Part shown: positions 1-48,805 of the stretch, piece after piece
Layout: each line of letters begins with the position of its first letter
Numbering within the stretch: the first letter of the stretch is position 1
IMG/VR virus record: IMGVR_UViG_3300037245_000450
Span: 1-48,805 of that record
Reading direction: 5' to 3' (one strand)
DNA length: 48,805 nucleotides
DNA from: a virus
Made by a program: the position numbers and the translations under genes
Notes under the pieces: generated by a model
What the model was told of the DNA's origin: nothing
The model's database searches: none
The model's input: the letters and a program-made list of their open reading frames with translations, nothing else

Positions 1-127
1 GCACCCAAGAGAGTGATGAGACTGGTGTGGCCTGCGGAGATTGCAAAATGGAAGCACACTACCTGGCTGCCCTGGACCATCCTGCATGGCCCAGGGAAAG
101 AGAACAGGCTATGGGGCAAACACAAAG
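1..127. repeat. Terminal direct repeat, left copy (127 bp)
   Basis: Bases 1-127 are identical to 48679-48805. The SNF2-type helicase gene reads without interruption through the junction if the two copies are merged, so the contig is closed. A length of exactly 127 is typical of the k-mer overlap left by an assembler on a circular or circularly permuted molecule; a genuine short terminal redundancy is the alternative. Confidence 0.9.
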
Positions 128-1224
128 CCATCTACCTCATCAACTATGAAGGCCTGCTGTGGTTGAAGGAGGAGCTGCGCAACATCCCACCAGAAGAGTG
201 GCCCTTTGACATGGTGGTGTGGGACGAGCTGTCCAAGATGAAATCATGCAGTGCTCAACGGTTCAAGGCCTGGAAGACACTCATCACCAAGTTCAGGAGA
301 AGGGTGGGCCTAACAGGTTCCCCTGCACCCAACTCCCTGAGAGACTTGTGGGGGCAGACCTTTGTGATTGATGGTGGCTTCAGGTTTGGCACCTCCTATG
401 AGAGGTTCACCAATCGCTGGTTCGAGAGGGAAGAGGAGCACAACCGATTTAAATACAAGCCAAGGCCCAAGACCAAAAAGCAGTTCCACAAAAGGCTCAA
501 GGACATGGCACTGAGAATGGGCAGGGATGAGTACCTGGACCTGATCCCTGCTGTGCACAATGACATCATCATTGAACTGCCACCCAAAGCTCAGAGGCAA
601 TATGATGAGCTAGAGGCCAAAATGTTTGTGGAGCTTGATGAGGGGGAGGTGGAGGCATTCTCTGCAGCCACTCTCATGGGCAAGTGCCTGCAGTTCAGTG
701 GGGGTGGGGTTTACACAGACACCAAGACCAGGGAATGGGAGCTGGTGCACCATGCCAAGATGGAAGCCCTGGAAGACATCATTGAAGAGGCCAATGGGTC
801 ACCAGTCATCGTGGCATATGGCTACAAGCATGAGGCTGAGCGCATCCTCAAGAAGTATCCCCAGGCAGTGCACATGAAGAGTGGGCTGAGCATGAAGAGG
901 GAGCTGGCCATCCAGGAAGCCTGGGACGCGGGTGACATCCCCATCCTGGTGCTCCACCCAGCCAGTGCTGCCCATGGTCTCAACCTCCAGTATGGGGGGC
1001 ACATCCTGGTGTGGTTCACCCTCACCTTCTCCTTTGAGCAGTATGACCAGCTCAGGCAGAGGATTGACAGGAGTGGCCAGGTGGAAACTCCCATCTTCCA
1101 CAGGCTCCTGGTCAGTGGGACTGTGGACTTTGTTGCCATGACAGCTGTGGCAGGCAAGGAGCACACACAAAGTGAGCTACTGCAGGCTGTTAGGTCCTAC
1201 CAGGTGCACAAGCTGGCAGCCTAA
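1..1224 (+). CDS. SNF2-family (SF2) DNA helicase, C-terminal part of a gene cut by the contig ends
   Basis: This is the larger part of a DEAD/SNF2-type ATPase whose start is at 48493. Joined across the junction the protein is about 469 aa. The reading frame is open from base 1, so the GTG/ATG at 13-18 is internal. Visible here are a Walker B-like VVWDELSKMKS, motif III GLTGSPAPNS, and a motif VI-like YDQLRQRIDRSGQ near the C-terminus; the Walker A lysine (GLGKT) lies in the other part. Phage SNF2 helicases of this type sit in replication modules next to VRR-NUC nuclease, polymerase and DUF2800/DUF2815 genes, exactly as here, and probably remodel replication or recombination intermediates. The family call is firm; the precise substrate is unknown. 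Confidence 0.92.
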   Translation, partial: APKRVMRLVWPAEIAKWKHTTWLPWTILHGPGKENRLWGKHKAIYLINYEGLLWLKEELRNIPPEEWPFDMVVWDELSKMKSCSAQRFKAWKTLITKFRRRVGLTGSPAPNSLRDLWGQTFVIDGGFRFGTSYERFTNRWFEREEEHNRFKYKPRPKTKKQFHKRLKDMALRMGRDEYLDLIPAVHNDIIIELPPKAQRQYDELEAKMFVELDEGEVEAFSAATLMGKCLQFSGGGVYTDTKTREWELVHHAKMEALEDIIEEANGSPVIVAYGYKHEAERILKKYPQAVHMKSGLSMKRELAIQEAWDAGDIPILVLHPASAAHGLNLQYGGHILVWFTLTFSFEQYDQLRQRIDRSGQVETPIFHRLLVSGTVDFVAMTAVAGKEHTQSELLQAVRSYQVHKLAA

Positions 1225-1228
1225 AAGA

Positions 1229-1290
1229 GGGGCATGACCAACTTTCTTCTCAAGGGGTGTTTACTCCTTGCCGCAAAGGAGTATATTGAC
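1229..1290 (+). promoter_or_regulatory. Early promoter-operator module, copy 1
   Basis: A sigma70-like promoter TTTACT (1260-1265), 16-bp spacer, TATATT (1282-1287) drives the 1339-4387 genes. The near-palindrome ACTCCTTGCCGCAAAGGAGT (1263-1282; 7-bp arms around a central CG) fills the spacer and touches both hexamers, as a repressor operator would. A second conserved block starting GGGGCATGACC lies 31 bp upstream of the -35, just after the helicase stop. The same arrangement occurs at 41559-41619 and 42753-42811 on the other strand. Promoter and operator function are inferred from position, hexamers and conservation. Confidence 0.75.
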
Positions 1291-1338
1291 TCTCACAACA
1301 CCTGGCTGGATGACCCAGCCCCCTGAAGGAGACACACC

Positions 1339-2529
1339 ATGGCCATGAAAAACATTACAAGCAGCAACCCCATCAAGAAGACAGTGGTTGAGTGGATTCG
1401 GCTGGCCTCACATGGTCACCCAGGTGTTGGCAGTGTCACCATGCTTGTCCATGACACCACCAAAGGCCTCTACATTGGCCACTCCTTCACCCGAGGCGCC
1501 CAGGGCATGTCCTTTGGCTTCATTGCTGTGGATGAGAAGGGCAAGCTGGCTGGCCACTGGGTGTCTATGGCTGAGTATAAGGCTGGGCGAGACGGCACCA
1601 TTGACCTGGCCCAGGAGGAGGATGTTGTGACAGATGAGGATGTGGAAGCCATTGAGACCATGGTTGCTCCTGCCCAGGAGGAGGCCCCCAAGGCTGACCC
1701 CACCCAGGGTGCTGACCTGGTGCTGCTCAACTTCTCCCACTATCGCTCCCACCATGCTTCCATCCATGCCACTGGTTGCAGCGACATCAAACGTGAGAAG
1801 GCAGCCCATGATGCCGAGTTGATCCAACACCGTAGCACCACAGTGGAAGCTGTCCTCAATGACTGGATTGACCCTGAGATGGAGGAGATGGGATACACCC
1901 ATGACGATGTGAAGGTCCATGCATGCGCTCACAAGGCTGACAAGGCTGCCCAGGCAGAGGTGGCTGAGGCTGAGGCCCAGCCTGAAGCATGTGACTGTGC
2001 CGACAGCTTCACCAGGTGCCCTTCCTCTGAGGTGTTGGCTGACCACCATGCCAGGAACAACCATGTGGACACTCCCAAGAAGGAAGACCCTGACCAGGCT
2101 GATGCCTTGGATGTGCACAAGGCAGTCAAGGCCAGCATCAAGGCTGGCACAGCTCAGGGCACCTTCCATGGTGTGGATGTTGTGACTGTCACTGAGTTTG
2201 ATGGCCTCAAGGAGGTCCTGGTGACCCTGGACACCAACGGGGCCTGCCCCGAGCTGGAGGGCATCACCTTTGCCTTCAGCTTTGACATTGACAGAGATGG
2301 TGATGGAGTGTGCAGAGTCATGCAGCTCAACCCTGGTGACAGTGATGAGCTGGTGTTTGTGATGGTGGCTCCCAAGGAGAAGGTGGGCTGGGGTGTGGCC
2401 CACTGGCATCAGCTTGAGAGTGGCTCCACCAACCCCTACAGCAACCCTCATGGCAGCCCCTTCCTGTGTGCTGCTGATGCAATGATCAAGCATGAGCAGG
2501 CCAGGGGGCAATGCTTCCTGGACAGCTAA
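1339..2529 (+). CDS. Unknown 396-aa protein, first gene of the copy-1 promoter operon
   Basis: Not recognised. The start is supported by GAAGGAGACACACC just upstream. The N-terminal domain (about 1-95) looks globular, followed by an acidic Glu/Ala/Pro-rich linker (about 93-123). A His/Cys-rich middle follows: a histidine cluster at 134-143, C147, C196, C218, C220, C227 and H236-H242, possibly metal-binding. A second charged linker (about 244-255) precedes a C-terminal domain that ends near SPFLCAADAMIKHEQARGQ. It has no signal peptide or membrane segment. It stands between the regulated promoter and the Spo11-like gene, so it is probably an early protein. CpG is almost absent from the gene. 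Confidence 0.8.
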   Translation: MAMKNITSSNPIKKTVVEWIRLASHGHPGVGSVTMLVHDTTKGLYIGHSFTRGAQGMSFGFIAVDEKGKLAGHWVSMAEYKAGRDGTIDLAQEEDVVTDEDVEAIETMVAPAQEEAPKADPTQGADLVLLNFSHYRSHHASIHATGCSDIKREKAAHDAELIQHRSTTVEAVLNDWIDPEMEEMGYTHDDVKVHACAHKADKAAQAEVAEAEAQPEACDCADSFTRCPSSEVLADHHARNNHVDTPKKEDPDQADALDVHKAVKASIKAGTAQGTFHGVDVVTVTEFDGLKEVLVTLDTNGACPELEGITFAFSFDIDRDGDGVCRVMQLNPGDSDELVFVMVAPKEKVGWGVAHWHQLESGSTNPYSNPHGSPFLCAADAMIKHEQARGQCFLDS

Positions 2530-2540
2530 CAGGTCAACCT

Positions 2541-2566
2541 GAGGGGCTCCTGGTCTGGAGCCCCTC
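2541..2566 (+). terminator. Intergenic hairpin between 396-aa gene and Spo11-like gene
   Basis: GAGGGGCTCC and GGAGCCCCTC form a perfect 10-bp stem with a 6-nt loop. No T-run follows, so it may be an attenuator or an mRNA-stabilising/processing element rather than a full terminator. The next gene begins 33 bp later with its own AAGGAGACAC ribosome binding site. Confidence 0.5.
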
Positions 2567-2598
2567 TCATCACTTCCAACTGAAGGAGACACACAGCC

Positions 2599-3483
2599 AT
2601 GCCCCTCATCCAATATGAAGGCAAACGGTTCAGAGCAGCCACCATGGACCTGATCAACCATGCCAACATCATCATTGAGGAGTATGCCCAGCAAGGGTTC
2701 ACCCTCACCCTGAGACAGCTTTACTATCAGTTTGTGTCCAGGGACCTCATCCCCAACAATGACAAGATGTATAAGAAGCTGGGCAGGGTCATCAATGATG
2801 CCAGGATGGCTGGCCTGGTGGACTGGTCAGCCATTGAGGACAGAGGCAGGTGGGTCAGGTCCAGGAGCAGTTGGGCAGACCCTGCAGAGATTGTGGATGC
2901 CTGTGTCAAGAGCTTCCACATGAACAGGTGGGAGAATCAGAAATACAGACCAGAAGTGTGGATTGAAAAAGATGCATTGGTGGGTGTCATCGAAGGTGTG
3001 TGCAATGACCTTGATCTGCCTTTCATGGCCTGCAGAGGATACATGAGCCAATCAGAGCAGTGGACTGCTGGCAGAAGGTTCAGGGCTGCCAGGCTGAATG
3101 GTCAGATACCAGTGGTGCTCCACCTGGGTGACCATGACCCCTCGGGCATCGACATGACCAGAGACAACCAAAGCAGACTCAGCATATTTGCACAGCACAA
3201 TGTGGATGTGCGCCGGTTGGCCCTCAACATGGACCAGGTGGAAGAGTATGACCCACCACCCAACCCCACCAAGCTCACTGACACCCGAAGTGATGGATAC
3301 ATTGAAGAGTTTGGCCACAGCTGTTGGGAGCTGGATGCCTTGGAGCCCTCTGCCATCTCTGAGCTGATCAAGACCAATGCCGAAGGGCTGATTGACCAGC
3401 CTGAGTGGGATGCAGTTGTGAGCCAGGAGAATGCTGGCAAGGAAAGACTGCGCGAACTTGCCCAGGAGCTTGGCCATGAGTAG
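2599..3483 (+). CDS. Spo11/topoisomerase VI A-subunit-like TOPRIM protein ('Mini-A' type)
   Basis: A 294-aa protein with the two signatures of the TopoVI-A/Spo11 family in order. TLRQLYYQFVSR (residues 37-48) contains a YY pair, Y42/Y43, at the place of the DNA-cleaving tyrosine. A TOPRIM domain follows with the acidic residue in WIEKDALVGV (E123) and LGDHDPSGIDM (D178-x-D180). TopoVI-A makes transient double-strand breaks through a 5'-phosphotyrosine link and normally works with an ATPase B subunit; I see no B subunit in this genome. Short, stand-alone A-like proteins on phages and plasmids are known and poorly understood. A role in recombination, replication or host-DNA cleavage is inference. 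Start chosen from AAGGAGACACACAGCC. The 3' end overlaps the next gene by 8 bp. Confidence 0.8.
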   Translation: MPLIQYEGKRFRAATMDLINHANIIIEEYAQQGFTLTLRQLYYQFVSRDLIPNNDKMYKKLGRVINDARMAGLVDWSAIEDRGRWVRSRSSWADPAEIVDACVKSFHMNRWENQKYRPEVWIEKDALVGVIEGVCNDLDLPFMACRGYMSQSEQWTAGRRFRAARLNGQIPVVLHLGDHDPSGIDMTRDNQSRLSIFAQHNVDVRRLALNMDQVEEYDPPPNPTKLTDTRSDGYIEEFGHSCWELDALEPSAISELIKTNAEGLIDQPEWDAVVSQENAGKERLRELAQELGHE

Positions 3484-3733
3484 GGCACCAGTGTTCCACC
3501 TGGACACCTTCAACATGGTCATCACCCAGCCTGGGCTGGATGCTGTGGAGATCAGGACAGAGGAGGACCTGGTGGATGCCCTGGTGCACTTAGACACCAC
3601 CCATGGTCTCCTCATGGCTTACAACATGGTAGCCCCTAGGCCTGTGGCCAGGTTCTCCAGGGGCAGAGAGGAAGTGGTGGCGAGGATGTATAAGTGGCTG
3701 GTCAAGAAATATGAATCAGGAGGGCTGGAGTGA
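3476..3733 (+). CDS. Hypothetical protein, 85 aa
   Basis: Unrecognised. The start ATG (3476) overlaps the end of the Spo11-like gene and has CAGGAG upstream; an earlier ATG at 3431 would overlap more and lacks a better site. The C-terminus (REEVVARMYKWLVKKYE) is a predicted amphipathic helix. It is coupled at its stop (TGATG) to the HD-domain gene, so it is probably co-translated with its neighbours. Confidence 0.75.
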   Translation: MSRAPVFHLDTFNMVITQPGLDAVEIRTEEDLVDALVHLDTTHGLLMAYNMVAPRPVARFSRGREEVVARMYKWLVKKYESGGLE

Positions 3734-4302
3734 TGAAGGTTGGAACGAAGTCTGTGCTGTTTGGTGTGCACCAGTTTATCTTACACCCACTCTTTGTAGT
3801 TTGGGCCTGGAGGATTCTCTACAAGGAGTGGCCTGACATAGTGGAGTGGGCTGCCATCATCACTCACGACTTAGGTTATTGGGGTTGCCCCAACATGGAT
3901 GGGCTGGAGGGGGAGAGTCATCCCAGCAAGGTGGCTACCTGGTGGATGGAGTGGGCTGGAGACTTTGGTGAGGAAGTTGGCAGGGAGGTGGTTGGGCATA
4001 GCCGTTTCCATGCAGCTCAGTGGGGGCTGCCCCTCAGCAAACTCTTTAAACCCGACAAGCTATCCACTGCCCTCTACCCCAGGTGGCTCTACCTCCTGTT
4101 GGGCAACCTGAGTGGTGAGATAGATGAGTACATGGGGCTGTGCGAGGAGGGCAAATATGAGGACCTTGGCATAGCCCCCAAGAGCCAGCTTCACTGGCTC
4201 ATTGAAGTGCAAGCCCACATGGCTCTCATGGGTATCCAGGGTGAGGACTATGCCCTGGTGAGAGATCAGATGAAGGGAGCCCAGGATGTGGAAGAAAGTT
4301 GA
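3733..4302 (+). CDS. HD-domain-like metal-dependent phosphohydrolase
   Basis: A 189-aa protein with an HD-superfamily pattern: H13/H18 in VHQFILHP, the HD pair in IITHDLGYWG (H45, D46), later histidines H63 (ESHPSK), H89 (VVGHS) and H93, and a downstream aspartate near 108. HD enzymes bind metal and hydrolyse phosphomonoesters or diesters (nucleotides, cyclic nucleotides). The substrate here is unknown; nucleotide-pool or second-messenger hydrolysis would fit a phage early gene. The start is the ATG inside TGATG at the preceding stop, with AGGAGG upstream. Fold assignment is by motif spacing only. Confidence 0.65.
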   Translation: MKVGTKSVLFGVHQFILHPLFVVWAWRILYKEWPDIVEWAAIITHDLGYWGCPNMDGLEGESHPSKVATWWMEWAGDFGEEVGREVVGHSRFHAAQWGLPLSKLFKPDKLSTALYPRWLYLLLGNLSGEIDEYMGLCEEGKYEDLGIAPKSQLHWLIEVQAHMALMGIQGEDYALVRDQMKGAQDVEES

Positions 4303-4387
4303 CTGGATACTAGTGCTGATTGTTTTCCTGGTGGCTGCTGCCTGTTGTATGCAGGTTGACCTTGCTGTCCGAGGTGTGCCTCAGTAG
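4286..4387 (+). CDS. 33-aa membrane or lipoprotein-like peptide
   Basis: A small gene overlapping the 3' end of the HD gene by 17 bp in another frame. ATG at 4286 is preceded by GAAGGGAGC at good spacing. The product begins MWKKVDW, then a hydrophobic stretch ILVLIVFLVAAACC, then a short tail ending RGVPQ. Lys-Lys followed by a hydrophobic core and VAAAC resembles a signal peptide with a lipobox, which would leave a mature peptide of about 14 aa; a plain single-pass membrane peptide is equally possible. It is the last gene before the terminator. Function unknown. Confidence 0.6.
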   Translation: MWKKVDWILVLIVFLVAAACCMQVDLAVRGVPQ

Positions 4388-4405
4388 GGCTGAGCACAAA
4401 AGTGT

Positions 4406-4440
4406 GGGCTCCTGAGGATGACTCAGGAGCCCTCTTTGTT
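4406..4440. terminator. Bidirectional rho-independent terminator between convergent operons
   Basis: GGGCTCCTGA (4406-4415), 7-nt loop, TCAGGAGCCC (4423-4432): a perfect 10-bp stem. On the plus strand it is followed by TCTTTGTTGT; on the minus strand by ACACTTTTGTG. It sits exactly where the rightward early operon and leftward late operon converge, which fits a terminator working in both directions. Confidence 0.85.
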
Positions 4441-4455
4441 GTCAGGTCTGTATCA

Positions 4456-4944
4456 TCACAGCGGGGGTGGCATGACAGGGGGTTCAAACCTCAACCCAGC
4501 CCCTGGTGAGCTGATTTGCAGCTCCAGCTCACCCTCAATTCCATCCAAGGCATCTCTTAGGAGCCCCATTGCAATCTCACTGGATCTCACTGCCCTGTCC
4601 TGGTCAGTTGCTCCAGCGAACCACACCCCAGGTGCAATGCACCCAGTGACATTCCTTTCCCTGTTCCCCACATGGAAGGCACAGGTGCTCCTCTGAAAGC
4701 CTGGAGTGGGCACAGGAGCCACAGAGCCCCCAGAGAGGACCCAAGTGTCCTGGTACTTGGTTCCGTTGTGTCTCACAAGAGCATAGAGCCCATCAGGGAC
4801 ACAGCTGATGAAGGGCTGGTTGCCCCTCCAGGACTTTTCCACTGTGACCAGCTGGAGCCCCTGGTGGAGCCCCAGGCCAGTGAGCACACCAAAGACTCCT
4901 CTAGTTGGGTGTAGGTAAGCTCTGAACAGCTCCAGCCTGGTCAC
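4456..4944 (-). CDS. DUF5675-family protein, late/lysis region
   Basis: A 162-aa protein matching the DUF5675 pattern: an N-terminal PTRGVFGVL..GL segment, NQPFISCVPDGLYALV (the conserved SCIPxGxY motif), then FHVGNRERNVTGCIAPG (conserved HxGNxxxDTxGCIxxG region). The family occurs in many phages, often near lysis genes, and has no agreed function; a structural relation to peptidoglycan-active domains has been suggested but is not shown here. It is the last gene of the late operon and overlaps the holin-like gene upstream by 4 bp (ATGA). Confidence 0.75.
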   Translation of the reverse strand: MTRLELFRAYLHPTRGVFGVLTGLGLHQGLQLVTVEKSWRGNQPFISCVPDGLYALVRHNGTKYQDTWVLSGGSVAPVPTPGFQRSTCAFHVGNRERNVTGCIAPGVWFAGATDQDRAVRSSEIAMGLLRDALDGIEGELELQISSPGAGLRFEPPVMPPPL

Positions 4945-5210
4945 TGGTCATCATCCCCAGGTGCAGGGCTGCCACTCAGCTTCCTGGCCTTCCAGCGGCT
5001 CCTCAAGTCCACCACTGCATCCAGCACCTTGGGTGTCTCCACAATCACCCGATAGAAAATCAGCAGGGCTGATGCACACAGCAACATGGTCACATTCTCC
5101 TTCACCCCAACACCTATGCCAAGGAAACCAGTGACCCAGCCAAGGAGTCTATCCATTGGTGACATCCCTCCAGATGCATTCTCAGTCATCCACCTTGCCA
5201 CCATGATCAT
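4941..5210 (-). CDS. Small membrane protein, possible holin
   Basis: An 89-aa protein with a glycine-rich weakly hydrophobic part (LLGWVTGFLGIGVGV, about 22-36), a clear transmembrane segment (VTMLLCASALLIFYRVIV, about 40-57), and a basic then acidic C-terminus (RSRWKARKL ... GDDDQ). Size, topology and place after the tail fibre and before the DUF5675 gene fit a holin or other lysis-membrane protein. The evidence is positional; no holin family motif is recognised. It is coupled to the tail fibre gene by an ATGA overlap. Confidence 0.6.
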   Translation of the reverse strand: MIMVARWMTENASGGMSPMDRLLGWVTGFLGIGVGVKENVTMLLCASALLIFYRVIVETPKVLDAVVDLRSRWKARKLSGSPAPGDDDQ

Positions 5211-6865
5211 GGGGTGACCATAGCATCCAGAGCATTCACTCTGGTAGTCAGGGTTTCAATCTGCTGTTGCTGTTGCTGCACAGTTTCCACCAGCAGTGCA
5301 ATCAGCTCCTCCTGTCGGATGCCCAGGGTGGTCTGCTCATCACCCTCCTTGGTGACTTCATGCACCAGATTGGGCAGCACCTCTTGAACCTCTTGGGCAA
5401 TGAATCCCAGGTGCTCCTGGGCACCAGCATCAGACAACACTTCAGCCTTGAGCCGGTAGCAAACAGGCTTGAGCTGCATGAGCTTGGCCACAGCATCAGT
5501 GACAGCCAGTGAGTAAATGTCTTGCTTGAGCTTCCTGTCTGAGAGGGTGGTCCAGGAAGTGCCATAGACATTGCCCTCATAGTCCACACGAAAGAGAGCA
5601 CTGTTGCCAAAGTTCTCATAGTAGTAAGCATCCTCACTGGAGACAGCAACAGCTCTCCTGATGTAGTGGCCCACTGCATCCACCTGGGAGCCAGCACCAG
5701 TGGACCTTCCACTGAAGGAGTAGTTGCTGAGGTTGTTGTCACCCATGCCTGCACGCTGGGAACTGTTGCCAGGGAGGTTGCCCACCATGGACTCCTGACC
5801 AGCAATGATGATGTCTGTGGCAACAGCACCCAAGGACCCCTCCAGGTAAGCACTGAAGAGGACACCCGCACCATCAGTTTTGACCCTGAAGACTTGGGTG
5901 GGGTCAATCTCCATGTCTATGTTGTGGCCTCTGTATTCAGCCCCAAGGTTCTCATCACCACAGATGAAGACATCACCTGCAGTGATGAAAGCAATGCTCC
6001 GAGTGGCACCCCCAGACAACTTGCCCTGGATAGCTGCATTGTTGTCCAGCACCCTGCTGTTCAGATCCATGATGGTGGGTGCATCACCAGTGTGGAAAAC
6101 TCTGCGCACTGTGGGAGTGCCACCTACTTCAAAGCGCAGATCATCAGTGAGGCCCAGCAAGGCCAGCTTCTTCCCTGCATTGCCCACCTCAACCCTATCG
6201 TCACTACTGCGGTGGTTGAGCATCAACTTCCCACCAGCGTGTTCAAACTCAATACCAGCATCTGTGGGCACAGTCAGGGTGTTGGTCATCTCATTGGTGC
6301 CATCAGTCCTGAGGTACTGCCCTTGTGGGAAAGCATCGGACATACCCAGCTCACCAGTGGCAGGGTCACCCAGCCCATCAAGGCTATACAAAATCCAGTT
6401 CTGTGCTGTCTCATCCAGCACAAGCCTCACAGGGGAGTGCAGATTCATAATGAGGGTGGCCACCTCATTCACAGTGGCCGTGAAATCTCCACCAGCACCT
6501 GGGGTCAACACAGGCTTGTAGCTCACCCACCTCTCATCAAACTGGTCCCCAGGCCAGAACTCAACAAACTTTCCATCATCACCTGTGAAGGTGTTGGGCA
6601 GAGTTATGATGTCACCGACAGAAATCATGCCAGTAGGGATGTTGGCACTGGCATGCTCAACCTGAGTGCCTGTGGCGATGTGCACCTGCTTCACAGCCCT
6701 CCCAAGCCACACCCCCAGTAGGTTCAGAATCCAGTTCATGTGTTCAAAAGGTGGGTGCTCAATGAGCCACCCTTCAGCCTGGCTGGGTGCACCAGGGTCA
6801 ATCTTGGTGGTGCCATCAGCCCCAGTGGTGTCAGTGGCCCAGGTGGGGAATCTTTCGTCTGCCAT
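5207..6865 (-). CDS. Tail fibre/appendage with C-terminal S74 intramolecular chaperone
   Basis: A 552-aa protein. The N-terminus (about 1-60) starts MADERFPTWATD and probably attaches to the baseplate. The middle is Gly/Thr/Asn-rich beta-type sequence typical of trimeric fibres. From about residue 439 a Peptidase_S74 domain begins with TLSDRKLKQDI; S442-D443 marks the usual autocleavage site. It continues with LGFIAQEVQEVLP and ends in a Gln-rich coiled coil (VQQQQQQIETL). S74 domains trimerise the fibre during folding and then cut themselves off. The fibre is the likely receptor-binding protein. Followed by holin-like and DUF5675 genes. Confidence 0.88.
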   Translation of the reverse strand: MADERFPTWATDTTGADGTTKIDPGAPSQAEGWLIEHPPFEHMNWILNLLGVWLGRAVKQVHIATGTQVEHASANIPTGMISVGDIITLPNTFTGDDGKFVEFWPGDQFDERWVSYKPVLTPGAGGDFTATVNEVATLIMNLHSPVRLVLDETAQNWILYSLDGLGDPATGELGMSDAFPQGQYLRTDGTNEMTNTLTVPTDAGIEFEHAGGKLMLNHRSSDDRVEVGNAGKKLALLGLTDDLRFEVGGTPTVRRVFHTGDAPTIMDLNSRVLDNNAAIQGKLSGGATRSIAFITAGDVFICGDENLGAEYRGHNIDMEIDPTQVFRVKTDGAGVLFSAYLEGSLGAVATDIIIAGQESMVGNLPGNSSQRAGMGDNNLSNYSFSGRSTGAGSQVDAVGHYIRRAVAVSSEDAYYYENFGNSALFRVDYEGNVYGTSWTTLSDRKLKQDIYSLAVTDAVAKLMQLKPVCYRLKAEVLSDAGAQEHLGFIAQEVQEVLPNLVHEVTKEGDEQTTLGIRQEELIALLVETVQQQQQQIETLTTRVNALDAMVTP

Positions 6866-6877
6866 TGTCTTTCTCCT

Positions 6878-7498
6878 CTAACTGAATGGCCCACCAGCAT
6901 CTGCAAAAGTCACTGTGACCCCTGCCGGAATGGGAAGCATGTCTGTGTCTGTCAGCATCACCTTGTCTGCATCTGACAGAGTATCTGTGAAAGTGATGCC
7001 CACCTCAGCAGGGTAGGTCTCAGTAACGGTGACAGGGGCTGCATTGTCCACCGTTGCAAGTAACACAGTGAGCAGGTCTTCAATGGTGCCTTCTGTGTTG
7101 TTGCGCAAAATGCGGGCCTTGATCAACTTCCTCAGGCCAGCATCATCCAGCTCACCTCCCAAGAAGTTGGGCTGATTCAGTGACTTAAAATCCCCACCTG
7201 TGGCAGGTGTCCCCACCTCCCCAAAAGTCTGGGCCCCAATAGCACCATCAAAACCAAAGTAGGGGATGACTATTGCTTTATCCACAAACCTGAAGGTACC
7301 CACAATCCACCCGATGACATCCAAGTTGTACCCAACAGCAGTCTCCAGGCTTCTCTCTGCAAGTAGCTCCTGGAACATAGCCTCAGCATCAACAGCCCCC
7401 AGCAAAGAGGTCTCTGCAGCCAACTCCAGGTTGGGGGCTTCTCTGTACTGAGTGACAAAGCGGTTGCCTGGTATGTCCTGGTGAGGGTAGGCAGCCAT
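6878..7498 (-). CDS. DUF2612-type baseplate/tail-fibre adaptor
   Basis: A 206-aa protein placed between baseplate protein J and the fibre, the usual place of DUF2612 (gpI-like) proteins. Its features fit: an N-terminal helix-rich part (FQELLAERSLETAVGYNLDVIGWIVG), a central FGFDGA segment and LIKARILRNNTEGTIEDLLTVL, which are common in this family. It probably closes the wedge and links fibres to the baseplate. The start codon overlaps the stop of the J gene. Family call from sequence pattern and synteny. Confidence 0.75.
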   Translation of the reverse strand: MAAYPHQDIPGNRFVTQYREAPNLELAAETSLLGAVDAEAMFQELLAERSLETAVGYNLDVIGWIVGTFRFVDKAIVIPYFGFDGAIGAQTFGEVGTPATGGDFKSLNQPNFLGGELDDAGLRKLIKARILRNNTEGTIEDLLTVLLATVDNAAPVTVTETYPAEVGITFTDTLSDADKVMLTDTDMLPIPAGVTVTFADAGGPFS

Positions 7499-8676
7499 CA
7501 GCTGTTCACCACTATGTTGGCCAATTCAAAGTTGGCAACTGCATTGAAAGCAATGGCAAGGTCAGCCTCACCAGCAGGGGCAGGGGAGGTGCCCAGCTTT
7601 AGACTGGTGACATTGTGGCCCAGGATGGTGTTGACTGGTGTGAACAGGTCAGAGTGGTTTACACTCTCCCCAATCTTTATGGACACCTCTTCCACCAGCA
7701 GGCCAGCAGCATAGTCCAGGATAGCCTGCTTGATCTGGTCATCCCCATCAGTGGGATAGCCTACAGTGGTCACTGTGTTCACTATGATGTAGATGTCCAC
7801 CTCAGTGGCTTCTGTGTACTTGATGACATGGCTGGTGCCTTGGGTGTCTTCCACAGCCTCCACATCATCCCCATGAGCTTCAATGCCCACTGGCTTCTTT
7901 AGGAATATAGAGTCAGCAATGTCCTGGCCATCACCACCCCTCACCACTGTTTCAAAGGCATGGGCAGGCACACCATCCCCATCTGCACTGCCTGTGTCAT
8001 TGTTGTAGATTTTCGCATCAGTGACATCAGTGGTGTTGAGCACCTCATGCAGGATGCCGTCCAGCACGGACAGGGCAGGCCTAGCTGTTGATACTTCTCT
8101 TCTGGATCTCAGCTCAGCATCGGACTCTTCAGCATCCCCCTCCACTGCAGCTGAAGCATTGGTTGACTCACTCCATCCAGTGAGTGGGCTCACAATCTCT
8201 GTGATGGTTGAGGTGGCTGCACTGATGGGGCCAACCACAACAGCCTGGGCATCTACATCAATGGTCAGGCCCACAGGGATGGTGGCATCCACCAAGGTCT
8301 CAAAGATGTCATTGGTGTCACTGGTGGCCACTTGGCTGCCAGCAGGGATGAAGGTAGCCTCAGAGCCGGTCAGGGTGAGGGTCACAGTGCTGTGTGTTCC
8401 CTCCCTTCTCTGGATACCATTGAGGGCCACCAAGTCAGACAGGAAGGCACCCACAGCCTTGGAGGGAATGAACTGAGTGTGAGTGGCCTCACCCACTTCC
8501 CACAGCAAGGCATAGGACTCAGCCAAGGATGCTAACCACTGCCCCATCGGGCTCTGTGGGTCAGTGTTGAAGTTGTCACCAAAGGCTGTCTTGAAGGCAG
8601 CAGTGAGGTCTTCCAGGATGGTGTCCAACCGCTTACGGTTGAACCCTTCTGGTGTGACTCCATAAACATCAGACAC
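7498..8676 (-). CDS. Baseplate J-like wedge protein
   Basis: A 392-aa protein of the gpJ (P2/Mu gp47) family. It begins MSDVYGVTPEGFNRKRLDTILEDL, has the family's FIPAGSQVATSD beta segment, the Ala-rich VGPISAATSTITEIVSPLTGW region, and the typical ESDAELRSRREVS motif. J forms the baseplate wedge ring that triggers sheath contraction. It overlaps the gp25-like gene upstream by 8 bp and touches the DUF2612 gene downstream. Confidence 0.9.
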   Translation of the reverse strand: MSDVYGVTPEGFNRKRLDTILEDLTAAFKTAFGDNFNTDPQSPMGQWLASLAESYALLWEVGEATHTQFIPSKAVGAFLSDLVALNGIQRREGTHSTVTLTLTGSEATFIPAGSQVATSDTNDIFETLVDATIPVGLTIDVDAQAVVVGPISAATSTITEIVSPLTGWSESTNASAAVEGDAEESDAELRSRREVSTARPALSVLDGILHEVLNTTDVTDAKIYNNDTGSADGDGVPAHAFETVVRGGDGQDIADSIFLKKPVGIEAHGDDVEAVEDTQGTSHVIKYTEATEVDIYIIVNTVTTVGYPTDGDDQIKQAILDYAAGLLVEEVSIKIGESVNHSDLFTPVNTILGHNVTSLKLGTSPAPAGEADLAIAFNAVANFELANIVVNS

Positions 8677-9025
8677 TTGCCGATCCTCCTACAGTGTCAC
8701 CAAAGATTGTGGTGACTTCAAAAGTGACAACCAGTTTCCTGGTTTGTCTGTCAATGATAGTGTTGAATGTGGTCAGCTGGTCCACACCATCAGCTGTCAG
8801 TATGGCTGTCTTGAGTGCACTTTCTATGTTGCCCATGTCTATGGGCTTGGTGAACACCTTTTCCAAGTAAGGCACCCCAAGTGAGGTGTCCAGGAAATAC
8901 TCCCTCAGGAAGAACTGGAGGAGGGTGGTGATGTTCTGGGCCACCTCCTCTGATTCAGTGATCAAGGCAAAGCCATTGTCACTGAATGTGAGGTCCATGT
9001 TGCTGTCCAATGCAAAGCTCTGCAT
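8669..9025 (-). CDS. Baseplate wedge protein, gp25/gpW-like
   Basis: A 118-aa protein between spike and J genes, where T4 gp25/P2 gpW/Mu gp46 equivalents lie. It carries ESEEVAQNITTLLQFFLREYFLDTSLGVPYLEKVF, matching the short lysozyme-like wedge fold family (conserved helix, LxT..GVPY), and a C-terminal beta segment. Its role is to nucleate the sheath at the baseplate. Assigned by pattern and position. Confidence 0.8.
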   Translation of the reverse strand: MQSFALDSNMDLTFSDNGFALITESEEVAQNITTLLQFFLREYFLDTSLGVPYLEKVFTKPIDMGNIESALKTAILTADGVDQLTTFNTIIDRQTRKLVVTFEVTTIFGDTVGGSASV

Positions 9026-9034
9026 GATCTTCTC

Positions 9035-9850
9035 CTAGTTAGTGGCCCCAGTGTCACCAGGGGGTGTGCCTGCAGGGTGAGTGTGTGTGCTGTAGGGCTG
9101 GACACCAGGGGCAGACAAGTCACCTGCAGTGGTGCCAATGTTCCCTGCTGTGGTGATGTTCCCAGACAGATCAATGACTACCCCATTGATGGTCACCACA
9201 CCTGCTGCTGAGATGGCAATTGAGCCACCTGCAGCGTTGACCATGGACATGGAGCCATTCACATTCAGCAGTGTAGTGGCATTGCTATTGGACAGTTCAA
9301 TCTGTCCATCATCATTCAGCTTCACATCCCCAAAGCCGTTGTGCATGAACACATCACCATCAGGGGACACCTCAACAAAGGCAGTGCCATCATCCTTGGC
9401 CAGTCTCACATTCACACCACTGTGACCACTCAAGCTGCCTGGCTGTGAGGTAGAGCCCATGATGGCCACAGCGTCACTGAGGTCATGGAACCTGATGTCA
9501 TTGGGTGCGCGCTCCTTCCCCAGGTGAATCCAGGTATCCAGTGACCTCTCAGCAAACAACAACAGGCACTCATCACCAGCAGCAACAGGGAAGGTGAGTG
9601 CAAACCCACCAGCTCTGGGGAACATGACAGGCACAGAGACCAGCAAAGGTATTTCAACCTCTGTGGTGTTGGCTGTGCCTTTGTCGCGCACGATCCTTTT
9701 TAGGGCAGCCCTCACACTGGCTGTCTGTGTCTTCTTGTCATAGGACTCAATGATGCCAGGGAGTGAGGTGTGCAACCTCTTCCTATCTTCATGCACAGCA
9801 GTGCGCACCAAGTTAAGCAGTGTGGTTGTCTTGTTTTGTTCCTCAGCCAC
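9035..9850 (-). CDS. Central spike protein with HxH iron-binding apex
   Basis: A 271-aa protein with an N-terminal OB-fold-like region (IIESYDKKTQTASVRAAL ... PVMFPRAGGFALTFPVAAGDECLLLF, as in Gp138_N/gp45 spikes). A repetitive beta-helix-like stalk follows (NGSMSMVNAAGGSIAISAAGV). The C-terminal apex STHTHPAG has H256-x-H258; in such spikes the HxH pairs from three chains bind one iron ion at the membrane-piercing tip. It overlaps the hub gene upstream by 8 bp. Confidence 0.88.
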   Translation of the reverse strand: MAEEQNKTTTLLNLVRTAVHEDRKRLHTSLPGIIESYDKKTQTASVRAALKRIVRDKGTANTTEVEIPLLVSVPVMFPRAGGFALTFPVAAGDECLLLFAERSLDTWIHLGKERAPNDIRFHDLSDAVAIMGSTSQPGSLSGHSGVNVRLAKDDGTAFVEVSPDGDVFMHNGFGDVKLNDDGQIELSNSNATTLLNVNGSMSMVNAAGGSIAISAAGVVTINGVVIDLSGNITTAGNIGTTAGDLSAPGVQPYSTHTHPAGTPPGDTGATN

Positions 9851-10775
9851 TTGCTATGTCCCCAATCAATGCACCCAGTTGCCTGCTGTCGATAGCAGTC
9901 ACTGTGCTGTACCACTCATTCCCTCTGGTGTCCCCAGTGTGGACCACCTTGTTCACTTTATAGTCCCCGTTGGCGATGTTGGGCAAGGTCCTGGTTTGCA
10001 CCCCCAGATTGGCCAGCCTGAATACAGGTGCCCTGGACTCCACTGTGATCTTCCTGCCTGGGGCAATCTGTGGGTTGAGCAGACTCTTGACAATCACTCC
10101 ATGCTCAGTGACTGAGGGGCTACCAATCATGCCAGTGGCGGGGGATAGGGCAACAACCACATCCTCAATGATGGAGCCAAAAGCAACCACCTCCAGGGTG
10201 CTCCCCACAATGTGCCAGGTGAATCCATAGTCATCACCCAACTGCCTCAGCACATCAATGCTCTTGCCCATCAGAGCAAGGTGCCTGAGCCTGACTGCAG
10301 CATCCTCCAGGCCAACAAAGGCACCCACCACCAATCCCATGCTTGCAGCGATGCTGTTGATGATGGTGTTGAGCTTGGTGCCCTGGCTGAAGCCCTGGCT
10401 GAAGTACCCATCTGTGAAGTTGAGCAGCCCATCACTCACATGCAGGGTGGTGATAGTGTCATTGCCCTGGGTGACATGTGTCTGGTTGCGCAGCTCAGCT
10501 CTGATGAGCTGTTCCAGGGCTCCACCATACCCAACACTGAAGGTGATGGTGTGGGTGCCTTCCCTACCAATGAACTCCTGGATGATCTCTTGGCTGCCCA
10601 AGGACATGTTGTAAATGTCAAACCTGCCTCTGGTCCAGTAGCCTCCAGTGCCCTTCACCACATCAAAGACAACCCTGAGAGAAGTGTTGGGGGCACTGCC
10701 ACCTGGGGCAAACTGCTCCTCGATTCTCAGGTCATCCCCGATCTCCAGCAAGAAGCCTCTGCCAAAGAGTCTCAC
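9843..10775 (-). CDS. Baseplate hub protein (gp27/gpD-like)
   Basis: A 310-aa protein immediately upstream of the spike. The N-terminal half has hub-type beta-strand patterning (SLRVVFDVVK ... GRFDIYNMS) followed by LIRAELRNQT and repeated strand-turn segments. By position and size it is the trimeric hub on which the spike sits and through which the tape measure exits. The call rests mainly on synteny; I see no enzymatic motif. Confidence 0.7.
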   Translation of the reverse strand: MRLFGRGFLLEIGDDLRIEEQFAPGGSAPNTSLRVVFDVVKGTGGYWTRGRFDIYNMSLGSQEIIQEFIGREGTHTITFSVGYGGALEQLIRAELRNQTHVTQGNDTITTLHVSDGLLNFTDGYFSQGFSQGTKLNTIINSIAASMGLVVGAFVGLEDAAVRLRHLALMGKSIDVLRQLGDDYGFTWHIVGSTLEVVAFGSIIEDVVVALSPATGMIGSPSVTEHGVIVKSLLNPQIAPGRKITVESRAPVFRLANLGVQTRTLPNIANGDYKVNKVVHTGDTRGNEWYSTVTAIDSRQLGALIGDIASG

Positions 10776-11104
10776 ACTGCCTCCTGCAGCTCAGCGAAGT
10801 CCACCTGGTCCTCCACTGCTATGAGCAAGACCCTGGTGCCCAGATCAAACTGCCCAGCATCCACGTTGGTCCTGTCACTATCAAACACAAACAGCCCTGC
10901 AATGGGGAGGTTGTGCTGCTTGATGATGTTGCCACCCAGCAAGAGAGGCAGACCCCTGACCAGCACCACACCCTCCTCACTGATGTCCAGGGTCCAATAT
11001 TCATACCTGGTATTCCATGTGACCCTAAATTCCAGGGTGTGGTCATTCAGGATTGTGCTGAGGGTGCTGGGCTCTGAAGTCACTTGGATCTCATACAGCA
11101 TCAT
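10772..11104 (-). CDS. Baseplate plug-type protein (DUF6983-like)
   Basis: A 110-aa protein with two in-frame ATGs at the start (11104 and 11101). The pattern of an early beta-rich segment (LEFRVTWNTRYEYWTLDISEEG) followed by LVRGLPLLLGGNIIKQH matches the phage 'baseplate plug' family found between the Dit-like protein and hub in this tail type. It overlaps both neighbours (14 and 4 bp), so it is tightly coupled. Function known only by family position. Confidence 0.72.
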   Translation of the reverse strand: MMLYEIQVTSEPSTLSTILNDHTLEFRVTWNTRYEYWTLDISEEGVVLVRGLPLLLGGNIIKQHNLPIAGLFVFDSDRTNVDAGQFDLGTRVLLIAVEDQVDFAELQEAV

Positions 11105-11744
11105 TCAACTCCAGTTCTACCCAGGCACCGATGGTGGACTTCATGGCAGTGACACTACCCACTGCAAGCTCCTTGGCTTGCTTCAAACCCCTGGAGATGA
11201 CTGAAGCCCCTTGGGCAGCTATATCCCCAGGCTCCAAGTTGTCTGAAGTCACCACAGGGGAGGTGTCCACCACAAAAACCTGGCTCATGGTGGCTTTGAA
11301 AAACAGGGCTCTGCTGGTGTCCTTGTCCTGGGTGACAACCAGCTCATCAATGATCATGGACTGAAGCAACACCAATTTGGTCTGCACCTCAATAGGTTCT
11401 CTGAGCTGCTGGAGTTTGATCAACTCGGCAAAAGCTTCCTGTGATCGGGTGGACACAGCACTCAAGTCAATGCCTAGAGCAGAGGCAATGGGGCTGAGGG
11501 TCTGTGCCAAGGTGTTGGTGGCTATCTGGCCCAGAGCAGCAAAGCCCATGGGGGTGTCACTCACCACCCCCTCCATGATGTACTTGTGGGGTTGGATGAA
11601 CACATGGTCTGTGAAGTCAGCACCAAACTCGATGGGGTGCATGGTCTTGCTGACAGAGGACACATGATTCTCTCTGAGCACAGCATCCAGCTGCAGGGTG
11701 CCTATGGATTTGGCTGTCCTAATGAATAGTCCATTAACGGCCAC
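11091..11744 (-). CDS. Dit-like/tail-tube initiator baseplate protein
   Basis: A 217-aa protein between tape measure and plug genes. The N-terminus has the Dit-like domain pattern (LQLDAVLRENHVSSVSKTMHPIEFGADFTDHVFIQPHKYIMEGVVSDTP, here split by turns), then a helical middle and a segment carrying VETKL-type beta strands (REPIEVQTKLVLLQSMIIDELVV). Such proteins form the ring joining tube and hub. Assigned by pattern and gene order. Confidence 0.7.
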   Translation of the reverse strand: MAVNGLFIRTAKSIGTLQLDAVLRENHVSSVSKTMHPIEFGADFTDHVFIQPHKYIMEGVVSDTPMGFAALGQIATNTLAQTLSPIASALGIDLSAVSTRSQEAFAELIKLQQLREPIEVQTKLVLLQSMIIDELVVTQDKDTSRALFFKATMSQVFVVDTSPVVTSDNLEPGDIAAQGASVISRGLKQAKELAVGSVTAMKSTIGAWVELELNDAV

Positions 11745-11745
11745 T

Positions 11746-13095
11746 TCATCCCTCCTCAGGTGATCTTAGCTGGTCAATGCCATCAGAGGAAAGCTCATTG
11801 ATTTTCCCTTCAATGGCCCTGGCAGCTTCCTGGGCATTGGGGGCATTCACACTGATGTTCACCTGTTCAATGGTTGTGCCCCTGTGGCCTCCAGGGGCTG
11901 ACCTTTGTGAGAATGATGCCTGTGAGTCAAGCCCCAACCCACCACCAGGTCCTGCAGTGGCCAGCTGTGGCCCACCACCAAAGGTGAAGAAGTCACCCAC
12001 CTTGTCCAAGACACCATCCTCCCCATCTTCTCCATGAAGAAAGCCACTGATCTTGTCCCCGGTGCCTGATAGGAAGTCACCAGTGAACTTGGCCAGGATG
12101 TCCCACAGCTCCATCAGCTCATCCTTGTATGCAACCATGACACCAATGGCAGCTGCTGCAGCTAACAGGGCCCACCCTATGGGTCCTAAGGTGGCCAACA
12201 CAGCAACAAGTGGTGCAGCTAAATCAATTATAGTGGCTTTCAAGGTTAGCAAGAAGCCTGCGAAGGCGATGGCTTTGATAGCAATGAGCATACCTGCCAG
12301 GATCTTTAGTGCAGTCACCAGGGTGTCAGTGTGGCCAGCTAGGTTCTCCATGAACTCATCACCATCAGTGCTCACCCAGGCTGTGATCTGCTCCACCACA
12401 TCCCCGATGGCAGGAGCCAACTCAGCCATGCCCCTGATGGCCAGGCCATGGGTAGCTGACTGCAGCCTGCCCAGTTGGTCAATCAGCAGCTCAGCAGCTT
12501 CAATCTGTCCCTTGTTGATGTCCAGGAGGTCAGCATGGGCGTCCACCAGCTTGAGGATGCCACCCCTGCCCCTCTCCAGGAGGGCCACCACCTCAGGTGG
12601 GATACCCAGCTCAGAGGCAAAGGCCTGCCTGGTGGCTCTGTCCTTCAACTTGCCCAGGCTGGTTGCCACATCCAACAGGACAGCATCAACCTTCCTGAGG
12701 TTGCCCACAGCATCCTTGGGAGACACACCCAAACGCTCAAAGGCTGCAGCTGCAGACTCAGAGCCCTTCTCATATTCACCCAGCTTCTGTTGGATGCTGG
12801 AGAAGGCAGAGACCAAACCATCAGAGGACCCCACCACCTCAGCTGCTGCCTGTTTCCAGGCAAGCAGCTTGGCAGGGTCAATGTCTATGGTCCTGGCTTG
12901 CTTGCCCAGGTCATCGGCACTCTTGAGGGTGGCACCATAGGCAGCAGTGATGGCTGCTGCAGCTGCAAGGGATGCAGTGACTAGCCTGTTGGCCCACCTC
13001 TCTGCATTTTGGGTACCTTCTTGGAATTTTTTGATGCTTGCATCATCAAACTCATACCCAAGTTCAACCAATAGGCTTTCAAGCACTGTGGCCAT
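11746..13095 (-). CDS. Tail tape measure protein
   Basis: A 449-aa protein downstream of the frameshifted chaperone pair, the fixed place of tape measures. It has an N-terminal helical, coiled-coil-prone part (FDDASIKKFQEGTQNAERWANRL), an Ala-rich segment, and a hydrophobic region (about 265-325: ILAGMLIAIKAIAFAGFLL ... WALLAAAAAIGVMVAY) with likely membrane-inserting helices. At roughly 0.15 nm per residue this predicts a short tail near 65-70 nm (inference). It overlaps the chaperone frame by 17 bp. Confidence 0.88.
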   Translation of the reverse strand: MATVLESLLVELGYEFDDASIKKFQEGTQNAERWANRLVTASLAAAAAITAAYGATLKSADDLGKQARTIDIDPAKLLAWKQAAAEVVGSSDGLVSAFSSIQQKLGEYEKGSESAAAAFERLGVSPKDAVGNLRKVDAVLLDVATSLGKLKDRATRQAFASELGIPPEVVALLERGRGGILKLVDAHADLLDINKGQIEAAELLIDQLGRLQSATHGLAIRGMAELAPAIGDVVEQITAWVSTDGDEFMENLAGHTDTLVTALKILAGMLIAIKAIAFAGFLLTLKATIIDLAAPLVAVLATLGPIGWALLAAAAAIGVMVAYKDELMELWDILAKFTGDFLSGTGDKISGFLHGEDGEDGVLDKVGDFFTFGGGPQLATAGPGGGLGLDSQASFSQRSAPGGHRGTTIEQVNISVNAPNAQEAARAIEGKINELSSDGIDQLRSPEEG

Positions 13096-13710
13096 CTTGC
13101 AACTCCTTCTTCAGATGGTCCTTGAGGTCTAGTGCCTCATGGAAGTCATAAAGGTCATCCAGAGAGTAGGTTCCATCACACAGCTCCCTGAAGGAGCACA
13201 GTGGGGGCTCAGTCAACACTGGCCTCCACAGCATCATGTCCAGGTTGGGTGCAACCTGGTCCAGCTTCACTCCACTGGAACCACCTTTCTGAGGCCTCCC
13301 AGCTGGCCGAGTCCGGCTAAAAAACTTCCATAGTTGCTCCTGAGAATCCAACCCACTGCCTGGTACATCTCCAGGTAGTTGTCTCCATATGCATGATCCA
13401 GGTTGATGTCAGCCCCATCACGCTTGGCATGGCTGAGTATCTCCTTGACCAGGTTGAAGGCATCCATGGGCTCAGCCTCAGTGAACAGGCTTTGCACTGC
13501 AAGCCCCAAGGCAGGCAGTGCTGCACTCTTGTCTGTCTTCAGGGCTGTCAGGTCCACCTCACCCAGCAGGGTTGTCATGGCCCCACCCAGGAGCTTCACC
13601 AGCTTGTACTTGAGGGGGAGGGCTTCACTGGGTGGCATCTGGTGCAGCCAATACTCATGGGCCTTCCCCTCGGCATCATCGATGTTGGTCTTGAAGTCCT
13701 TGCAGCTCAT
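13079..13710 (-). CDS. Tail assembly chaperone GT fusion made by -1 frameshift
   Basis: Product of programmed slippage: frame 0 from 13710 to the slippery heptamer TTTTTTA (minus strand, 13324-13318), then the -1 frame to the stop at 13079. The fusion is 131 + 79 = about 210 aa, against 147 aa for the unshifted form. The downstream frame (SRTRPAGRPQKGG ... DHLKKELQDGHSA) has no well-placed start of its own except an ATG inside the overlap. Tail phages conserve this G/GT arrangement just upstream of the tape measure; GT binds the tape measure while G coats it for tube assembly. Confidence 0.82.
13267..13710 (-). CDS. Tail assembly chaperone G (unshifted form)
   Basis: A 147-aa mostly helical protein between tail tube and tape measure genes. 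It shows no enzymatic motif. The region MYQAVGWILRSNYGSFLAGLGQL spans the slippery site, after which the zero frame ends in KVVPVE. Expected role: abundant chaperone that keeps the tape measure soluble during tail assembly. Identity comes from position plus the slippery heptamer. Confidence 0.82.
   Translation of the reverse strand: MSCKDFKTNIDDAEGKAHEYWLHQMPPSEALPLKYKLVKLLGGAMTTLLGEVDLTALKTDKSAALPALGLAVQSLFTEAEPMDAFNLVKEILSHAKRDGADINLDHAYGDNYLEMYQAVGWILRSNYGSFLAGLGQLGGLRKVVPVE
13318..13324 (-). promoter_or_regulatory. -1 ribosomal frameshift slippery heptamer T_TTT_TTA
   Basis: On the minus strand the zero-frame codons are AGT TTT TTA, giving the canonical X_XXY_YYZ heptamer T TTT TTA. Directly downstream GCCGGACTCGGC can form a small hairpin. 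Shifting by -1 gives FFSRTRPAG and joins the chaperone G frame to the overlapping T frame. Confidence 0.85.
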
Positions 13711-13745
13711 TTTCTATCTCCTTGCCTCGCACCTTGCCGAAAAGA

Positions 13746-13811
13746 GCCACACTGGCATGAGTGGGCAAGGGTCACTCTCCAGGCTCACGGGAGCCCAGGC
13801 CAGTGTGGCTG
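13746..13811 (-). terminator. Long inverted repeat after the tail tube gene
   Basis: AGCCACACTGGC (13746-13757) and GCCAGTGTGGCT (13800-13811) are exact 12-bp inverted copies with a 42-bp interior that contains a smaller GGGCTCCCGTGAGCC hairpin. Reading leftward, the stem is followed by CTTTTC. It may be a partial terminator that lowers chaperone and tape measure expression relative to the tube, or an mRNA-stabilising structure. Confidence 0.55.
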
Positions 13812-13816
13812 CACTG

Positions 13817-14236
13817 TTAGGTCCCCAGGCTGATCATGTCCAAACGCTCAGCCACCAGGAGCCATTCACGTTCATTGGGGTTGGTGCCCCGTTGGTCATC
13901 AGCAGGTTTGGTGATGTAGCTGTTGACTCCAACATGGAGGTCATTGCCTCTGTTGTCCTTGACCACCACAGCCAGAGGGACATTGGCCCCACTCTCAGAG
14001 GCAGCCACCAAGGCAGAGAGGAAGGCATTGGAGTTGCTGGTCTGCTGGAGCTTGAACAGAAACTCACCACTGAGGTCAGCACTGATGGCCAAGACCATCT
14101 CACCATCAGCCCCCACACTGTCCAGGTGGGATGGGTTGCGGCGCTTCACCTGGATGACATCATCACCCTCAGCAAAGCCCCTGATCTCCACCCCATCAAT
14201 CAGCACTGACACATCCTTGAAACTGTAAGACTGCAT
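13817..14236 (-). CDS. Tail tube protein (DUF3277-like)
   Basis: A 139-aa protein directly downstream of the sheath, the conserved place of the tube. It begins MQSYSFKDVSVLIDGVEIRGF, then EGDDVIQVKRRNPSHLDSVGADGEMVLA, a pattern seen in DUF3277 tube proteins (beta-sandwich with a charged loop). It forms the hexameric rings of the inner tube. It is separated from the chaperone gene by an inverted repeat. Confidence 0.82.
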   Translation of the reverse strand: MQSYSFKDVSVLIDGVEIRGFAEGDDVIQVKRRNPSHLDSVGADGEMVLAISADLSGEFLFKLQQTSNSNAFLSALVAASESGANVPLAVVVKDNRGNDLHVGVNSYITKPADDQRGTNPNEREWLLVAERLDMISLGT

Positions 14237-14249
14237 GACTGTCCTCCTC

Positions 14250-15722
14250 CTATCGCTCTACAGTGCCGTTGATCTCAGCACTGTGAATTGCCCCAGCTAG
14301 GAGGGCAGTGAATGAAATGTTAGGTGCTTCTCGGTTGGCCTTTGCAGCAGCACTCATCAGTGCAACAGGCTGGACCAGGGTGGCATACCCCAAAGGCAGG
14401 TAGGTCCCATCAATGGTGGTGCCAGGAGCAATGAGCCCATTGACCACACCCTCATTGAGAGCCTTGATGACCTGTTGCTCAATGGAAGCACCACCTGCAT
14501 CAGTGAGGGGCACCTTGGTGGTCCTGGTGTAGAGGTAGCCAAAGACATTGTTCTCAATGGCATTCTGCAACCAGTCCACACCATGGACCTCATCAAAGTA
14601 AGTGCCATCACCCATGGTGCCTTCAGCAAACATGGGGTTGCCCCCCACATCGATGTAAGCATTCCCATTCTTGTTGTCCAAGTTGAGCTTCTCAGTGGAG
14701 GTGAGCTTCTCAGAGGCCACAGTGGGCAGCTGCTTGAACTTCAGGGTGAGGGTGGAGTTGGGTGCAGAGAAGTTCACCACAAAGGCTCTGCTCAGTGCAC
14801 TCACATCAGGGTACTCATCCACAACAGACGAATAGACTGCCATGGATCGGCGTAGGCTGTTGTTTTGGATGTAGTAGGCAATGTCAGTGGTGCCAGTGGT
14901 CAGTGCAGTGGCATCATTGCTGCAGGTGGCAAAGACCTTGGAGTTGGCCTCAACCCAGTCAGCAGTGTCTTCCACCACAGTGTTGTCCCTAATCTCTCTG
15001 GTGAATACCAACCCATACCACTCATTGGATGTGTTGCGCGCATCATCCAAGGCAGCCTCAATCAGCTCAGCTGTGGACCCTTGCTGCAGCTCCACACCAG
15101 AGTTGGAAGAGGTCATGGCCAGGTGCTCACTGATGTCAGTGCCACTTCCACCATCAACAACCTCCAGCAGAGACATGGTGGAACTGGCACCAGTGGTGCC
15201 ACTGGTGATGATGAACTTGCCAACAGTGGCCTCCCACACACAGGTGGCTGCAACATATCCACCAGTAGCAATGGCCTGCAGCTCTGCCTCAATGGTGGCA
15301 GCCACAGCATCCAGGTCAGCATCACCACTGAAGTCCATGGCGAGGATGTCTTCCTCATCTCCATCAATGCTGAGGGTGAACTCACCATCGGTGATAGCTT
15401 GCCAGGTGGCAATCACAGTGAGAGGCCCAACCCCACTCAGGATCTCACCAGGGGTACTGGTGTTGAACCACCCACCAATGGCAAGGAGCTGGGGGTGAGG
15501 GTTCTGAGAGAAGTAAACCAGGGCTGCTGCATAGGCCTCAGTCGATACAGCGAAGTCATCCCCAACAGCAGACAGGCTGGCATAGAATCGCAACCGCTCT
15601 GCCTTGGTGATCTCGGTGGGGTTGGTTGTGATGAGCAGTGCAGTACCAAACCCCAGCCTGGAGGGGAACTGGGGTGCAACACTGATCTGCACATTGACGA
15701 TGGAACTAACTGGCAGGGTCAT
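14250..15722 (-). CDS. Contractile tail sheath protein (DUF3383-like)
   Basis: A 490-aa protein with an N-terminal SSIVNVQISVAPQFPSRLGFGTALLIT, a variable beta-rich middle with Thr/Ser repeats, and the conserved C-terminal half (FATCSNDATAL ... YIQNNSLRRSMAVYSS ... KFKQLPTVASEKLTSTEKLNLDNKNGNAY separated by turns). Sheath proteins of this family surround the tube and contract to drive it through the envelope, so this is a myovirus. It overlaps the preceding gene by 4 bp. Confidence 0.88.
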   Translation of the reverse strand: MTLPVSSIVNVQISVAPQFPSRLGFGTALLITTNPTEITKAERLRFYASLSAVGDDFAVSTEAYAAALVYFSQNPHPQLLAIGGWFNTSTPGEILSGVGPLTVIATWQAITDGEFTLSIDGDEEDILAMDFSGDADLDAVAATIEAELQAIATGGYVAATCVWEATVGKFIITSGTTGASSTMSLLEVVDGGSGTDISEHLAMTSSNSGVELQQGSTAELIEAALDDARNTSNEWYGLVFTREIRDNTVVEDTADWVEANSKVFATCSNDATALTTGTTDIAYYIQNNSLRRSMAVYSSVVDEYPDVSALSRAFVVNFSAPNSTLTLKFKQLPTVASEKLTSTEKLNLDNKNGNAYIDVGGNPMFAEGTMGDGTYFDEVHGVDWLQNAIENNVFGYLYTRTTKVPLTDAGGASIEQQVIKALNEGVVNGLIAPGTTIDGTYLPLGYATLVQPVALMSAAAKANREAPNISFTALLAGAIHSAEINGTVER

Positions 15723-16267
15723 GGTGTATTCCTCACTTCTGTGGTCAAGTCATACTGCTTGGCCTGGTTGTCATATGTTCCAACAATGTCAGAGGTCAAA
15801 ATGGCCTCAATGATTTCCTGGTCAGTGGACACTGCATTCAGAACCAAGTCTAGCTGAGACCTGGACTCTTGCGCCGCATCCACCAGGGCAGTGAGGTCCC
15901 TCACCTCTGTCCAGGACAGCAGACCCAGGCCCAAGCCCCACAAGGTCTGGGAGGTGATGTGCCTTTGTATGCCCTGCTGAAACAACACAGCGGCATCCCT
16001 GGAGGAGCCCCTGAAAAAGTTGATGGACAGCCCAATATATCTGAGCCCCTCCAGTGTGCTCTCCACATCCTCTGCACCAGAGTCCACCCTCACAGCCTGA
16101 TCCCAGCCTGGGTTGATGGTGGTCATGGTCTTCACTGTGGAGTACATCCCAGCTGGCCTGGTCCCAGGTTGATCAGCCTTGATGGAAGTGAGGGGGAAGA
16201 CCGGGTTGACGATGGCAGTGATGAGGTCTCTGACTGCCTTGTTGACTGGCTCCTCCAGCAAGCTCAT
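15719..16267 (-). CDS. Neck/tail terminator protein
   Basis: A 182-aa protein between the connector genes and the sheath. The pattern LIKAD(Q)PGTRPAGMYSTVK and VRVDSGAEDVESTLEGLRYIGLSINFFRG resembles the phage neck terminator (LIC_12616-type) family that caps the tail tube at the head end. The call is from pattern and gene order. Overlaps 4 bp with both neighbours. Confidence 0.65.
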   Translation of the reverse strand: MSLLEEPVNKAVRDLITAIVNPVFPLTSIKADQPGTRPAGMYSTVKTMTTINPGWDQAVRVDSGAEDVESTLEGLRYIGLSINFFRGSSRDAAVLFQQGIQRHITSQTLWGLGLGLLSWTEVRDLTALVDAAQESRSQLDLVLNAVSTDQEIIEAILTSDIVGTYDNQAKQYDLTTEVRNTP

Positions 16268-16623
16268 TTGAGTCTCTCCACATATGCTCTGACATACCCA
16301 TTGGAGGTCCAGTTGGTGAGTGCGACCACCTTGTAGGTATCCCCCTGGAACACAATGTCATCTGCACTCAGGCCAGCCTTCTCATCTGCAGTCCTGAGCT
16401 GAAAGGTGGTGTAGAGCTTCAGCAGCTCCATGGTCCTGATGCCTTCTGGCAATGCCTGCCTGTCTCTGTCTGAGAGAGGCTGCACTGCTGCTGAGATGGC
16501 TGTTGCTGAGTTTGCCCCATCAACCCACAGGCCATCAACATAGGAGCCTGGGGCCACCCTGTTGACTGTCACAGCCTGGGTGAACTCAATGCTGTCCACT
16601 ACATCAGAAACATCAATAGTCAT
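16264..16623 (-). CDS. Head closure/connector protein
   Basis: A 119-aa beta-rich protein in the connector cluster. The C-terminal part (DDIVFQGDTYKVVALTNWTSNGYVRAYVERL) has the strand pattern common to SPP1 gp16-like head closure (stopper) proteins, including the short tyrosine-rich end. By order it links the DUF4054 adaptor to the terminator. Family membership is inferred. Confidence 0.6.
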   Translation of the reverse strand: MTIDVSDVVDSIEFTQAVTVNRVAPGSYVDGLWVDGANSATAISAAVQPLSDRDRQALPEGIRTMELLKLYTTFQLRTADEKAGLSADDIVFQGDTYKVVALTNWTSNGYVRAYVERLK

Positions 16624-17111
16624 CAGCTTTTCGTGACCTCATGGGTGATGGACTGCTTGAGGTGGCCATCATCCTCCAGTGGGCTACTTGAGCCCTTCCG
16701 CTTGATGGTGGCAGCAGTGTTGGGTGGGCTCTGCATCTGGGTGATTGTGAGCTGGACATCACCAGCCACCAGGAGGCCCAGCTTGTTGAGCACACTCTCA
16801 GGGGTCTCATCCCCCTTGGCTACAGCTGCGCCGAAGCTTCTCCAGAAAGCCTTATACTTTTTCCTACCCACTCTCACAGTGGAGCGAAGGAAGGACCTTT
16901 CAGGAATGCCACTCTCTGGGACTCCGAACTCATGTGTCGCCCCCACCATGATGACTGAGGTGCCATCAGGGTAGGCATTGGCACCAGAGGGAAGACCCAC
17001 CTGCACTCTGTTCATGCCCTTGGCCACCTTGCTGGCTCTCTTCAGCAGCTTCTCCAGCTCACCACTGTTGGGCCGCTTCTTGACCTTGGTTTTGGTTCCA
17101 GTCTTAGCCAC
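16623..17111 (-). CDS. Tail completion/HK97 gp10-like protein
   Basis: About 162 aa from a GTG at 17111 that overlaps the end of the DUF4054 gene; the open frame continues further upstream, so the start is uncertain. A basic N-terminus (KTKVKKRPNSGELEKLLKRASKVAKG) is followed by VGATHEFGVPESGIPERSFLRSTVRVGRKKY, the hallmark of gp10-like neck/tail completion proteins (HEFG..., IPxRxFLR). It joins head and tail. Confidence 0.72.
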   Translation of the reverse strand: MAKTGTKTKVKKRPNSGELEKLLKRASKVAKGMNRVQVGLPSGANAYPDGTSVIMVGATHEFGVPESGIPERSFLRSTVRVGRKKYKAFWRSFGAAVAKGDETPESVLNKLGLLVAGDVQLTITQMQSPPNTAATIKRKGSSSPLEDDGHLKQSITHEVTKS

Positions 17112-17487
17112 TGTAGTTGCCAGTGGCCATGGTGCCTGAGCCCATGCCCCTTGCAAGCAGTTCCAGATAGGTCCTGCCATAAATTGTGCTGTTGAGCTGG
17201 TAGGTGCTGGTGGTGAGGTCTGAGGGTGTGACATAGGAGGCACTCACATCCCCCACAGACTTGGAAGCAAGGAGGCCCCCACCAGAGGGGCCTCCCACAG
17301 CAGCCACACCAGGCTGCAAGGCTAGTCTGTGGGCTGCCAGTGCAAACACAACACGCTCATAGTAATCACCCACCTTGGCCACAACCACATCCATCTCAGA
17401 GTCATCCAGGGCAAGCTGGATGACTGGATCAGCAACAGGGTCGAACTCTGGGTAGCGCGTTTTGAAGTCTGCAATGTCGATGGCCAC
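17104..17487 (-). CDS. Head-tail adaptor (DUF4054-like)
   Basis: A 127-aa protein beginning FKTRYPEFDPVADPVIQLALDDSEMDV and continuing with ALAAHRLALQPG ... VGDVSASY ... YLELLARGM. This is the helical-bundle adaptor (DUF4054/gp6-like) pattern: FrxrFPEF, then AHhL, then YGxxYLxLxR. It sits on the portal ring as the first connector. Confidence 0.85.
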   Translation of the reverse strand: MAIDIADFKTRYPEFDPVADPVIQLALDDSEMDVVVAKVGDYYERVVFALAAHRLALQPGVAAVGGPSGGGLLASKSVGDVSASYVTPSDLTTSTYQLNSTIYGRTYLELLARGMGSGTMATGNYSG

Positions 17488-17500
17488 AGCTCAGCCTCCT

Positions 17501-17992
17501 CTACTCAAGCTCACCCAGTGAACCATCACTGGAGGTGTTGGTGGATGCAGCAGGCTTGGGTGCCTTCTTGCGGGTTGCCTTCTTCTTGGCAGCTTTCTTG
17601 GCAGCCTTCTTCTTGCCACGCAACCGAGGGGGCAACTTGGCCTGAGCAGGCTGGGGCTGAGCGTTCTCGGCAACCACTTCACCCTCCACCTCGTGGGGCT
17701 CGCTCACAGTGAGGATGGGGGGCTTGGCATTGAGCATGGTGTCAATGCCAATCTGCACTGCATCATTTCGGCCACTGTCATCATTGAGGATGAAATCCCA
17801 CAGCTCAGCAGGAACATCTTGGGGCACACCTGGCACCAGCTTCAATCGGGTCATGCCCTTGGCCAGGTATCGGGGGTCAGGGAGGTCATTGCCTCTGGCA
17901 TCTTTGGTCAGGGTGATGGGCTCGGTGCGAACCACAATACTCTCCAGGCGCTCACTTTCGTTGGTCAGTGTCACTACAGTTGTCTTGGTCAT
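17501..17992 (-). CDS. Capsid-region protein with Lys/Ala-rich tail
   Basis: A 163-aa protein between major capsid and DUF4054 genes. The first 100 residues look globular (VTLTNESERLESIVVRTEPITLTKDARGND ... VPAELWDFILNDD). The C-terminus is a lysine/alanine/arginine tract (KKKAAKKAAKKKATRKKAPK, about 126-145) that could bind DNA or RNA. The fold is not recognised. It could be a minor capsid or packaging-associated protein. CpG is noticeably more frequent here than in most of the genome. Confidence 0.75.
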   Translation of the reverse strand: MTKTTVVTLTNESERLESIVVRTEPITLTKDARGNDLPDPRYLAKGMTRLKLVPGVPQDVPAELWDFILNDDSGRNDAVQIGIDTMLNAKPPILTVSEPHEVEGEVVAENAQPQPAQAKLPPRLRGKKKAAKKAAKKKATRKKAPKPAASTNTSSDGSLGELE

Positions 17993-18036
17993 GTCCCTTG
18001 CCTCTCATGTTGGTCAGTTGGTTTGGTTGGTACATA

Positions 18037-18065
18037 GGCACCCCCACAAACTCTGTGAGGGTGCC
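18037..18065 (-). terminator. Hairpin downstream of the major capsid gene
   Basis: GGCACCC and GGGTGCC, with inner CACA/TGTG pairs, form a stem of about 11 bp 20 bp after the capsid stop. No T-run follows. It may be a leaky terminator or a stabiliser that raises capsid mRNA over downstream genes. Confidence 0.5.
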
Positions 18066-18085
18066 CAAGATGCTCACACTGGCGA

Positions 18086-19054
18086 CTAGATGCCGTAAGT
18101 GAAAGCCACACTCAGTGGGTAGTACACGATGGTGCCAGCAATGCGCGAGCGACCAGGCACCACAAGCTCCAGCCCTCGCTCCTGGGGTGGGAAGAACTCC
18201 AACTCCTGAGGGATGTGCAACTCCAACTTCATGGGGTCCTTCTTGTAGATGATGAACATGTCGGCACCATCACCAGCGCCCACACCACCATTGTTGAGCC
18301 GGTTGACGGGCACCACATTGGCAGTGCTCCCCAAGAAGGGGCTGTTGGCCACAAGCCAAGACAGGATGCTCATGTCACTCTGGTCACTCCGGGGAGTGGT
18401 GGCAATGTAGTTGTACTGAGCCACAGGAAGAAGAAGGGTGTCAGCCTGCTCCTTCATCAGAGTGTCGGCATGCATGGTGGTGAAGGTGTTGTTGATGTCA
18501 GCCAGGATCTCTGCAGGAGTTGCAGCGGTCCACACACTGCCAGCAGTGGTGTTGGTGTTGGGGATGTTGGGGTTGGACAGGAGGCCCACAAGACCACTGG
18601 CCGCATCACCACCCCATGCAATCTCCTCTTCCGTTTCAGCCGTCGCACGCCGCGCCGCATCACTGCGCTTGGTGTCAATCGGAGTGCCAGAGAATCGAGC
18701 ATGCTCAATCTCATCTCGGTTCCAGCCATAGCTGATACCCACAGAGCGAATCTTCTGGTTGACTTCCTTGCCCGAGATGTCGGCCCGAGGAAGGTCCTGA
18801 GCATAGGCAGTGATGATCTTTGCCATACCCAGCTTGTCAAACACCTGGTAAGTGATCGACGTTGCACCAGGCCCAGCCTCACTGTTCACAGGGAACAGGT
18901 CACGGGCAACCAGGTCTGCATATACAACATCGATGCTACGTGCCAACACATGCTCCAGCTGGCGAGCAAAGAACACTGCACCATCGGCATCCACAACAGC
19001 AAACTGTGTGGCACCAATGGCATCCTGAATCATTTGGCGGTTTAGAGCTTTCAT
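18086..19054 (-). CDS. Major capsid protein (DUF2184-like, HK97 fold family)
   Basis: A 322-aa protein starting MKALNRQMIQDAIGATQFAVVD, with LARSIDVVYADLVARDLFPVN, the family core ITYQVFDKLGMAKII, YAQDLPRADI, and near the end LELHIPQELEFFPPQERGLELVVPGRSRIAG. This is the DUF2184 major capsid type, which goes with DUF2213, DUF2190 and DUF1073 proteins as here. Codon use differs from the rest of the genome: CGN arginine and TCG codons are common and CpG is several times denser than in replication genes. Confidence 0.9.
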   Translation of the reverse strand: MKALNRQMIQDAIGATQFAVVDADGAVFFARQLEHVLARSIDVVYADLVARDLFPVNSEAGPGATSITYQVFDKLGMAKIITAYAQDLPRADISGKEVNQKIRSVGISYGWNRDEIEHARFSGTPIDTKRSDAARRATAETEEEIAWGGDAASGLVGLLSNPNIPNTNTTAGSVWTAATPAEILADINNTFTTMHADTLMKEQADTLLLPVAQYNYIATTPRSDQSDMSILSWLVANSPFLGSTANVVPVNRLNNGGVGAGDGADMFIIYKKDPMKLELHIPQELEFFPPQERGLELVVPGRSRIAGTIVYYPLSVAFTYGI

Positions 19055-19087
19055 GTTTTCTTACCTTTCCACCCCTAAGGGCTGCAG

Positions 19088-19573
19088 CTATCCAGCTGCT
19101 CCAAGGGTGAGACCATCCAGGCGAACCAAGCCCACAGCTCCTGCTGCAGTAGTGGCCTCCAGGGTGGCACCAGTGAGGGCATGCTCACCACTGGCAGGGG
19201 CACCAGCATCAATCACACCAGTGGTGTCATGGACATTGATGGGGTCACCAGGGCTGCCACCAGTGGGGATGGTGCAGTAGATGTAACCCTCGCGCATCAC
19301 AGCCACAGTCTCCTCATCAGCGTAGCCAGTGAGGTCACCAGTGAAGATGACACCTTCACGCCCAAGGTCGCGCACTGCGATCCCCAAGAACTTTGCTGCA
19401 GTGGAGGCACCTACCTCACACTGCTTGTCGGCATCAGTGCCACGCTCCACACCGTAGCCAAAGGCAACTGCGCCCTCAGCTGCGCGGGAGACAGTCTCAT
19501 GGGGGTGGACATCAGCAATTTGGCCAGGTAGGGCATTGCTGATGTTCTGCTCATAGCTTGTCTGCACAGACAT
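19088..19573 (-). CDS. Capsid decoration protein (DUF2190-like)
   Basis: A 161-aa protein directly upstream of the major capsid gene. The pattern fits DUF2190: start SYEQNISNALPGQIAD, VAFGYGVERGTDADKQCEVGAS..KFLGIAV, then VAVMREGYIYCTI and a hydrophobic Ala/Gly-rich end. These proteins decorate or cement the capsid surface. Moderately CpG-rich, like the capsid gene. Confidence 0.85.
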   Translation of the reverse strand: MSVQTSYEQNISNALPGQIADVHPHETVSRAAEGAVAFGYGVERGTDADKQCEVGASTAAKFLGIAVRDLGREGVIFTGDLTGYADEETVAVMREGYIYCTIPTGGSPGDPINVHDTTGVIDAGAPASGEHALTGATLEATTAAGAVGLVRLDGLTLGAAG

Positions 19574-19646
19574 CTTTTGGCTCTCCTTCTTAATGTTGGG
19601 CGCATTGCCCAGGTGGTGTTGGCCTACCTGACCAACTTATAAAAAT

Positions 19647-20192
19647 CTAGTTGGCTGCGCGCTTGGTCCGGTTCGCCCGAGCCTCAGCCATCTCATCCTT
19701 GTCACCATCACCTGCATCAGCAAAGGCCTTGCCGATGGCAGTGTTCACACCACTCTTGGAGGCATCAGTGATGGGGGTGCTGGGGTCACTGGCCAAGCTG
19801 TCGAACCGAGCGCGGATATAATCCACACTGAGGTTGGTGAGGTCCAGCTCAGGGCACTTGTCTGCCACAATCTCGCGCCGGATGGTCTCACAGTCTTTGC
19901 TCTCCACCTTGTAGGTGGGCACCAGCTTGGTAGCGGCATCAACCACTGCAGTGCGCTTGGCAACCAGCTCATCCAGCTGCTCAGGAGTGGGTGCCTTGGC
20001 CTCTGCATCAGCAACCTTCTGGTTGAGGGCAGCCACTTCATCAGTGTGAGCTGCAGCAGCAGTCAGGGCATCTTCCTTGTGCCCCTGCACTTCCAGTTCC
20101 ATGTCACCCAGCTTGGCAGTGAGCTTGCCGACAGCTTGCACAACCTGCTCACTGGCTTCAAAGGTCACCTTGTCAATGATCAACTCTTTCAT
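19647..20192 (-). CDS. Nested scaffolding protein (in-frame internal start)
   Basis: Inside the protease gene, in the same frame, an ATG at 20192 is preceded by GAGGAGAAAGAC, a strong ribosome binding site. The 181-aa product (MKELIIDKVTFEASEQVVQ...) contains the coiled-coil region only. Nested protease/scaffold genes are known (lambda C/Nu3). The internal start is inferred from the ribosome binding site and the domain boundary. Confidence 0.6.
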   Translation of the reverse strand: MKELIIDKVTFEASEQVVQAVGKLTAKLGDMELEVQGHKEDALTAAAAHTDEVAALNQKVADAEAKAPTPEQLDELVAKRTAVVDAATKLVPTYKVESKDCETIRREIVADKCPELDLTNLSVDYIRARFDSLASDPSTPITDASKSGVNTAIGKAFADAGDGDKDEMAEARANRTKRAAN

Positions 20193-20750
20193 GTCTTTCT
20201 CCTCTGTTTGGTTTTCCCCATCAGCCAGTCTGCATGAGGGGCCACATCTTGCTTTTTCAACCAAGGCAATGTGATTGCCGAGGATGTTCCTCTGGACTGC
20301 ATCAAAGTGCTCATCACCATGCATGCCAGGAGCGAAGTCAATATCAGCCATGTAGCCATTGGACACCTGGACAGTGCCAGCTTCAATGGCAGCAATGGCA
20401 GCTGCATCAGTCACCAGGAGGTCCACCACCAGGTGCTCACCCTCGCGCCTCACTGGGGCTTGGCTGAATCCCACAGTGACTTCCTTGGCATTGTCAGCAT
20501 GGACTCTCATGCCAGCTGGGTGACCCAGGGTCACAGGCACATTGGCGAAGCTCTGCATGGAGGCATCAGCAAAGGTGTCCCCTGCAGGTCGAAACACCTT
20601 GATGCGTTTGAAGGGGTCAGCATCATCCACACCCAACTCATGGGCGTAGTAGTCCTGGATGCCAGTGCGCGCAATGGTGGCAGGCACCAGCAGGAAACCC
20701 TCTGCAGTGCGCTTCCTATCTGTGAGTGCATGTCTGTCTTGCAGGAACAT
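19647..20750 (-). CDS. Prohead maturation protease fused to scaffold (DUF2213-like)
   Basis: About 367 aa from the ATG at 20750 (AGGGGG upstream); a further ATG at 20765 lacks a ribosome binding site. The N-terminal domain has DUF2213 features: a mid-domain VTLGHPAG (possible catalytic His), VSNGYMADID (possible Ser) and NHIALVEKARCGPSC. From about residue 187 the sequence becomes helical and charged, as in scaffolds. It probably cleaves scaffold and capsid N-termini during head maturation. An internal start at 20192 would give the scaffold alone. Confidence 0.82.
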   Translation of the reverse strand: MFLQDRHALTDRKRTAEGFLLVPATIARTGIQDYYAHELGVDDADPFKRIKVFRPAGDTFADASMQSFANVPVTLGHPAGMRVHADNAKEVTVGFSQAPVRREGEHLVVDLLVTDAAAIAAIEAGTVQVSNGYMADIDFAPGMHGDEHFDAVQRNILGNHIALVEKARCGPSCRLADGENQTEEKDMKELIIDKVTFEASEQVVQAVGKLTAKLGDMELEVQGHKEDALTAAAAHTDEVAALNQKVADAEAKAPTPEQLDELVAKRTAVVDAATKLVPTYKVESKDCETIRREIVADKCPELDLTNLSVDYIRARFDSLASDPSTPITDASKSGVNTAIGKAFADAGDGDKDEMAEARANRTKRAAN

Positions 20751-20804
20751 TCCTAACCCCCTCATGTAAAAAGCTAAATGCTGGACATCAAATTGTCCAC
20801 CCTG

Positions 20805-21713
20805 TCAAGCCCCTTCAGGCAGGATGGGGATAGCCACACAGCGGCACTGGTAGTCCTCACCAGGGTGCCCTGTGTCTGCTGGTGGGCTGTCCCAGCTGTA
20901 TTTCTTACCCTCTTTTGACTTGTGAGAATCTCTCACTCGCTCATCCTTACTGGTGCTCCAGATGTATTGATCCACACCCAAAAGGGTCTGCCTCTGCTGG
21001 ACCAGAGCTGCATTGGCTTTGGCCACTTGGTCCCTGGCTATGAACTTCACTCTGTTAGCAATCCGAGCTTCCAGGGTCACACCATCCAGTGATGCAGCTG
21101 CAATCTTGGCCTCTGCTTTGATGGATGCCTCCAGGCCTTTCATCATGCCTGGGTCAGAAGTGATCTGCCCAATGATCCCACCAGGGGAGGTGCCCTTCAC
21201 CAAGTTGTCCCACACCATGGTCTCCAGCCTGTCCATGTATTCAGTGGGGATGGACTTGGTGAGCTGCACCATCTTTCTCACCTGGGCAGCCTTGAGCTGT
21301 GGAGCATTGAGCCCTGGTTGGGCCAACACATTCTTCATACTCACCCCAATGCTCTCAGTGATGACAGAGTTGAGCTGAGCAATGACTACATCATCAACAC
21401 CTTCCACAGCCTCAGCAGCAATCTCCTTGGCCAGGTGTGCCAGTTCCCCTGTGGCATACCTCTCGCGCATGCCACTCAGCACAGCATCAATGTCTGTGTC
21501 AAAGGAGTCAGCAACATACTGGGGGGCTAGCCTAACCAATGCAGGGAAAAGATTGATGGAGGTCTGCTGCACCAAGCTGGCATTGAGCACCAGCAGCTTC
21601 TTCTCCAGCCTCTTCTCAGCGGGTCTGAGTGCATTGACATTGGGTGTGGGGCCAACCTTCCGACCTTGCTTCCTCAACAGTCTTTTGGTTGCTTGCACCT
21701 CAACAGACGGCAC
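20805..21713 (-). CDS. Head morphogenesis protein, Mu F/SPP1 gp7-like
   Basis: A 302-aa protein next to the portal. The C-terminal MuF domain is clear: RVKFIARDQVAKANAALVQQRQ, then YIWSTSKDERVRDSHKSKEGKKYSWDSPP split by turns, ending GHPGEDYQCRCVAIP with its conserved Cys-Arg-Cys. The N-terminal 200 residues are helical. The protein is a minor head component ejected or bound near the portal. Confidence 0.9.
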   Translation of the reverse strand: MPSVEVQATKRLLRKQGRKVGPTPNVNALRPAEKRLEKKLLVLNASLVQQTSINLFPALVRLAPQYVADSFDTDIDAVLSGMRERYATGELAHLAKEIAAEAVEGVDDVVIAQLNSVITESIGVSMKNVLAQPGLNAPQLKAAQVRKMVQLTKSIPTEYMDRLETMVWDNLVKGTSPGGIIGQITSDPGMMKGLEASIKAEAKIAAASLDGVTLEARIANRVKFIARDQVAKANAALVQQRQTLLGVDQYIWSTSKDERVRDSHKSKEGKKYSWDSPPADTGHPGEDYQCRCVAIPILPEGA

Positions 21714-21716
21714 CTG

Positions 21717-23195
21717 CTATGCCTCCTCACCCGGTTCTGGACCCTTGGGTTGGGTTTTGGTCTCTGGTGGTTGAGGTTGGGACATAGCAGGTGCAACAGG
21801 TTCATCAGGGTTGGGTGTAGTCCTCAAGGCTTCAGCTTCTTGCGCCAGCCTTTCATTCTCAGCCCTCAAGGCATCCTGCTCAGCAGCCTCAAGCTCATCA
21901 AGGGTCTCCTGGGTCAGGTTGGAGTAGGTGCCACGCTCAATCAGATCCAGGGCAACCACCTCCTCAGTCACAACACCCATGTCAATGTAAGTCTTGTCAC
22001 GCTCAGCCCTGGTCTTTTCGGTAGTGGCTTTCTCCTCCTCTGTCTGCTGCCACAGGGGGTTGAACTCATATGTCAGGTCCTCTGGCACCTCTCCCCAGAG
22101 GTGCTGTGCCAGGATGTTATCCAGGGCAGTCTGAGGGGGTCTCAGCTGAGTCTCTTGCTTGGAGCTGATCATGTCATAATAGTTTCTGATGTCTGACTCA
22201 CCAGTGGCGTTGAGACCTCCTGGGCTGGAGCCCATCAGCCTGGTCACAGGGATGTCAGAGGCTGAGGCCACAGCATTCAGGAAACGATCATACAGCTGGG
22301 GGATGCCAGCAAAAGGCTGGTGGTGTGTCTCATAGGTTTCAGTTGCATCCATCAGCAGCATGTTGTTGTAGGACTTCATCATCTTGGCCAGCTGGAATCT
22401 CTTACGCAGCTGCTCCTCTCCAGCATGGGAGGAAGCCAAGGAGAGGAGGTTGGGCACCTTGATGACATCCACACTCTGCTCCAGGAGCAGGGTGGAGGCT
22501 GAAGCACTCACAGTGCCAGCATCAATCAGTGCCTCATACAACCTCTCCAGGATGGAGTCACCCCAGTATTGGTTGCGCTTCATCTCGCGCAGAGGGAGCT
22601 TGATGCCATCGAATCTCACAATCCTGGTCCAGTGCACCTGGGCATGGGTGGACTCAACCAGGGAGTAGATGTCAGGCAGACCAAAGTTGGGGGCAGTGAT
22701 GTCCCAGGTGTTGATCTTCATGGCAGGGGCATAGTACCTGTCCAGGACAGTGAGGTGAGACAGTGAACCCTTCTTGATGTTGTTGTGGTCCAGGGGCTCC
22801 CTGGGGTCCATGCCATCATTGATGCCCAGATAGATCAGAGCCCCACCATATAGCCTGGCCCACTTCAGTGACTCATGGACCTTGGGGGCCATGAGGAAAT
22901 CTCGCTCAGCCTTCTCAAACTCCTCCAACCGCTTGGGGTCCATTTCACTGTTGAGTGTTCTGCCCTGTCGGGTCATGTCGTCAGGCACAATGTCAACCAG
23001 CTTCCCAGAGAGCCAGTCAAAACGATACATGCTTTCCAACTCTTCTCTGCTGCGCTTATTGCGAGAGGTGAAGCTGGTGAATGATCTTTTGTCAGTGTTG
23101 GTGCCCATCTCTGCCACCAAGTTGATCAGGGCATCATTGACAATCACCTCACCCTGGCCTTCAGCACTAGCTGGCTTCCCATCAATATCAGACAT
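21717..23195 (-). CDS. Portal protein (DUF1073-like)
   Basis: A 492-aa protein with a DUF1073 portal core: YRFDWLSGKLVDIVPDDMTRQGR, RLYGGALIYLGI, then VTRLMGSSPGGLNATGESDIRNYYDMI, the conserved GxSPxGLNATGExD motif, and a charged Gln/Glu/Pro-rich C-terminus. It forms the dodecameric DNA channel at one capsid vertex. It is preceded by a 59-aa zinc-ribbon gene whose stop lies 3 bp from this start. Confidence 0.92.
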   Translation of the reverse strand: MSDIDGKPASAEGQGEVIVNDALINLVAEMGTNTDKRSFTSFTSRNKRSREELESMYRFDWLSGKLVDIVPDDMTRQGRTLNSEMDPKRLEEFEKAERDFLMAPKVHESLKWARLYGGALIYLGINDGMDPREPLDHNNIKKGSLSHLTVLDRYYAPAMKINTWDITAPNFGLPDIYSLVESTHAQVHWTRIVRFDGIKLPLREMKRNQYWGDSILERLYEALIDAGTVSASASTLLLEQSVDVIKVPNLLSLASSHAGEEQLRKRFQLAKMMKSYNNMLLMDATETYETHHQPFAGIPQLYDRFLNAVASASDIPVTRLMGSSPGGLNATGESDIRNYYDMISSKQETQLRPPQTALDNILAQHLWGEVPEDLTYEFNPLWQQTEEEKATTEKTRAERDKTYIDMGVVTEEVVALDLIERGTYSNLTQETLDELEAAEQDALRAENERLAQEAEALRTTPNPDEPVAPAMSQPQPPETKTQPKGPEPGEEA

Positions 23196-23197
23196 GC

Positions 23198-23377
23198 TTA
23201 CCCCTCACCCTTCTCAAAATCCATGCATGACACACACCACTTGCAGCCACCCAGGTTGTGTTTATTGTGCTCACTCTTCCTGTGGCCACAGGTGCACACA
23301 GGATCATCTGCCCCACCAAAGAAGGCAAGGAACAGAGCTTTGCCCAGGCCTCTGGCGACCCTCTCAAAAGTGTTCAT
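23198..23377 (-). CDS. 59-aa zinc-ribbon protein
   Basis: Small gene coupled by a TGATG overlap to the preceding YiiX-like gene and ending just before the portal start. The product has CTCGHRKSEHNKHNLGGCKWC followed closely by a further Cys; the CxCGH...H...GGCxxCxxxC pattern is a compact zinc-binding fold often seen in small phage proteins. The N-terminal 25 residues are hydrophobic/basic (VARGLGKALFLAFFGG). Function unknown. Confidence 0.75.
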   Translation of the reverse strand: MNTFERVARGLGKALFLAFFGGADDPVCTCGHRKSEHNKHNLGGCKWCVSCMDFEKGEG

Positions 23378-23958
23378 CAGCTTTTCCCCTTCAGGATGTG
23401 TGTCAGCCCCACACTAGCATCCTCAGCCAGGTTGGCTGGTGCAACGAAGCCCCTGTGGTCCTTGGTGAAGTTGATGGGCAGGGACCTGAACACAAACTCA
23501 GCAAACTCACTGCAGATGAACACCCCATCATCCTTGTGCTCAGCGGGTGTGTTGCCAACAATGCGCGCAGCAATCCGACCCAGCTCTGCAGTGTCATACT
23601 TGGTGCCCACCAGGCTGGCAGCCAACTGCACACCAGCTCTCTGTTGGTCCAAGGTGCACCCACTCAGCTCACTGTGTCGCGCAACCACAACTCCACCTGG
23701 ATAGTCCCTCACATACAAGCTGAGGGGCTGAATCCTGATGCCAATGGACTCCACAGATTCCATGACTAAGATAAGCTCAGGCCAGGGTGTTTTGATGAGG
23801 AAGCCAACATGGGACCAGGGTGAGCCAGTTGCCTTCTGGATCAGCTTGCTGAAAAAGGATGAGCCTGATGTGAACAGCAGGTCAAAGTCCCTGATGGACC
23901 CATAGGCCAAGTTGAGTGGTGTGGCTGGCCCCTCTGGAAAGTGCTCATCAAAGTCCAT
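23377..23958 (-). CDS. YiiX-like permuted papain/NlpC-P60 hydrolase
   Basis: 193 aa from the ATG at 23958 inside a TGATG overlap. Two signatures of the YiiX-type (permuted NlpC/P60) cysteine hydrolases are present: SGSSFFSKLIQKATGSPWSHVGFLI with the catalytic His candidate H50, and GVFICSEFAEFVF with the nucleophile candidate C149. Members cut amide or ester bonds in cell-wall peptides or acyl conjugates. A virion-associated or lysis cell-wall enzyme is plausible given its place among head genes and exported proteins. Confidence 0.75.
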   Translation of the reverse strand: MDFDEHFPEGPATPLNLAYGSIRDFDLLFTSGSSFFSKLIQKATGSPWSHVGFLIKTPWPELILVMESVESIGIRIQPLSLYVRDYPGGVVVARHSELSGCTLDQQRAGVQLAASLVGTKYDTAELGRIAARIVGNTPAEHKDDGVFICSEFAEFVFRSLPINFTKDHRGFVAPANLAEDASVGLTHILKGKS

Positions 23959-24212
23959 CACTTCTCCTCCAGGCACTTGGCCAGGGCAGTGCCTGCCTCA
24001 GTGCACAGTTTGATTCTCTTGTTGTAAGCATCACGCTCAAACCTCTCCTCATGTTGCAGCACAATCTTGGAGGTCTGCTCCAGCAGTTCATTTGTTTCTT
24101 TGCGCTCAGCCTGGGCATCCTGCTGCTCATCAGCCACAGCAATGATGGTGGCTGCCCCACCTGACAGGACACCCACCAACCCAATGACTGGGAGTGCCTT
24201 GCCCAGGTTCAT
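23958..24212 (-). CDS. Small membrane protein with coiled coil
   Basis: An 84-aa protein with an N-terminal transmembrane segment (ALPVIGLVGVLSGGAATIIAVA, residues about 6-27) and a charged helical coiled coil (QQDAQAERKETNELLEQTSKIVLQHEER), with two Cys near the C-terminus. Topology resembles a spanin-like or pinholin-accessory protein, but no family is recognised. It overlaps both neighbours (ATGA and TGATG). Confidence 0.7.
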   Translation of the reverse strand: MNLGKALPVIGLVGVLSGGAATIIAVADEQQDAQAERKETNELLEQTSKIVLQHEERFERDAYNKRIKLCTEAGTALAKCLEEK

Positions 24213-24904
24213 CTGCTGGCCTTCCTATAGCTGCCCGCGTTTGTGTGTATGACATTGCGGATTGTCATAAATAACTGGTTGGTGTAGTGGATGCTTCCAG
24301 CCTCATTGGGGTGGATGTCTGCAGGATTGTTAGGGGGTTCTGGGTTCACAATATGTGAGGCCCAGTCTGGGTCAAGGAATATCTCAGAGGCTAGATGTGC
24401 TTTAGGGTCATCAATAATGATCTGCCGCACCACATCCTCATATTCTTGAACAGTCCCAAACGCTGTGGAATTGATGAACACATACCGAGAAATATTACCA
24501 AGCCTGCGGACGATCTCCCTGTAACAAATGTCAAAGGCAGCAGCACCCAGTTCATCAGAACCGAGGATGCCACTGAATGTCTGATCATTGTGGCCCCAGT
24601 TCAGGCTCACAGCGAAGTATGGGCCAGCAGCCTCCATGGCAATCAAGTCTGCTGTCCTGTCAACTAACCCAGACAGACCATTTTGAGTTGGGTTGGTGTA
24701 CTCACAAGTCTTAGACCCACCAGCACCGTAGTTGGCATAGTTGAACCCCATCTCACGGAATGCACTTTGATAGTAGGGACCAAAGAATTTTGTGCTACCA
24801 GAGGTCTGGGTGAATGAGTCCCCCAGCACTCCGATTGTGCTGTCTGTCCATGCCAGTGCTGTAGTCGCAAGCAGTAGAATCAGTGCTACTTGGTATCGCC
24901 ACAT
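24209..24904 (-). CDS. Exported SGNH/GDSL hydrolase
   Basis: A 231-aa protein with a signal peptide (MWRYQVALILLLATTALA) and all SGNH blocks: IGVLGDSFT (S30 nucleophile), YGAGGSKT (block II Gly), NWGHNDQ (block III Asn) and DIHPNEAG (D196, H198). Such enzymes remove acetyl or acyl groups from sugars or lipids. In a phage, deacetylating a surface polysaccharide receptor is the likeliest use, but a secreted version acting on released cell material is possible. The gene is less CpG-poor than its neighbours, suggesting later acquisition. Confidence 0.85.
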   Translation of the reverse strand: MWRYQVALILLLATTALAWTDSTIGVLGDSFTQTSGSTKFFGPYYQSAFREMGFNYANYGAGGSKTCEYTNPTQNGLSGLVDRTADLIAMEAAGPYFAVSLNWGHNDQTFSGILGSDELGAAAFDICYREIVRRLGNISRYVFINSTAFGTVQEYEDVVRQIIIDDPKAHLASEIFLDPDWASHIVNPEPPNNPADIHPNEAGSIHYTNQLFMTIRNVIHTNAGSYRKASR

Positions 24905-25959
24905 GGTAGTGCACCCCCACTAAGGGGTTCCGTGAATACCCCTTTGGCATAAGCTGCAAGCCTGATAGACACATCACTGTCCCCTGTTATCCCACACGCC
25001 ATAATCTGGCGTATGGACAGTTCAGTGAGTAGTGTGACATCTGGGAAGTAGGCAAATTCAACGATGTTACCATGAAAGAAATTGGAGGCACCTGAAGGAT
25101 TCCCACTAAAGGTAAGCCAGTTTTGGGCTCCAGCGTTCCACACAGATGCATTCTTGGTGCCACCTGAGGCGGTCTCATCCTCTCCATTTATATAGATCTT
25201 TGTGCCAGCGGCTGCTGTTGATGTGATTCCAACATGCACATAGTCATCCAAGGTTTCACACCCAGAAGGGGTGAAGGCAGCGGCAGCGGAAGTGGTTATG
25301 TCACTGTTTTGGTTGAGCCAGAATCGCCCTGTGGCGTCAAGATTGATGTAATCATCAGGCCCACCTGATGAAGGTCTCTGTGCTAGCAGCCATTCGTCCC
25401 CAGCAGGGTCCACCTCCTGACATACCCAGAATGAAAAGCCATACCCAGCAGCATCCCCCATATTGTAAAGTGCTGTGGCTGTCTTGAGTTGCACATTTCC
25501 TGTGAAGCGCCATCCATGGATTGTTACATCATTAGGGATACGCGATGCAGGAAGCACTATGGTTGAAGTCACATCCCCTGTTTCAGTGCCCCAGTCCCAC
25601 TGGGCAAAGTCATCAATGGCTCCAATCTCATCAGCATAGTCCAGGGCTTCAGGATCATTCTTGTATGCCCACAGAGATGATGTGATGGAGGTGCCATCTG
25701 TGGAGGTGTACTCAGTCCCTGGCCAGCGACGGGTAACTTCATCACCACCAATCCAGTAAAATCTATAATCTGTCCACAGGAGTCCAGTACACATGTCTTG
25801 GTTGCAAGGTGCCAATGCGTAGGTTGTATTGATCAGGAATGACTCCCCACGCTCACCATCTTTTGCAACACTGTCATCACCACAGTCACCAATGCATGTG
25901 GCCAAAGCTGGGGAAGCAAACAACAGCACCAGTGCCAGGCTGAAAACATATTTTCTCAT
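24886..25959 (-). CDS. Exported LamG/concanavalin-like lectin domain protein
   Basis: A 357-aa protein with a clear signal peptide (MRKYVFSLALVLLFASPALA). Two early Cys-containing segments precede a jellyroll region (about 140-310) with YGFSFWVCQEV, DDYVHVGITSTAAAGTKIYINGEDE and ASNFFHGNIVEFAYFPD, the usual LamG/ConA pattern (VxIYxNGxxx, G.I.EFAxF). Such domains bind carbohydrates. It overlaps the SGNH hydrolase gene by 19 bp; a hydrolase with a binding partner is a reasonable reading. Confidence 0.8.
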   Translation of the reverse strand: MRKYVFSLALVLLFASPALATCIGDCGDDSVAKDGERGESFLINTTYALAPCNQDMCTGLLWTDYRFYWIGGDEVTRRWPGTEYTSTDGTSITSSLWAYKNDPEALDYADEIGAIDDFAQWDWGTETGDVTSTIVLPASRIPNDVTIHGWRFTGNVQLKTATALYNMGDAAGYGFSFWVCQEVDPAGDEWLLAQRPSSGGPDDYINLDATGRFWLNQNSDITTSAAAAFTPSGCETLDDYVHVGITSTAAAGTKIYINGEDETASGGTKNASVWNAGAQNWLTFSGNPSGASNFFHGNIVEFAYFPDVTLLTELSIRQIMACGITGDSDVSIRLAAYAKGVFTEPLSGGALPCGDTK

Positions 25960-25971
25960 CAGTGTATCTCC

Positions 25972-26874
25972 TCAAGGTCCTGGTGGGGCACAGCCAGGGA
26001 TGTCAAACAAGTAACCCATGAATGATGCTGCCACAGGAGCTGTCCCAGCAATCCCTGTGTTGGCCACAAAGCGCAGATCAGTCTTGGGTGGCACCAGGCC
26101 GAAGGTGTGAGTGCCCACACCAGCCTGGGCCTCATAGATGTTGTAAATGGTAGAGATTTGCCAGGCACCATTGGGGAAGATACCAGTGGTGTTGGGCCTG
26201 GCATAGATGGAGGCCACTGTGTTCTGCCCCTTCCCAACACTGTGGGAGCCATCAGCGATGATCAGATTTTTGCAGGCTGGCACAGTATAGACAGCCATGA
26301 GGGTTGCACCCTTCCCTGGTCGCATCTGGGCATAGTCATCTGGGGTGGGCGACTCATCACCAGTGGCCACATCCTCACAATAGATGGTCCCCACATTGAT
26401 ACCCACAGAGCCAGCCTGAACTGACCTGATTCTGTAAACCCTCAGCCAGGTGCCTGGCAGGGTCACCCAGGATATTCCTGTCATCACAACAGGAACATCC
26501 ATGCGTTCCTCCCAATCAGCACCACTGCCTGTCACCACAGTGAGCCAGGCTCCAGTGCTTCCAAAGGTGTCAGCAGCATCAGTGGATCTGCAGCGGATAC
26601 TGACAGGGGATGTTGGGTAGCCACTGTAGCCATTGCCTCCATCCCAGATGGTCTCATCAGTGGCACCCACATCTGGATTCTCACCAAACTTGAACAGCCA
26701 GGTGCAGCCTGGGACATGACCAAGCATGCACTCAATGAAGGGGTCAGCATGTTGGTGGACTGGTATGGGTGACACATTCTGGGCAGGTGATGGAGTTGGC
26801 ACCAGGAACTGGAATGATGCCAGCATCAGGAAAGCACAAGCCCCTGCCATGAGGCCCCGAGTGGTGGGTCTCAT
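25972..26874 (-). CDS. Signal-peptide-bearing beta-sandwich protein resembling phage appendage proteins
   Basis: A 300-aa protein with an N-terminal signal-like segment (GLMAGACAFLMLASFQFLVPTPSPAQN). The core SIRCRSTDAADTFGSTGAWLTVV ... VRVYRIRSVQAGSVGINVGTIYCED (approximate, with turns) and IIADGSHSVGKGQNTVASIYARP match a beta-rich protein type common in virion or appendage proteins of aquatic phages. A signal peptide on such a protein is unusual. Stop and start overlap the next gene. Confidence 0.65.
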   Translation of the reverse strand: MRPTTRGLMAGACAFLMLASFQFLVPTPSPAQNVSPIPVHQHADPFIECMLGHVPGCTWLFKFGENPDVGATDETIWDGGNGYSGYPTSPVSIRCRSTDAADTFGSTGAWLTVVTGSGADWEERMDVPVVMTGISWVTLPGTWLRVYRIRSVQAGSVGINVGTIYCEDVATGDESPTPDDYAQMRPGKGATLMAVYTVPACKNLIIADGSHSVGKGQNTVASIYARPNTTGIFPNGAWQISTIYNIYEAQAGVGTHTFGLVPPKTDLRFVANTGIAGTAPVAASFMGYLFDIPGCAPPGP

Positions 26875-27323
26875 TACTGAGCACCCAGGCAGTGCATCCT
26901 ATAGGTGCCAGCAGTGGTGGTGTTGATGATCTTGATCCACCTCCAAGGCTTCCCTTGAAAGTTGATGTAGTCATTGACTGCACCTGAGGTGAACTCCTCA
27001 ATGTCTCTGCAATCATCACCTGTCTGGTCAGTGCAGACCTCAGTGGAGGTGCCCATCAGGTCTGTCTCAGGGACAACAGCAAAGTTGCCTCTGCAGTCCC
27101 ACACATCCACCATCTGGATGGCTTCAGCAGGGGCACTGAGGGTGCAGGCTGAGTTGGCACCTGGGGCTGCAGTGGCCCAAGTGTCATCACCCTCTGTGGT
27201 CTTCTTGAACTCTAAGTCCCATGTGCAGGCACTGGCTGAGCTGGCAATGGCTGCCAGGGTGAGCATCACCACAGCAAGGATGAGACTGATGGAAGGCTTG
27301 GAGGTTGTCTGGTGGTCACTCAT
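26874..27323 (-). CDS. Exported cysteine-rich protein, unknown
   Basis: A 149-aa protein with a signal peptide (SLILAVVMLTLAAIASSASA) and about eight cysteines in the mature part (CTWDLEF ... CTLSAP ... VDVWDCRGN ... CTDQTGDDCRD ... MHCLGAQ), consistent with disulphides outside the cytoplasm. The fold is not recognised. It is the first gene of the exported cluster and overlaps the following gene at its stop. Confidence 0.75.
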   Translation of the reverse strand: MSDHQTTSKPSISLILAVVMLTLAAIASSASACTWDLEFKKTTEGDDTWATAAPGANSACTLSAPAEAIQMVDVWDCRGNFAVVPETDLMGTSTEVCTDQTGDDCRDIEEFTSGAVNDYINFQGKPWRWIKIINTTTAGTYRMHCLGAQ

Positions 27324-27395
27324 AAAGGGGTCTCCTGGTTGGGGGTCTTGCCCATTTGAGATGACTATAGGCCCACAGCTGGGGTGGGGTCCACC

Positions 27396-27572
27396 TCACA
27401 CTCGGGTCCAGGCCCCACAGTGGCTGCAGGAGCCACACTCATCCAGCTCCCCTACCCTGCACCCAGGACACATGCCCCCACCCTCATGGTGCTCCTCAGA
27501 GGCTTCTATTGCAGAGCCAACCAGCCAGGCCAGGAGCTTGCCACCCAAACTGGTCTTGTCCTTCTTGGCCAT
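27396..27572 (-). CDS. 58-aa zinc-ribbon protein
   Basis: Small gene between the terminase and the exported cluster. ATG at 27572 has GGAGG at good spacing. The product begins MAKKDKTSLGGKLLAWLVGSAI (two parts), then CPGC, CGSC and HCGAW in a CxxC...CxxCxxC zinc-ribbon or rubredoxin-like knuckle. Function unknown; possible terminase or nucleic-acid accessory by position. Confidence 0.75.
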   Translation of the reverse strand: MAKKDKTSLGGKLLAWLVGSAIEASEEHHEGGGMCPGCRVGELDECGSCSHCGAWTRV

Positions 27573-27584
27573 GGTGAACCTCCA

Positions 27585-29087
27585 TCAGATGCCCTCATAT
27601 ATATTGCCCTTCACCAGCAGATCCTCAATGGCCATCACTGTGGTGTCCACCTGATCATCATGGGCATGAGTCATCAAGGGGGTGAAGCTGGCGAACTCCT
27701 GCAGGTACTCAGGCACCCAGCTTTCAGAAGTCACAGTGGGGATGTGCACCCTGCCTGAAGCAATGAATGGGATGACACCCATGGCCCTCATCACCTTGTC
27801 CTTCTGTACCTGGACAGCTTCCACAGGTATCAGTGACTCCTTTGAAAGTGTCTGGATCAGTGAGGAGCCACTTGACTTGTCCTCAATCTTGCATGCTGTC
27901 ACTGGGATGTAGGAACCATGCCGCTGCCTGTTGTGTGCATGCTTCTGCCAGAAGGAGGTGATGACCTCCAACAGCTCAGGGGCTTCAAACTTCCCTCTGA
28001 TCTGGTCCAGGAGCAAGATGCCCATGGAAGGTGAGAAGCCCCACACCTGAGCAACAGTGAAGTCATGCTGTTCCTCTTTCTTCTGTGCTGTGTCGATGTA
28101 CATGCGTTTCACAGTGATGTCGGCTGGGGGCTCCCCATAGAATCTCCACCACCTCTCCTTGAACATACCACCACCAAGGGGTGAGGGTCTCTGGTCATAC
28201 TGTGAGGCGTAGGTGTAGGGGTCAGCCTCAGCCATCTGCTCCAGGTCAGCCACAGTGTGCTTGTCTTCCCACAAGGCACCTGGAGCAAGGCCATGCTCAA
28301 TGGGTATGCCATAGCTCCAGCTGGTGGGGTACTTCTCACCCCCCTTGATCAGTGCAGGGATGCTCAGGTGGTGCCACTTCTCTCTGGTGCCGCCCTTCAG
28401 CAGGAAGCCAACAGGGTCATCCTCATGGAGCCGCTGCATGATGAGGATGATGGGCACCCCTTCATGGGCAAGCCTGCTCTTGATGGTGTTGTTGATTCGG
28501 CTGTTGGTTTTACCCCTGAGGCTGGCAGAATAGGCATCATCAGGTTTCAGTGGGTCATCAATTACCACAGCACCAGTGAAGCCTGGCTCCATCCTTCCAG
28601 CGCGAAAACCAGTTACCTGGCCAGCAGCTGCAGTGGCATACACTCCCCCACCTTCCTTGGTGCTCCACTGTTTCTTGGCACCAATGTCAGCCCTGATTCT
28701 CCTGTCCCAGTGCCTCAGGTATTCAGGGGACTCCACCACATCCTTGGTGGCTTGGGAGTTGGTGCCTGCCAGGTTGTCTGAATAACTGAGGTGGATGAAC
28801 CTGGCTCTGGGGTTCTTGGCCAATCCCCTGGACATGAAGCCAATGACCAGCATCTCAGTCTTGGTGTAGCCAGGAGGGATGGTGATGATTAGCCGGTTGA
28901 TCTCACCACTGAACACCTTGTCAAGTGTGTCCTCAATCACCACATGGTGTCTGTTGACAATGAACTGCCCACCATCTCTGTGTCTGAAGAAGTACCTATT
29001 GAAATGAAGCCCCTTGGCCTCACAGGCCTCCCTGTTCATCCTTACAAAGCCAGGGGTGGCCTCATACTCCAGGTCAATAGCGTCCAT
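27585..29087 (-). CDS. terL: Terminase large subunit
   Basis: 500 aa from the ATG at 29087, which overlaps the end of the small subunit by 14 bp and has GGAAG upstream. The ATPase domain shows Walker A PPGYTKT (residues 71-77) and Walker B AVVIDDP (D177, D178). The nuclease domain begins near MYIDTAQKKEEQHDFTVAQVWG. The enzyme threads DNA into the head using ATP and cuts concatemers. The open frame extends upstream through terS, which I do not take as coding. Confidence 0.93.
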   Translation of the reverse strand: MDAIDLEYEATPGFVRMNREACEAKGLHFNRYFFRHRDGGQFIVNRHHVVIEDTLDKVFSGEINRLIITIPPGYTKTEMLVIGFMSRGLAKNPRARFIHLSYSDNLAGTNSQATKDVVESPEYLRHWDRRIRADIGAKKQWSTKEGGGVYATAAAGQVTGFRAGRMEPGFTGAVVIDDPLKPDDAYSASLRGKTNSRINNTIKSRLAHEGVPIILIMQRLHEDDPVGFLLKGGTREKWHHLSIPALIKGGEKYPTSWSYGIPIEHGLAPGALWEDKHTVADLEQMAEADPYTYASQYDQRPSPLGGGMFKERWWRFYGEPPADITVKRMYIDTAQKKEEQHDFTVAQVWGFSPSMGILLLDQIRGKFEAPELLEVITSFWQKHAHNRQRHGSYIPVTACKIEDKSSGSSLIQTLSKESLIPVEAVQVQKDKVMRAMGVIPFIASGRVHIPTVTSESWVPEYLQEFASFTPLMTHAHDDQVDTTVMAIEDLLVKGNIYEGI

Positions 29088-29505
29088 CAAAATACTTCCA
29101 GAAGCCCTTGGCCTCACCCTTGGTGAGTGGGGTTGCAGCTCCCCCCTCCTGGTCAGTGGTGGTGACTTCAATCTGCTTGAGCTTTGGCTGCATGTATTCC
29201 ATCAGCTGGGCCATGACCCTGGTGGACAGTTCGAGAGGGACTTCCTTCTGCCTGTGGTGCTCTCTGATGACATCCAGCAGCAGGTCCCATTGCCCTGGTG
29301 AGGGTGGCTTCCTGCCATTCTTTTTCTGGATCTCTTGCGACCACTCCCACACTTCAGATGCATGCCTGGGGTCTCTGCCCATGGCAATGTCCATCATAAA
29401 CTCAACAGGCTCAAGGAAGTCACCAGTGCCAAGGAGTGACTGCACAGCTGCAGCCACCCCCTCAGCCAACTCAGGGGTCATCTGGATCTTCTTTGCTCTT
29501 GCCAT
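29074..29505 (-). CDS. terS: Probable terminase small subunit
   Basis: A 143-aa helical, charged protein immediately upstream of and overlapping terL, the standard place of terS. N-terminal KKIQMTPELAEGVAAAVQSLL and central EVWEWSQEIQKKNGRKPP could form the DNA-binding part; the C-terminus KGFWKYFDGRY is short. Identity comes from position and size; no family motif recognised. Confidence 0.72.
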   Translation of the reverse strand: MARAKKIQMTPELAEGVAAAVQSLLGTGDFLEPVEFMMDIAMGRDPRHASEVWEWSQEIQKKNGRKPPSPGQWDLLLDVIREHHRQKEVPLELSTRVMAQLMEYMQPKLKQIEVTTTDQEGGAATPLTKGEAKGFWKYFDGRY

Positions 29506-29542
29506 CTTGACACCCTAATGGGAAAAGACCTGGGAAGCCAGC

Positions 29543-29962
29543 CTAGTCCCTGGTGTGGTGAGCCCCACCTGCCACAGAGATGACACAGGTGCATGCCTCT
29601 TTCTCTGGCCAGGTAGTGTGGATCAGCATGCCATCCCACTCTGAGTTGCAATAGTGCCACCCTGCATTGGTCTCATCCTGGGTGAGTGTCTCTCCATGGT
29701 GGGCAAGGTGTCTCCACCTGGAATGGGTCATACCACATTCAGCCCACACCATGCTGGGCAGGACTTTCTCAGACTTAGTAGGTGCACTCACCATCATCAA
29801 TGCCAGCTGATGCACCTCATACTGTGCATTGAGTATGTGGAGCAGAGCTTCAGCAGCATGGTTGTCCTCCAGGAGTTTGGATGCCTTGGCCAAGGTCTTC
29901 ACAGCATGTGCCTTCTTACTTTCCAGGGACTGTGCCTGGATGGTGTCAAACAGGTTGGCCAT
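29543..29962 (-). CDS. Hypothetical protein, 139 aa
   Basis: Unrecognised. The N-terminal half is helical (IQAQSLESKKAHAVKTLAKASKLLED), the C-terminal half has several His/Trp/Cys (MTHSRWRHLAHHGE ... GWHYCNSEWDG). ATG at 29962 overlaps the upstream stop (TGATG). It is the last gene of the dense small-gene cluster before terS. Confidence 0.7.
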   Translation of the reverse strand: MANLFDTIQAQSLESKKAHAVKTLAKASKLLEDNHAAEALLHILNAQYEVHQLALMMVSAPTKSEKVLPSMVWAECGMTHSRWRHLAHHGETLTQDETNAGWHYCNSEWDGMLIHTTWPEKEACTCVISVAGGAHHTRD

Positions 29963-30477
29963 CACTCACCCCCCAACTTGGTGTAGAGGACCTTGGCAGC
30001 CTTTGCTTCACCCACAGTGAAATGTTTGGCAGAAGATACATCAAAGCACACCACATCCTCTGGGTCACAGAGTGCTATCTGACCTAAGGCACCAATGTCA
30101 GCAAAAGGCTTCAGCACCTTCACTGCCTCTGCCTTCCACTCCACCTGGGTGTCAACCACAGCACTGTGCTCAATCAGCTTCTCACCCAGCTTGCTGATGA
30201 TGACACCTAAGATGCTCACTGAGCCGAGGGGTTTCCATTCTTCCCCCTGCTTGACCCACACAGATGGGGCCAGTAAGCCAGGCTCCTCTTCCACACCCAC
30301 AGTCAGGTGGAGGGGTCCTGGGTACAGCCCTTCATTCCTCAGTGAGACATCAAACTCACCAAGCCCCTTCTGCCCCTCAGTCTGAGCTATCTCCCAGAGC
30401 CAGTGGCCTCTCTCATCATCTCCCACCAGGATGTTCTGTAGTGTGTCATTGACCAGCTTCTCATGTCCCTTGCCCAT
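29962..30477 (-). CDS. Hypothetical protein, 171 aa
   Basis: Unrecognised. A strong ribosome binding site (GAGGAGGAGAC) precedes the start. Beta-rich middle (LHLTVGVEEEPGLLAPSVWVKQ) and helical C-terminal part ending FTVGEAKAAKVLYTKLGGE. No signal or membrane segment. Translationally coupled to the next gene. Confidence 0.72.
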   Translation of the reverse strand: MGKGHEKLVNDTLQNILVGDDERGHWLWEIAQTEGQKGLGEFDVSLRNEGLYPGPLHLTVGVEEEPGLLAPSVWVKQGEEWKPLGSVSILGVIISKLGEKLIEHSAVVDTQVEWKAEAVKVLKPFADIGALGQIALCDPEDVVCFDVSSAKHFTVGEAKAAKVLYTKLGGE

Positions 30478-30605
30478 GTCTCTGTCTCCTCCTCTGTGGT
30501 GTGCATCTCACACACCTGGTCCTTCATTGGTGACTCATGCCCCACTCCATGTGGGAATGTCATCAGCAGTGTGTTGAGCACCACCACCTCCGTCCAGCTG
30601 CCCAT
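30387..30605 (-). CDS. Possible overlapping small ORF, 72 aa
   Basis: An ATG at 30605 follows AGGGG at good spacing and the preceding gene's stop by a few bases, filling an otherwise empty 130 bp. The last 91 bp overlap the next gene in another frame. The product (MGSWTEVVVLNTLLMTFPHG...) is not recognised and has repeated Glu/Thr/Trp. Real translation is plausible for the first 45 codons, but the overlap makes it uncertain. Confidence 0.4.
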   Translation of the reverse strand: MGSWTEVVVLNTLLMTFPHGVGHESPMKDQVCEMHTTEEETETWARDMRSWSMTHYRTSWWEMMREATGSGR

Positions 30606-30610
30606 GTCAG

Positions 30611-30853
30611 TCACCCCTGCTGAATGTTTTTGGCTGCAACCTTGCAGGCACCAACCACTGCCAGATCCACCTTCATAGGGTCAATCTGTAGTATCCAGCC
30701 CAACAGCTTCAAGCTCGCCATTGTCCTCTCATACTCTTGGACTGCACAGGTGATAGATGACACCTTGCCCTGTGCCTCTGCAATAGCTTTGGCTGTCCCT
30801 GCAGTCACAACCAAAGTGTCATAGCTCTCACCAATTCTCTTCTCGTCTAGCAT
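30611..30853 (-). CDS. Hypothetical protein, 80 aa
   Basis: Unrecognised helical protein (MLDEKRIGESYDTLVVTAG ... VQEYERTMASLKLLGWILQ). GAGAAGGGGAC precedes the start. The C-terminal VGACKVAAKNIQQG is weakly basic. Part of the coupled small-gene run. Confidence 0.68.
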   Translation of the reverse strand: MLDEKRIGESYDTLVVTAGTAKAIAEAQGKVSSITCAVQEYERTMASLKLLGWILQIDPMKVDLAVVGACKVAAKNIQQG

Positions 30854-30868
30854 CTCATTGTCCCCTTC

Positions 30869-31069
30869 TCAGTTGTTGGTACAGATGAAGCAGGCATAAC
30901 CATAGCTGAACTCTCCTGCATATACTGTGACCACATACTCAGCCCACTCACCAATGCCAATCTCAGCACAGCACTTGTTGCACTCCTGGATGGTGGTGAC
31001 TTCTCGGGTGGTCCTTTGCAGCTCCCACCCAACCCTCTTGCCCTCTTCATCAAAGTCAAAGCAGCTCAC
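30869..31069 (-). CDS. Zinc-ribbon protein, 66 aa
   Basis: GTG start overlapping the preceding stop (GTGA). CNKC near residue 31 and CFIC near the C-terminus form the two knuckles of a zinc ribbon, with a Tyr/Gly-rich beta stretch (AEYVVTVYAGEFSYGYA) between. No further identity; one of several zinc-ribbon genes in this cluster. Confidence 0.7.
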   Translation of the reverse strand: MSCFDFDEEGKRVGWELQRTTREVTTIQECNKCCAEIGIGEWAEYVVTVYAGEFSYGYACFICTNN

Positions 31070-31689
31070 CCTGAACAGGTGCAGCCTGGTGTGTGCCAGA
31101 TCCAGCAGACATCTCTCTTGTTGATGTGAAAGACTCTCCGGGGGTTCTGCAACCTAGCCACCACACCCACTGGGTCTCTGACCAGCTTGGTGAGTGGCCC
31201 AGGTTCCTCAGTGATGATGTGGGGGGCACTTGGTGGTTCCAGTGGTACTGGGGTGGCCTCGCCCATGTTTCCTGGCAAGGCACACCCCTCTGCAGGTGCA
31301 CCTGGTGGTGTTGGTGGGTTAGCCCTGTCCATGGCTCCAGGTAGTGGGTTGGTCCTTGGCTCTCTAGGCATTGGGCCATGGTGGTCATGGTCCATGTCTT
31401 GCTGACCAACAGCCTGGGCATCGGCCACTGCATCCTCCAACCCACCTGGGAACACCCATGCTTGGTTGGGGTAGGGGATGCTCAGCAGCATGTTCACATA
31501 TCTGGTGCCTTTGGTGGTGAGCCTGGCAATGGCTTTGGGGTGCATGTCTCCTGTGTAGGTCAGCATGCCTTCACTCAACAGCCTGCTGATGTGTTGGCTG
31601 ACTGCAGGGGCTGTGAAGTTCCCATCATTGTAGTCAGCAGGGTAACAGTGGTAGTGCAATAGAATAATTATGCTCAGTGGTGTCATCAT
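31066..31689 (-). CDS. Winged-helix protein with Pro-rich linker; candidate regulator
   Basis: A 207-aa protein. Residues about 10-75 read as a MarR/ArsR-like winged helix: YNDGNFTAPAVSQHISRLL (recognition helix), EGMLTYTGD..PKAIARLTTKG (wing). A Pro/Ala-rich linker follows (about 105-155), and the C-terminal domain (VARLQNPRRVFHINKRDVCWIWHTPGC) contains Cys/His. It is a candidate for the protein that binds the three promoter operators, without direct evidence. Starts ATGATG at 31689/31686. Confidence 0.62.
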   Translation of the reverse strand: MMTPLSIIILLHYHCYPADYNDGNFTAPAVSQHISRLLSEGMLTYTGDMHPKAIARLTTKGTRYVNMLLSIPYPNQAWVFPGGLEDAVADAQAVGQQDMDHDHHGPMPREPRTNPLPGAMDRANPPTPPGAPAEGCALPGNMGEATPVPLEPPSAPHIITEEPGPLTKLVRDPVGVVARLQNPRRVFHINKRDVCWIWHTPGCTCSG

Positions 31690-31931
31690 GTCCTTGTCTC
31701 CTTCAGTGGTAACAGCTCAACACAGTTGATGTGCACTTCTCTAAATGTACCCTCTCTGAGCCATTGATTTCCCATCAGTTGGATGGAGTTGTTGGATGCT
31801 GGTGTGATAGTGGCTGTGTGTCTCCCTTGCCAGGTCACCTTCACCACCTGGTGTGGGCCACCCCTCCATCCTCCCCTGTAGAACTTGGCCAACCTGGGTG
31901 GGGTGAGCTTGTCACCCCACTTACCCACCAT
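31686..31931 (-). CDS. Hypothetical protein, 81 aa
   Basis: Unrecognised. Start chosen at 31931, overlapping the previous stop by 11 bp; the open frame continues far upstream but inside another gene. A small beta-rich basic protein (FYRGGWRGGPHQVVKVTWQGRHTATITPAS in two strands) reminiscent of SH3-like or OB-like nucleic-acid binders, but no family is assigned. Confidence 0.65.
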   Translation of the reverse strand: MVGKWGDKLTPPRLAKFYRGGWRGGPHQVVKVTWQGRHTATITPASNNSIQLMGNQWLREGTFREVHINCVELLPLKETRT

Positions 31932-32205
31932 GCACCTCCTTGGCCTTGGCCAGGTCTGCATCAACTTTCTCTTTGGTGTGTCCCAAGGTGATCCCAAGGG
32001 CATAAGCATGCACCACACTTTGGGCTGCCCAGTCATCAGGCCAGTCATCACTCTTGGTGGTGGTGGCATCCTTGATGGCTTGAGTGTATCTCTCAGCCTC
32101 CCCCTGGCAGAAGGTGCACTCCAGGCTGTTGCACTCTCTCAGGTTGTGTCTTTCCAAGGCAAGCTCATAGACCTCATCCAGGTCATCTGCTGCATCACCC
32201 ATCAT
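31921..32205 (-). CDS. Hypothetical helical protein, about 94 aa
   Basis: Start taken at the ATGATG (32205/32202) that overlaps the end of the upstream membrane protein gene. Acidic N-terminus (DAADDLDEVYELALERHNL), a Cys pair (LECTFCQGE), then helices ending LGHTKEKVDADLAKAKEVHGG. Unrecognised. Confidence 0.65.
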   Translation of the reverse strand: MMGDAADDLDEVYELALERHNLRECNSLECTFCQGEAERYTQAIKDATTTKSDDWPDDWAAQSVVHAYALGITLGHTKEKVDADLAKAKEVHGG

Positions 32206-32335
32206 ATGAACCCCACAAGAAGCCAACCACAAAACCCAGGACAGACCCTGCAGCCATGCCCCATGATAGGGTCACACACCACAGCCTGATGATCTTTTTG
32301 GTCAGCCTTGCTTTCTCTCCTTCATCCATTGGCAT
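32195..32335 (-). CDS. 46-aa single-pass membrane protein
   Basis: ATG at 32335 has AAGGAGACAAAG directly upstream. The product has a charged start (MPMDEGEKARLTKKIIR) and one hydrophobic helix (VTLSWGMAAGSVLGFVVGFLW), so it is probably an inner-membrane peptide with its N-terminus in the cytoplasm. Its stop overlaps the next start. Function unknown. Confidence 0.65.
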   Translation of the reverse strand: MPMDEGEKARLTKKIIRLWCVTLSWGMAAGSVLGFVVGFLWGSYDG

Positions 32336-32377
32336 CTTTGTCTCCTTCTGGTCATTAATCAAGCCCCTCAAATGGGC

Positions 32378-32575
32378 CTAGAATCTTACCCCATGCAATC
32401 TCCTCTTCCTGCGCATCTTTTCTCTGATCATGAGGTCCATGCTTTTCCTGGTGATGCTGTCTGCATATCTCCCCAGGAGGGATGCCAGCTGCACCACCCC
32501 CAGGCTCTTGTGCTTGATCAGCAATGCTTCCAGTTCCAGCAGGAACTCATTGGCCTTATCCACTTCATCAGTCAT
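32378..32575 (-). CDS. Hypothetical protein, 65 aa
   Basis: First gene downstream of the iteron region. Start at 32575 with GGAG 6 bp upstream. The product is helical (DKANEFLLELEALLIKHKS) with a strongly basic end (REKMRRKRRLHGVRF), as in small DNA-binding proteins. No family recognised. Its position next to the iterons makes an origin-related role worth testing. Confidence 0.65.
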   Translation of the reverse strand: MTDEVDKANEFLLELEALLIKHKSLGVVQLASLLGRYADSITRKSMDLMIREKMRRKRRLHGVRF

Positions 32576-32594
32576 ACACTTCTCCGTTGTCTTA

Positions 32595-32949
32595 TTAGGC
32601 ACGTTAGGCAGGTTTGCTCAGAAACTCCCATAGGGAGGGAACATAGTGTCTGGAGAGCCTTGGAGGTGTGTTTTCACTATTACACTATCTCTCTATCTCT
32701 TCTAAGTTTCATCAAACCTGCCTAACCTACCTAATGCTATTCTAATTTCCCTTCAGTTTCCAACACCTAGATGCTCTAGGCATGCATTTCACTACCCTGC
32801 CTAATTAGGCAGACCCCCTGCCTAAAATCACCCTCCATCGGCCAATCACTGAAGCCATCAAAAAACACTCACTCACTCACTCTCACACCGATTACAGTAT
32901 TCCTGAGAAATTAGGCAGACCCCCTGCCTAATCTCCTGACCCTGCCTAA
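32595..32949. repeat. Iteron array (TGCCTAA/TTAGGCA): candidate replication origin
   Basis: This is the only stretch over 300 bp without a gene (32576-32967). TTAGGCA occurs at 32595, 32604, 32805, 32911 and TGCCTAA at 32719, 32798, 32819, 32925, 32943 (first bases), with TACCTAA at 32728. Two pairs have 9-bp spacing. CTGCCTAATTAGGCAG (32797-32812) is a perfect 16-bp palindrome. An identical 21-bp unit (TTAGGCAG, 5 bp, CTGCCTAA) occurs at 32805-32825 and 32911-32931. The flanking DNA is AT-rich for this genome. It lies between the PrimPol-helicase gene and the leftward small genes, so it could be an origin or a multi-operator control region. Confidence 0.75.
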
Positions 32950-32967
32950 CAAATAAAACTCCCATTT

Positions 32968-35451
32968 CTACCCCACCAACTCCACTGCTTCCTTGAGCCT
33001 CAGCAGCATCCTCTTGGCCTGCTCTCTTCCACACTTCAAGTAGCGTGGATCAGCACCAGGTCTCAGCCAGATGGTCTCCTGGCCACCCTTATGGGACACA
33101 GCAAACAACCTACCTCTGGAGCCTCCAGCCCACTTCCGAAAGCCTAGCTGCAGCAGCTCCAAAGCCATCCTGGAATTATCATCCTGGCCACCCCCAAAAT
33201 CATCATCATCCTGGCCAGCGATATTCAAAAGGGTGGACAGTGGGAACAGGGGAAATTGGTTGAGCAGACTCTCTGGATCATTGGTGGCATCACGCAACTG
33301 AAGGAACCAGTGGGCATGAGAGTCTTCCTCCATCAGGGTCTTCAGTGCATTGTCCCCAGTGAGGAGGGGGTTGAGTCGCCAGTCAGTGAGGTCCCGTTGC
33401 ATGAGTGCCCACCTGATGGGGTGGATGCTCTCCAAGACCCAATCCTTGAAACTGACATACCACCCAAACCCTTTGTGGCCCCTGGCTCGCTCACCAGGTG
33501 CAGCACAGAAGATGGGGACAAAGCGACGGTTGGAGATGTCACCTGCAATGCAGTCAGGTTTGTTGGCACAGGCAATGAAGTTGGCGAACATCTCAATGGA
33601 GAACTGACCCCCATACTTCACATTGAGGAAAATCTCTGGGTCAGTGCATGCCGTTTTCAGCAGGTTCAGTGCCCCAGCTGCTGTGCCCTTATCCAGCTCA
33701 AACTCAGGGAAGCACAGCACCTGGCCCTCACCCAACCACCCTGTGTGATCCAGTGACAGGTTCTTGGCTTGCAGGCTGGTGTAGTTGCGAGGGCCAATGA
33801 CCTGCTTGACCACATCGTCCACCCACACATTCTTCCCACAGCCTGGTGCACCAAAGAGGATGGGCATGTGCAGCCACCTCTCTGTTGGCTCTTGCAAGCA
33901 CAGGGCAAGCATGTCCAGGAGGAGCTTGGCTGCATCATCATCCCCAGTGAGGAACTTGATGTAGTCATACAACCTCGTGACATCACCATGGGCCTCCTTC
34001 ACCAAGGGTGGGTCAAACTGATTGACACACATGGCACCCTTGCTCTCAAAGAGAAGCTCTGCCCCAGGCTTGAACCCAAAGCGGTCTGCCTTGGCGATGG
34101 CATCACAGGCCACTGCAGCTCTGACACTGAAACGCACTGGCTCACCATCCAGGCCAAAGAAGTCCAGTGAGCCCCAGGCTGTCTCGAATGACTGCACACT
34201 GCTGGCACTCTTGATGGAGGAGAGGAACACCTTGCCCTTGTCCTCTGCCACGTAGATGACTCCCAGGTTGTCCATCACTGGCTTCCAGGCTGCCTTCTGT
34301 TGGCCCATGAGTGAGATGTCCCCACCCTCAATCCTCATGCCTGTCTTGGCCACCTCCACCTCATGCTTGGCAGCCAACTTCACTCTGCGCTCAATGGACC
34401 TCACACCCCTACCCTTCACCTCGGAGTCAGAGACCATCTCACATAACTGTGTCACTTCATTCTTGTCCAGCATCCTGAACTTGGAGCCCCTGGCCACCAT
34501 CATCACGAAGGCCTCAAGCCCTGGCTCACTGGTCAGGTTGAATCCACCCTCCCTCACCAGTCTCACAATCTCTGGGTAAGGCAGGCAGCCTGACTTGGCT
34601 TCGTGCTGGGTGAAGGCTTTGGCAACTGTCTCCTCCACCTCCTTTGCACTCATGGGGTCGTCTGCCTTGGAGTTGCGCAGCATGCACATCTTGATGGCAC
34701 CAGGGAGGTCATGCTTGTTGACCAGGCTGCAGGCCATCCTGAAGATGTCACTGTTTCTGCTGCCTGCCTCCAAAGGGGTGGAGATGTCTAAGGCTTCCTG
34801 GGTGCCTGCTGTAGCCCTTCTTGTGGGTTGCTCCATACCAGGAGGGGCAAGGGTGCCCTCGCGCAGCTGGTAGATCCACTCGGGTGCCTCTGCCATGGGC
34901 TGGGTGGGTTTGCCACCCTTCCAGCGATAGGTCTTGCCTGATTCATGGTTGGAGGGGGGTAGGACCACATAGCCTCCCCCTGTTCGGATGTCCAAGCCCT
35001 GTCTCTTCCCCAGGCCAGAGCAGTTCTGGATGGGCCTGGGTGCCCTCAGGAAGAGATGCCTGCCTCCCCCACCTGTCAGCCCCTCCAGAGTGTCTGGGAC
35101 CTCGTAGCCAAGCAGGTCCAGCTCCTCAAGATACTCTGTGCCCCCATGCCTGGGGTCCACATCCAAGACCAGGATGTTGGGAGGGAGAGCCACACCGATG
35201 TTGGCTGTGGGCCACTTGCCCCACCAGGTGTCAATCTGGTCAATGTCCTTGGTGGCAGCATTGTGACCTTGGCCAACCCTGGGGTGCTTCCCAGGTGAGC
35301 TGCAGTCAGCCTCCCTACAGCTGCAGGGCAGGTCACTGTATTCCTTGCCTACAGCCTCATAGATGGGGAAGACGCGCCAGCCATTCCTGGCATATAGCTT
35401 GGCAGCTCTGTGGGCTTTACTCTCAGCAGCTGCTCTTGTATGGTTCTTCAT
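32968..35451 (-). CDS. Bifunctional primase-polymerase / SF3 helicase
   Basis: An 827-aa protein with an N-terminal PrimPol domain: CSCREADCSSPGKHPRVG (about 43-60), WPTANIGVA, the catalytic VLDVDPRHGG (D97, D99), GGGGRHLF (H132) and LDIRTGGGYVVLPPS. A linker and helical region follow. The C-terminal SF3/D5-type helicase has Walker A GAPGCGKN (K540) and VLCFPEFE as likely Walker B, then FIACANKPDCIAGDISNRRFVPI. It should prime and unwind DNA at the origin. It ends 19 bp from the iteron array. With the family A polymerase it makes up the replisome core. Confidence 0.92.
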   Translation of the reverse strand: MKNHTRAAAESKAHRAAKLYARNGWRVFPIYEAVGKEYSDLPCSCREADCSSPGKHPRVGQGHNAATKDIDQIDTWWGKWPTANIGVALPPNILVLDVDPRHGGTEYLEELDLLGYEVPDTLEGLTGGGGRHLFLRAPRPIQNCSGLGKRQGLDIRTGGGYVVLPPSNHESGKTYRWKGGKPTQPMAEAPEWIYQLREGTLAPPGMEQPTRRATAGTQEALDISTPLEAGSRNSDIFRMACSLVNKHDLPGAIKMCMLRNSKADDPMSAKEVEETVAKAFTQHEAKSGCLPYPEIVRLVREGGFNLTSEPGLEAFVMMVARGSKFRMLDKNEVTQLCEMVSDSEVKGRGVRSIERRVKLAAKHEVEVAKTGMRIEGGDISLMGQQKAAWKPVMDNLGVIYVAEDKGKVFLSSIKSASSVQSFETAWGSLDFFGLDGEPVRFSVRAAVACDAIAKADRFGFKPGAELLFESKGAMCVNQFDPPLVKEAHGDVTRLYDYIKFLTGDDDAAKLLLDMLALCLQEPTERWLHMPILFGAPGCGKNVWVDDVVKQVIGPRNYTSLQAKNLSLDHTGWLGEGQVLCFPEFELDKGTAAGALNLLKTACTDPEIFLNVKYGGQFSIEMFANFIACANKPDCIAGDISNRRFVPIFCAAPGERARGHKGFGWYVSFKDWVLESIHPIRWALMQRDLTDWRLNPLLTGDNALKTLMEEDSHAHWFLQLRDATNDPESLLNQFPLFPLSTLLNIAGQDDDDFGGGQDDNSRMALELLQLGFRKWAGGSRGRLFAVSHKGGQETIWLRPGADPRYLKCGREQAKRMLLRLKEAVELVG

Positions 35452-35507
35452 GTCGGGTGATCCCTCACTTGATGCGCGGTGGTTCTAGGATTTGTCTCCT
35501 TCGGACC

Positions 35508-35550
35508 AGAGCCCCCAGTGGCCACAAGCTGCTGGGGGCTCTCTTTTTCC
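35508..35550 (+). terminator. Strong rho-independent hairpin in the PrimPol leader
   Basis: AGAGCCCCCAG (35508-35518) and CTGGGGGCTCT (35532-35542) form an 11-bp stem, followed on the plus strand by CTTTTT. No plus-strand gene ends nearby. On the minus strand the same hairpin precedes a lone AAGGAGAC ribosome-binding-like site that has no start codon after it. It may stop antisense transcripts or be the relic of a lost gene. Confidence 0.6.
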
Positions 35551-35597
35551 TGGGGCCTCCTACCCTATCCCCTTCCCTGGCTTCTCGCTAGCTGGGG

Positions 35598-36287
35598 TCA
35601 TGGCCAGTCATCTCTCATCACAGCACCAATGCCATCCAGGATGCCTTCAGGGTCTGGGCGAAGGTATTGGAGGGGGATGTGCAGGGGGTGTATATCGTCA
35701 TCCTCTGGTGCTTGGTCCTGGTGAGCCGCTTCTCTGTCTTGGTCCTCTGGTGTGCCTAGGCTCTCACTGAACACCACCTCTGTCTCACCATTGCCCTCAT
35801 GGATGACAACCTCACCCATCATCAAGCTTTCATCATCATATGGCTTACTTACTGGCACAGGCTTACAGACAACACCACCCATTTTCACTACCACATCTCC
35901 CACAAGCACAGCCTTTGTGCATTTGCAATCCAGCTCATGTTGGTGTTTAGGATCAAATGGGAGGGCAATGAAGGTGGCATCACTCACAGTGCAGTTACGG
36001 GTGCGCTCATCCATGATACCCCCTTCCTCAGCCCTAGTGTCTCTCACCTGTGTCACCATGTCAGCCAGTTCCTTCTCAACATTCTCCATGCTCATCCCCA
36101 GGATGCGTCCAAGGACTTTGCAGGCTGAGGAGTCCTTGGCCAGCCTGATGTGCCTGTGGCCTCTTGTTGGTATGCTGTTGCCTGCTGCCTTTTGCTTGGC
36201 CACCCACTCCTCAATGTCCACTGAGTCTCTGGCCCAGTAGTGGAGCTTTGCCATGTAGAGCTTGTCAACGCTCAGCTCATCCCACAT
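35598..36287 (-). CDS. Hypothetical protein, 229 aa
   Basis: Unrecognised. ATG at 36287 lies in a TGATG overlap. The N-terminal part (MWDELSVDKLYMAKLHYWARDSVDIEEW, in two helices) continues with THGHRHIRLA-like GHRHIRLAKDSSACKVLGRILGMSMENVEKELADM, which may be a small DNA-binding or zinc-influenced domain. The C-terminal third is very acidic (EDQDREAAHQDQAPEDDDIHPL). Confidence 0.68.
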   Translation of the reverse strand: MWDELSVDKLYMAKLHYWARDSVDIEEWVAKQKAAGNSIPTRGHRHIRLAKDSSACKVLGRILGMSMENVEKELADMVTQVRDTRAEEGGIMDERTRNCTVSDATFIALPFDPKHQHELDCKCTKAVLVGDVVVKMGGVVCKPVPVSKPYDDESLMMGEVVIHEGNGETEVVFSESLGTPEDQDREAAHQDQAPEDDDIHPLHIPLQYLRPDPEGILDGIGAVMRDDWP

Positions 36288-36517
36288 CACTGCACCCCCT
36301 TATAAAGCCAAACCCACTCATAAAATCTGTTCGAGTTTTGTGGGCAGCTGTGGAGATCAATCCTCCTCCAAACCCACTCAAGCCAGCACACAGTCTCATG
36401 GTCAGCAGACAGCCTAACTGGGTGCCATGCAAACCAACCATGCCATGCTGTGGGCTCAACACGGCTGTCCTTTTTTCCTGCTGCCTTTCTGGCTGAGGTT
36501 CTTTGCCGCCACTTCAT
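36287..36517 (-). CDS. Hypothetical Trp-rich basic protein, 76 aa
   Basis: Unrecognised. Coupled at both ends by TGATG overlaps, which supports it as a gene. The start is basic (MKWRQRTSARKAAGKKDSR), the rest rich in Trp (WHGWFAWHP ... VCWLEWVWRRIDL). Seven or more tryptophans in 76 aa is unusual. Confidence 0.65.
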   Translation of the reverse strand: MKWRQRTSARKAAGKKDSRVEPTAWHGWFAWHPVRLSADHETVCWLEWVWRRIDLHSCPQNSNRFYEWVWLYKGVQ

Positions 36518-36870
36518 CACTCCACCTCCTTGGGGCAGACCCAGGCTGAATCAGTCCAGCTTGTGCAGTGATGGTCACCTCCCCCTTCATAGTGGCCACT
36601 TATGCAGACAGCTGAGATGAACTCACATCCCTTCAGCCCATACACTTCATGCTGTGATGCACTCAGCCGGTTTTGTAACTCCTGGGCCTCCCCTTTCCAG
36701 TTAAGGTAGTAACTTTTGAACTCCACCAGGTCAGCTTCCAGCCTGGTCACCTCTGCCTGGGTGGCCTTCAGCTTCTGGTGTCGGGCCACATCAATGATGG
36801 AACCTAGTGCCACACCTACACACAGGACCACAACACCAACCACCATCACCTCAGATTTTGTCCACTTCAT
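36517..36870 (-). CDS. Membrane-anchored coiled-coil protein, 117 aa
   Basis: N-terminal transmembrane helix (VMVVGVVVLCVGVALGSII, about 8-26), then a coiled coil (QKLKATQAEVTRLEADLVEFKSYYLNW, split by heptads), then a Cys/His-containing tail (CEFISAVCISGHYEGGGDHHC). Topology resembles an i-spanin but the gene lies in the early cluster, far from the lysis genes. Coupled by TGATG. Confidence 0.68.
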   Translation of the reverse strand: MKWTKSEVMVVGVVVLCVGVALGSIIDVARHQKLKATQAEVTRLEADLVEFKSYYLNWKGEAQELQNRLSASQHEVYGLKGCEFISAVCISGHYEGGGDHHCTSWTDSAWVCPKEVE

Positions 36871-37106
36871 CAGTTGACCCCTCCTGGTGTGGCTTTCATC
36901 ACTCTGTCTGGGTCAGTGAGGAAGGAACAGAAGCGCAGCACCTTGCTCATGTGCTGCACTGCCATGGCTGAGCCCTCATCAAGAGCATCTGCCATGTCAT
37001 CCAGGGCAGAGGCAATGGTGAACTCATCACCCTTTGCAAAGCCCATCAGAATGTTCATCACTTCCATGTGTTCCTGGTCTGCTTCAGTTGGCTTTGTCTT
37101 GGCCAT
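36870..37106 (-). CDS. Tandem paralogue A, 78 aa
   Basis: Helical protein related to the next gene upstream: EVMNILMGFAKG..FTIASALDDMADALDEGSAMAVQ and VLRFCSFLTDPDRV align with the neighbour at most positions. TGATG overlaps on both sides. Function unknown. Confidence 0.72.
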   Translation of the reverse strand: MAKTKPTEADQEHMEVMNILMGFAKGDEFTIASALDDMADALDEGSAMAVQHMSKVLRFCSFLTDPDRVMKATPGGVN

Positions 37107-37330
37107 CAGTTCACCTCCCCACCATTCTCTACCTGCTTGGGCTGGGTTAAGTAGGCACAGAAGCGCACTACCGTAGCCAAGTTTTTTACTGCATGGGGTG
37201 CTCCCTCATCAGCTGCTTCAGCTATGTTGGCTAGTGCTGAGGAGATGGATGGATTTTTTCTATCTATGTAACTATCCAGGATTTCCATGGCCTCCCTGCA
37301 CAGCCCGTCATCCAAGTTTATTTCTCTCAT
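37106..37330 (-). CDS. Tandem paralogue B, 74 aa
   Basis: EAMEILDSYIDR..PSISSALANIAEAADEGAPHAVK and VVRFCAYLTQPKQV match paralogue A without gaps, so the pair arose by tandem duplication. ATG at 37330, GTG at 37333 also possible. Function unknown. Confidence 0.72.
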   Translation of the reverse strand: MREINLDDGLCREAMEILDSYIDRKNPSISSALANIAEAADEGAPHAVKNLATVVRFCAYLTQPKQVENGGEVN

Positions 37331-37342
37331 CACTTGTCTCCT

Positions 37343-37630
37343 TCATGTCCTCTCAACGATTGCACTGAGAATTGTTTTGATGTCTTCAATGCATGACCTG
37401 TCTTCACTCAGGGTGCCAATGGCTTTCACCAGCACTGCCTTCTCCACTGCCCTCTGGGCAAAGACTAAGCCCACCCCATGCTTCACCCTGTAGTCCATCA
37501 CCTCTTGGTTGATGTTGGTGAGCATCTCTTCCACAGGTGTCTCCACATCAGATTTCTGGCACCTGCTGCACATGCCATTCTCCTGCTCTGTCATGGCACT
37601 ACATTTCCAACACTCAACAGCATCAAACAT
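37343..37630 (-). CDS. Zinc-ribbon plus helical domain, 95 aa
   Basis: Start ATG 37630 in a TGATG overlap. An N-terminal zinc ribbon (ECWKCSAMTEQENGMCSRC) is followed by a helical domain (EVMDYRVKHGVGLVFAQRAVEKAVLVKAIG in two helices). Unknown function. Confidence 0.7.
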   Translation of the reverse strand: MFDAVECWKCSAMTEQENGMCSRCQKSDVETPVEEMLTNINQEVMDYRVKHGVGLVFAQRAVEKAVLVKAIGTLSEDRSCIEDIKTILSAIVERT

Positions 37631-37873
37631 CACTCACCTCTCTGTGTGTTCAGCAGCTTCTCAAACTCATCAGCCAGCTCACTGTGCTCCTTCCTCAGCA
37701 GGCACAGGATGATGTGGTGGGCCTCTTGCAGCCTGGAAGTCCTCCACACTCTGCAGCTCCTCCATAGCTGCCACCCTTTGACAGCCATGGCACTTCTCCA
37801 TGCCAGGCTGCCCCACAAACCAGAGTGAGCACCTGGAGCACTGCAAGCCTTCAGGCAGTCCTATCTGGCTCAT
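37630..37873 (-). CDS. Zinc-ribbon/coiled-coil gene, apparently split by a frameshift
   Basis: The frame starting at 37873 (ATGA overlap with the gene upstream) encodes a zinc ribbon (CSRCSLWFVGQPGMEKCHGC) and runs to a stop at 37679. The +1-shifted frame carries a good coiled-coil (HHIILCLLRKEHSELADEF) and ends at 37630 exactly in the TGATG overlap with the next gene. Together they look like one protein of about 80 aa with a shift around 37725-37750. It is either a sequencing or natural frameshift, a programmed +1 shift, or two overlapping genes. Confidence 0.55.
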
Positions 37874-38388
37874 CTGGTGAGCCCAGAGATGGTGTCATAG
37901 AAGTCACAGAACTTGAGCCACCCAAAGCCCTTGTCATCGGCCAACACTGCAGAGGCCTCATCATGTGCCATGATCTTGTCCAACCACACCCTGACCTCAT
38001 CAGCACTCACCTGGTGGGGATGTCTTATGCTCAGACTCTTCTTGAGCTTCCAGGTGCGCTCAGTCTTGGACACCTCCCCAACCTTCCACACTCTCTCAGT
38101 GGCCACTTCCACCACACCAGCCTCAGCCAGTTGGTCAATGGATTGAGACAGCAGCTCCCCTGCCATTTTGGATACTGTGTCCCAGGGTGGGAGGCTCACT
38201 TCAATGTTCACTGGGTTTGTCTTGCCAGCCTGCAGGTGGGCAAGCCACTTGCTTGCCACATCCACAGGGTCATCAGTGCTGGTGAGGGCATCATAAATCT
38301 CACCCATGATGCTGTCCAAGTGGTCTCTGGGGCTGTTCCCTGGCAGCATGCTCTCAGTCATTCCTGGAGGTAGGTTGTCACCACACAT
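37870..38388 (-). CDS. Hypothetical protein, 172 aa
   Basis: Unrecognised, mixed helical protein with a charged middle (VEVATERVWKVGEVSKTERTWKLKKS in two parts) and C-terminal GFGWLKFCDFYDTISGLTR. ATG 38388 in a TGATG overlap. No signal or membrane segment. Confidence 0.7.
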   Translation of the reverse strand: MCGDNLPPGMTESMLPGNSPRDHLDSIMGEIYDALTSTDDPVDVASKWLAHLQAGKTNPVNIEVSLPPWDTVSKMAGELLSQSIDQLAEAGVVEVATERVWKVGEVSKTERTWKLKKSLSIRHPHQVSADEVRVWLDKIMAHDEASAVLADDKGFGWLKFCDFYDTISGLTR

Positions 38389-38864
38389 CACTCACCTCCC
38401 CCAACAGTCACTGTGCCACCACCTGGCATGGTGATGATAACCCTGGGCTGCTCAGGTGATGTGACAGGGCTGCTGTTGAAATGTAGGACAACAGCCAAAG
38501 GGTCAGAGCACACCACAGTGTCAGTGATGCAGGTCTCCAGGGTGGCAGGCACCTCTGTTCCATCAGGCTGCTGAAGTACATGCACAGGGGCATAGGTGTT
38601 GGGGGTCACTGAGGCACTCACATAGATGTCTTCAGCCCCCTCCACCTGGATGACAGTGAAGATGTCCAGCTTGGGGTCTGAGCTGGTGGCACACAGGTGG
38701 GCAACTCCATCCCACACATCCACTGTGTCTCCCTCAGACCAGGTGGCACCCTCAACAGCACACCCAATGTTGACTGCCTGGGCATTGAGGGCAAGCCCCA
38801 GGACAAGGCACATGCTGGCCAGGGCTGGCATCATCACAACAAACATAGATTTCTTGAAGTTCAT
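38388..38864 (-). CDS. Exported protein of the early cluster, 158 aa
   Basis: Start at 38864 after AAGGAGACC. A clear signal peptide (MNFKKSMFVVMMPALASMC then LVLGLALNAQA) precedes a mature part with four or more cysteines and beta-type sequence (DTVDVWDGVAHLCATSS ... VSASVTPNTYAPVHVL). The only exported protein outside the 24-27 kb cluster. Function unknown; superinfection exclusion is one possibility for an early exported phage protein. Confidence 0.72.
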   Translation of the reverse strand: MNFKKSMFVVMMPALASMCLVLGLALNAQAVNIGCAVEGATWSEGDTVDVWDGVAHLCATSSDPKLDIFTVIQVEGAEDIYVSASVTPNTYAPVHVLQQPDGTEVPATLETCITDTVVCSDPLAVVLHFNSSPVTSPEQPRVIITMPGGGTVTVGGGE

Positions 38865-38920
38865 GTTGGTCTCCTTCTCAATCACTCATTCACCTGGGGC
38901 TCACAGTGACCCCCAGGACT

Positions 38921-39133
38921 TCACCACACCTCACCCTTCTCTTTGCCCCATGGGTCCCTCCACCCTGAGGCAATCTTGATGTTGTACCACCAGGTGCCTT
39001 TGAAAAAGATGCACCTGCCTGCTCTGTTCAGTGAGTACCTGCTGTGCTTCTCAGCTCCCTTCTTGAGGCAGCCCCCAACAGCATCAAAGTCAGTGCCACT
39101 CTTGCTGTGCTTGCATTCCAAACACCTGGGCAT
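38921..39133 (-). CDS. Cys-rich (zinc-binding) protein, 70 aa
   Basis: ATG at 39133 in a TGATG overlap. CLECKHSK (CxxC), GGCLKKG and RAGRCIFFKGTWW give a four-Cys set that could bind zinc. The layout resembles small phage Cys4 proteins. Function unknown. Confidence 0.7.
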   Translation of the reverse strand: MPRCLECKHSKSGTDFDAVGGCLKKGAEKHSRYSLNRAGRCIFFKGTWWYNIKIASGWRDPWGKEKGEVW

Positions 39134-39762
39134 CACCAGCCCCTCCCTGACTTATCTTGTGCATAGTTATGTATGATTCTGTTGGCAGCCTCTGAGCCTT
39201 CAGGCTCACTCTCATCCCCCCTGAGGTAGGCTTCATATTTGCCAGGGTCCACACCTTCTGGGCATGAGGCACTGACAGCCTTCTCAGCTCTGTATGCATC
39301 ACCTCTGTCAGCCTCTTCTATCATGGCCTTCACCACCAGTGGGTCATCACAATAGAAATCTGTTTCACCCAGCTGCCTAGCTTTGAAGGAGTTGACACAC
39401 TCACCTCTGTCCTCCCTGTTGCAAGAGGGACAGGGGTGGATGACTATGCCTCCCAGGTGGTTCAGCTCAGGGGCTGGCCACACCTGGTCAAACTCCTCTC
39501 TGTAACTCTCTTTGCCCAGGCGTTTGGGGTAGGACACCAACAGCCAGTTGCAGGCCTTCCTGTACCTGGCCAGGCTCATGTGGTTCCACCAATGCTTCTG
39601 CCTACACTTCACCTTGATGAGGTCATCCACTGAGTCCTTCAGTGTGGGTGCTGGGTCGGGCTCAACCCAGCTGCAGGGCTCACAGGTCAATACCTTGGTG
39701 AGCACCCACAGTGCAGCCACTATGCCAACCACTGCTATTGCATCCTGCCACCATGGCTCCAT
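39133..39762 (-). CDS. Membrane-anchored Cys-rich protein, 209 aa
   Basis: Start at 39762 in a TGATG overlap; an upstream extension would run into the previous gene. N-terminal transmembrane helix (DAIAVVGIVAALWVLTKVL, about 7-25), then CEPC, a basic helical part, IHPCPSCNREDRGEC with several Cys, and an acidic C-terminus. Unrecognised. Confidence 0.68.
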   Translation of the reverse strand: MEPWWQDAIAVVGIVAALWVLTKVLTCEPCSWVEPDPAPTLKDSVDDLIKVKCRQKHWWNHMSLARYRKACNWLLVSYPKRLGKESYREEFDQVWPAPELNHLGGIVIHPCPSCNREDRGECVNSFKARQLGETDFYCDDPLVVKAMIEEADRGDAYRAEKAVSASCPEGVDPGKYEAYLRGDESEPEGSEAANRIIHNYAQDKSGRGW

Positions 39763-39956
39763 CACTTCCTCCCTCCTCTCTTGGTTGGGCATGCAGGGCA
39801 GAGGTCCACCCACTGGCCCAGCCTCACACCCTTCACCCATCCCTGGTCATACAGGTGGGCCTTCAATGTGGTCAGCCTGTTAGGTCCACCAGGTGTGGGC
39901 ATCTCCTTGCCACAGTCATCACACTTGGCTATGTGCAGGGTCTTGTTGATGGTCAT
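39762..39956 (-). CDS. Zinc-finger protein, 64 aa
   Basis: Start at 39956 overlapping the previous stop (ATGA). CDDCGKEM and LCPACPTK give a CxxC...CxxC zinc ribbon with a basic middle (NRLTTLKAHLYDQGW). Likely nucleic-acid binding; function unknown. Confidence 0.72.
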   Translation of the reverse strand: MTINKTLHIAKCDDCGKEMPTPGGPNRLTTLKAHLYDQGWVKGVRLGQWVDLCPACPTKRGGRK

Positions 39957-40267
39957 GCTGCGTGGTTCCGGCGGCGACTTAGCTGCACTGCCTTGCGGGC
40001 TGCCTTGCGCACTGCTCTGCGCTTTGCACCAGCTCGGATGGTGAGACTGGGCAACCTGGAGCTGCGCTCCACACAGATGTGTCGGGTAATACGCCACCCC
40101 TTCTTGGCATCTCTGATGTCCCTGAGGCCTCTGGGCATCAGTGCAGGGATGATGGGGTTGGGCCTGGCACCTGCATAGCCATCAGCCTGCAGGGGGTGAC
40201 CCTTGGCCGCCTTCTTGGATCGTCCCAGGCTGGCCATCTTCTTGAAAGCGTCTTTGATACGTCCCAT
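39953..40267 (-). CDS. Highly basic protein, 104 aa
   Basis: Arg/Lys-rich at both ends (IKDAFKKMASLGRSKKAAKG ... AGAKRRAVRKAARKAVQLSRRRN), predicted DNA or RNA binding. CpG is locally frequent in the part coding for the basic C-terminus, where CGN arginine codons appear, unlike the genome average. Confidence 0.68.
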   Translation of the reverse strand: MGRIKDAFKKMASLGRSKKAAKGHPLQADGYAGARPNPIIPALMPRGLRDIRDAKKGWRITRHICVERSSRLPSLTIRAGAKRRAVRKAARKAVQLSRRRNHAA

Positions 40268-40506
40268 CAGTTTGTCTCCCTCTTCTTCTGTTGTTTGGCA
40301 AGCCAGAGGTCCTCTGCCTTGTCAGTGATTTTGGTTGCTGTCTCTGTCTGTCCCTTGCCCAGGATGATCCCATAGGCAATGGCTCTCTGTCTGTGCTGTG
40401 TGGTCTTCCTGCCCTCCCTCACTCCAGGGTCATGGTTGTTGAGGCTCTCTGCCACTCTGACCATGGCCTGCTCATATAACTCCAGCACCTCCTTCTCACT
40501 CTTCAC
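40267..40506 (-). CDS. Hypothetical protein, 79 aa
   Basis: GTG start overlapping the preceding stop (GTGA). Helical, charged (EVLELYEQAMVRVAESLNN ... LWLAKQQKKRETN). Not recognised. Confidence 0.65.
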   Translation of the reverse strand: MKSEKEVLELYEQAMVRVAESLNNHDPGVREGRKTTQHRQRAIAYGIILGKGQTETATKITDKAEDLWLAKQQKKRETN

Positions 40507-40745
40507 TGGTCTTCACTCCTGTCAGCCTTGATCCTGTATTCAGTCCCACATGCTGAGGACTCCCCCATCACTTCATCCCAGGTGCCCAGGTCTTCCTCAC
40601 CTATGTGAGCCCACCCCACTGGGCAACCAGCATCCAGGCCAGCTGCCTTATCTGCCTCATCAATGCTGAGGTAGGTGCCCAGGTCAGTGACTGTCTCATT
40701 CTCGCGCAGTCTGCCCACAACCCTGAAAAGTTGAAAGGTGGTCAT
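40503..40745 (-). CDS. Hypothetical protein, 80 aa
   Basis: ATG in an ATGA overlap. Reads FQLFRVVGRLRENETVTDLG then YLSIDEADKAA, a beta-turn-beta pattern of small RNA/DNA-binding folds, but no family is recognised. C-terminal acidic/basic mix. Confidence 0.65.
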   Translation of the reverse strand: MTTFQLFRVVGRLRENETVTDLGTYLSIDEADKAAGLDAGCPVGWAHIGEEDLGTWDEVMGESSACGTEYRIKADRSEDQ

Positions 40746-41104
40746 GTGTGCTCCTTGAGTGGTTTATAGTGGCCAGACATATCTTGCCCAGTGGCATACT
40801 CCACTGTCTTCCAAAACACATATCTGCCAGAGGGGGTTCCCTGGCTTTCAGCCACAGCTGCTGCCAGTTTGTTAAAGCTAGAATATGTGGGGGACTGAGA
40901 GGAGGTGCTGCATTTACCGGGAGCCCCATCCCAGACTTCAGCACCACCAATTAGGAGCCTCCACCCAGGCTTCCATGAGTAGCCAGCCACCGGGGAGTCA
41001 ATGAAATGATTTCTGAGAGTGCAGAACCACTCAACACGCTCAGCAGTGAACTCCAGCCCACCCACCTCAAGGGTCCTGGCTTTTGTTTTGGTGTCTCTGA
41101 TCAT
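40742..41104 (-). CDS. Hypothetical protein, 120 aa
   Basis: ATG after AAGGGGTGCCACC. Contains VEWFCTLRNHFIDSPVAGYSW and WRLLIGGAEVWDGAPGKCSTSS, aromatic-rich beta-type sequence. Not recognised. Coupled to the next gene by ATGA. Confidence 0.68.
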   Translation of the reverse strand: MIRDTKTKARTLEVGGLEFTAERVEWFCTLRNHFIDSPVAGYSWKPGWRLLIGGAEVWDGAPGKCSTSSQSPTYSSFNKLAAAVAESQGTPSGRYVFWKTVEYATGQDMSGHYKPLKEHT

Positions 41105-41121
41105 GGTGGCACCCCTTGGCA

Positions 41122-41141
41122 GTGGGGGCCGAAGCCCCCAC
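41122..41141 (-). terminator. GC-rich hairpin with UUCG loop
   Basis: On the minus strand GTGGGGGC, TTCG, GCCCCCAC: a perfect 8-bp stem with the very stable UUCG tetraloop. It lies 8 bp past the stop of the coiled-coil gene. No T-run follows, so it may attenuate or protect RNA rather than terminate. Confidence 0.6.
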
Positions 41142-41149
41142 CAAGTTGG

Positions 41150-41521
41150 TTAGTTAAAATCACCCTCACGCAAAAACTTTTCAAAAGCTCTTCGAGATGC
41201 CTTGATGGCGCGCAGCCCTTCGGTCACTTCATCCCGAGCGGCGACCACTGCAGCAATGTGGGAGCTGATGAGGGCCACTGTTGAGTGGTAGGAACCCTCC
41301 ATGATGTCATCCTGCCCTGTCCAGTAAGTGAGAGACTTCTCAGCCCTGGCCAGGCTGGATCGATGACCCCTGAGGCTGGAGTTGAGGTGGCTGCGCTCCA
41401 CCTCCAGGTTCTCCATCACCCGATTGTACTGCCCATAGGTTGTGGCCTCTGCCAGGTCAGATCGTAGGTCAGCCATCTCAGCTTCAATGTACTGGGCATA
41501 TGTTTTTGGGAAGGTGAACAT
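41150..41521 (-). CDS. Coiled-coil protein, first gene after promoter copy 2
   Basis: 123 aa from the ATG at 41521 (CCAGGAG upstream, downstream of the promoter). Long helices throughout (EAEMADLRSDLAEATTYGQ, LEVERSHLNSSLRGHRSSLARAEKS) suggest an elongated dimer. Reading further upstream would translate the promoter repeat, which I reject. Function unknown; expected to be highly expressed early. Confidence 0.75.
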   Translation of the reverse strand: MFTFPKTYAQYIEAEMADLRSDLAEATTYGQYNRVMENLEVERSHLNSSLRGHRSSLARAEKSLTYWTGQDDIMEGSYHSTVALISSHIAAVVAARDEVTEGLRAIKASRRAFEKFLREGDFN

Positions 41522-41558
41522 TTTTTGGTACTCCTGGTTGGGGTGGGCTGTTGAGGTC

Positions 41559-41619
41559 AATATACTCCTTTGCGGCAAGGAGTAAACCCACCTGGAGGAA
41601 AAAGATGGGGCATGCCCCA
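41559..41619 (-). promoter_or_regulatory. Early promoter-operator module, copy 2
   Basis: Minus strand: TTTACT (41586-41581), 16-bp spacer, TATATT (41564-41559), with the same 20-bp near-palindrome (41564-41583). The upstream GGGGCATG block here is a perfect TGGGGCATGCCCCA palindrome (41606-41619). Transcribes the genes from 41521 leftward. The promoter and 5' leader are nearly identical to copy 3. Confidence 0.78.
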
Positions 41620-41622
41620 CTT
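41598..41622 (-). terminator. Terminator just upstream of promoter copy 2
   Basis: Reading leftward, AAAG-TGGGG, CATG loop, CCCCA followed by TCTTTTT makes a short intrinsic terminator for the 41646-42128 gene, about 12 bp before the -35 of copy 2. The same bases form the GGGGCATG block of the promoter module, so the block may serve both purposes. Confidence 0.6.
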
Positions 41623-41645
41623 TCTCCCCCTGCCCCTGGGGCAGC

Positions 41646-42128
41646 TCACTCCCCACCATACTCCATCAGGTTCCTGGCTTCATCCCTGCCCTCTTCCCAG
41701 TCATCCCCTTCAGCTAGGCCAGAGTCCACAGACCAGCTTTCCAGCTCACCAACCAGCTCCTCCATGCCTTCCACCCTGGATGTCAGCAACTCTCCTGTGG
41801 TGCCCTCCTGGAGCCCCTCAGGCATGGCATCTAAGCTCTCCTGGGCTTCCTCTCCCAGGGTGGTGAGTCGCTGCGCCCACTCTTCCACAGCACTCTCCAG
41901 GTCAGCCACCCAGGTGCCTAGGTTGCCCTCAGCAGTCCAGTCCTCAACCTCCTCCTGGATGGAGTAGAACTCACCCCAGAAGGCACTCTGGGTCAGCTGG
42001 CTCATCCTGGGTGGGTTGACTGTGTAATGCTTGCCACCAAACCTGAAGGACCACCACCAATAGGGCTGCCCCTTCTTGACTGCTGAGTTGTCCTTCCTGG
42101 CTTTCTTCACATGTGTTGCTCTTGCCAT
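41646..42128 (-). CDS. Hypothetical acidic protein, 160 aa
   Basis: Start at 42128, 2 bp after the preceding stop. A basic start (MARATHVKKARKDNSAVKKG) leads to an aromatic segment (QPYWWWSFRFGGKHYTVNPP) and then a long acidic helical part (VEDWTAEGNLG ... MEELVGELESWSVDSGL). Not recognised. Possible DNA mimic or scaffold by charge, but that is speculation. Confidence 0.68.
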   Translation of the reverse strand: MARATHVKKARKDNSAVKKGQPYWWWSFRFGGKHYTVNPPRMSQLTQSAFWGEFYSIQEEVEDWTAEGNLGTWVADLESAVEEWAQRLTTLGEEAQESLDAMPEGLQEGTTGELLTSRVEGMEELVGELESWSVDSGLAEGDDWEEGRDEARNLMEYGGE

Positions 42129-42129
42129 G

Positions 42130-42366
42130 TCAGCTCTCCTCCAAGTCTTGAGCGAATCCTGCAGCAGAGAGGCCCAGTGCATCTGCCAGTGTCTTGGCTG
42201 TTGCCAGGTGCTGCTCCTCTCTGGTTCGCCAGGCAGTCCTCCCTCTCTGTGTGATGCCTGGCTTTCTGATGTGCACCCTGGACAGCTTGGCCCAGTGCAG
42301 GTGGTGCAGGTAGAGCCTCTTGACCTCACCCACAATCTTCTTGTCTGCCCAGGTGGTCTCAACCAT
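42130..42366 (-). CDS. Hypothetical basic protein, 78 aa
   Basis: GAGGGAGACAGAGA precedes the start. Basic and helical (DKKIVGEVKRLYLHHLHWAK ... PGITQRGRTAWRTREEQH), with a C-terminal segment TLADALGLSAAGFAQDLEES that could be a helix-turn-helix. A DNA-binding role is possible and it is a second candidate for the regulator of the promoter modules. Confidence 0.65.
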   Translation of the reverse strand: MVETTWADKKIVGEVKRLYLHHLHWAKLSRVHIRKPGITQRGRTAWRTREEQHLATAKTLADALGLSAAGFAQDLEES

Positions 42367-42412
42367 TCTCTGTCTCCCTCTTCATGGCTGGGTCATCCAG
42401 CCTGGTTGGTGT

Positions 42413-42715
42413 TTAGCCTTCTTGAGACCGTTTCTCAGCAGCTGCCCACTCATGATCCTCATGGGACAACCACACAATGACAGTGCCACCAACATCCATC
42501 TGGAGAAATCTGATGGTGTCAACTTGCTTCCACCCTTCACCATCCCAGGTCTCCATGCTCCTGGCATAACCTTCCGCAACATCAGCACTGTTGCACTGGT
42601 GCCAGGTGGATTCTTGTGGGTAATCAATGTGGACTGCAGTGGCACCACCCAGAGCTGCCAGAGCTTCAGCAAATGCCACAGACTCCATCTTCCTCTTGTC
42701 AGCTTCTTTGCTCAT
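42413..42715 (-). CDS. Hypothetical protein, first gene after promoter copy 3
   Basis: 100 aa from the ATG at 42715 with CCAAGGAGCAC upstream. Beta/alpha mix (VAFAEALAALGGATAVHIDY ... GGTVIVWLSHEDHEW). Not recognised. A reading frame extending through the promoter repeat is rejected as a start. Expected early gene. Confidence 0.72.
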   Translation of the reverse strand: MSKEADKRKMESVAFAEALAALGGATAVHIDYPQESTWHQCNSADVAEGYARSMETWDGEGWKQVDTIRFLQMDVGGTVIVWLSHEDHEWAAAEKRSQEG

Positions 42716-42752
42716 TTTTTGTGCTCCTTGGCTGGGGTGGGCTGTTGAGGTC

Positions 42753-42811
42753 AATATACTCCTTTGCGGCAAGGAGTAAAGGGAACTGGAGAAAATAGTT
42801 GGTCATGCCCC
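42753..42811 (-). promoter_or_regulatory. Early promoter-operator module, copy 3
   Basis: Minus strand: TTTACT (42780-42775), 16-bp spacer, TATATT (42758-42753), near-palindrome at 42758-42777, upstream GGGGCATGACC block starting at 42811. It shares the downstream leader with copy 2 almost base for base. It lies in the divergent region facing the 42917 gene, whose own promoter I cannot identify between 42812 and 42916. Confidence 0.78.
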
Positions 42812-42916
42812 ATTTAGGTGCCAGGCTCACCAGGCTCAACCTTTGGCCTGGACAGCCGATGTGCCTCTGTGTACCGTTCGCGGCTGAAGTGAAAACAACC
42901 AACGTCTGAGGAGACA

Positions 42917-43363
42917 ATGAGTATGAGTATGGAAGACGAGATCAAGACCCTAGCAGCAAGCGTGACATCCCTGGCTGAGGCCACAGTCATCCTGGCTGAG
43001 ACAGCAGCCACCCTGGCTGGAGCCACCATCTCTGGTGAGCCTGGTGGAGAGGAAGACCTGGGTGGCACCACTGCCAAGACCACCAAGAAGAAAGCTGCCA
43101 AGAAAAAGGCCTCCCGCAAGAAGGCAGCAGCAGCCACTGAGCCTGATGACCTGGCTGACCTGCTGGGTGACCCTGACCTGCCCAGTGATAAGACCATCGA
43201 CGATGTGCGGCAGGCCATGCTTTCCTACTTGGAAGGTGGCACCCAGAAGGATGCCCGAGCCATCCTCAAGAAGCTCAAGGCAACCAAGTTGGGTGAGCTG
43301 GCTGAGGATATGTATGGTGCAGCTGTGTCAGCCTTTGAGCTGGCCAAGGAAGCTCTGGGCTAA
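42917..43363 (+). CDS. Lys/Ala-rich DNA-binding-like protein, 148 aa
   Basis: First gene of the rightward replication operon, start after GAGGAGACA. Helical Ala-rich N-terminus (LAASVTSLAEATVILAETAA), a lysine/alanine/arginine tract (KKKAAKKKASRKKAAAA, about 57-73), and a globular C-terminal part (LEGGTQKDARAILKKLKATKLGELAEDM in two helices). The tract resembles histone H1 tails and the 17501-17992 protein. DNA binding is inferred. Stop and next start overlap (TAATG). Confidence 0.72.
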   Translation: MSMSMEDEIKTLAASVTSLAEATVILAETAATLAGATISGEPGGEEDLGGTTAKTTKKKAAKKKASRKKAAAATEPDDLADLLGDPDLPSDKTIDDVRQAMLSYLEGGTQKDARAILKKLKATKLGELAEDMYGAAVSAFELAKEALG

Positions 43364-44625
43364 TGGGTCAGCATGCCAGGCTGTCCCCCTCTGCAGCTGA
43401 AAGGTGGATGAACTGCCCAGCATCAGTTCCCCTCCTGGAGGCTTTGGGTGAGGAGGAAACATCACCCTATGCAGAGGAGGGGACAGCAGCCCATTGCCTG
43501 GGTGAGCTGTGCTTGAACACTGGTAGATTGCCAGAAGAGTTCCTGGGGCTGCTCTTTGATGAGGCCCCCAACTACCCAGTCAGCCAGGACATGGCTGACC
43601 ATGTTTCATTCTACCTGGACTATGTGCAGGAGCAGAAGGGTGATCATGGGCTGATCCTGGTGGAGGCCAGGCTGGAGCTGTTCTATTCATTTGGAGAGCA
43701 TGGCACCAGTGATGTGGTCATCATCAAGCCTGATGGCACCCTGGTGGTCATTGACCTCAAGTATGGAAAAGGGGTCAAGGTCAGTGCCCCCAATAACCCC
43801 CAGCTGAGAATCTATGCTGGGTGTGCCTGGGGTGCATACCATGAGTTGGAAATCACCAAGGTGGAGACTCACATTGTGCAGCCCAGGCTGAATCATGTGT
43901 CTGATGAGGAGCTGAGCTTGGAGGAGCTGTCAGCATTCATGGACACAGTGCACACTGCCAAGCAGGTGGTGGACAAGCCTGATGCACCCTTTGGCCCCAC
44001 TGAGAAGGGCTGCATGTGGTGCATCAAAAGACTGAAGCACTGTGATGCCCAGACAGAGTTCTGTATGGGCATCATGCTGGTGGACTTTGATGACCTGGAT
44101 GCTGGTGAGATGCCAGCAACCAGTGAGTCCATGGGGCTGGATCAGATTGCCCTGGTAGTGGAGCACACTGGCCTCATCAAGTTGTGGCTCAACTCCATCC
44201 AGGCATATGTGATGTCCAGGCTGGAGTCTGGGGAAGGGTTCCCCAACAAGAAACTGGTGGCAGGCAAGTCCAACAGGAAATGGCTGGATGAAGCTGCTGC
44301 CATGAAGATGCTGCGCAAATGGTTCCTCAAGAGGGAGGTGGTAACTGAAAAGATAATCTCTGCACCACAGGCCATCAATCTGGCCAAGAAGAAACTTTCC
44401 AAAGGTCAGCAAGCTCAGCTGCAGGCCATGGTGGTCAAGCCCCAGGGCAGCCCCACCATTGCAGATGAAGACGACCCCAGGAAGGCACTGCCAAGCATCC
44501 AGGAGCAAGTTGAAGACATGGATGACTTGGATGAGCTGCTCAACACATCTACTGGTGATGATGAGTTTGATGGTGAGCCTGGTGGGCTTCACCATCCTGA
44601 GGAATGTGACCTGTTGGACATGTGA
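43363..44625 (+). CDS. DUF2800 protein (PD-(D/E)XK nuclease, Cas4/RecB-like)
   Basis: A 420-aa protein with the DUF2800 pattern: LSPSAAERWMNCPASVPLLE, SPYAEEGTAAHCLGELCL, then the nuclease core GTSDVVIIKPDGTLVVIDLKYGKG split at its strands (D...VIDLKYG, with the catalytic D and K) and NPQLRIYAGCAWGAY. Four Cys later (GCMWCIKRLKHC...) may bind an Fe-S cluster. In phage replication modules it is next to DUF2815, as here, probably processing DNA ends for recombination. Confidence 0.88.
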   Translation: MGQHARLSPSAAERWMNCPASVPLLEALGEEETSPYAEEGTAAHCLGELCLNTGRLPEEFLGLLFDEAPNYPVSQDMADHVSFYLDYVQEQKGDHGLILVEARLELFYSFGEHGTSDVVIIKPDGTLVVIDLKYGKGVKVSAPNNPQLRIYAGCAWGAYHELEITKVETHIVQPRLNHVSDEELSLEELSAFMDTVHTAKQVVDKPDAPFGPTEKGCMWCIKRLKHCDAQTEFCMGIMLVDFDDLDAGEMPATSESMGLDQIALVVEHTGLIKLWLNSIQAYVMSRLESGEGFPNKKLVAGKSNRKWLDEAAAMKMLRKWFLKREVVTEKIISAPQAINLAKKKLSKGQQAQLQAMVVKPQGSPTIADEDDPRKALPSIQEQVEDMDDLDELLNTSTGDDEFDGEPGGLHHPEECDLLDM

Positions 44626-44638
44626 CTCAACAAAATAA

Positions 44639-44676
44639 GTGAATGAAAAATCTGTGAATAAGGAAATATGTGAATA
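44639..44676. repeat. Three GTGAAT direct repeats before the ssDNA-binding gene
   Basis: GTGAATG at 44639, GTGAATA at 44654 and GTGAATA at 44670 (first bases), spacing 15 and 16 bp, in an unusually AT-rich 45-bp gap. May be a protein-binding site or chance; the last copy overlaps the start region. Confidence 0.45.
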
Positions 44677-45335
44677 TGGAAATTAAAAAAGGTTCGCTCA
44701 CTGATGAGCAAGTCGCAAAGGTGCAGCACCTCAAGCTCACCAATGTGGTGCTCAGCTTCCCTGATGCACTCTTTGTGGCCAAGGCCACAGCTGGCAGTGA
44801 TGGAGCCCCTGGCAAGCCCAGGTTTGGCTGCACCTTCTTGCTGGACCCTGAAGACCCTGCCCATGCAAAGCAGATTGCTGACATTGAGAAGCGCATCAAG
44901 ATTCTGGCCATGAATGAATTTGGGCGCGTGCCCCCTGATCTCAAGCTGTTCTTTAAGGATGGAGACCTCAAGGAGTATGAAGGATACCCTGGGCACATGT
45001 ATGTGTCTGCCAACAGCCCTGGTGACAAGCCTGGCCCCAAGGTTGTTGACCGGAACCCCAAGGTGATCCTGGAGCCTGACACTGACAAAATCTATGGGGG
45101 AGTTGTGGTCAATGGACTGCTCAGCCTGTGGGTTCAGGATGGTGTCAAGAATCCCACCTGGGGGAAGGGCATCTATGCTCAGCTGAAGCTGGTGCAGTAT
45201 GTGGAGCATGGTGAGGCCTTTGGTGCTGCACAGCCTGACCCTGAGGAGGAGTTTGAGGACCTCGGTGAGGAAGAGTTGGGTATGTTCGATGAAGAGGAAG
45301 AGGGTGCTGATGACCTGGGTGGCTTGCTTGATTAA
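44676..45335 (+). CDS. DUF2815 ssDNA-binding protein
   Basis: 219 aa from the ATG at 44676 (a GTG at 44670 is also possible; AAGGAA upstream). DUF2815 pattern: VVLSFPDALFVAKA, GKPRFGCTFLLDPEDP, VVDRNPKVILEPDTDKIYGGVVVNG in two strands, and an acidic C-terminal tail (EEEFEDLGEEELGMFDEEEE) typical of OB-fold ssDNA-binding proteins such as T7 gp2.5. It would coat single strands at the fork and recruit partners through the tail. Confidence 0.88.
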   Translation: MEIKKGSLTDEQVAKVQHLKLTNVVLSFPDALFVAKATAGSDGAPGKPRFGCTFLLDPEDPAHAKQIADIEKRIKILAMNEFGRVPPDLKLFFKDGDLKEYEGYPGHMYVSANSPGDKPGPKVVDRNPKVILEPDTDKIYGGVVVNGLLSLWVQDGVKNPTWGKGIYAQLKLVQYVEHGEAFGAAQPDPEEEFEDLGEEELGMFDEEEEGADDLGGLLD

Positions 45336-45359
45336 GCTGAGCCACTGAGGTGATCAACT

Positions 45360-45395
45360 GGGGTGTAGGTGTGCAAGGCACCTGCACCCCTTTCT
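45360..45395 (+). terminator. Terminator/attenuator after the ssDNA-binding gene
   Basis: GGGGTGTAGGTG (45360-45371) pairs with CACCTGCACCCC (45379-45390), 12 bp including one G-T pair, 7-nt loop, followed by TTTCT. Because downstream genes continue the operon, partial termination to keep the ssDNA-binding protein in excess is likely. Confidence 0.7.
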
Positions 45396-45413
45396 ACATG
45401 AAGGAGACAAGCC

Positions 45414-45731
45414 ATGCCTGACACCACCAAGACCATTGAGCCAGTCACCCGATTCTTCCACCATGTGGACATCACTGATGATGGCCATTGGATCTGGACA
45501 GGCAACACCACTGACACTCACCCCAGGTTCTGGGTCAGCAGGGACTTCACCCAGCATGCAGCCAGGTTCATTTTTGGTGTGTTCCACAAGGTGGACTCCA
45601 TAGGGCTTGGCCCATTCCAGAGGCTCTGTGGTGTGCCCCTGTGTGTGCATCCAGAGCACAACAAGCCCTCCACCTGGGAGGTCATCAACAACAGCCCCAA
45701 GAAGGCTGACTGGAGACAAGGGCATGAGTGA
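45414..45731 (+). CDS. HNH-endonuclease-like protein, 105 aa
   Basis: Start after GAAGGAGACAAGCC. The pattern GHWIWTGNT..., ...FTQHAARFIFGVFHK..., LCGVPLCVHPEHNKPSTW resembles HNH_3-type nucleases (WxWtG, then the CxxxxCvxPxHl loop). The first histidine pair typical of active members is not certain, so it may be degenerate. It lies inside the replication operon, where free-standing HNH proteins are common. Confidence 0.65.
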   Translation: MPDTTKTIEPVTRFFHHVDITDDGHWIWTGNTTDTHPRFWVSRDFTQHAARFIFGVFHKVDSIGLGPFQRLCGVPLCVHPEHNKPSTWEVINNSPKKADWRQGHE

Positions 45732-45927
45732 CAGGGCAAGGCTCACCAAGCTCACTGGTGATGTGTGGTGTGATTATGAGGGTGGTTTGCACAGAGACAC
45801 TCCAGACCCTTACAACTATGGGCCTGATGGATACACAGACCCCATCACATACAAGCTGTTGGACCACTGCCCAGGACCTCACAGGCATGTGTATGTCTAT
45901 GCCAAACCCAGTGAAGGGCAGATGTGA
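45724..45927 (+). CDS. Hypothetical protein, 67 aa
   Basis: Start at 45724, overlapping the preceding stop by 8 bp. Tyr/Asp/His-rich (DVWCDYEGGLHRDTPDPYNYGPDG, with a turn). Not recognised. Ends in the overlap with the polymerase start. Acidic and polar; possibly a polymerase accessory by position only. Confidence 0.6.
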   Translation: MSDRARLTKLTGDVWCDYEGGLHRDTPDPYNYGPDGYTDPITYKLLDHCPGPHRHVYVYAKPSEGQM

Positions 45928-47936
45928 ACACTCAACAGATTCTCCACCTGGACTATGAGACCTTCAACAATCTCAGTGTGAAAGATGTGGGTGCCTTCAG
46001 GTATGCCCAGGACCCCTCTGCTGAAGTGATCCTGGTGGGCTGGGCCTTGGATGATGAGCCAGTTGAAGTGTGGGAGCCAAGGCTTGGCCCACCACCCAGG
46101 AAGCTGGTCAAGGCATACAACAACAAGAAGGTGAGGGTGTCAGCCCACAATGCTGGCTTTGAGAAGTGCATCACTGAGGGTGTGCTCATCCCTCAGTTGG
46201 ATGTCATCCCCTTTGGTGGGCCATGTGTCATCACAGCACCCACCCTGGATAGGTATGTGTGCACAGCTGCCTTGGCTGCCTCCATGTGTCTGCCCAGGAA
46301 GCTGTCCCACCTGGCAGGTGCCATTGGCTTGGAAGAGAAGAAGGACACCAGAGGCCTAGCCCTCATCCGAAAGTTCTGCATGCCACAGAAGGATGGCACC
46401 CGAGTCATGCCCCAGGATGACCCTGAAGCCTGGGCAGAGTTCATTGAATACTGCAGGCAGGATGTGGTGGTGGAGCGCCAGGTGCACCACAAGCTCAAAC
46501 GGTTTGCCCTCAGTGAGTATGAGGAGCTGGTGTGGAGACTAGACCATGAGATGAATGCCAGGGGCATCCCCATGGACATGGACATTGTGCACCACATGAG
46601 TGACCTGGTGAGTGTGTGGTCAGAGGAGCTGCAGGGGCAGGCCATCCTCCTCACTGATGGTCTCAAGACCACACAGAATGACAAGCTGAGAGTGTGGCTG
46701 GCAGACAATGGCTGCCCACTGCCCAACCTGCAGAGACAGACCATTGAGCACACACTGAGAGACAAGGTGCTGACCCCTGTTGCCAAGAGGGTGCTGGAAA
46801 TCAGGCTCAGCCTGGCCAGGTCCTCTGTCAGCAAGCTCAAAGCAGTCATCAGGTGTGTTGGTGAGGATGGAAGGGTGAGAGGCACCCTACTCTACTGTGG
46901 AGCTGAGAGGACATGGAGGTGGAGTGGCAAGCTGACCCAGCCTCACAACTACCCAAGACCAGCCAAGGGTCTGGAGCTTGAGGACATTGCCCATGCCATT
47001 GAGATGATCCAGGCTGAGTGTGGTGTGTATGAGTTAGCAGAGATGGGTGACCCCATGGCTGTCATGTCTTCATGCCTCAGAGGCACCATCTGTGCTCCCC
47101 CAGGCAGGGAGCTGTTGGTGGCTGACTACTCTGCCATTGAGGCCAGGGTGCTGTGTTGGTTGGCTGGCCAGGATGACATTGTTGCCTTGTTCCACCAGGG
47201 GCTGGATGTTTACATCACCATGGCTGCTGAAATCTATGGGATAGCCAAGGCAGCTGTCACCAAGGACCAGAGATGGATTGGCAAGCAGACTGTCCTGGGC
47301 TGTGGGTACCAGATGGGGGTGGCCACCTTCATTGCCAACCTGTTCAAAATGGATGTCATCATCACTGGTGAGCTGGCATCCAAGTGTGTCAAAGGGTACA
47401 GGAAAAAGTTTAGCAAGGTGAAGGAGCTGTGGGGCACCCTGGGTGGTGCTGCCATCAGTGTGGTCCAGGGTGGTGGTGCTGTCTCAGTGTGTGATGGCAA
47501 AGTCAGGTTCAGCATGGGCTCCAACTTTTTATATGTGAGGCTCCCATCAGGCAGGAAGCTCTCATATTACAGACCCAAGCTGGAGATGGTGCAGCCTGGC
47601 TACAGTGATGACCCTGAGGACAAGGTGCTTGCTGTGACCTACCTGGGCATTGGGAAGAGTGGCAGGCTGATCAGGGAGAGCACCTATGGTGGCAAATGGG
47701 CTGAGAACATTGTGCAGGCTATCTCCAGGGACTTGATGGCCAATGGCATGCTCACTGCTGACCTGCTTGGCTATCAGCTCATAACCACCATCCATGATGA
47801 GTTGATTGCAGAGGCCAAGAAGGGTGCAGAGAGCCTGGCCAAATTTATTGAAGCTATATGCCTGAAGCCCAGGTGGGGGGAAAGTATCCCCCTGACTGCT
47901 GAGGGCTACGTGGAAGAGAGATGGAGGAAAGACTGA
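45924..47936 (+). CDS. DNA polymerase, family A, with 3'-5' exonuclease
   Basis: A 670-aa replicative polymerase. Start GTG at 45924 overlapping the previous stop. Exonuclease: LHLDYETF (D10, E12), SAHNAGFE and EYCRQDV. Polymerase: motif A LLVADYSAIEAR (D401), motif B region KAAVTKDQRWIGKQT...GCGYQMG, motif C TTIHDELI (H624-D625-E626). Like other phage Pol A enzymes it lacks the 5' nuclease. The stretch 46502-47908 of this gene contains no CpG that I can find, and arginine is coded by AGG/AGA almost throughout. Confidence 0.95.
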   Translation: MNTQQILHLDYETFNNLSVKDVGAFRYAQDPSAEVILVGWALDDEPVEVWEPRLGPPPRKLVKAYNNKKVRVSAHNAGFEKCITEGVLIPQLDVIPFGGPCVITAPTLDRYVCTAALAASMCLPRKLSHLAGAIGLEEKKDTRGLALIRKFCMPQKDGTRVMPQDDPEAWAEFIEYCRQDVVVERQVHHKLKRFALSEYEELVWRLDHEMNARGIPMDMDIVHHMSDLVSVWSEELQGQAILLTDGLKTTQNDKLRVWLADNGCPLPNLQRQTIEHTLRDKVLTPVAKRVLEIRLSLARSSVSKLKAVIRCVGEDGRVRGTLLYCGAERTWRWSGKLTQPHNYPRPAKGLELEDIAHAIEMIQAECGVYELAEMGDPMAVMSSCLRGTICAPPGRELLVADYSAIEARVLCWLAGQDDIVALFHQGLDVYITMAAEIYGIAKAAVTKDQRWIGKQTVLGCGYQMGVATFIANLFKMDVIITGELASKCVKGYRKKFSKVKELWGTLGGAAISVVQGGGAVSVCDGKVRFSMGSNFLYVRLPSGRKLSYYRPKLEMVQPGYSDDPEDKVLAVTYLGIGKSGRLIRESTYGGKWAENIVQAISRDLMANGMLTADLLGYQLITTIHDELIAEAKKGAESLAKFIEAICLKPRWGESIPLTAEGYVEERWRKD

Positions 47937-48241
47937 TGGAGTTGCGATATGAAGTTGTGACCAGCAAGAGAGACCCAAAGAACTACAAGCTGATGGGGTT
48001 CCTGGGTGGCTACAAGGTCACCAAGAAGGACCTGGTGATGGTTGCCCCTGTGTTGGGGAACTGGATGCGCTGCAATAACTTCCTGAAGGGTTCAGGCAGC
48101 CTGGAGGTGTGTGCCAAACTCCTCATCATTGAATCCAACAACAGGGCCAGGCTCCACATGCTGGTGAGGCTCAAGCGAAAGTTTGATGTGTACCGAAAAG
48201 GGGCAGAAGCCCGTGAGGTGGCCAGGTTCTCCCTTGCTTGA
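47936..48241 (+). CDS. Hypothetical basic protein, 101 aa
   Basis: ATG at 47936 in a TGATG overlap with the polymerase stop, GGAGG upstream. Basic (YKVTKKDLVMVAPVLGNW ... ARLHMLVRLKRKFDVYRKG), helical, no recognised family. Likely nucleic-acid-binding partner in the replication operon. The VRR-NUC gene overlaps its end. Confidence 0.68.
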   Translation: MELRYEVVTSKRDPKNYKLMGFLGGYKVTKKDLVMVAPVLGNWMRCNNFLKGSGSLEVCAKLLIIESNNRARLHMLVRLKRKFDVYRKGAEAREVARFSLA

Positions 48242-48530
48242 GGAGAAGATTGAGGGGGACTTCGCTGCCCATGCTGAGTCAGTGGGCTGTCTCACCTACA
48301 AGCTCCTTCCTGCAGGAAGAAGAGGCAAGCCTGACAGGCTGGTGATCTGTCCAGGCTTCATGTTCTTTATTGAGTTCAAGAAGCCTGATGAAGTGCCAGA
48401 GGACCATCAGGCAAGAGAGCACAAGAGACTCAGAGACCTGGGGCATGTGGTGTGGGTCATCGATCAACCTGGAGAGGCAGAAGAAAAGCTAGATGCAATC
48501 CTTGAAGCCACCTCAGACCTACGAGCCTAG
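48213..48530 (+). CDS. VRR-NUC-type nuclease
   Basis: About 105 aa from a GTG at 48213 (AAAAGGGG upstream; ATG 48186 is the alternative). PD-(D/E)XK core of the VRR-NUC type: E14, AGRRGKPDRLVI (D41), FFIEFKKPD (E54, K56), DHQAREHKRLRDLGHVVWVID. Stand-alone VRR-NUC proteins cut branched DNA and are common beside SNF2 helicases in phages. Its last 38 bp overlap the helicase start. Confidence 0.85.
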   Translation: MRWPGSPLLEEKIEGDFAAHAESVGCLTYKLLPAGRRGKPDRLVICPGFMFFIEFKKPDEVPEDHQAREHKRLRDLGHVVWVIDQPGEAEEKLDAILEATSDLRA

Positions 48531-48805
48531 AGACTATGGGGCAGTTGCCACCCAGTGGTTGGTGGACAAGCCAGAGGCAGCTCTGTGGCTTGACTGTGGC
48601 CTGGGCAAGACAGTCATCACACTCACTGCCATCTGCCAGCTGTTTGATGAGGTGAGGACCCGAGGGGTGCTCATAGTCGCACCCAAGAGAGTGATGAGAC
48701 TGGTGTGGCCTGCGGAGATTGCAAAATGGAAGCACACTACCTGGCTGCCCTGGACCATCCTGCATGGCCCAGGGAAAGAGAACAGGCTATGGGGCAAACA
48801 CAAAG
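48493..48805 (+). CDS. SNF2-family DNA helicase, N-terminal part (continues at base 1)
   Basis: ATG at 48493 (GAAGAAAAG upstream) opens the frame that joins in phase with the gene at 1-1224. MQSLKPPQTYEPRDYG is followed by DCGLGKTVITLT, whose GLGKT is the Walker A loop, then GVLIVAPKRVMRLVW (motif Ia). The last 127 bases duplicate 1-127. The full protein is about 469 aa. Confidence 0.9.
   Translation, partial: MQSLKPPQTYEPRDYGAVATQWLVDKPEAALWLDCGLGKTVITLTAICQLFDEVRTRGVLIVAPKRVMRLVWPAEIAKWKHTTWLPWTILHGPGKENRLWGKHK
48679..48805. repeat. Terminal direct repeat, right copy (127 bp)
   Basis: Identical to bases 1-127 and inside the helicase gene. Removing one copy gives a circular map of about 48,678 bp. 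Confidence 0.9.

Follow-up and report, generated by a model that had tools for sequence, protein, structure and literature searches.

Deep CpG depletion in a GC-rich contractile-tailed phage and its possible origin in CpG-specific C-to-T decay

Introduction

Loss of CpG to the depth described here has precedents in vertebrate genomes and in vertebrate viruses; AT-rich bacteria show it in milder form. In vertebrates the decay of 5-methylcytosine removes CpG with a gain of TG and CA, in all contexts and on both strands, and the usual effect of CpG methylation in animals is about tenfold. Among bacterial enzymes, M.SssI and M.MpeI originate from AT-rich mollicutes. Both are CG-specific methyltransferases (PMC10899764). 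The phage reported here shares with vertebrate decay the loss of CpG and the gain of TG and CA, in all contexts and on both strands, but differs from it and from the M.SssI and M.MpeI systems in being a GC-rich phage with stronger loss and no enzyme of its own, known from sequence alone. It can be said to behave like vertebrate CpG decay, an analogy that does not establish membership of that class.

A second likeness is to ZAP-type CpG suppression, in which the virus likewise loses CpG in every reading position. That suppression concerns vertebrate RNA viruses, whereas here a dsDNA phage is affected, and we know of no bacterial counterpart of ZAP-type sensing. Known restriction avoidance targets specific words of 4-8 bp, and phages usually share the composition signature of their host. 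Our search of the literature on CpG-depleted phages found no report on point. A sequence-only reading of the phage had proposed three causes for its composition, namely deamination of methylated CpG in the host, avoidance of CpG-containing restriction sites, or a host with the same bias.

Materials and methods

The sequence analysed, hereafter the window, is IMG/VR record IMGVR_UViG_3300037245_000450, positions 1-48,805, at its full length. Relatives were fetched from IMG/VR, 80 by sheath and 80 by terminase. The synonymous-site test took the two-fold codons with C or T in third position and compared the share of C between those followed by G and those followed by another base. In the four-fold-site test, the effect of a following G was taken from CpG-normal relatives and C was then removed before G. 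Hosts were screened in 84,980 species with the ABC-ATPase motif QRVAIARAL in a CpG-free spelling in which arginine is AGG and ATT stands before G. About 7% of QRVAIARAL motifs are expected to match this marker, as estimated from phage codon use, and therefore about one match is expected per genome rich in ABC transporters; the screen is indirect, and a host that has few of these genes, or that uses CGN within them, would escape it.

Results and discussion

The window carries an exact 127-bp direct terminal repeat (1..127 on the plus strand, identical to 48679..48805 on the same strand), and the record is therefore probably a complete genome with a unit of 48,678 bp. Family matches identify a member of the Caudoviricetes with a contractile tail, with sheath, baseplate J, portal, terminase and head genes found in order. 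The structural set, which also includes a tape measure and a baseplate hub, lies on the minus strand for the genes located here: tail sheath (14250..15722, phrog_205, 2e-120), used as query for finding relatives; a capsid block of four genes (17501..20765, CpG 0.31-0.49); portal protein (21717..23195, phrog_146, 7e-140); and large terminase (27585..29171, PF17289, 1.3e-11). The capsid block consists of an unassigned protein with a lysine-rich tail (17501-17992), the major head protein (18086..19054, phrog_264, 6.5e-91), a virion protein (19088-19573) and the head maturation protease (19647-20765). The replication set comprises an SNF2-type helicase (13..1224, plus strand, PF00176, 2.1e-10), a DUF2800/PD-(D/E)XK nuclease, an Enc34-type single-strand binding protein, a topoisomerase-like protein, a primase-polymerase (Prim-Pol; 32968..35451, minus strand, PF09250, 1.3e-42) whose C-terminal part contains a DUF5906 stretch, and a family A DNA polymerase (45924..47936, plus strand), in which CpG falls to 0.03.

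Some further features were seen. A permuted papain-like amidase (YaeF/YiiX, PF05708) lies at 23377-23976, and one is also present in the relative MW202455 described below. A promoter-like element, TTTACTCCTTGCCGCAAAGGAGTATATTGAC, occurs in three copies (1229-1290, 41556-41608 and 42750-42811) that are 87-89% alike and stand upstream of three early genes; an inverted repeat sits between its -35-like and -10-like boxes, and the CpG of the GCCGC centre is retained in all three copies. An AT-richer intergenic stretch adjoining Prim-Pol (32594-32931), with CCTGCCTAATTAGGCAGACCCCCTGCCTAA repeats and an inverted repeat, is a possible replication origin. Two unrelated proteins contain lysine-rich AAKKKAxRKKA stretches, at 17561-17599 and 43088-43126; the DNA of these stretches is 92% alike and runs in opposite orientation. 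A tRNA-Leu call at 28314-28391 was treated as false, lying antisense within the terminase gene without Rfam support.

Over the whole window the symmetrised odds ratios are 0.138 for CpG, 0.36 for TpA, 1.67 for CA/TG and 0.96 for GpC, at a GC content of 54.7%. Put differently, about 86% of the CpGs expected by chance are missing from this 48.7-kb phage of 55% G+C, and some 500 per genome are still present. The loss affects both strands with a gain of TpG and CpA, is independent of wider context, and is seen in every kilobase, at all codon positions and in intergenic DNA (CpG 0.10); nearly all genes are depleted to a similar degree. Arginine is encoded genome-wide by 479 AGG or AGA codons against 207 CGN codons, and NCG codons are scarce (GCG 29 of 1348 for Ala, CCG 10 of 706 for Pro, ACG 11 of 914 for Thr). 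The composition described in the sequence-only reading, GC-rich and almost without CpG, abundant in TpG and CpA, with GpC not reduced, arginine coded by AGG/AGA and NCG rare, is thus borne out by measurement, as are its CpG counts, and the effect proves stronger than that reading put it. Its description of the depletion as genome-wide stands for every kilobase (11 CpG in the first), but the depletion is uneven. Observed over expected CpG per 1-kb window is 0.01-0.29 everywhere except at 18-20 kb (0.38-0.47), the capsid block (~17.5-20.8 kb) being milder. A GDSL-lipase-like gene and a protein with a signal peptide (24209..25959, minus strand) also show milder CpG (0.30-0.35), with lower GC3 and higher TpA (0.61-0.68); these genes are likely later arrivals whose conversion is still under way.

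The synonymous-site test isolates the effect most sharply. Of the two-fold codons followed by A, C or T (n=1978), 87.4% end in C; of those followed by G (n=1122), 8.5% do, giving a C-before-G odds ratio of 0.015. The same test in 259 other loci, comprising relatives, unrelated phages and bacterial genome pieces, gave a median of 0.74; the next most extreme independent locus reached 0.114, and only fragments of the same phage come near 0.015. On the other strand, NCG accounts for 1.6-1.8% of NCN codons, against 30-38% in GC-matched relatives. From these fractions, the C/T bias at CpG is about 75-165-fold that at other sites. Outside CpG, the phage favours the codons that a high-GC organism would (GGC, CTG/CTC, and C at 87% of two-fold sites). 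A milder C-before-G switch was observed in two phage contigs, L187 (GC 49%, CpG 0.59) and L258 (GC 51%, CpG 0.45), with odds ratios of 0.11 and 0.20.

Record set 3300043172 alone yields near-identical copies of the phage (above 99.9% identity), all of them fragments; syntenic relatives of equal GC have CpG of 0.93-1.03. Myoviridae sp. ctfzr933 (MW202455, Manatee Spring; GC 55.2%) shares the structural gene order from terminase to baseplate, with 17 proteins 25-47% identical, but has CpG 0.93, other replication genes, and nucleotide-metabolism genes. Similarly, IMG/VR 3300009095_000021 (our loci L040/L178) matches in length (48 kb) and GC (57%), with terminase 56% and portal 46% identical, but its CpG is 1.01-1.03 and it uses C before G in 58% of cases. 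Terminase relatives 56-57% identical, at GC 55-57%, have CpG of 0.95-1.13. Copies of this phage aside, CpG is at least 0.31 in all fetched sheath and terminase relatives, and at least 0.59 where GC exceeds 45%. In the sheath tree the window forms a lone long branch, of which the AT-rich L019 and L028 (CpG 0.31-0.46) may be neighbours. The sheath gene of L028, an AT-rich and CpG-poor relative, contains three in-frame stops (TAA, TGA, TAA; L028 1955-3409), either a decaying copy or sequencing errors. Inheritance of the CpG loss from the phage group is ruled out, relatives of the same GC being close to 1. Scans of viral contigs with polymerase and SNF2 motifs returned this phage and no second one with the same signature; the nearest partial cases are L187, L258 and the AT-rich relatives L028 and L065. 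The refuting conditions set in the sequence-only reading do not overturn its observation: the CpG odds ratio lies far from 1, and phages related to this one at equal GC lack the depletion. The loss far exceeds that of any relative or bacterial genome found and, within what was searched, its extreme form is confined to one phage.

The capsid block differs from the rest of the genome in its arginine codons, with 43 CGN and 9 AGR against 145 and 415 elsewhere (P 6e-16); all 16 arginines of the major head protein are CGN. NCG codons make up 4.6% in the block and 1.4% elsewhere. The block has not escaped conversion, because the C|G codon junctions of the head protein (3 C, 25 T) are converted like the rest (81 and 939). 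Recent import as the cause of its higher CpG is ruled out, since the nearest relatives of the head protein are also those of the sheath and its junctions are equally converted. The highest CGN share among genes of low-GC relatives (0.91) likewise belongs to the head protein and its neighbour. Translational selection may have kept CGN in these most expressed genes; if so, host translation favours CGN, and AGR elsewhere would be a product of CpG pressure rather than the mark of an AGR-adapted host.

The explanation we regard as best, with about even confidence, is CpG-specific C-to-T decay, most likely following 5-methylation of CpG cytosines by a high-GC host. It fits best because the loss affects both strands and all contexts, TG and CA are gained, and T is in excess in three of four codon boxes. 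On this account both strands of the phage DNA would long have been exposed to C-to-T change specific to CpG, which would turn CpG into TpG and CpA almost wherever protein coding permits. A host methyltransferase would put 5-methylcytosine on CpG, the phage being without an enzyme of its own, and the methylated base would then be deaminated or misread by the polymerase, as in vertebrate genomes. Arginine codons of low-expression genes would have moved to AGR because CGN is mutationally unsafe, the most expressed capsid genes retaining CGN through translational selection. What we infer from the pattern is that methylation is the agent, that it comes from the host, and that the arginine codons shifted in this way. 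The absence of a methyltransferase from the phage, as first read, holds for C5-cytosine methylases (no PF00145 match, while 10 of 14 control genomes match) and for everything nameable by other family searches, which returned neither methyltransferase nor deaminase; several early proteins have no recognised family. The 75-165-fold bias is large for methylation decay alone, and selection may contribute as well.

Selection against CpG as such is the strongest rival, and on balance we think it unlikely. Here a host defence that cuts or senses CpG, by two-base restriction or a CpG-sensing nuclease, would make the phage shed its CpGs, retaining only those for which the demands of protein or translation are worth the cost. 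The four-fold boxes bear on this most directly. The share of T exceeds that of proportional redistribution in Val (0.286 against 0.152), Gly (0.617 against 0.459) and NCN (0.601 against 0.510), an excess unexpected at selection equilibrium; in the Leu box redistribution is proportional, which is the outcome that selection against CpG alone predicts. Pure C-to-T transfer, with codon preference ignored, fits no better than the proportional model in any box; it is clearly worse in Leu and NCN and within bootstrap range in Val and Gly. Observed values fall between the two models, near enough to proportional to speak for selection as well. Of 125 positions with arginine as the consensus of relatives, 8 carry Q, H, C or W in the window; in relatives the share is 1.5%, the counts being small and the relatives not independent; among non-arginine residues at these positions the figures are 8 of 31 and 12%. 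This excess has the direction that CGN decay would be expected to give. Taken together, the four-fold and arginine data somewhat favour a combination of CpG-to-TpG/CpA mutation and codon selection. A CpG-directed defence would also accommodate a depletion beyond that of usual methylation decay, an arginine shift to AGR that requires transversions, and relatives in other hosts without depletion; in turn, the CpGs still left in each genome could be found by a CpG-cutting enzyme, and to our knowledge no CpG-sensing defence exists in prokaryotes.

In the window GAGCTC occurs 0 times against 20.0 expected, TCATGA 2 against 16.7 and AAGCTT 3 against 15.0, while MW202455 has 10 against 15.4, 15 against 17.1 and 19 against 17.0. 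Such avoidance hints at restriction systems of the host or hosts, which speaks for selection by a host defence. It is word-specific, however, as restriction-site avoidance in phages is, and the CpG loss is not: all 16 NCGN contexts are depleted, to 0.05-0.27 of expectation, the least affected being CGCG and GCGC, and CGCG stands at 3.6 times its Markov expectation given the CpG depletion. CpG-containing four-base restriction palindromes are thereby ruled out as the cause. Ordinary avoidance of restriction sites is not supported as the cause of the CpG loss, because every CpG context is depleted and true word avoidance looks different; of the proposed site avoidance only a defence aimed at the dinucleotide itself survives.

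The phage could instead mirror an unsampled host that is GC-rich and CpG-poor for reasons unrelated to methylation, such as a replication or repair bias, which we consider improbable. The usual sharing of host signature and the similar effect on nearly all genes speak for it. Against it, the QRVAIARAL screen yielded 87 loci, none with CpG below 0.40 and none below 0.55 at GC above 50%; a similar marker run on viral contigs recovered this phage (L272) as its only depleted contig; and the strict CGN of the head protein suggests a host translation that favours CGN, unlike that of an AGR-adapted host. A prophage search with the sheath alignment found no match to a host, and the closest annotated proteins come mostly from phages of Gram-negative bacteria. 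The screen also weighs against methylation decay, which requires a host with the same bias: such a host should be CpG-poor, and no GC-rich one appeared among the species screened. The proposal of a same-bias host therefore found no counterpart in this indirect screen and may concern an unsampled one.

A sequencing or assembly artefact is extremely improbable: some chemistries, cytosine conversion for example, do yield C-to-T at CpG, but non-CpG cytosines are untouched at two-fold sites, TpG and CpA are raised equally, the long reading frames that have family matches are unbroken, and two further contigs agree with the window at more than 99.9% identity.

Conclusions

Our analysis describes a GC-rich phage at CpG 0.14 amid relatives near 1, which implies a CpG-directed process in some bacterium, one that is not visible in the genome collections searched. 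CpG-specific C-to-T decay, probably through methylation, would account best for the pattern. We would tentatively, and with somewhat less than even confidence, propose that the host either belongs to an unsampled GC-rich bacterial lineage with vertebrate-like, near-total CpG methylation or carries a defence against bare CpG, which would be a first in prokaryotes. The signature itself is a sharp compositional fingerprint with which to seek that host. The phage also offers a natural case in which to ask whether an entire prokaryotic virus can be reshaped by DNA methylation or by CpG-directed immunity; if a methylating lineage or a CpG-recognising defence does exist, this genome would be a record of the pressure it exerts.
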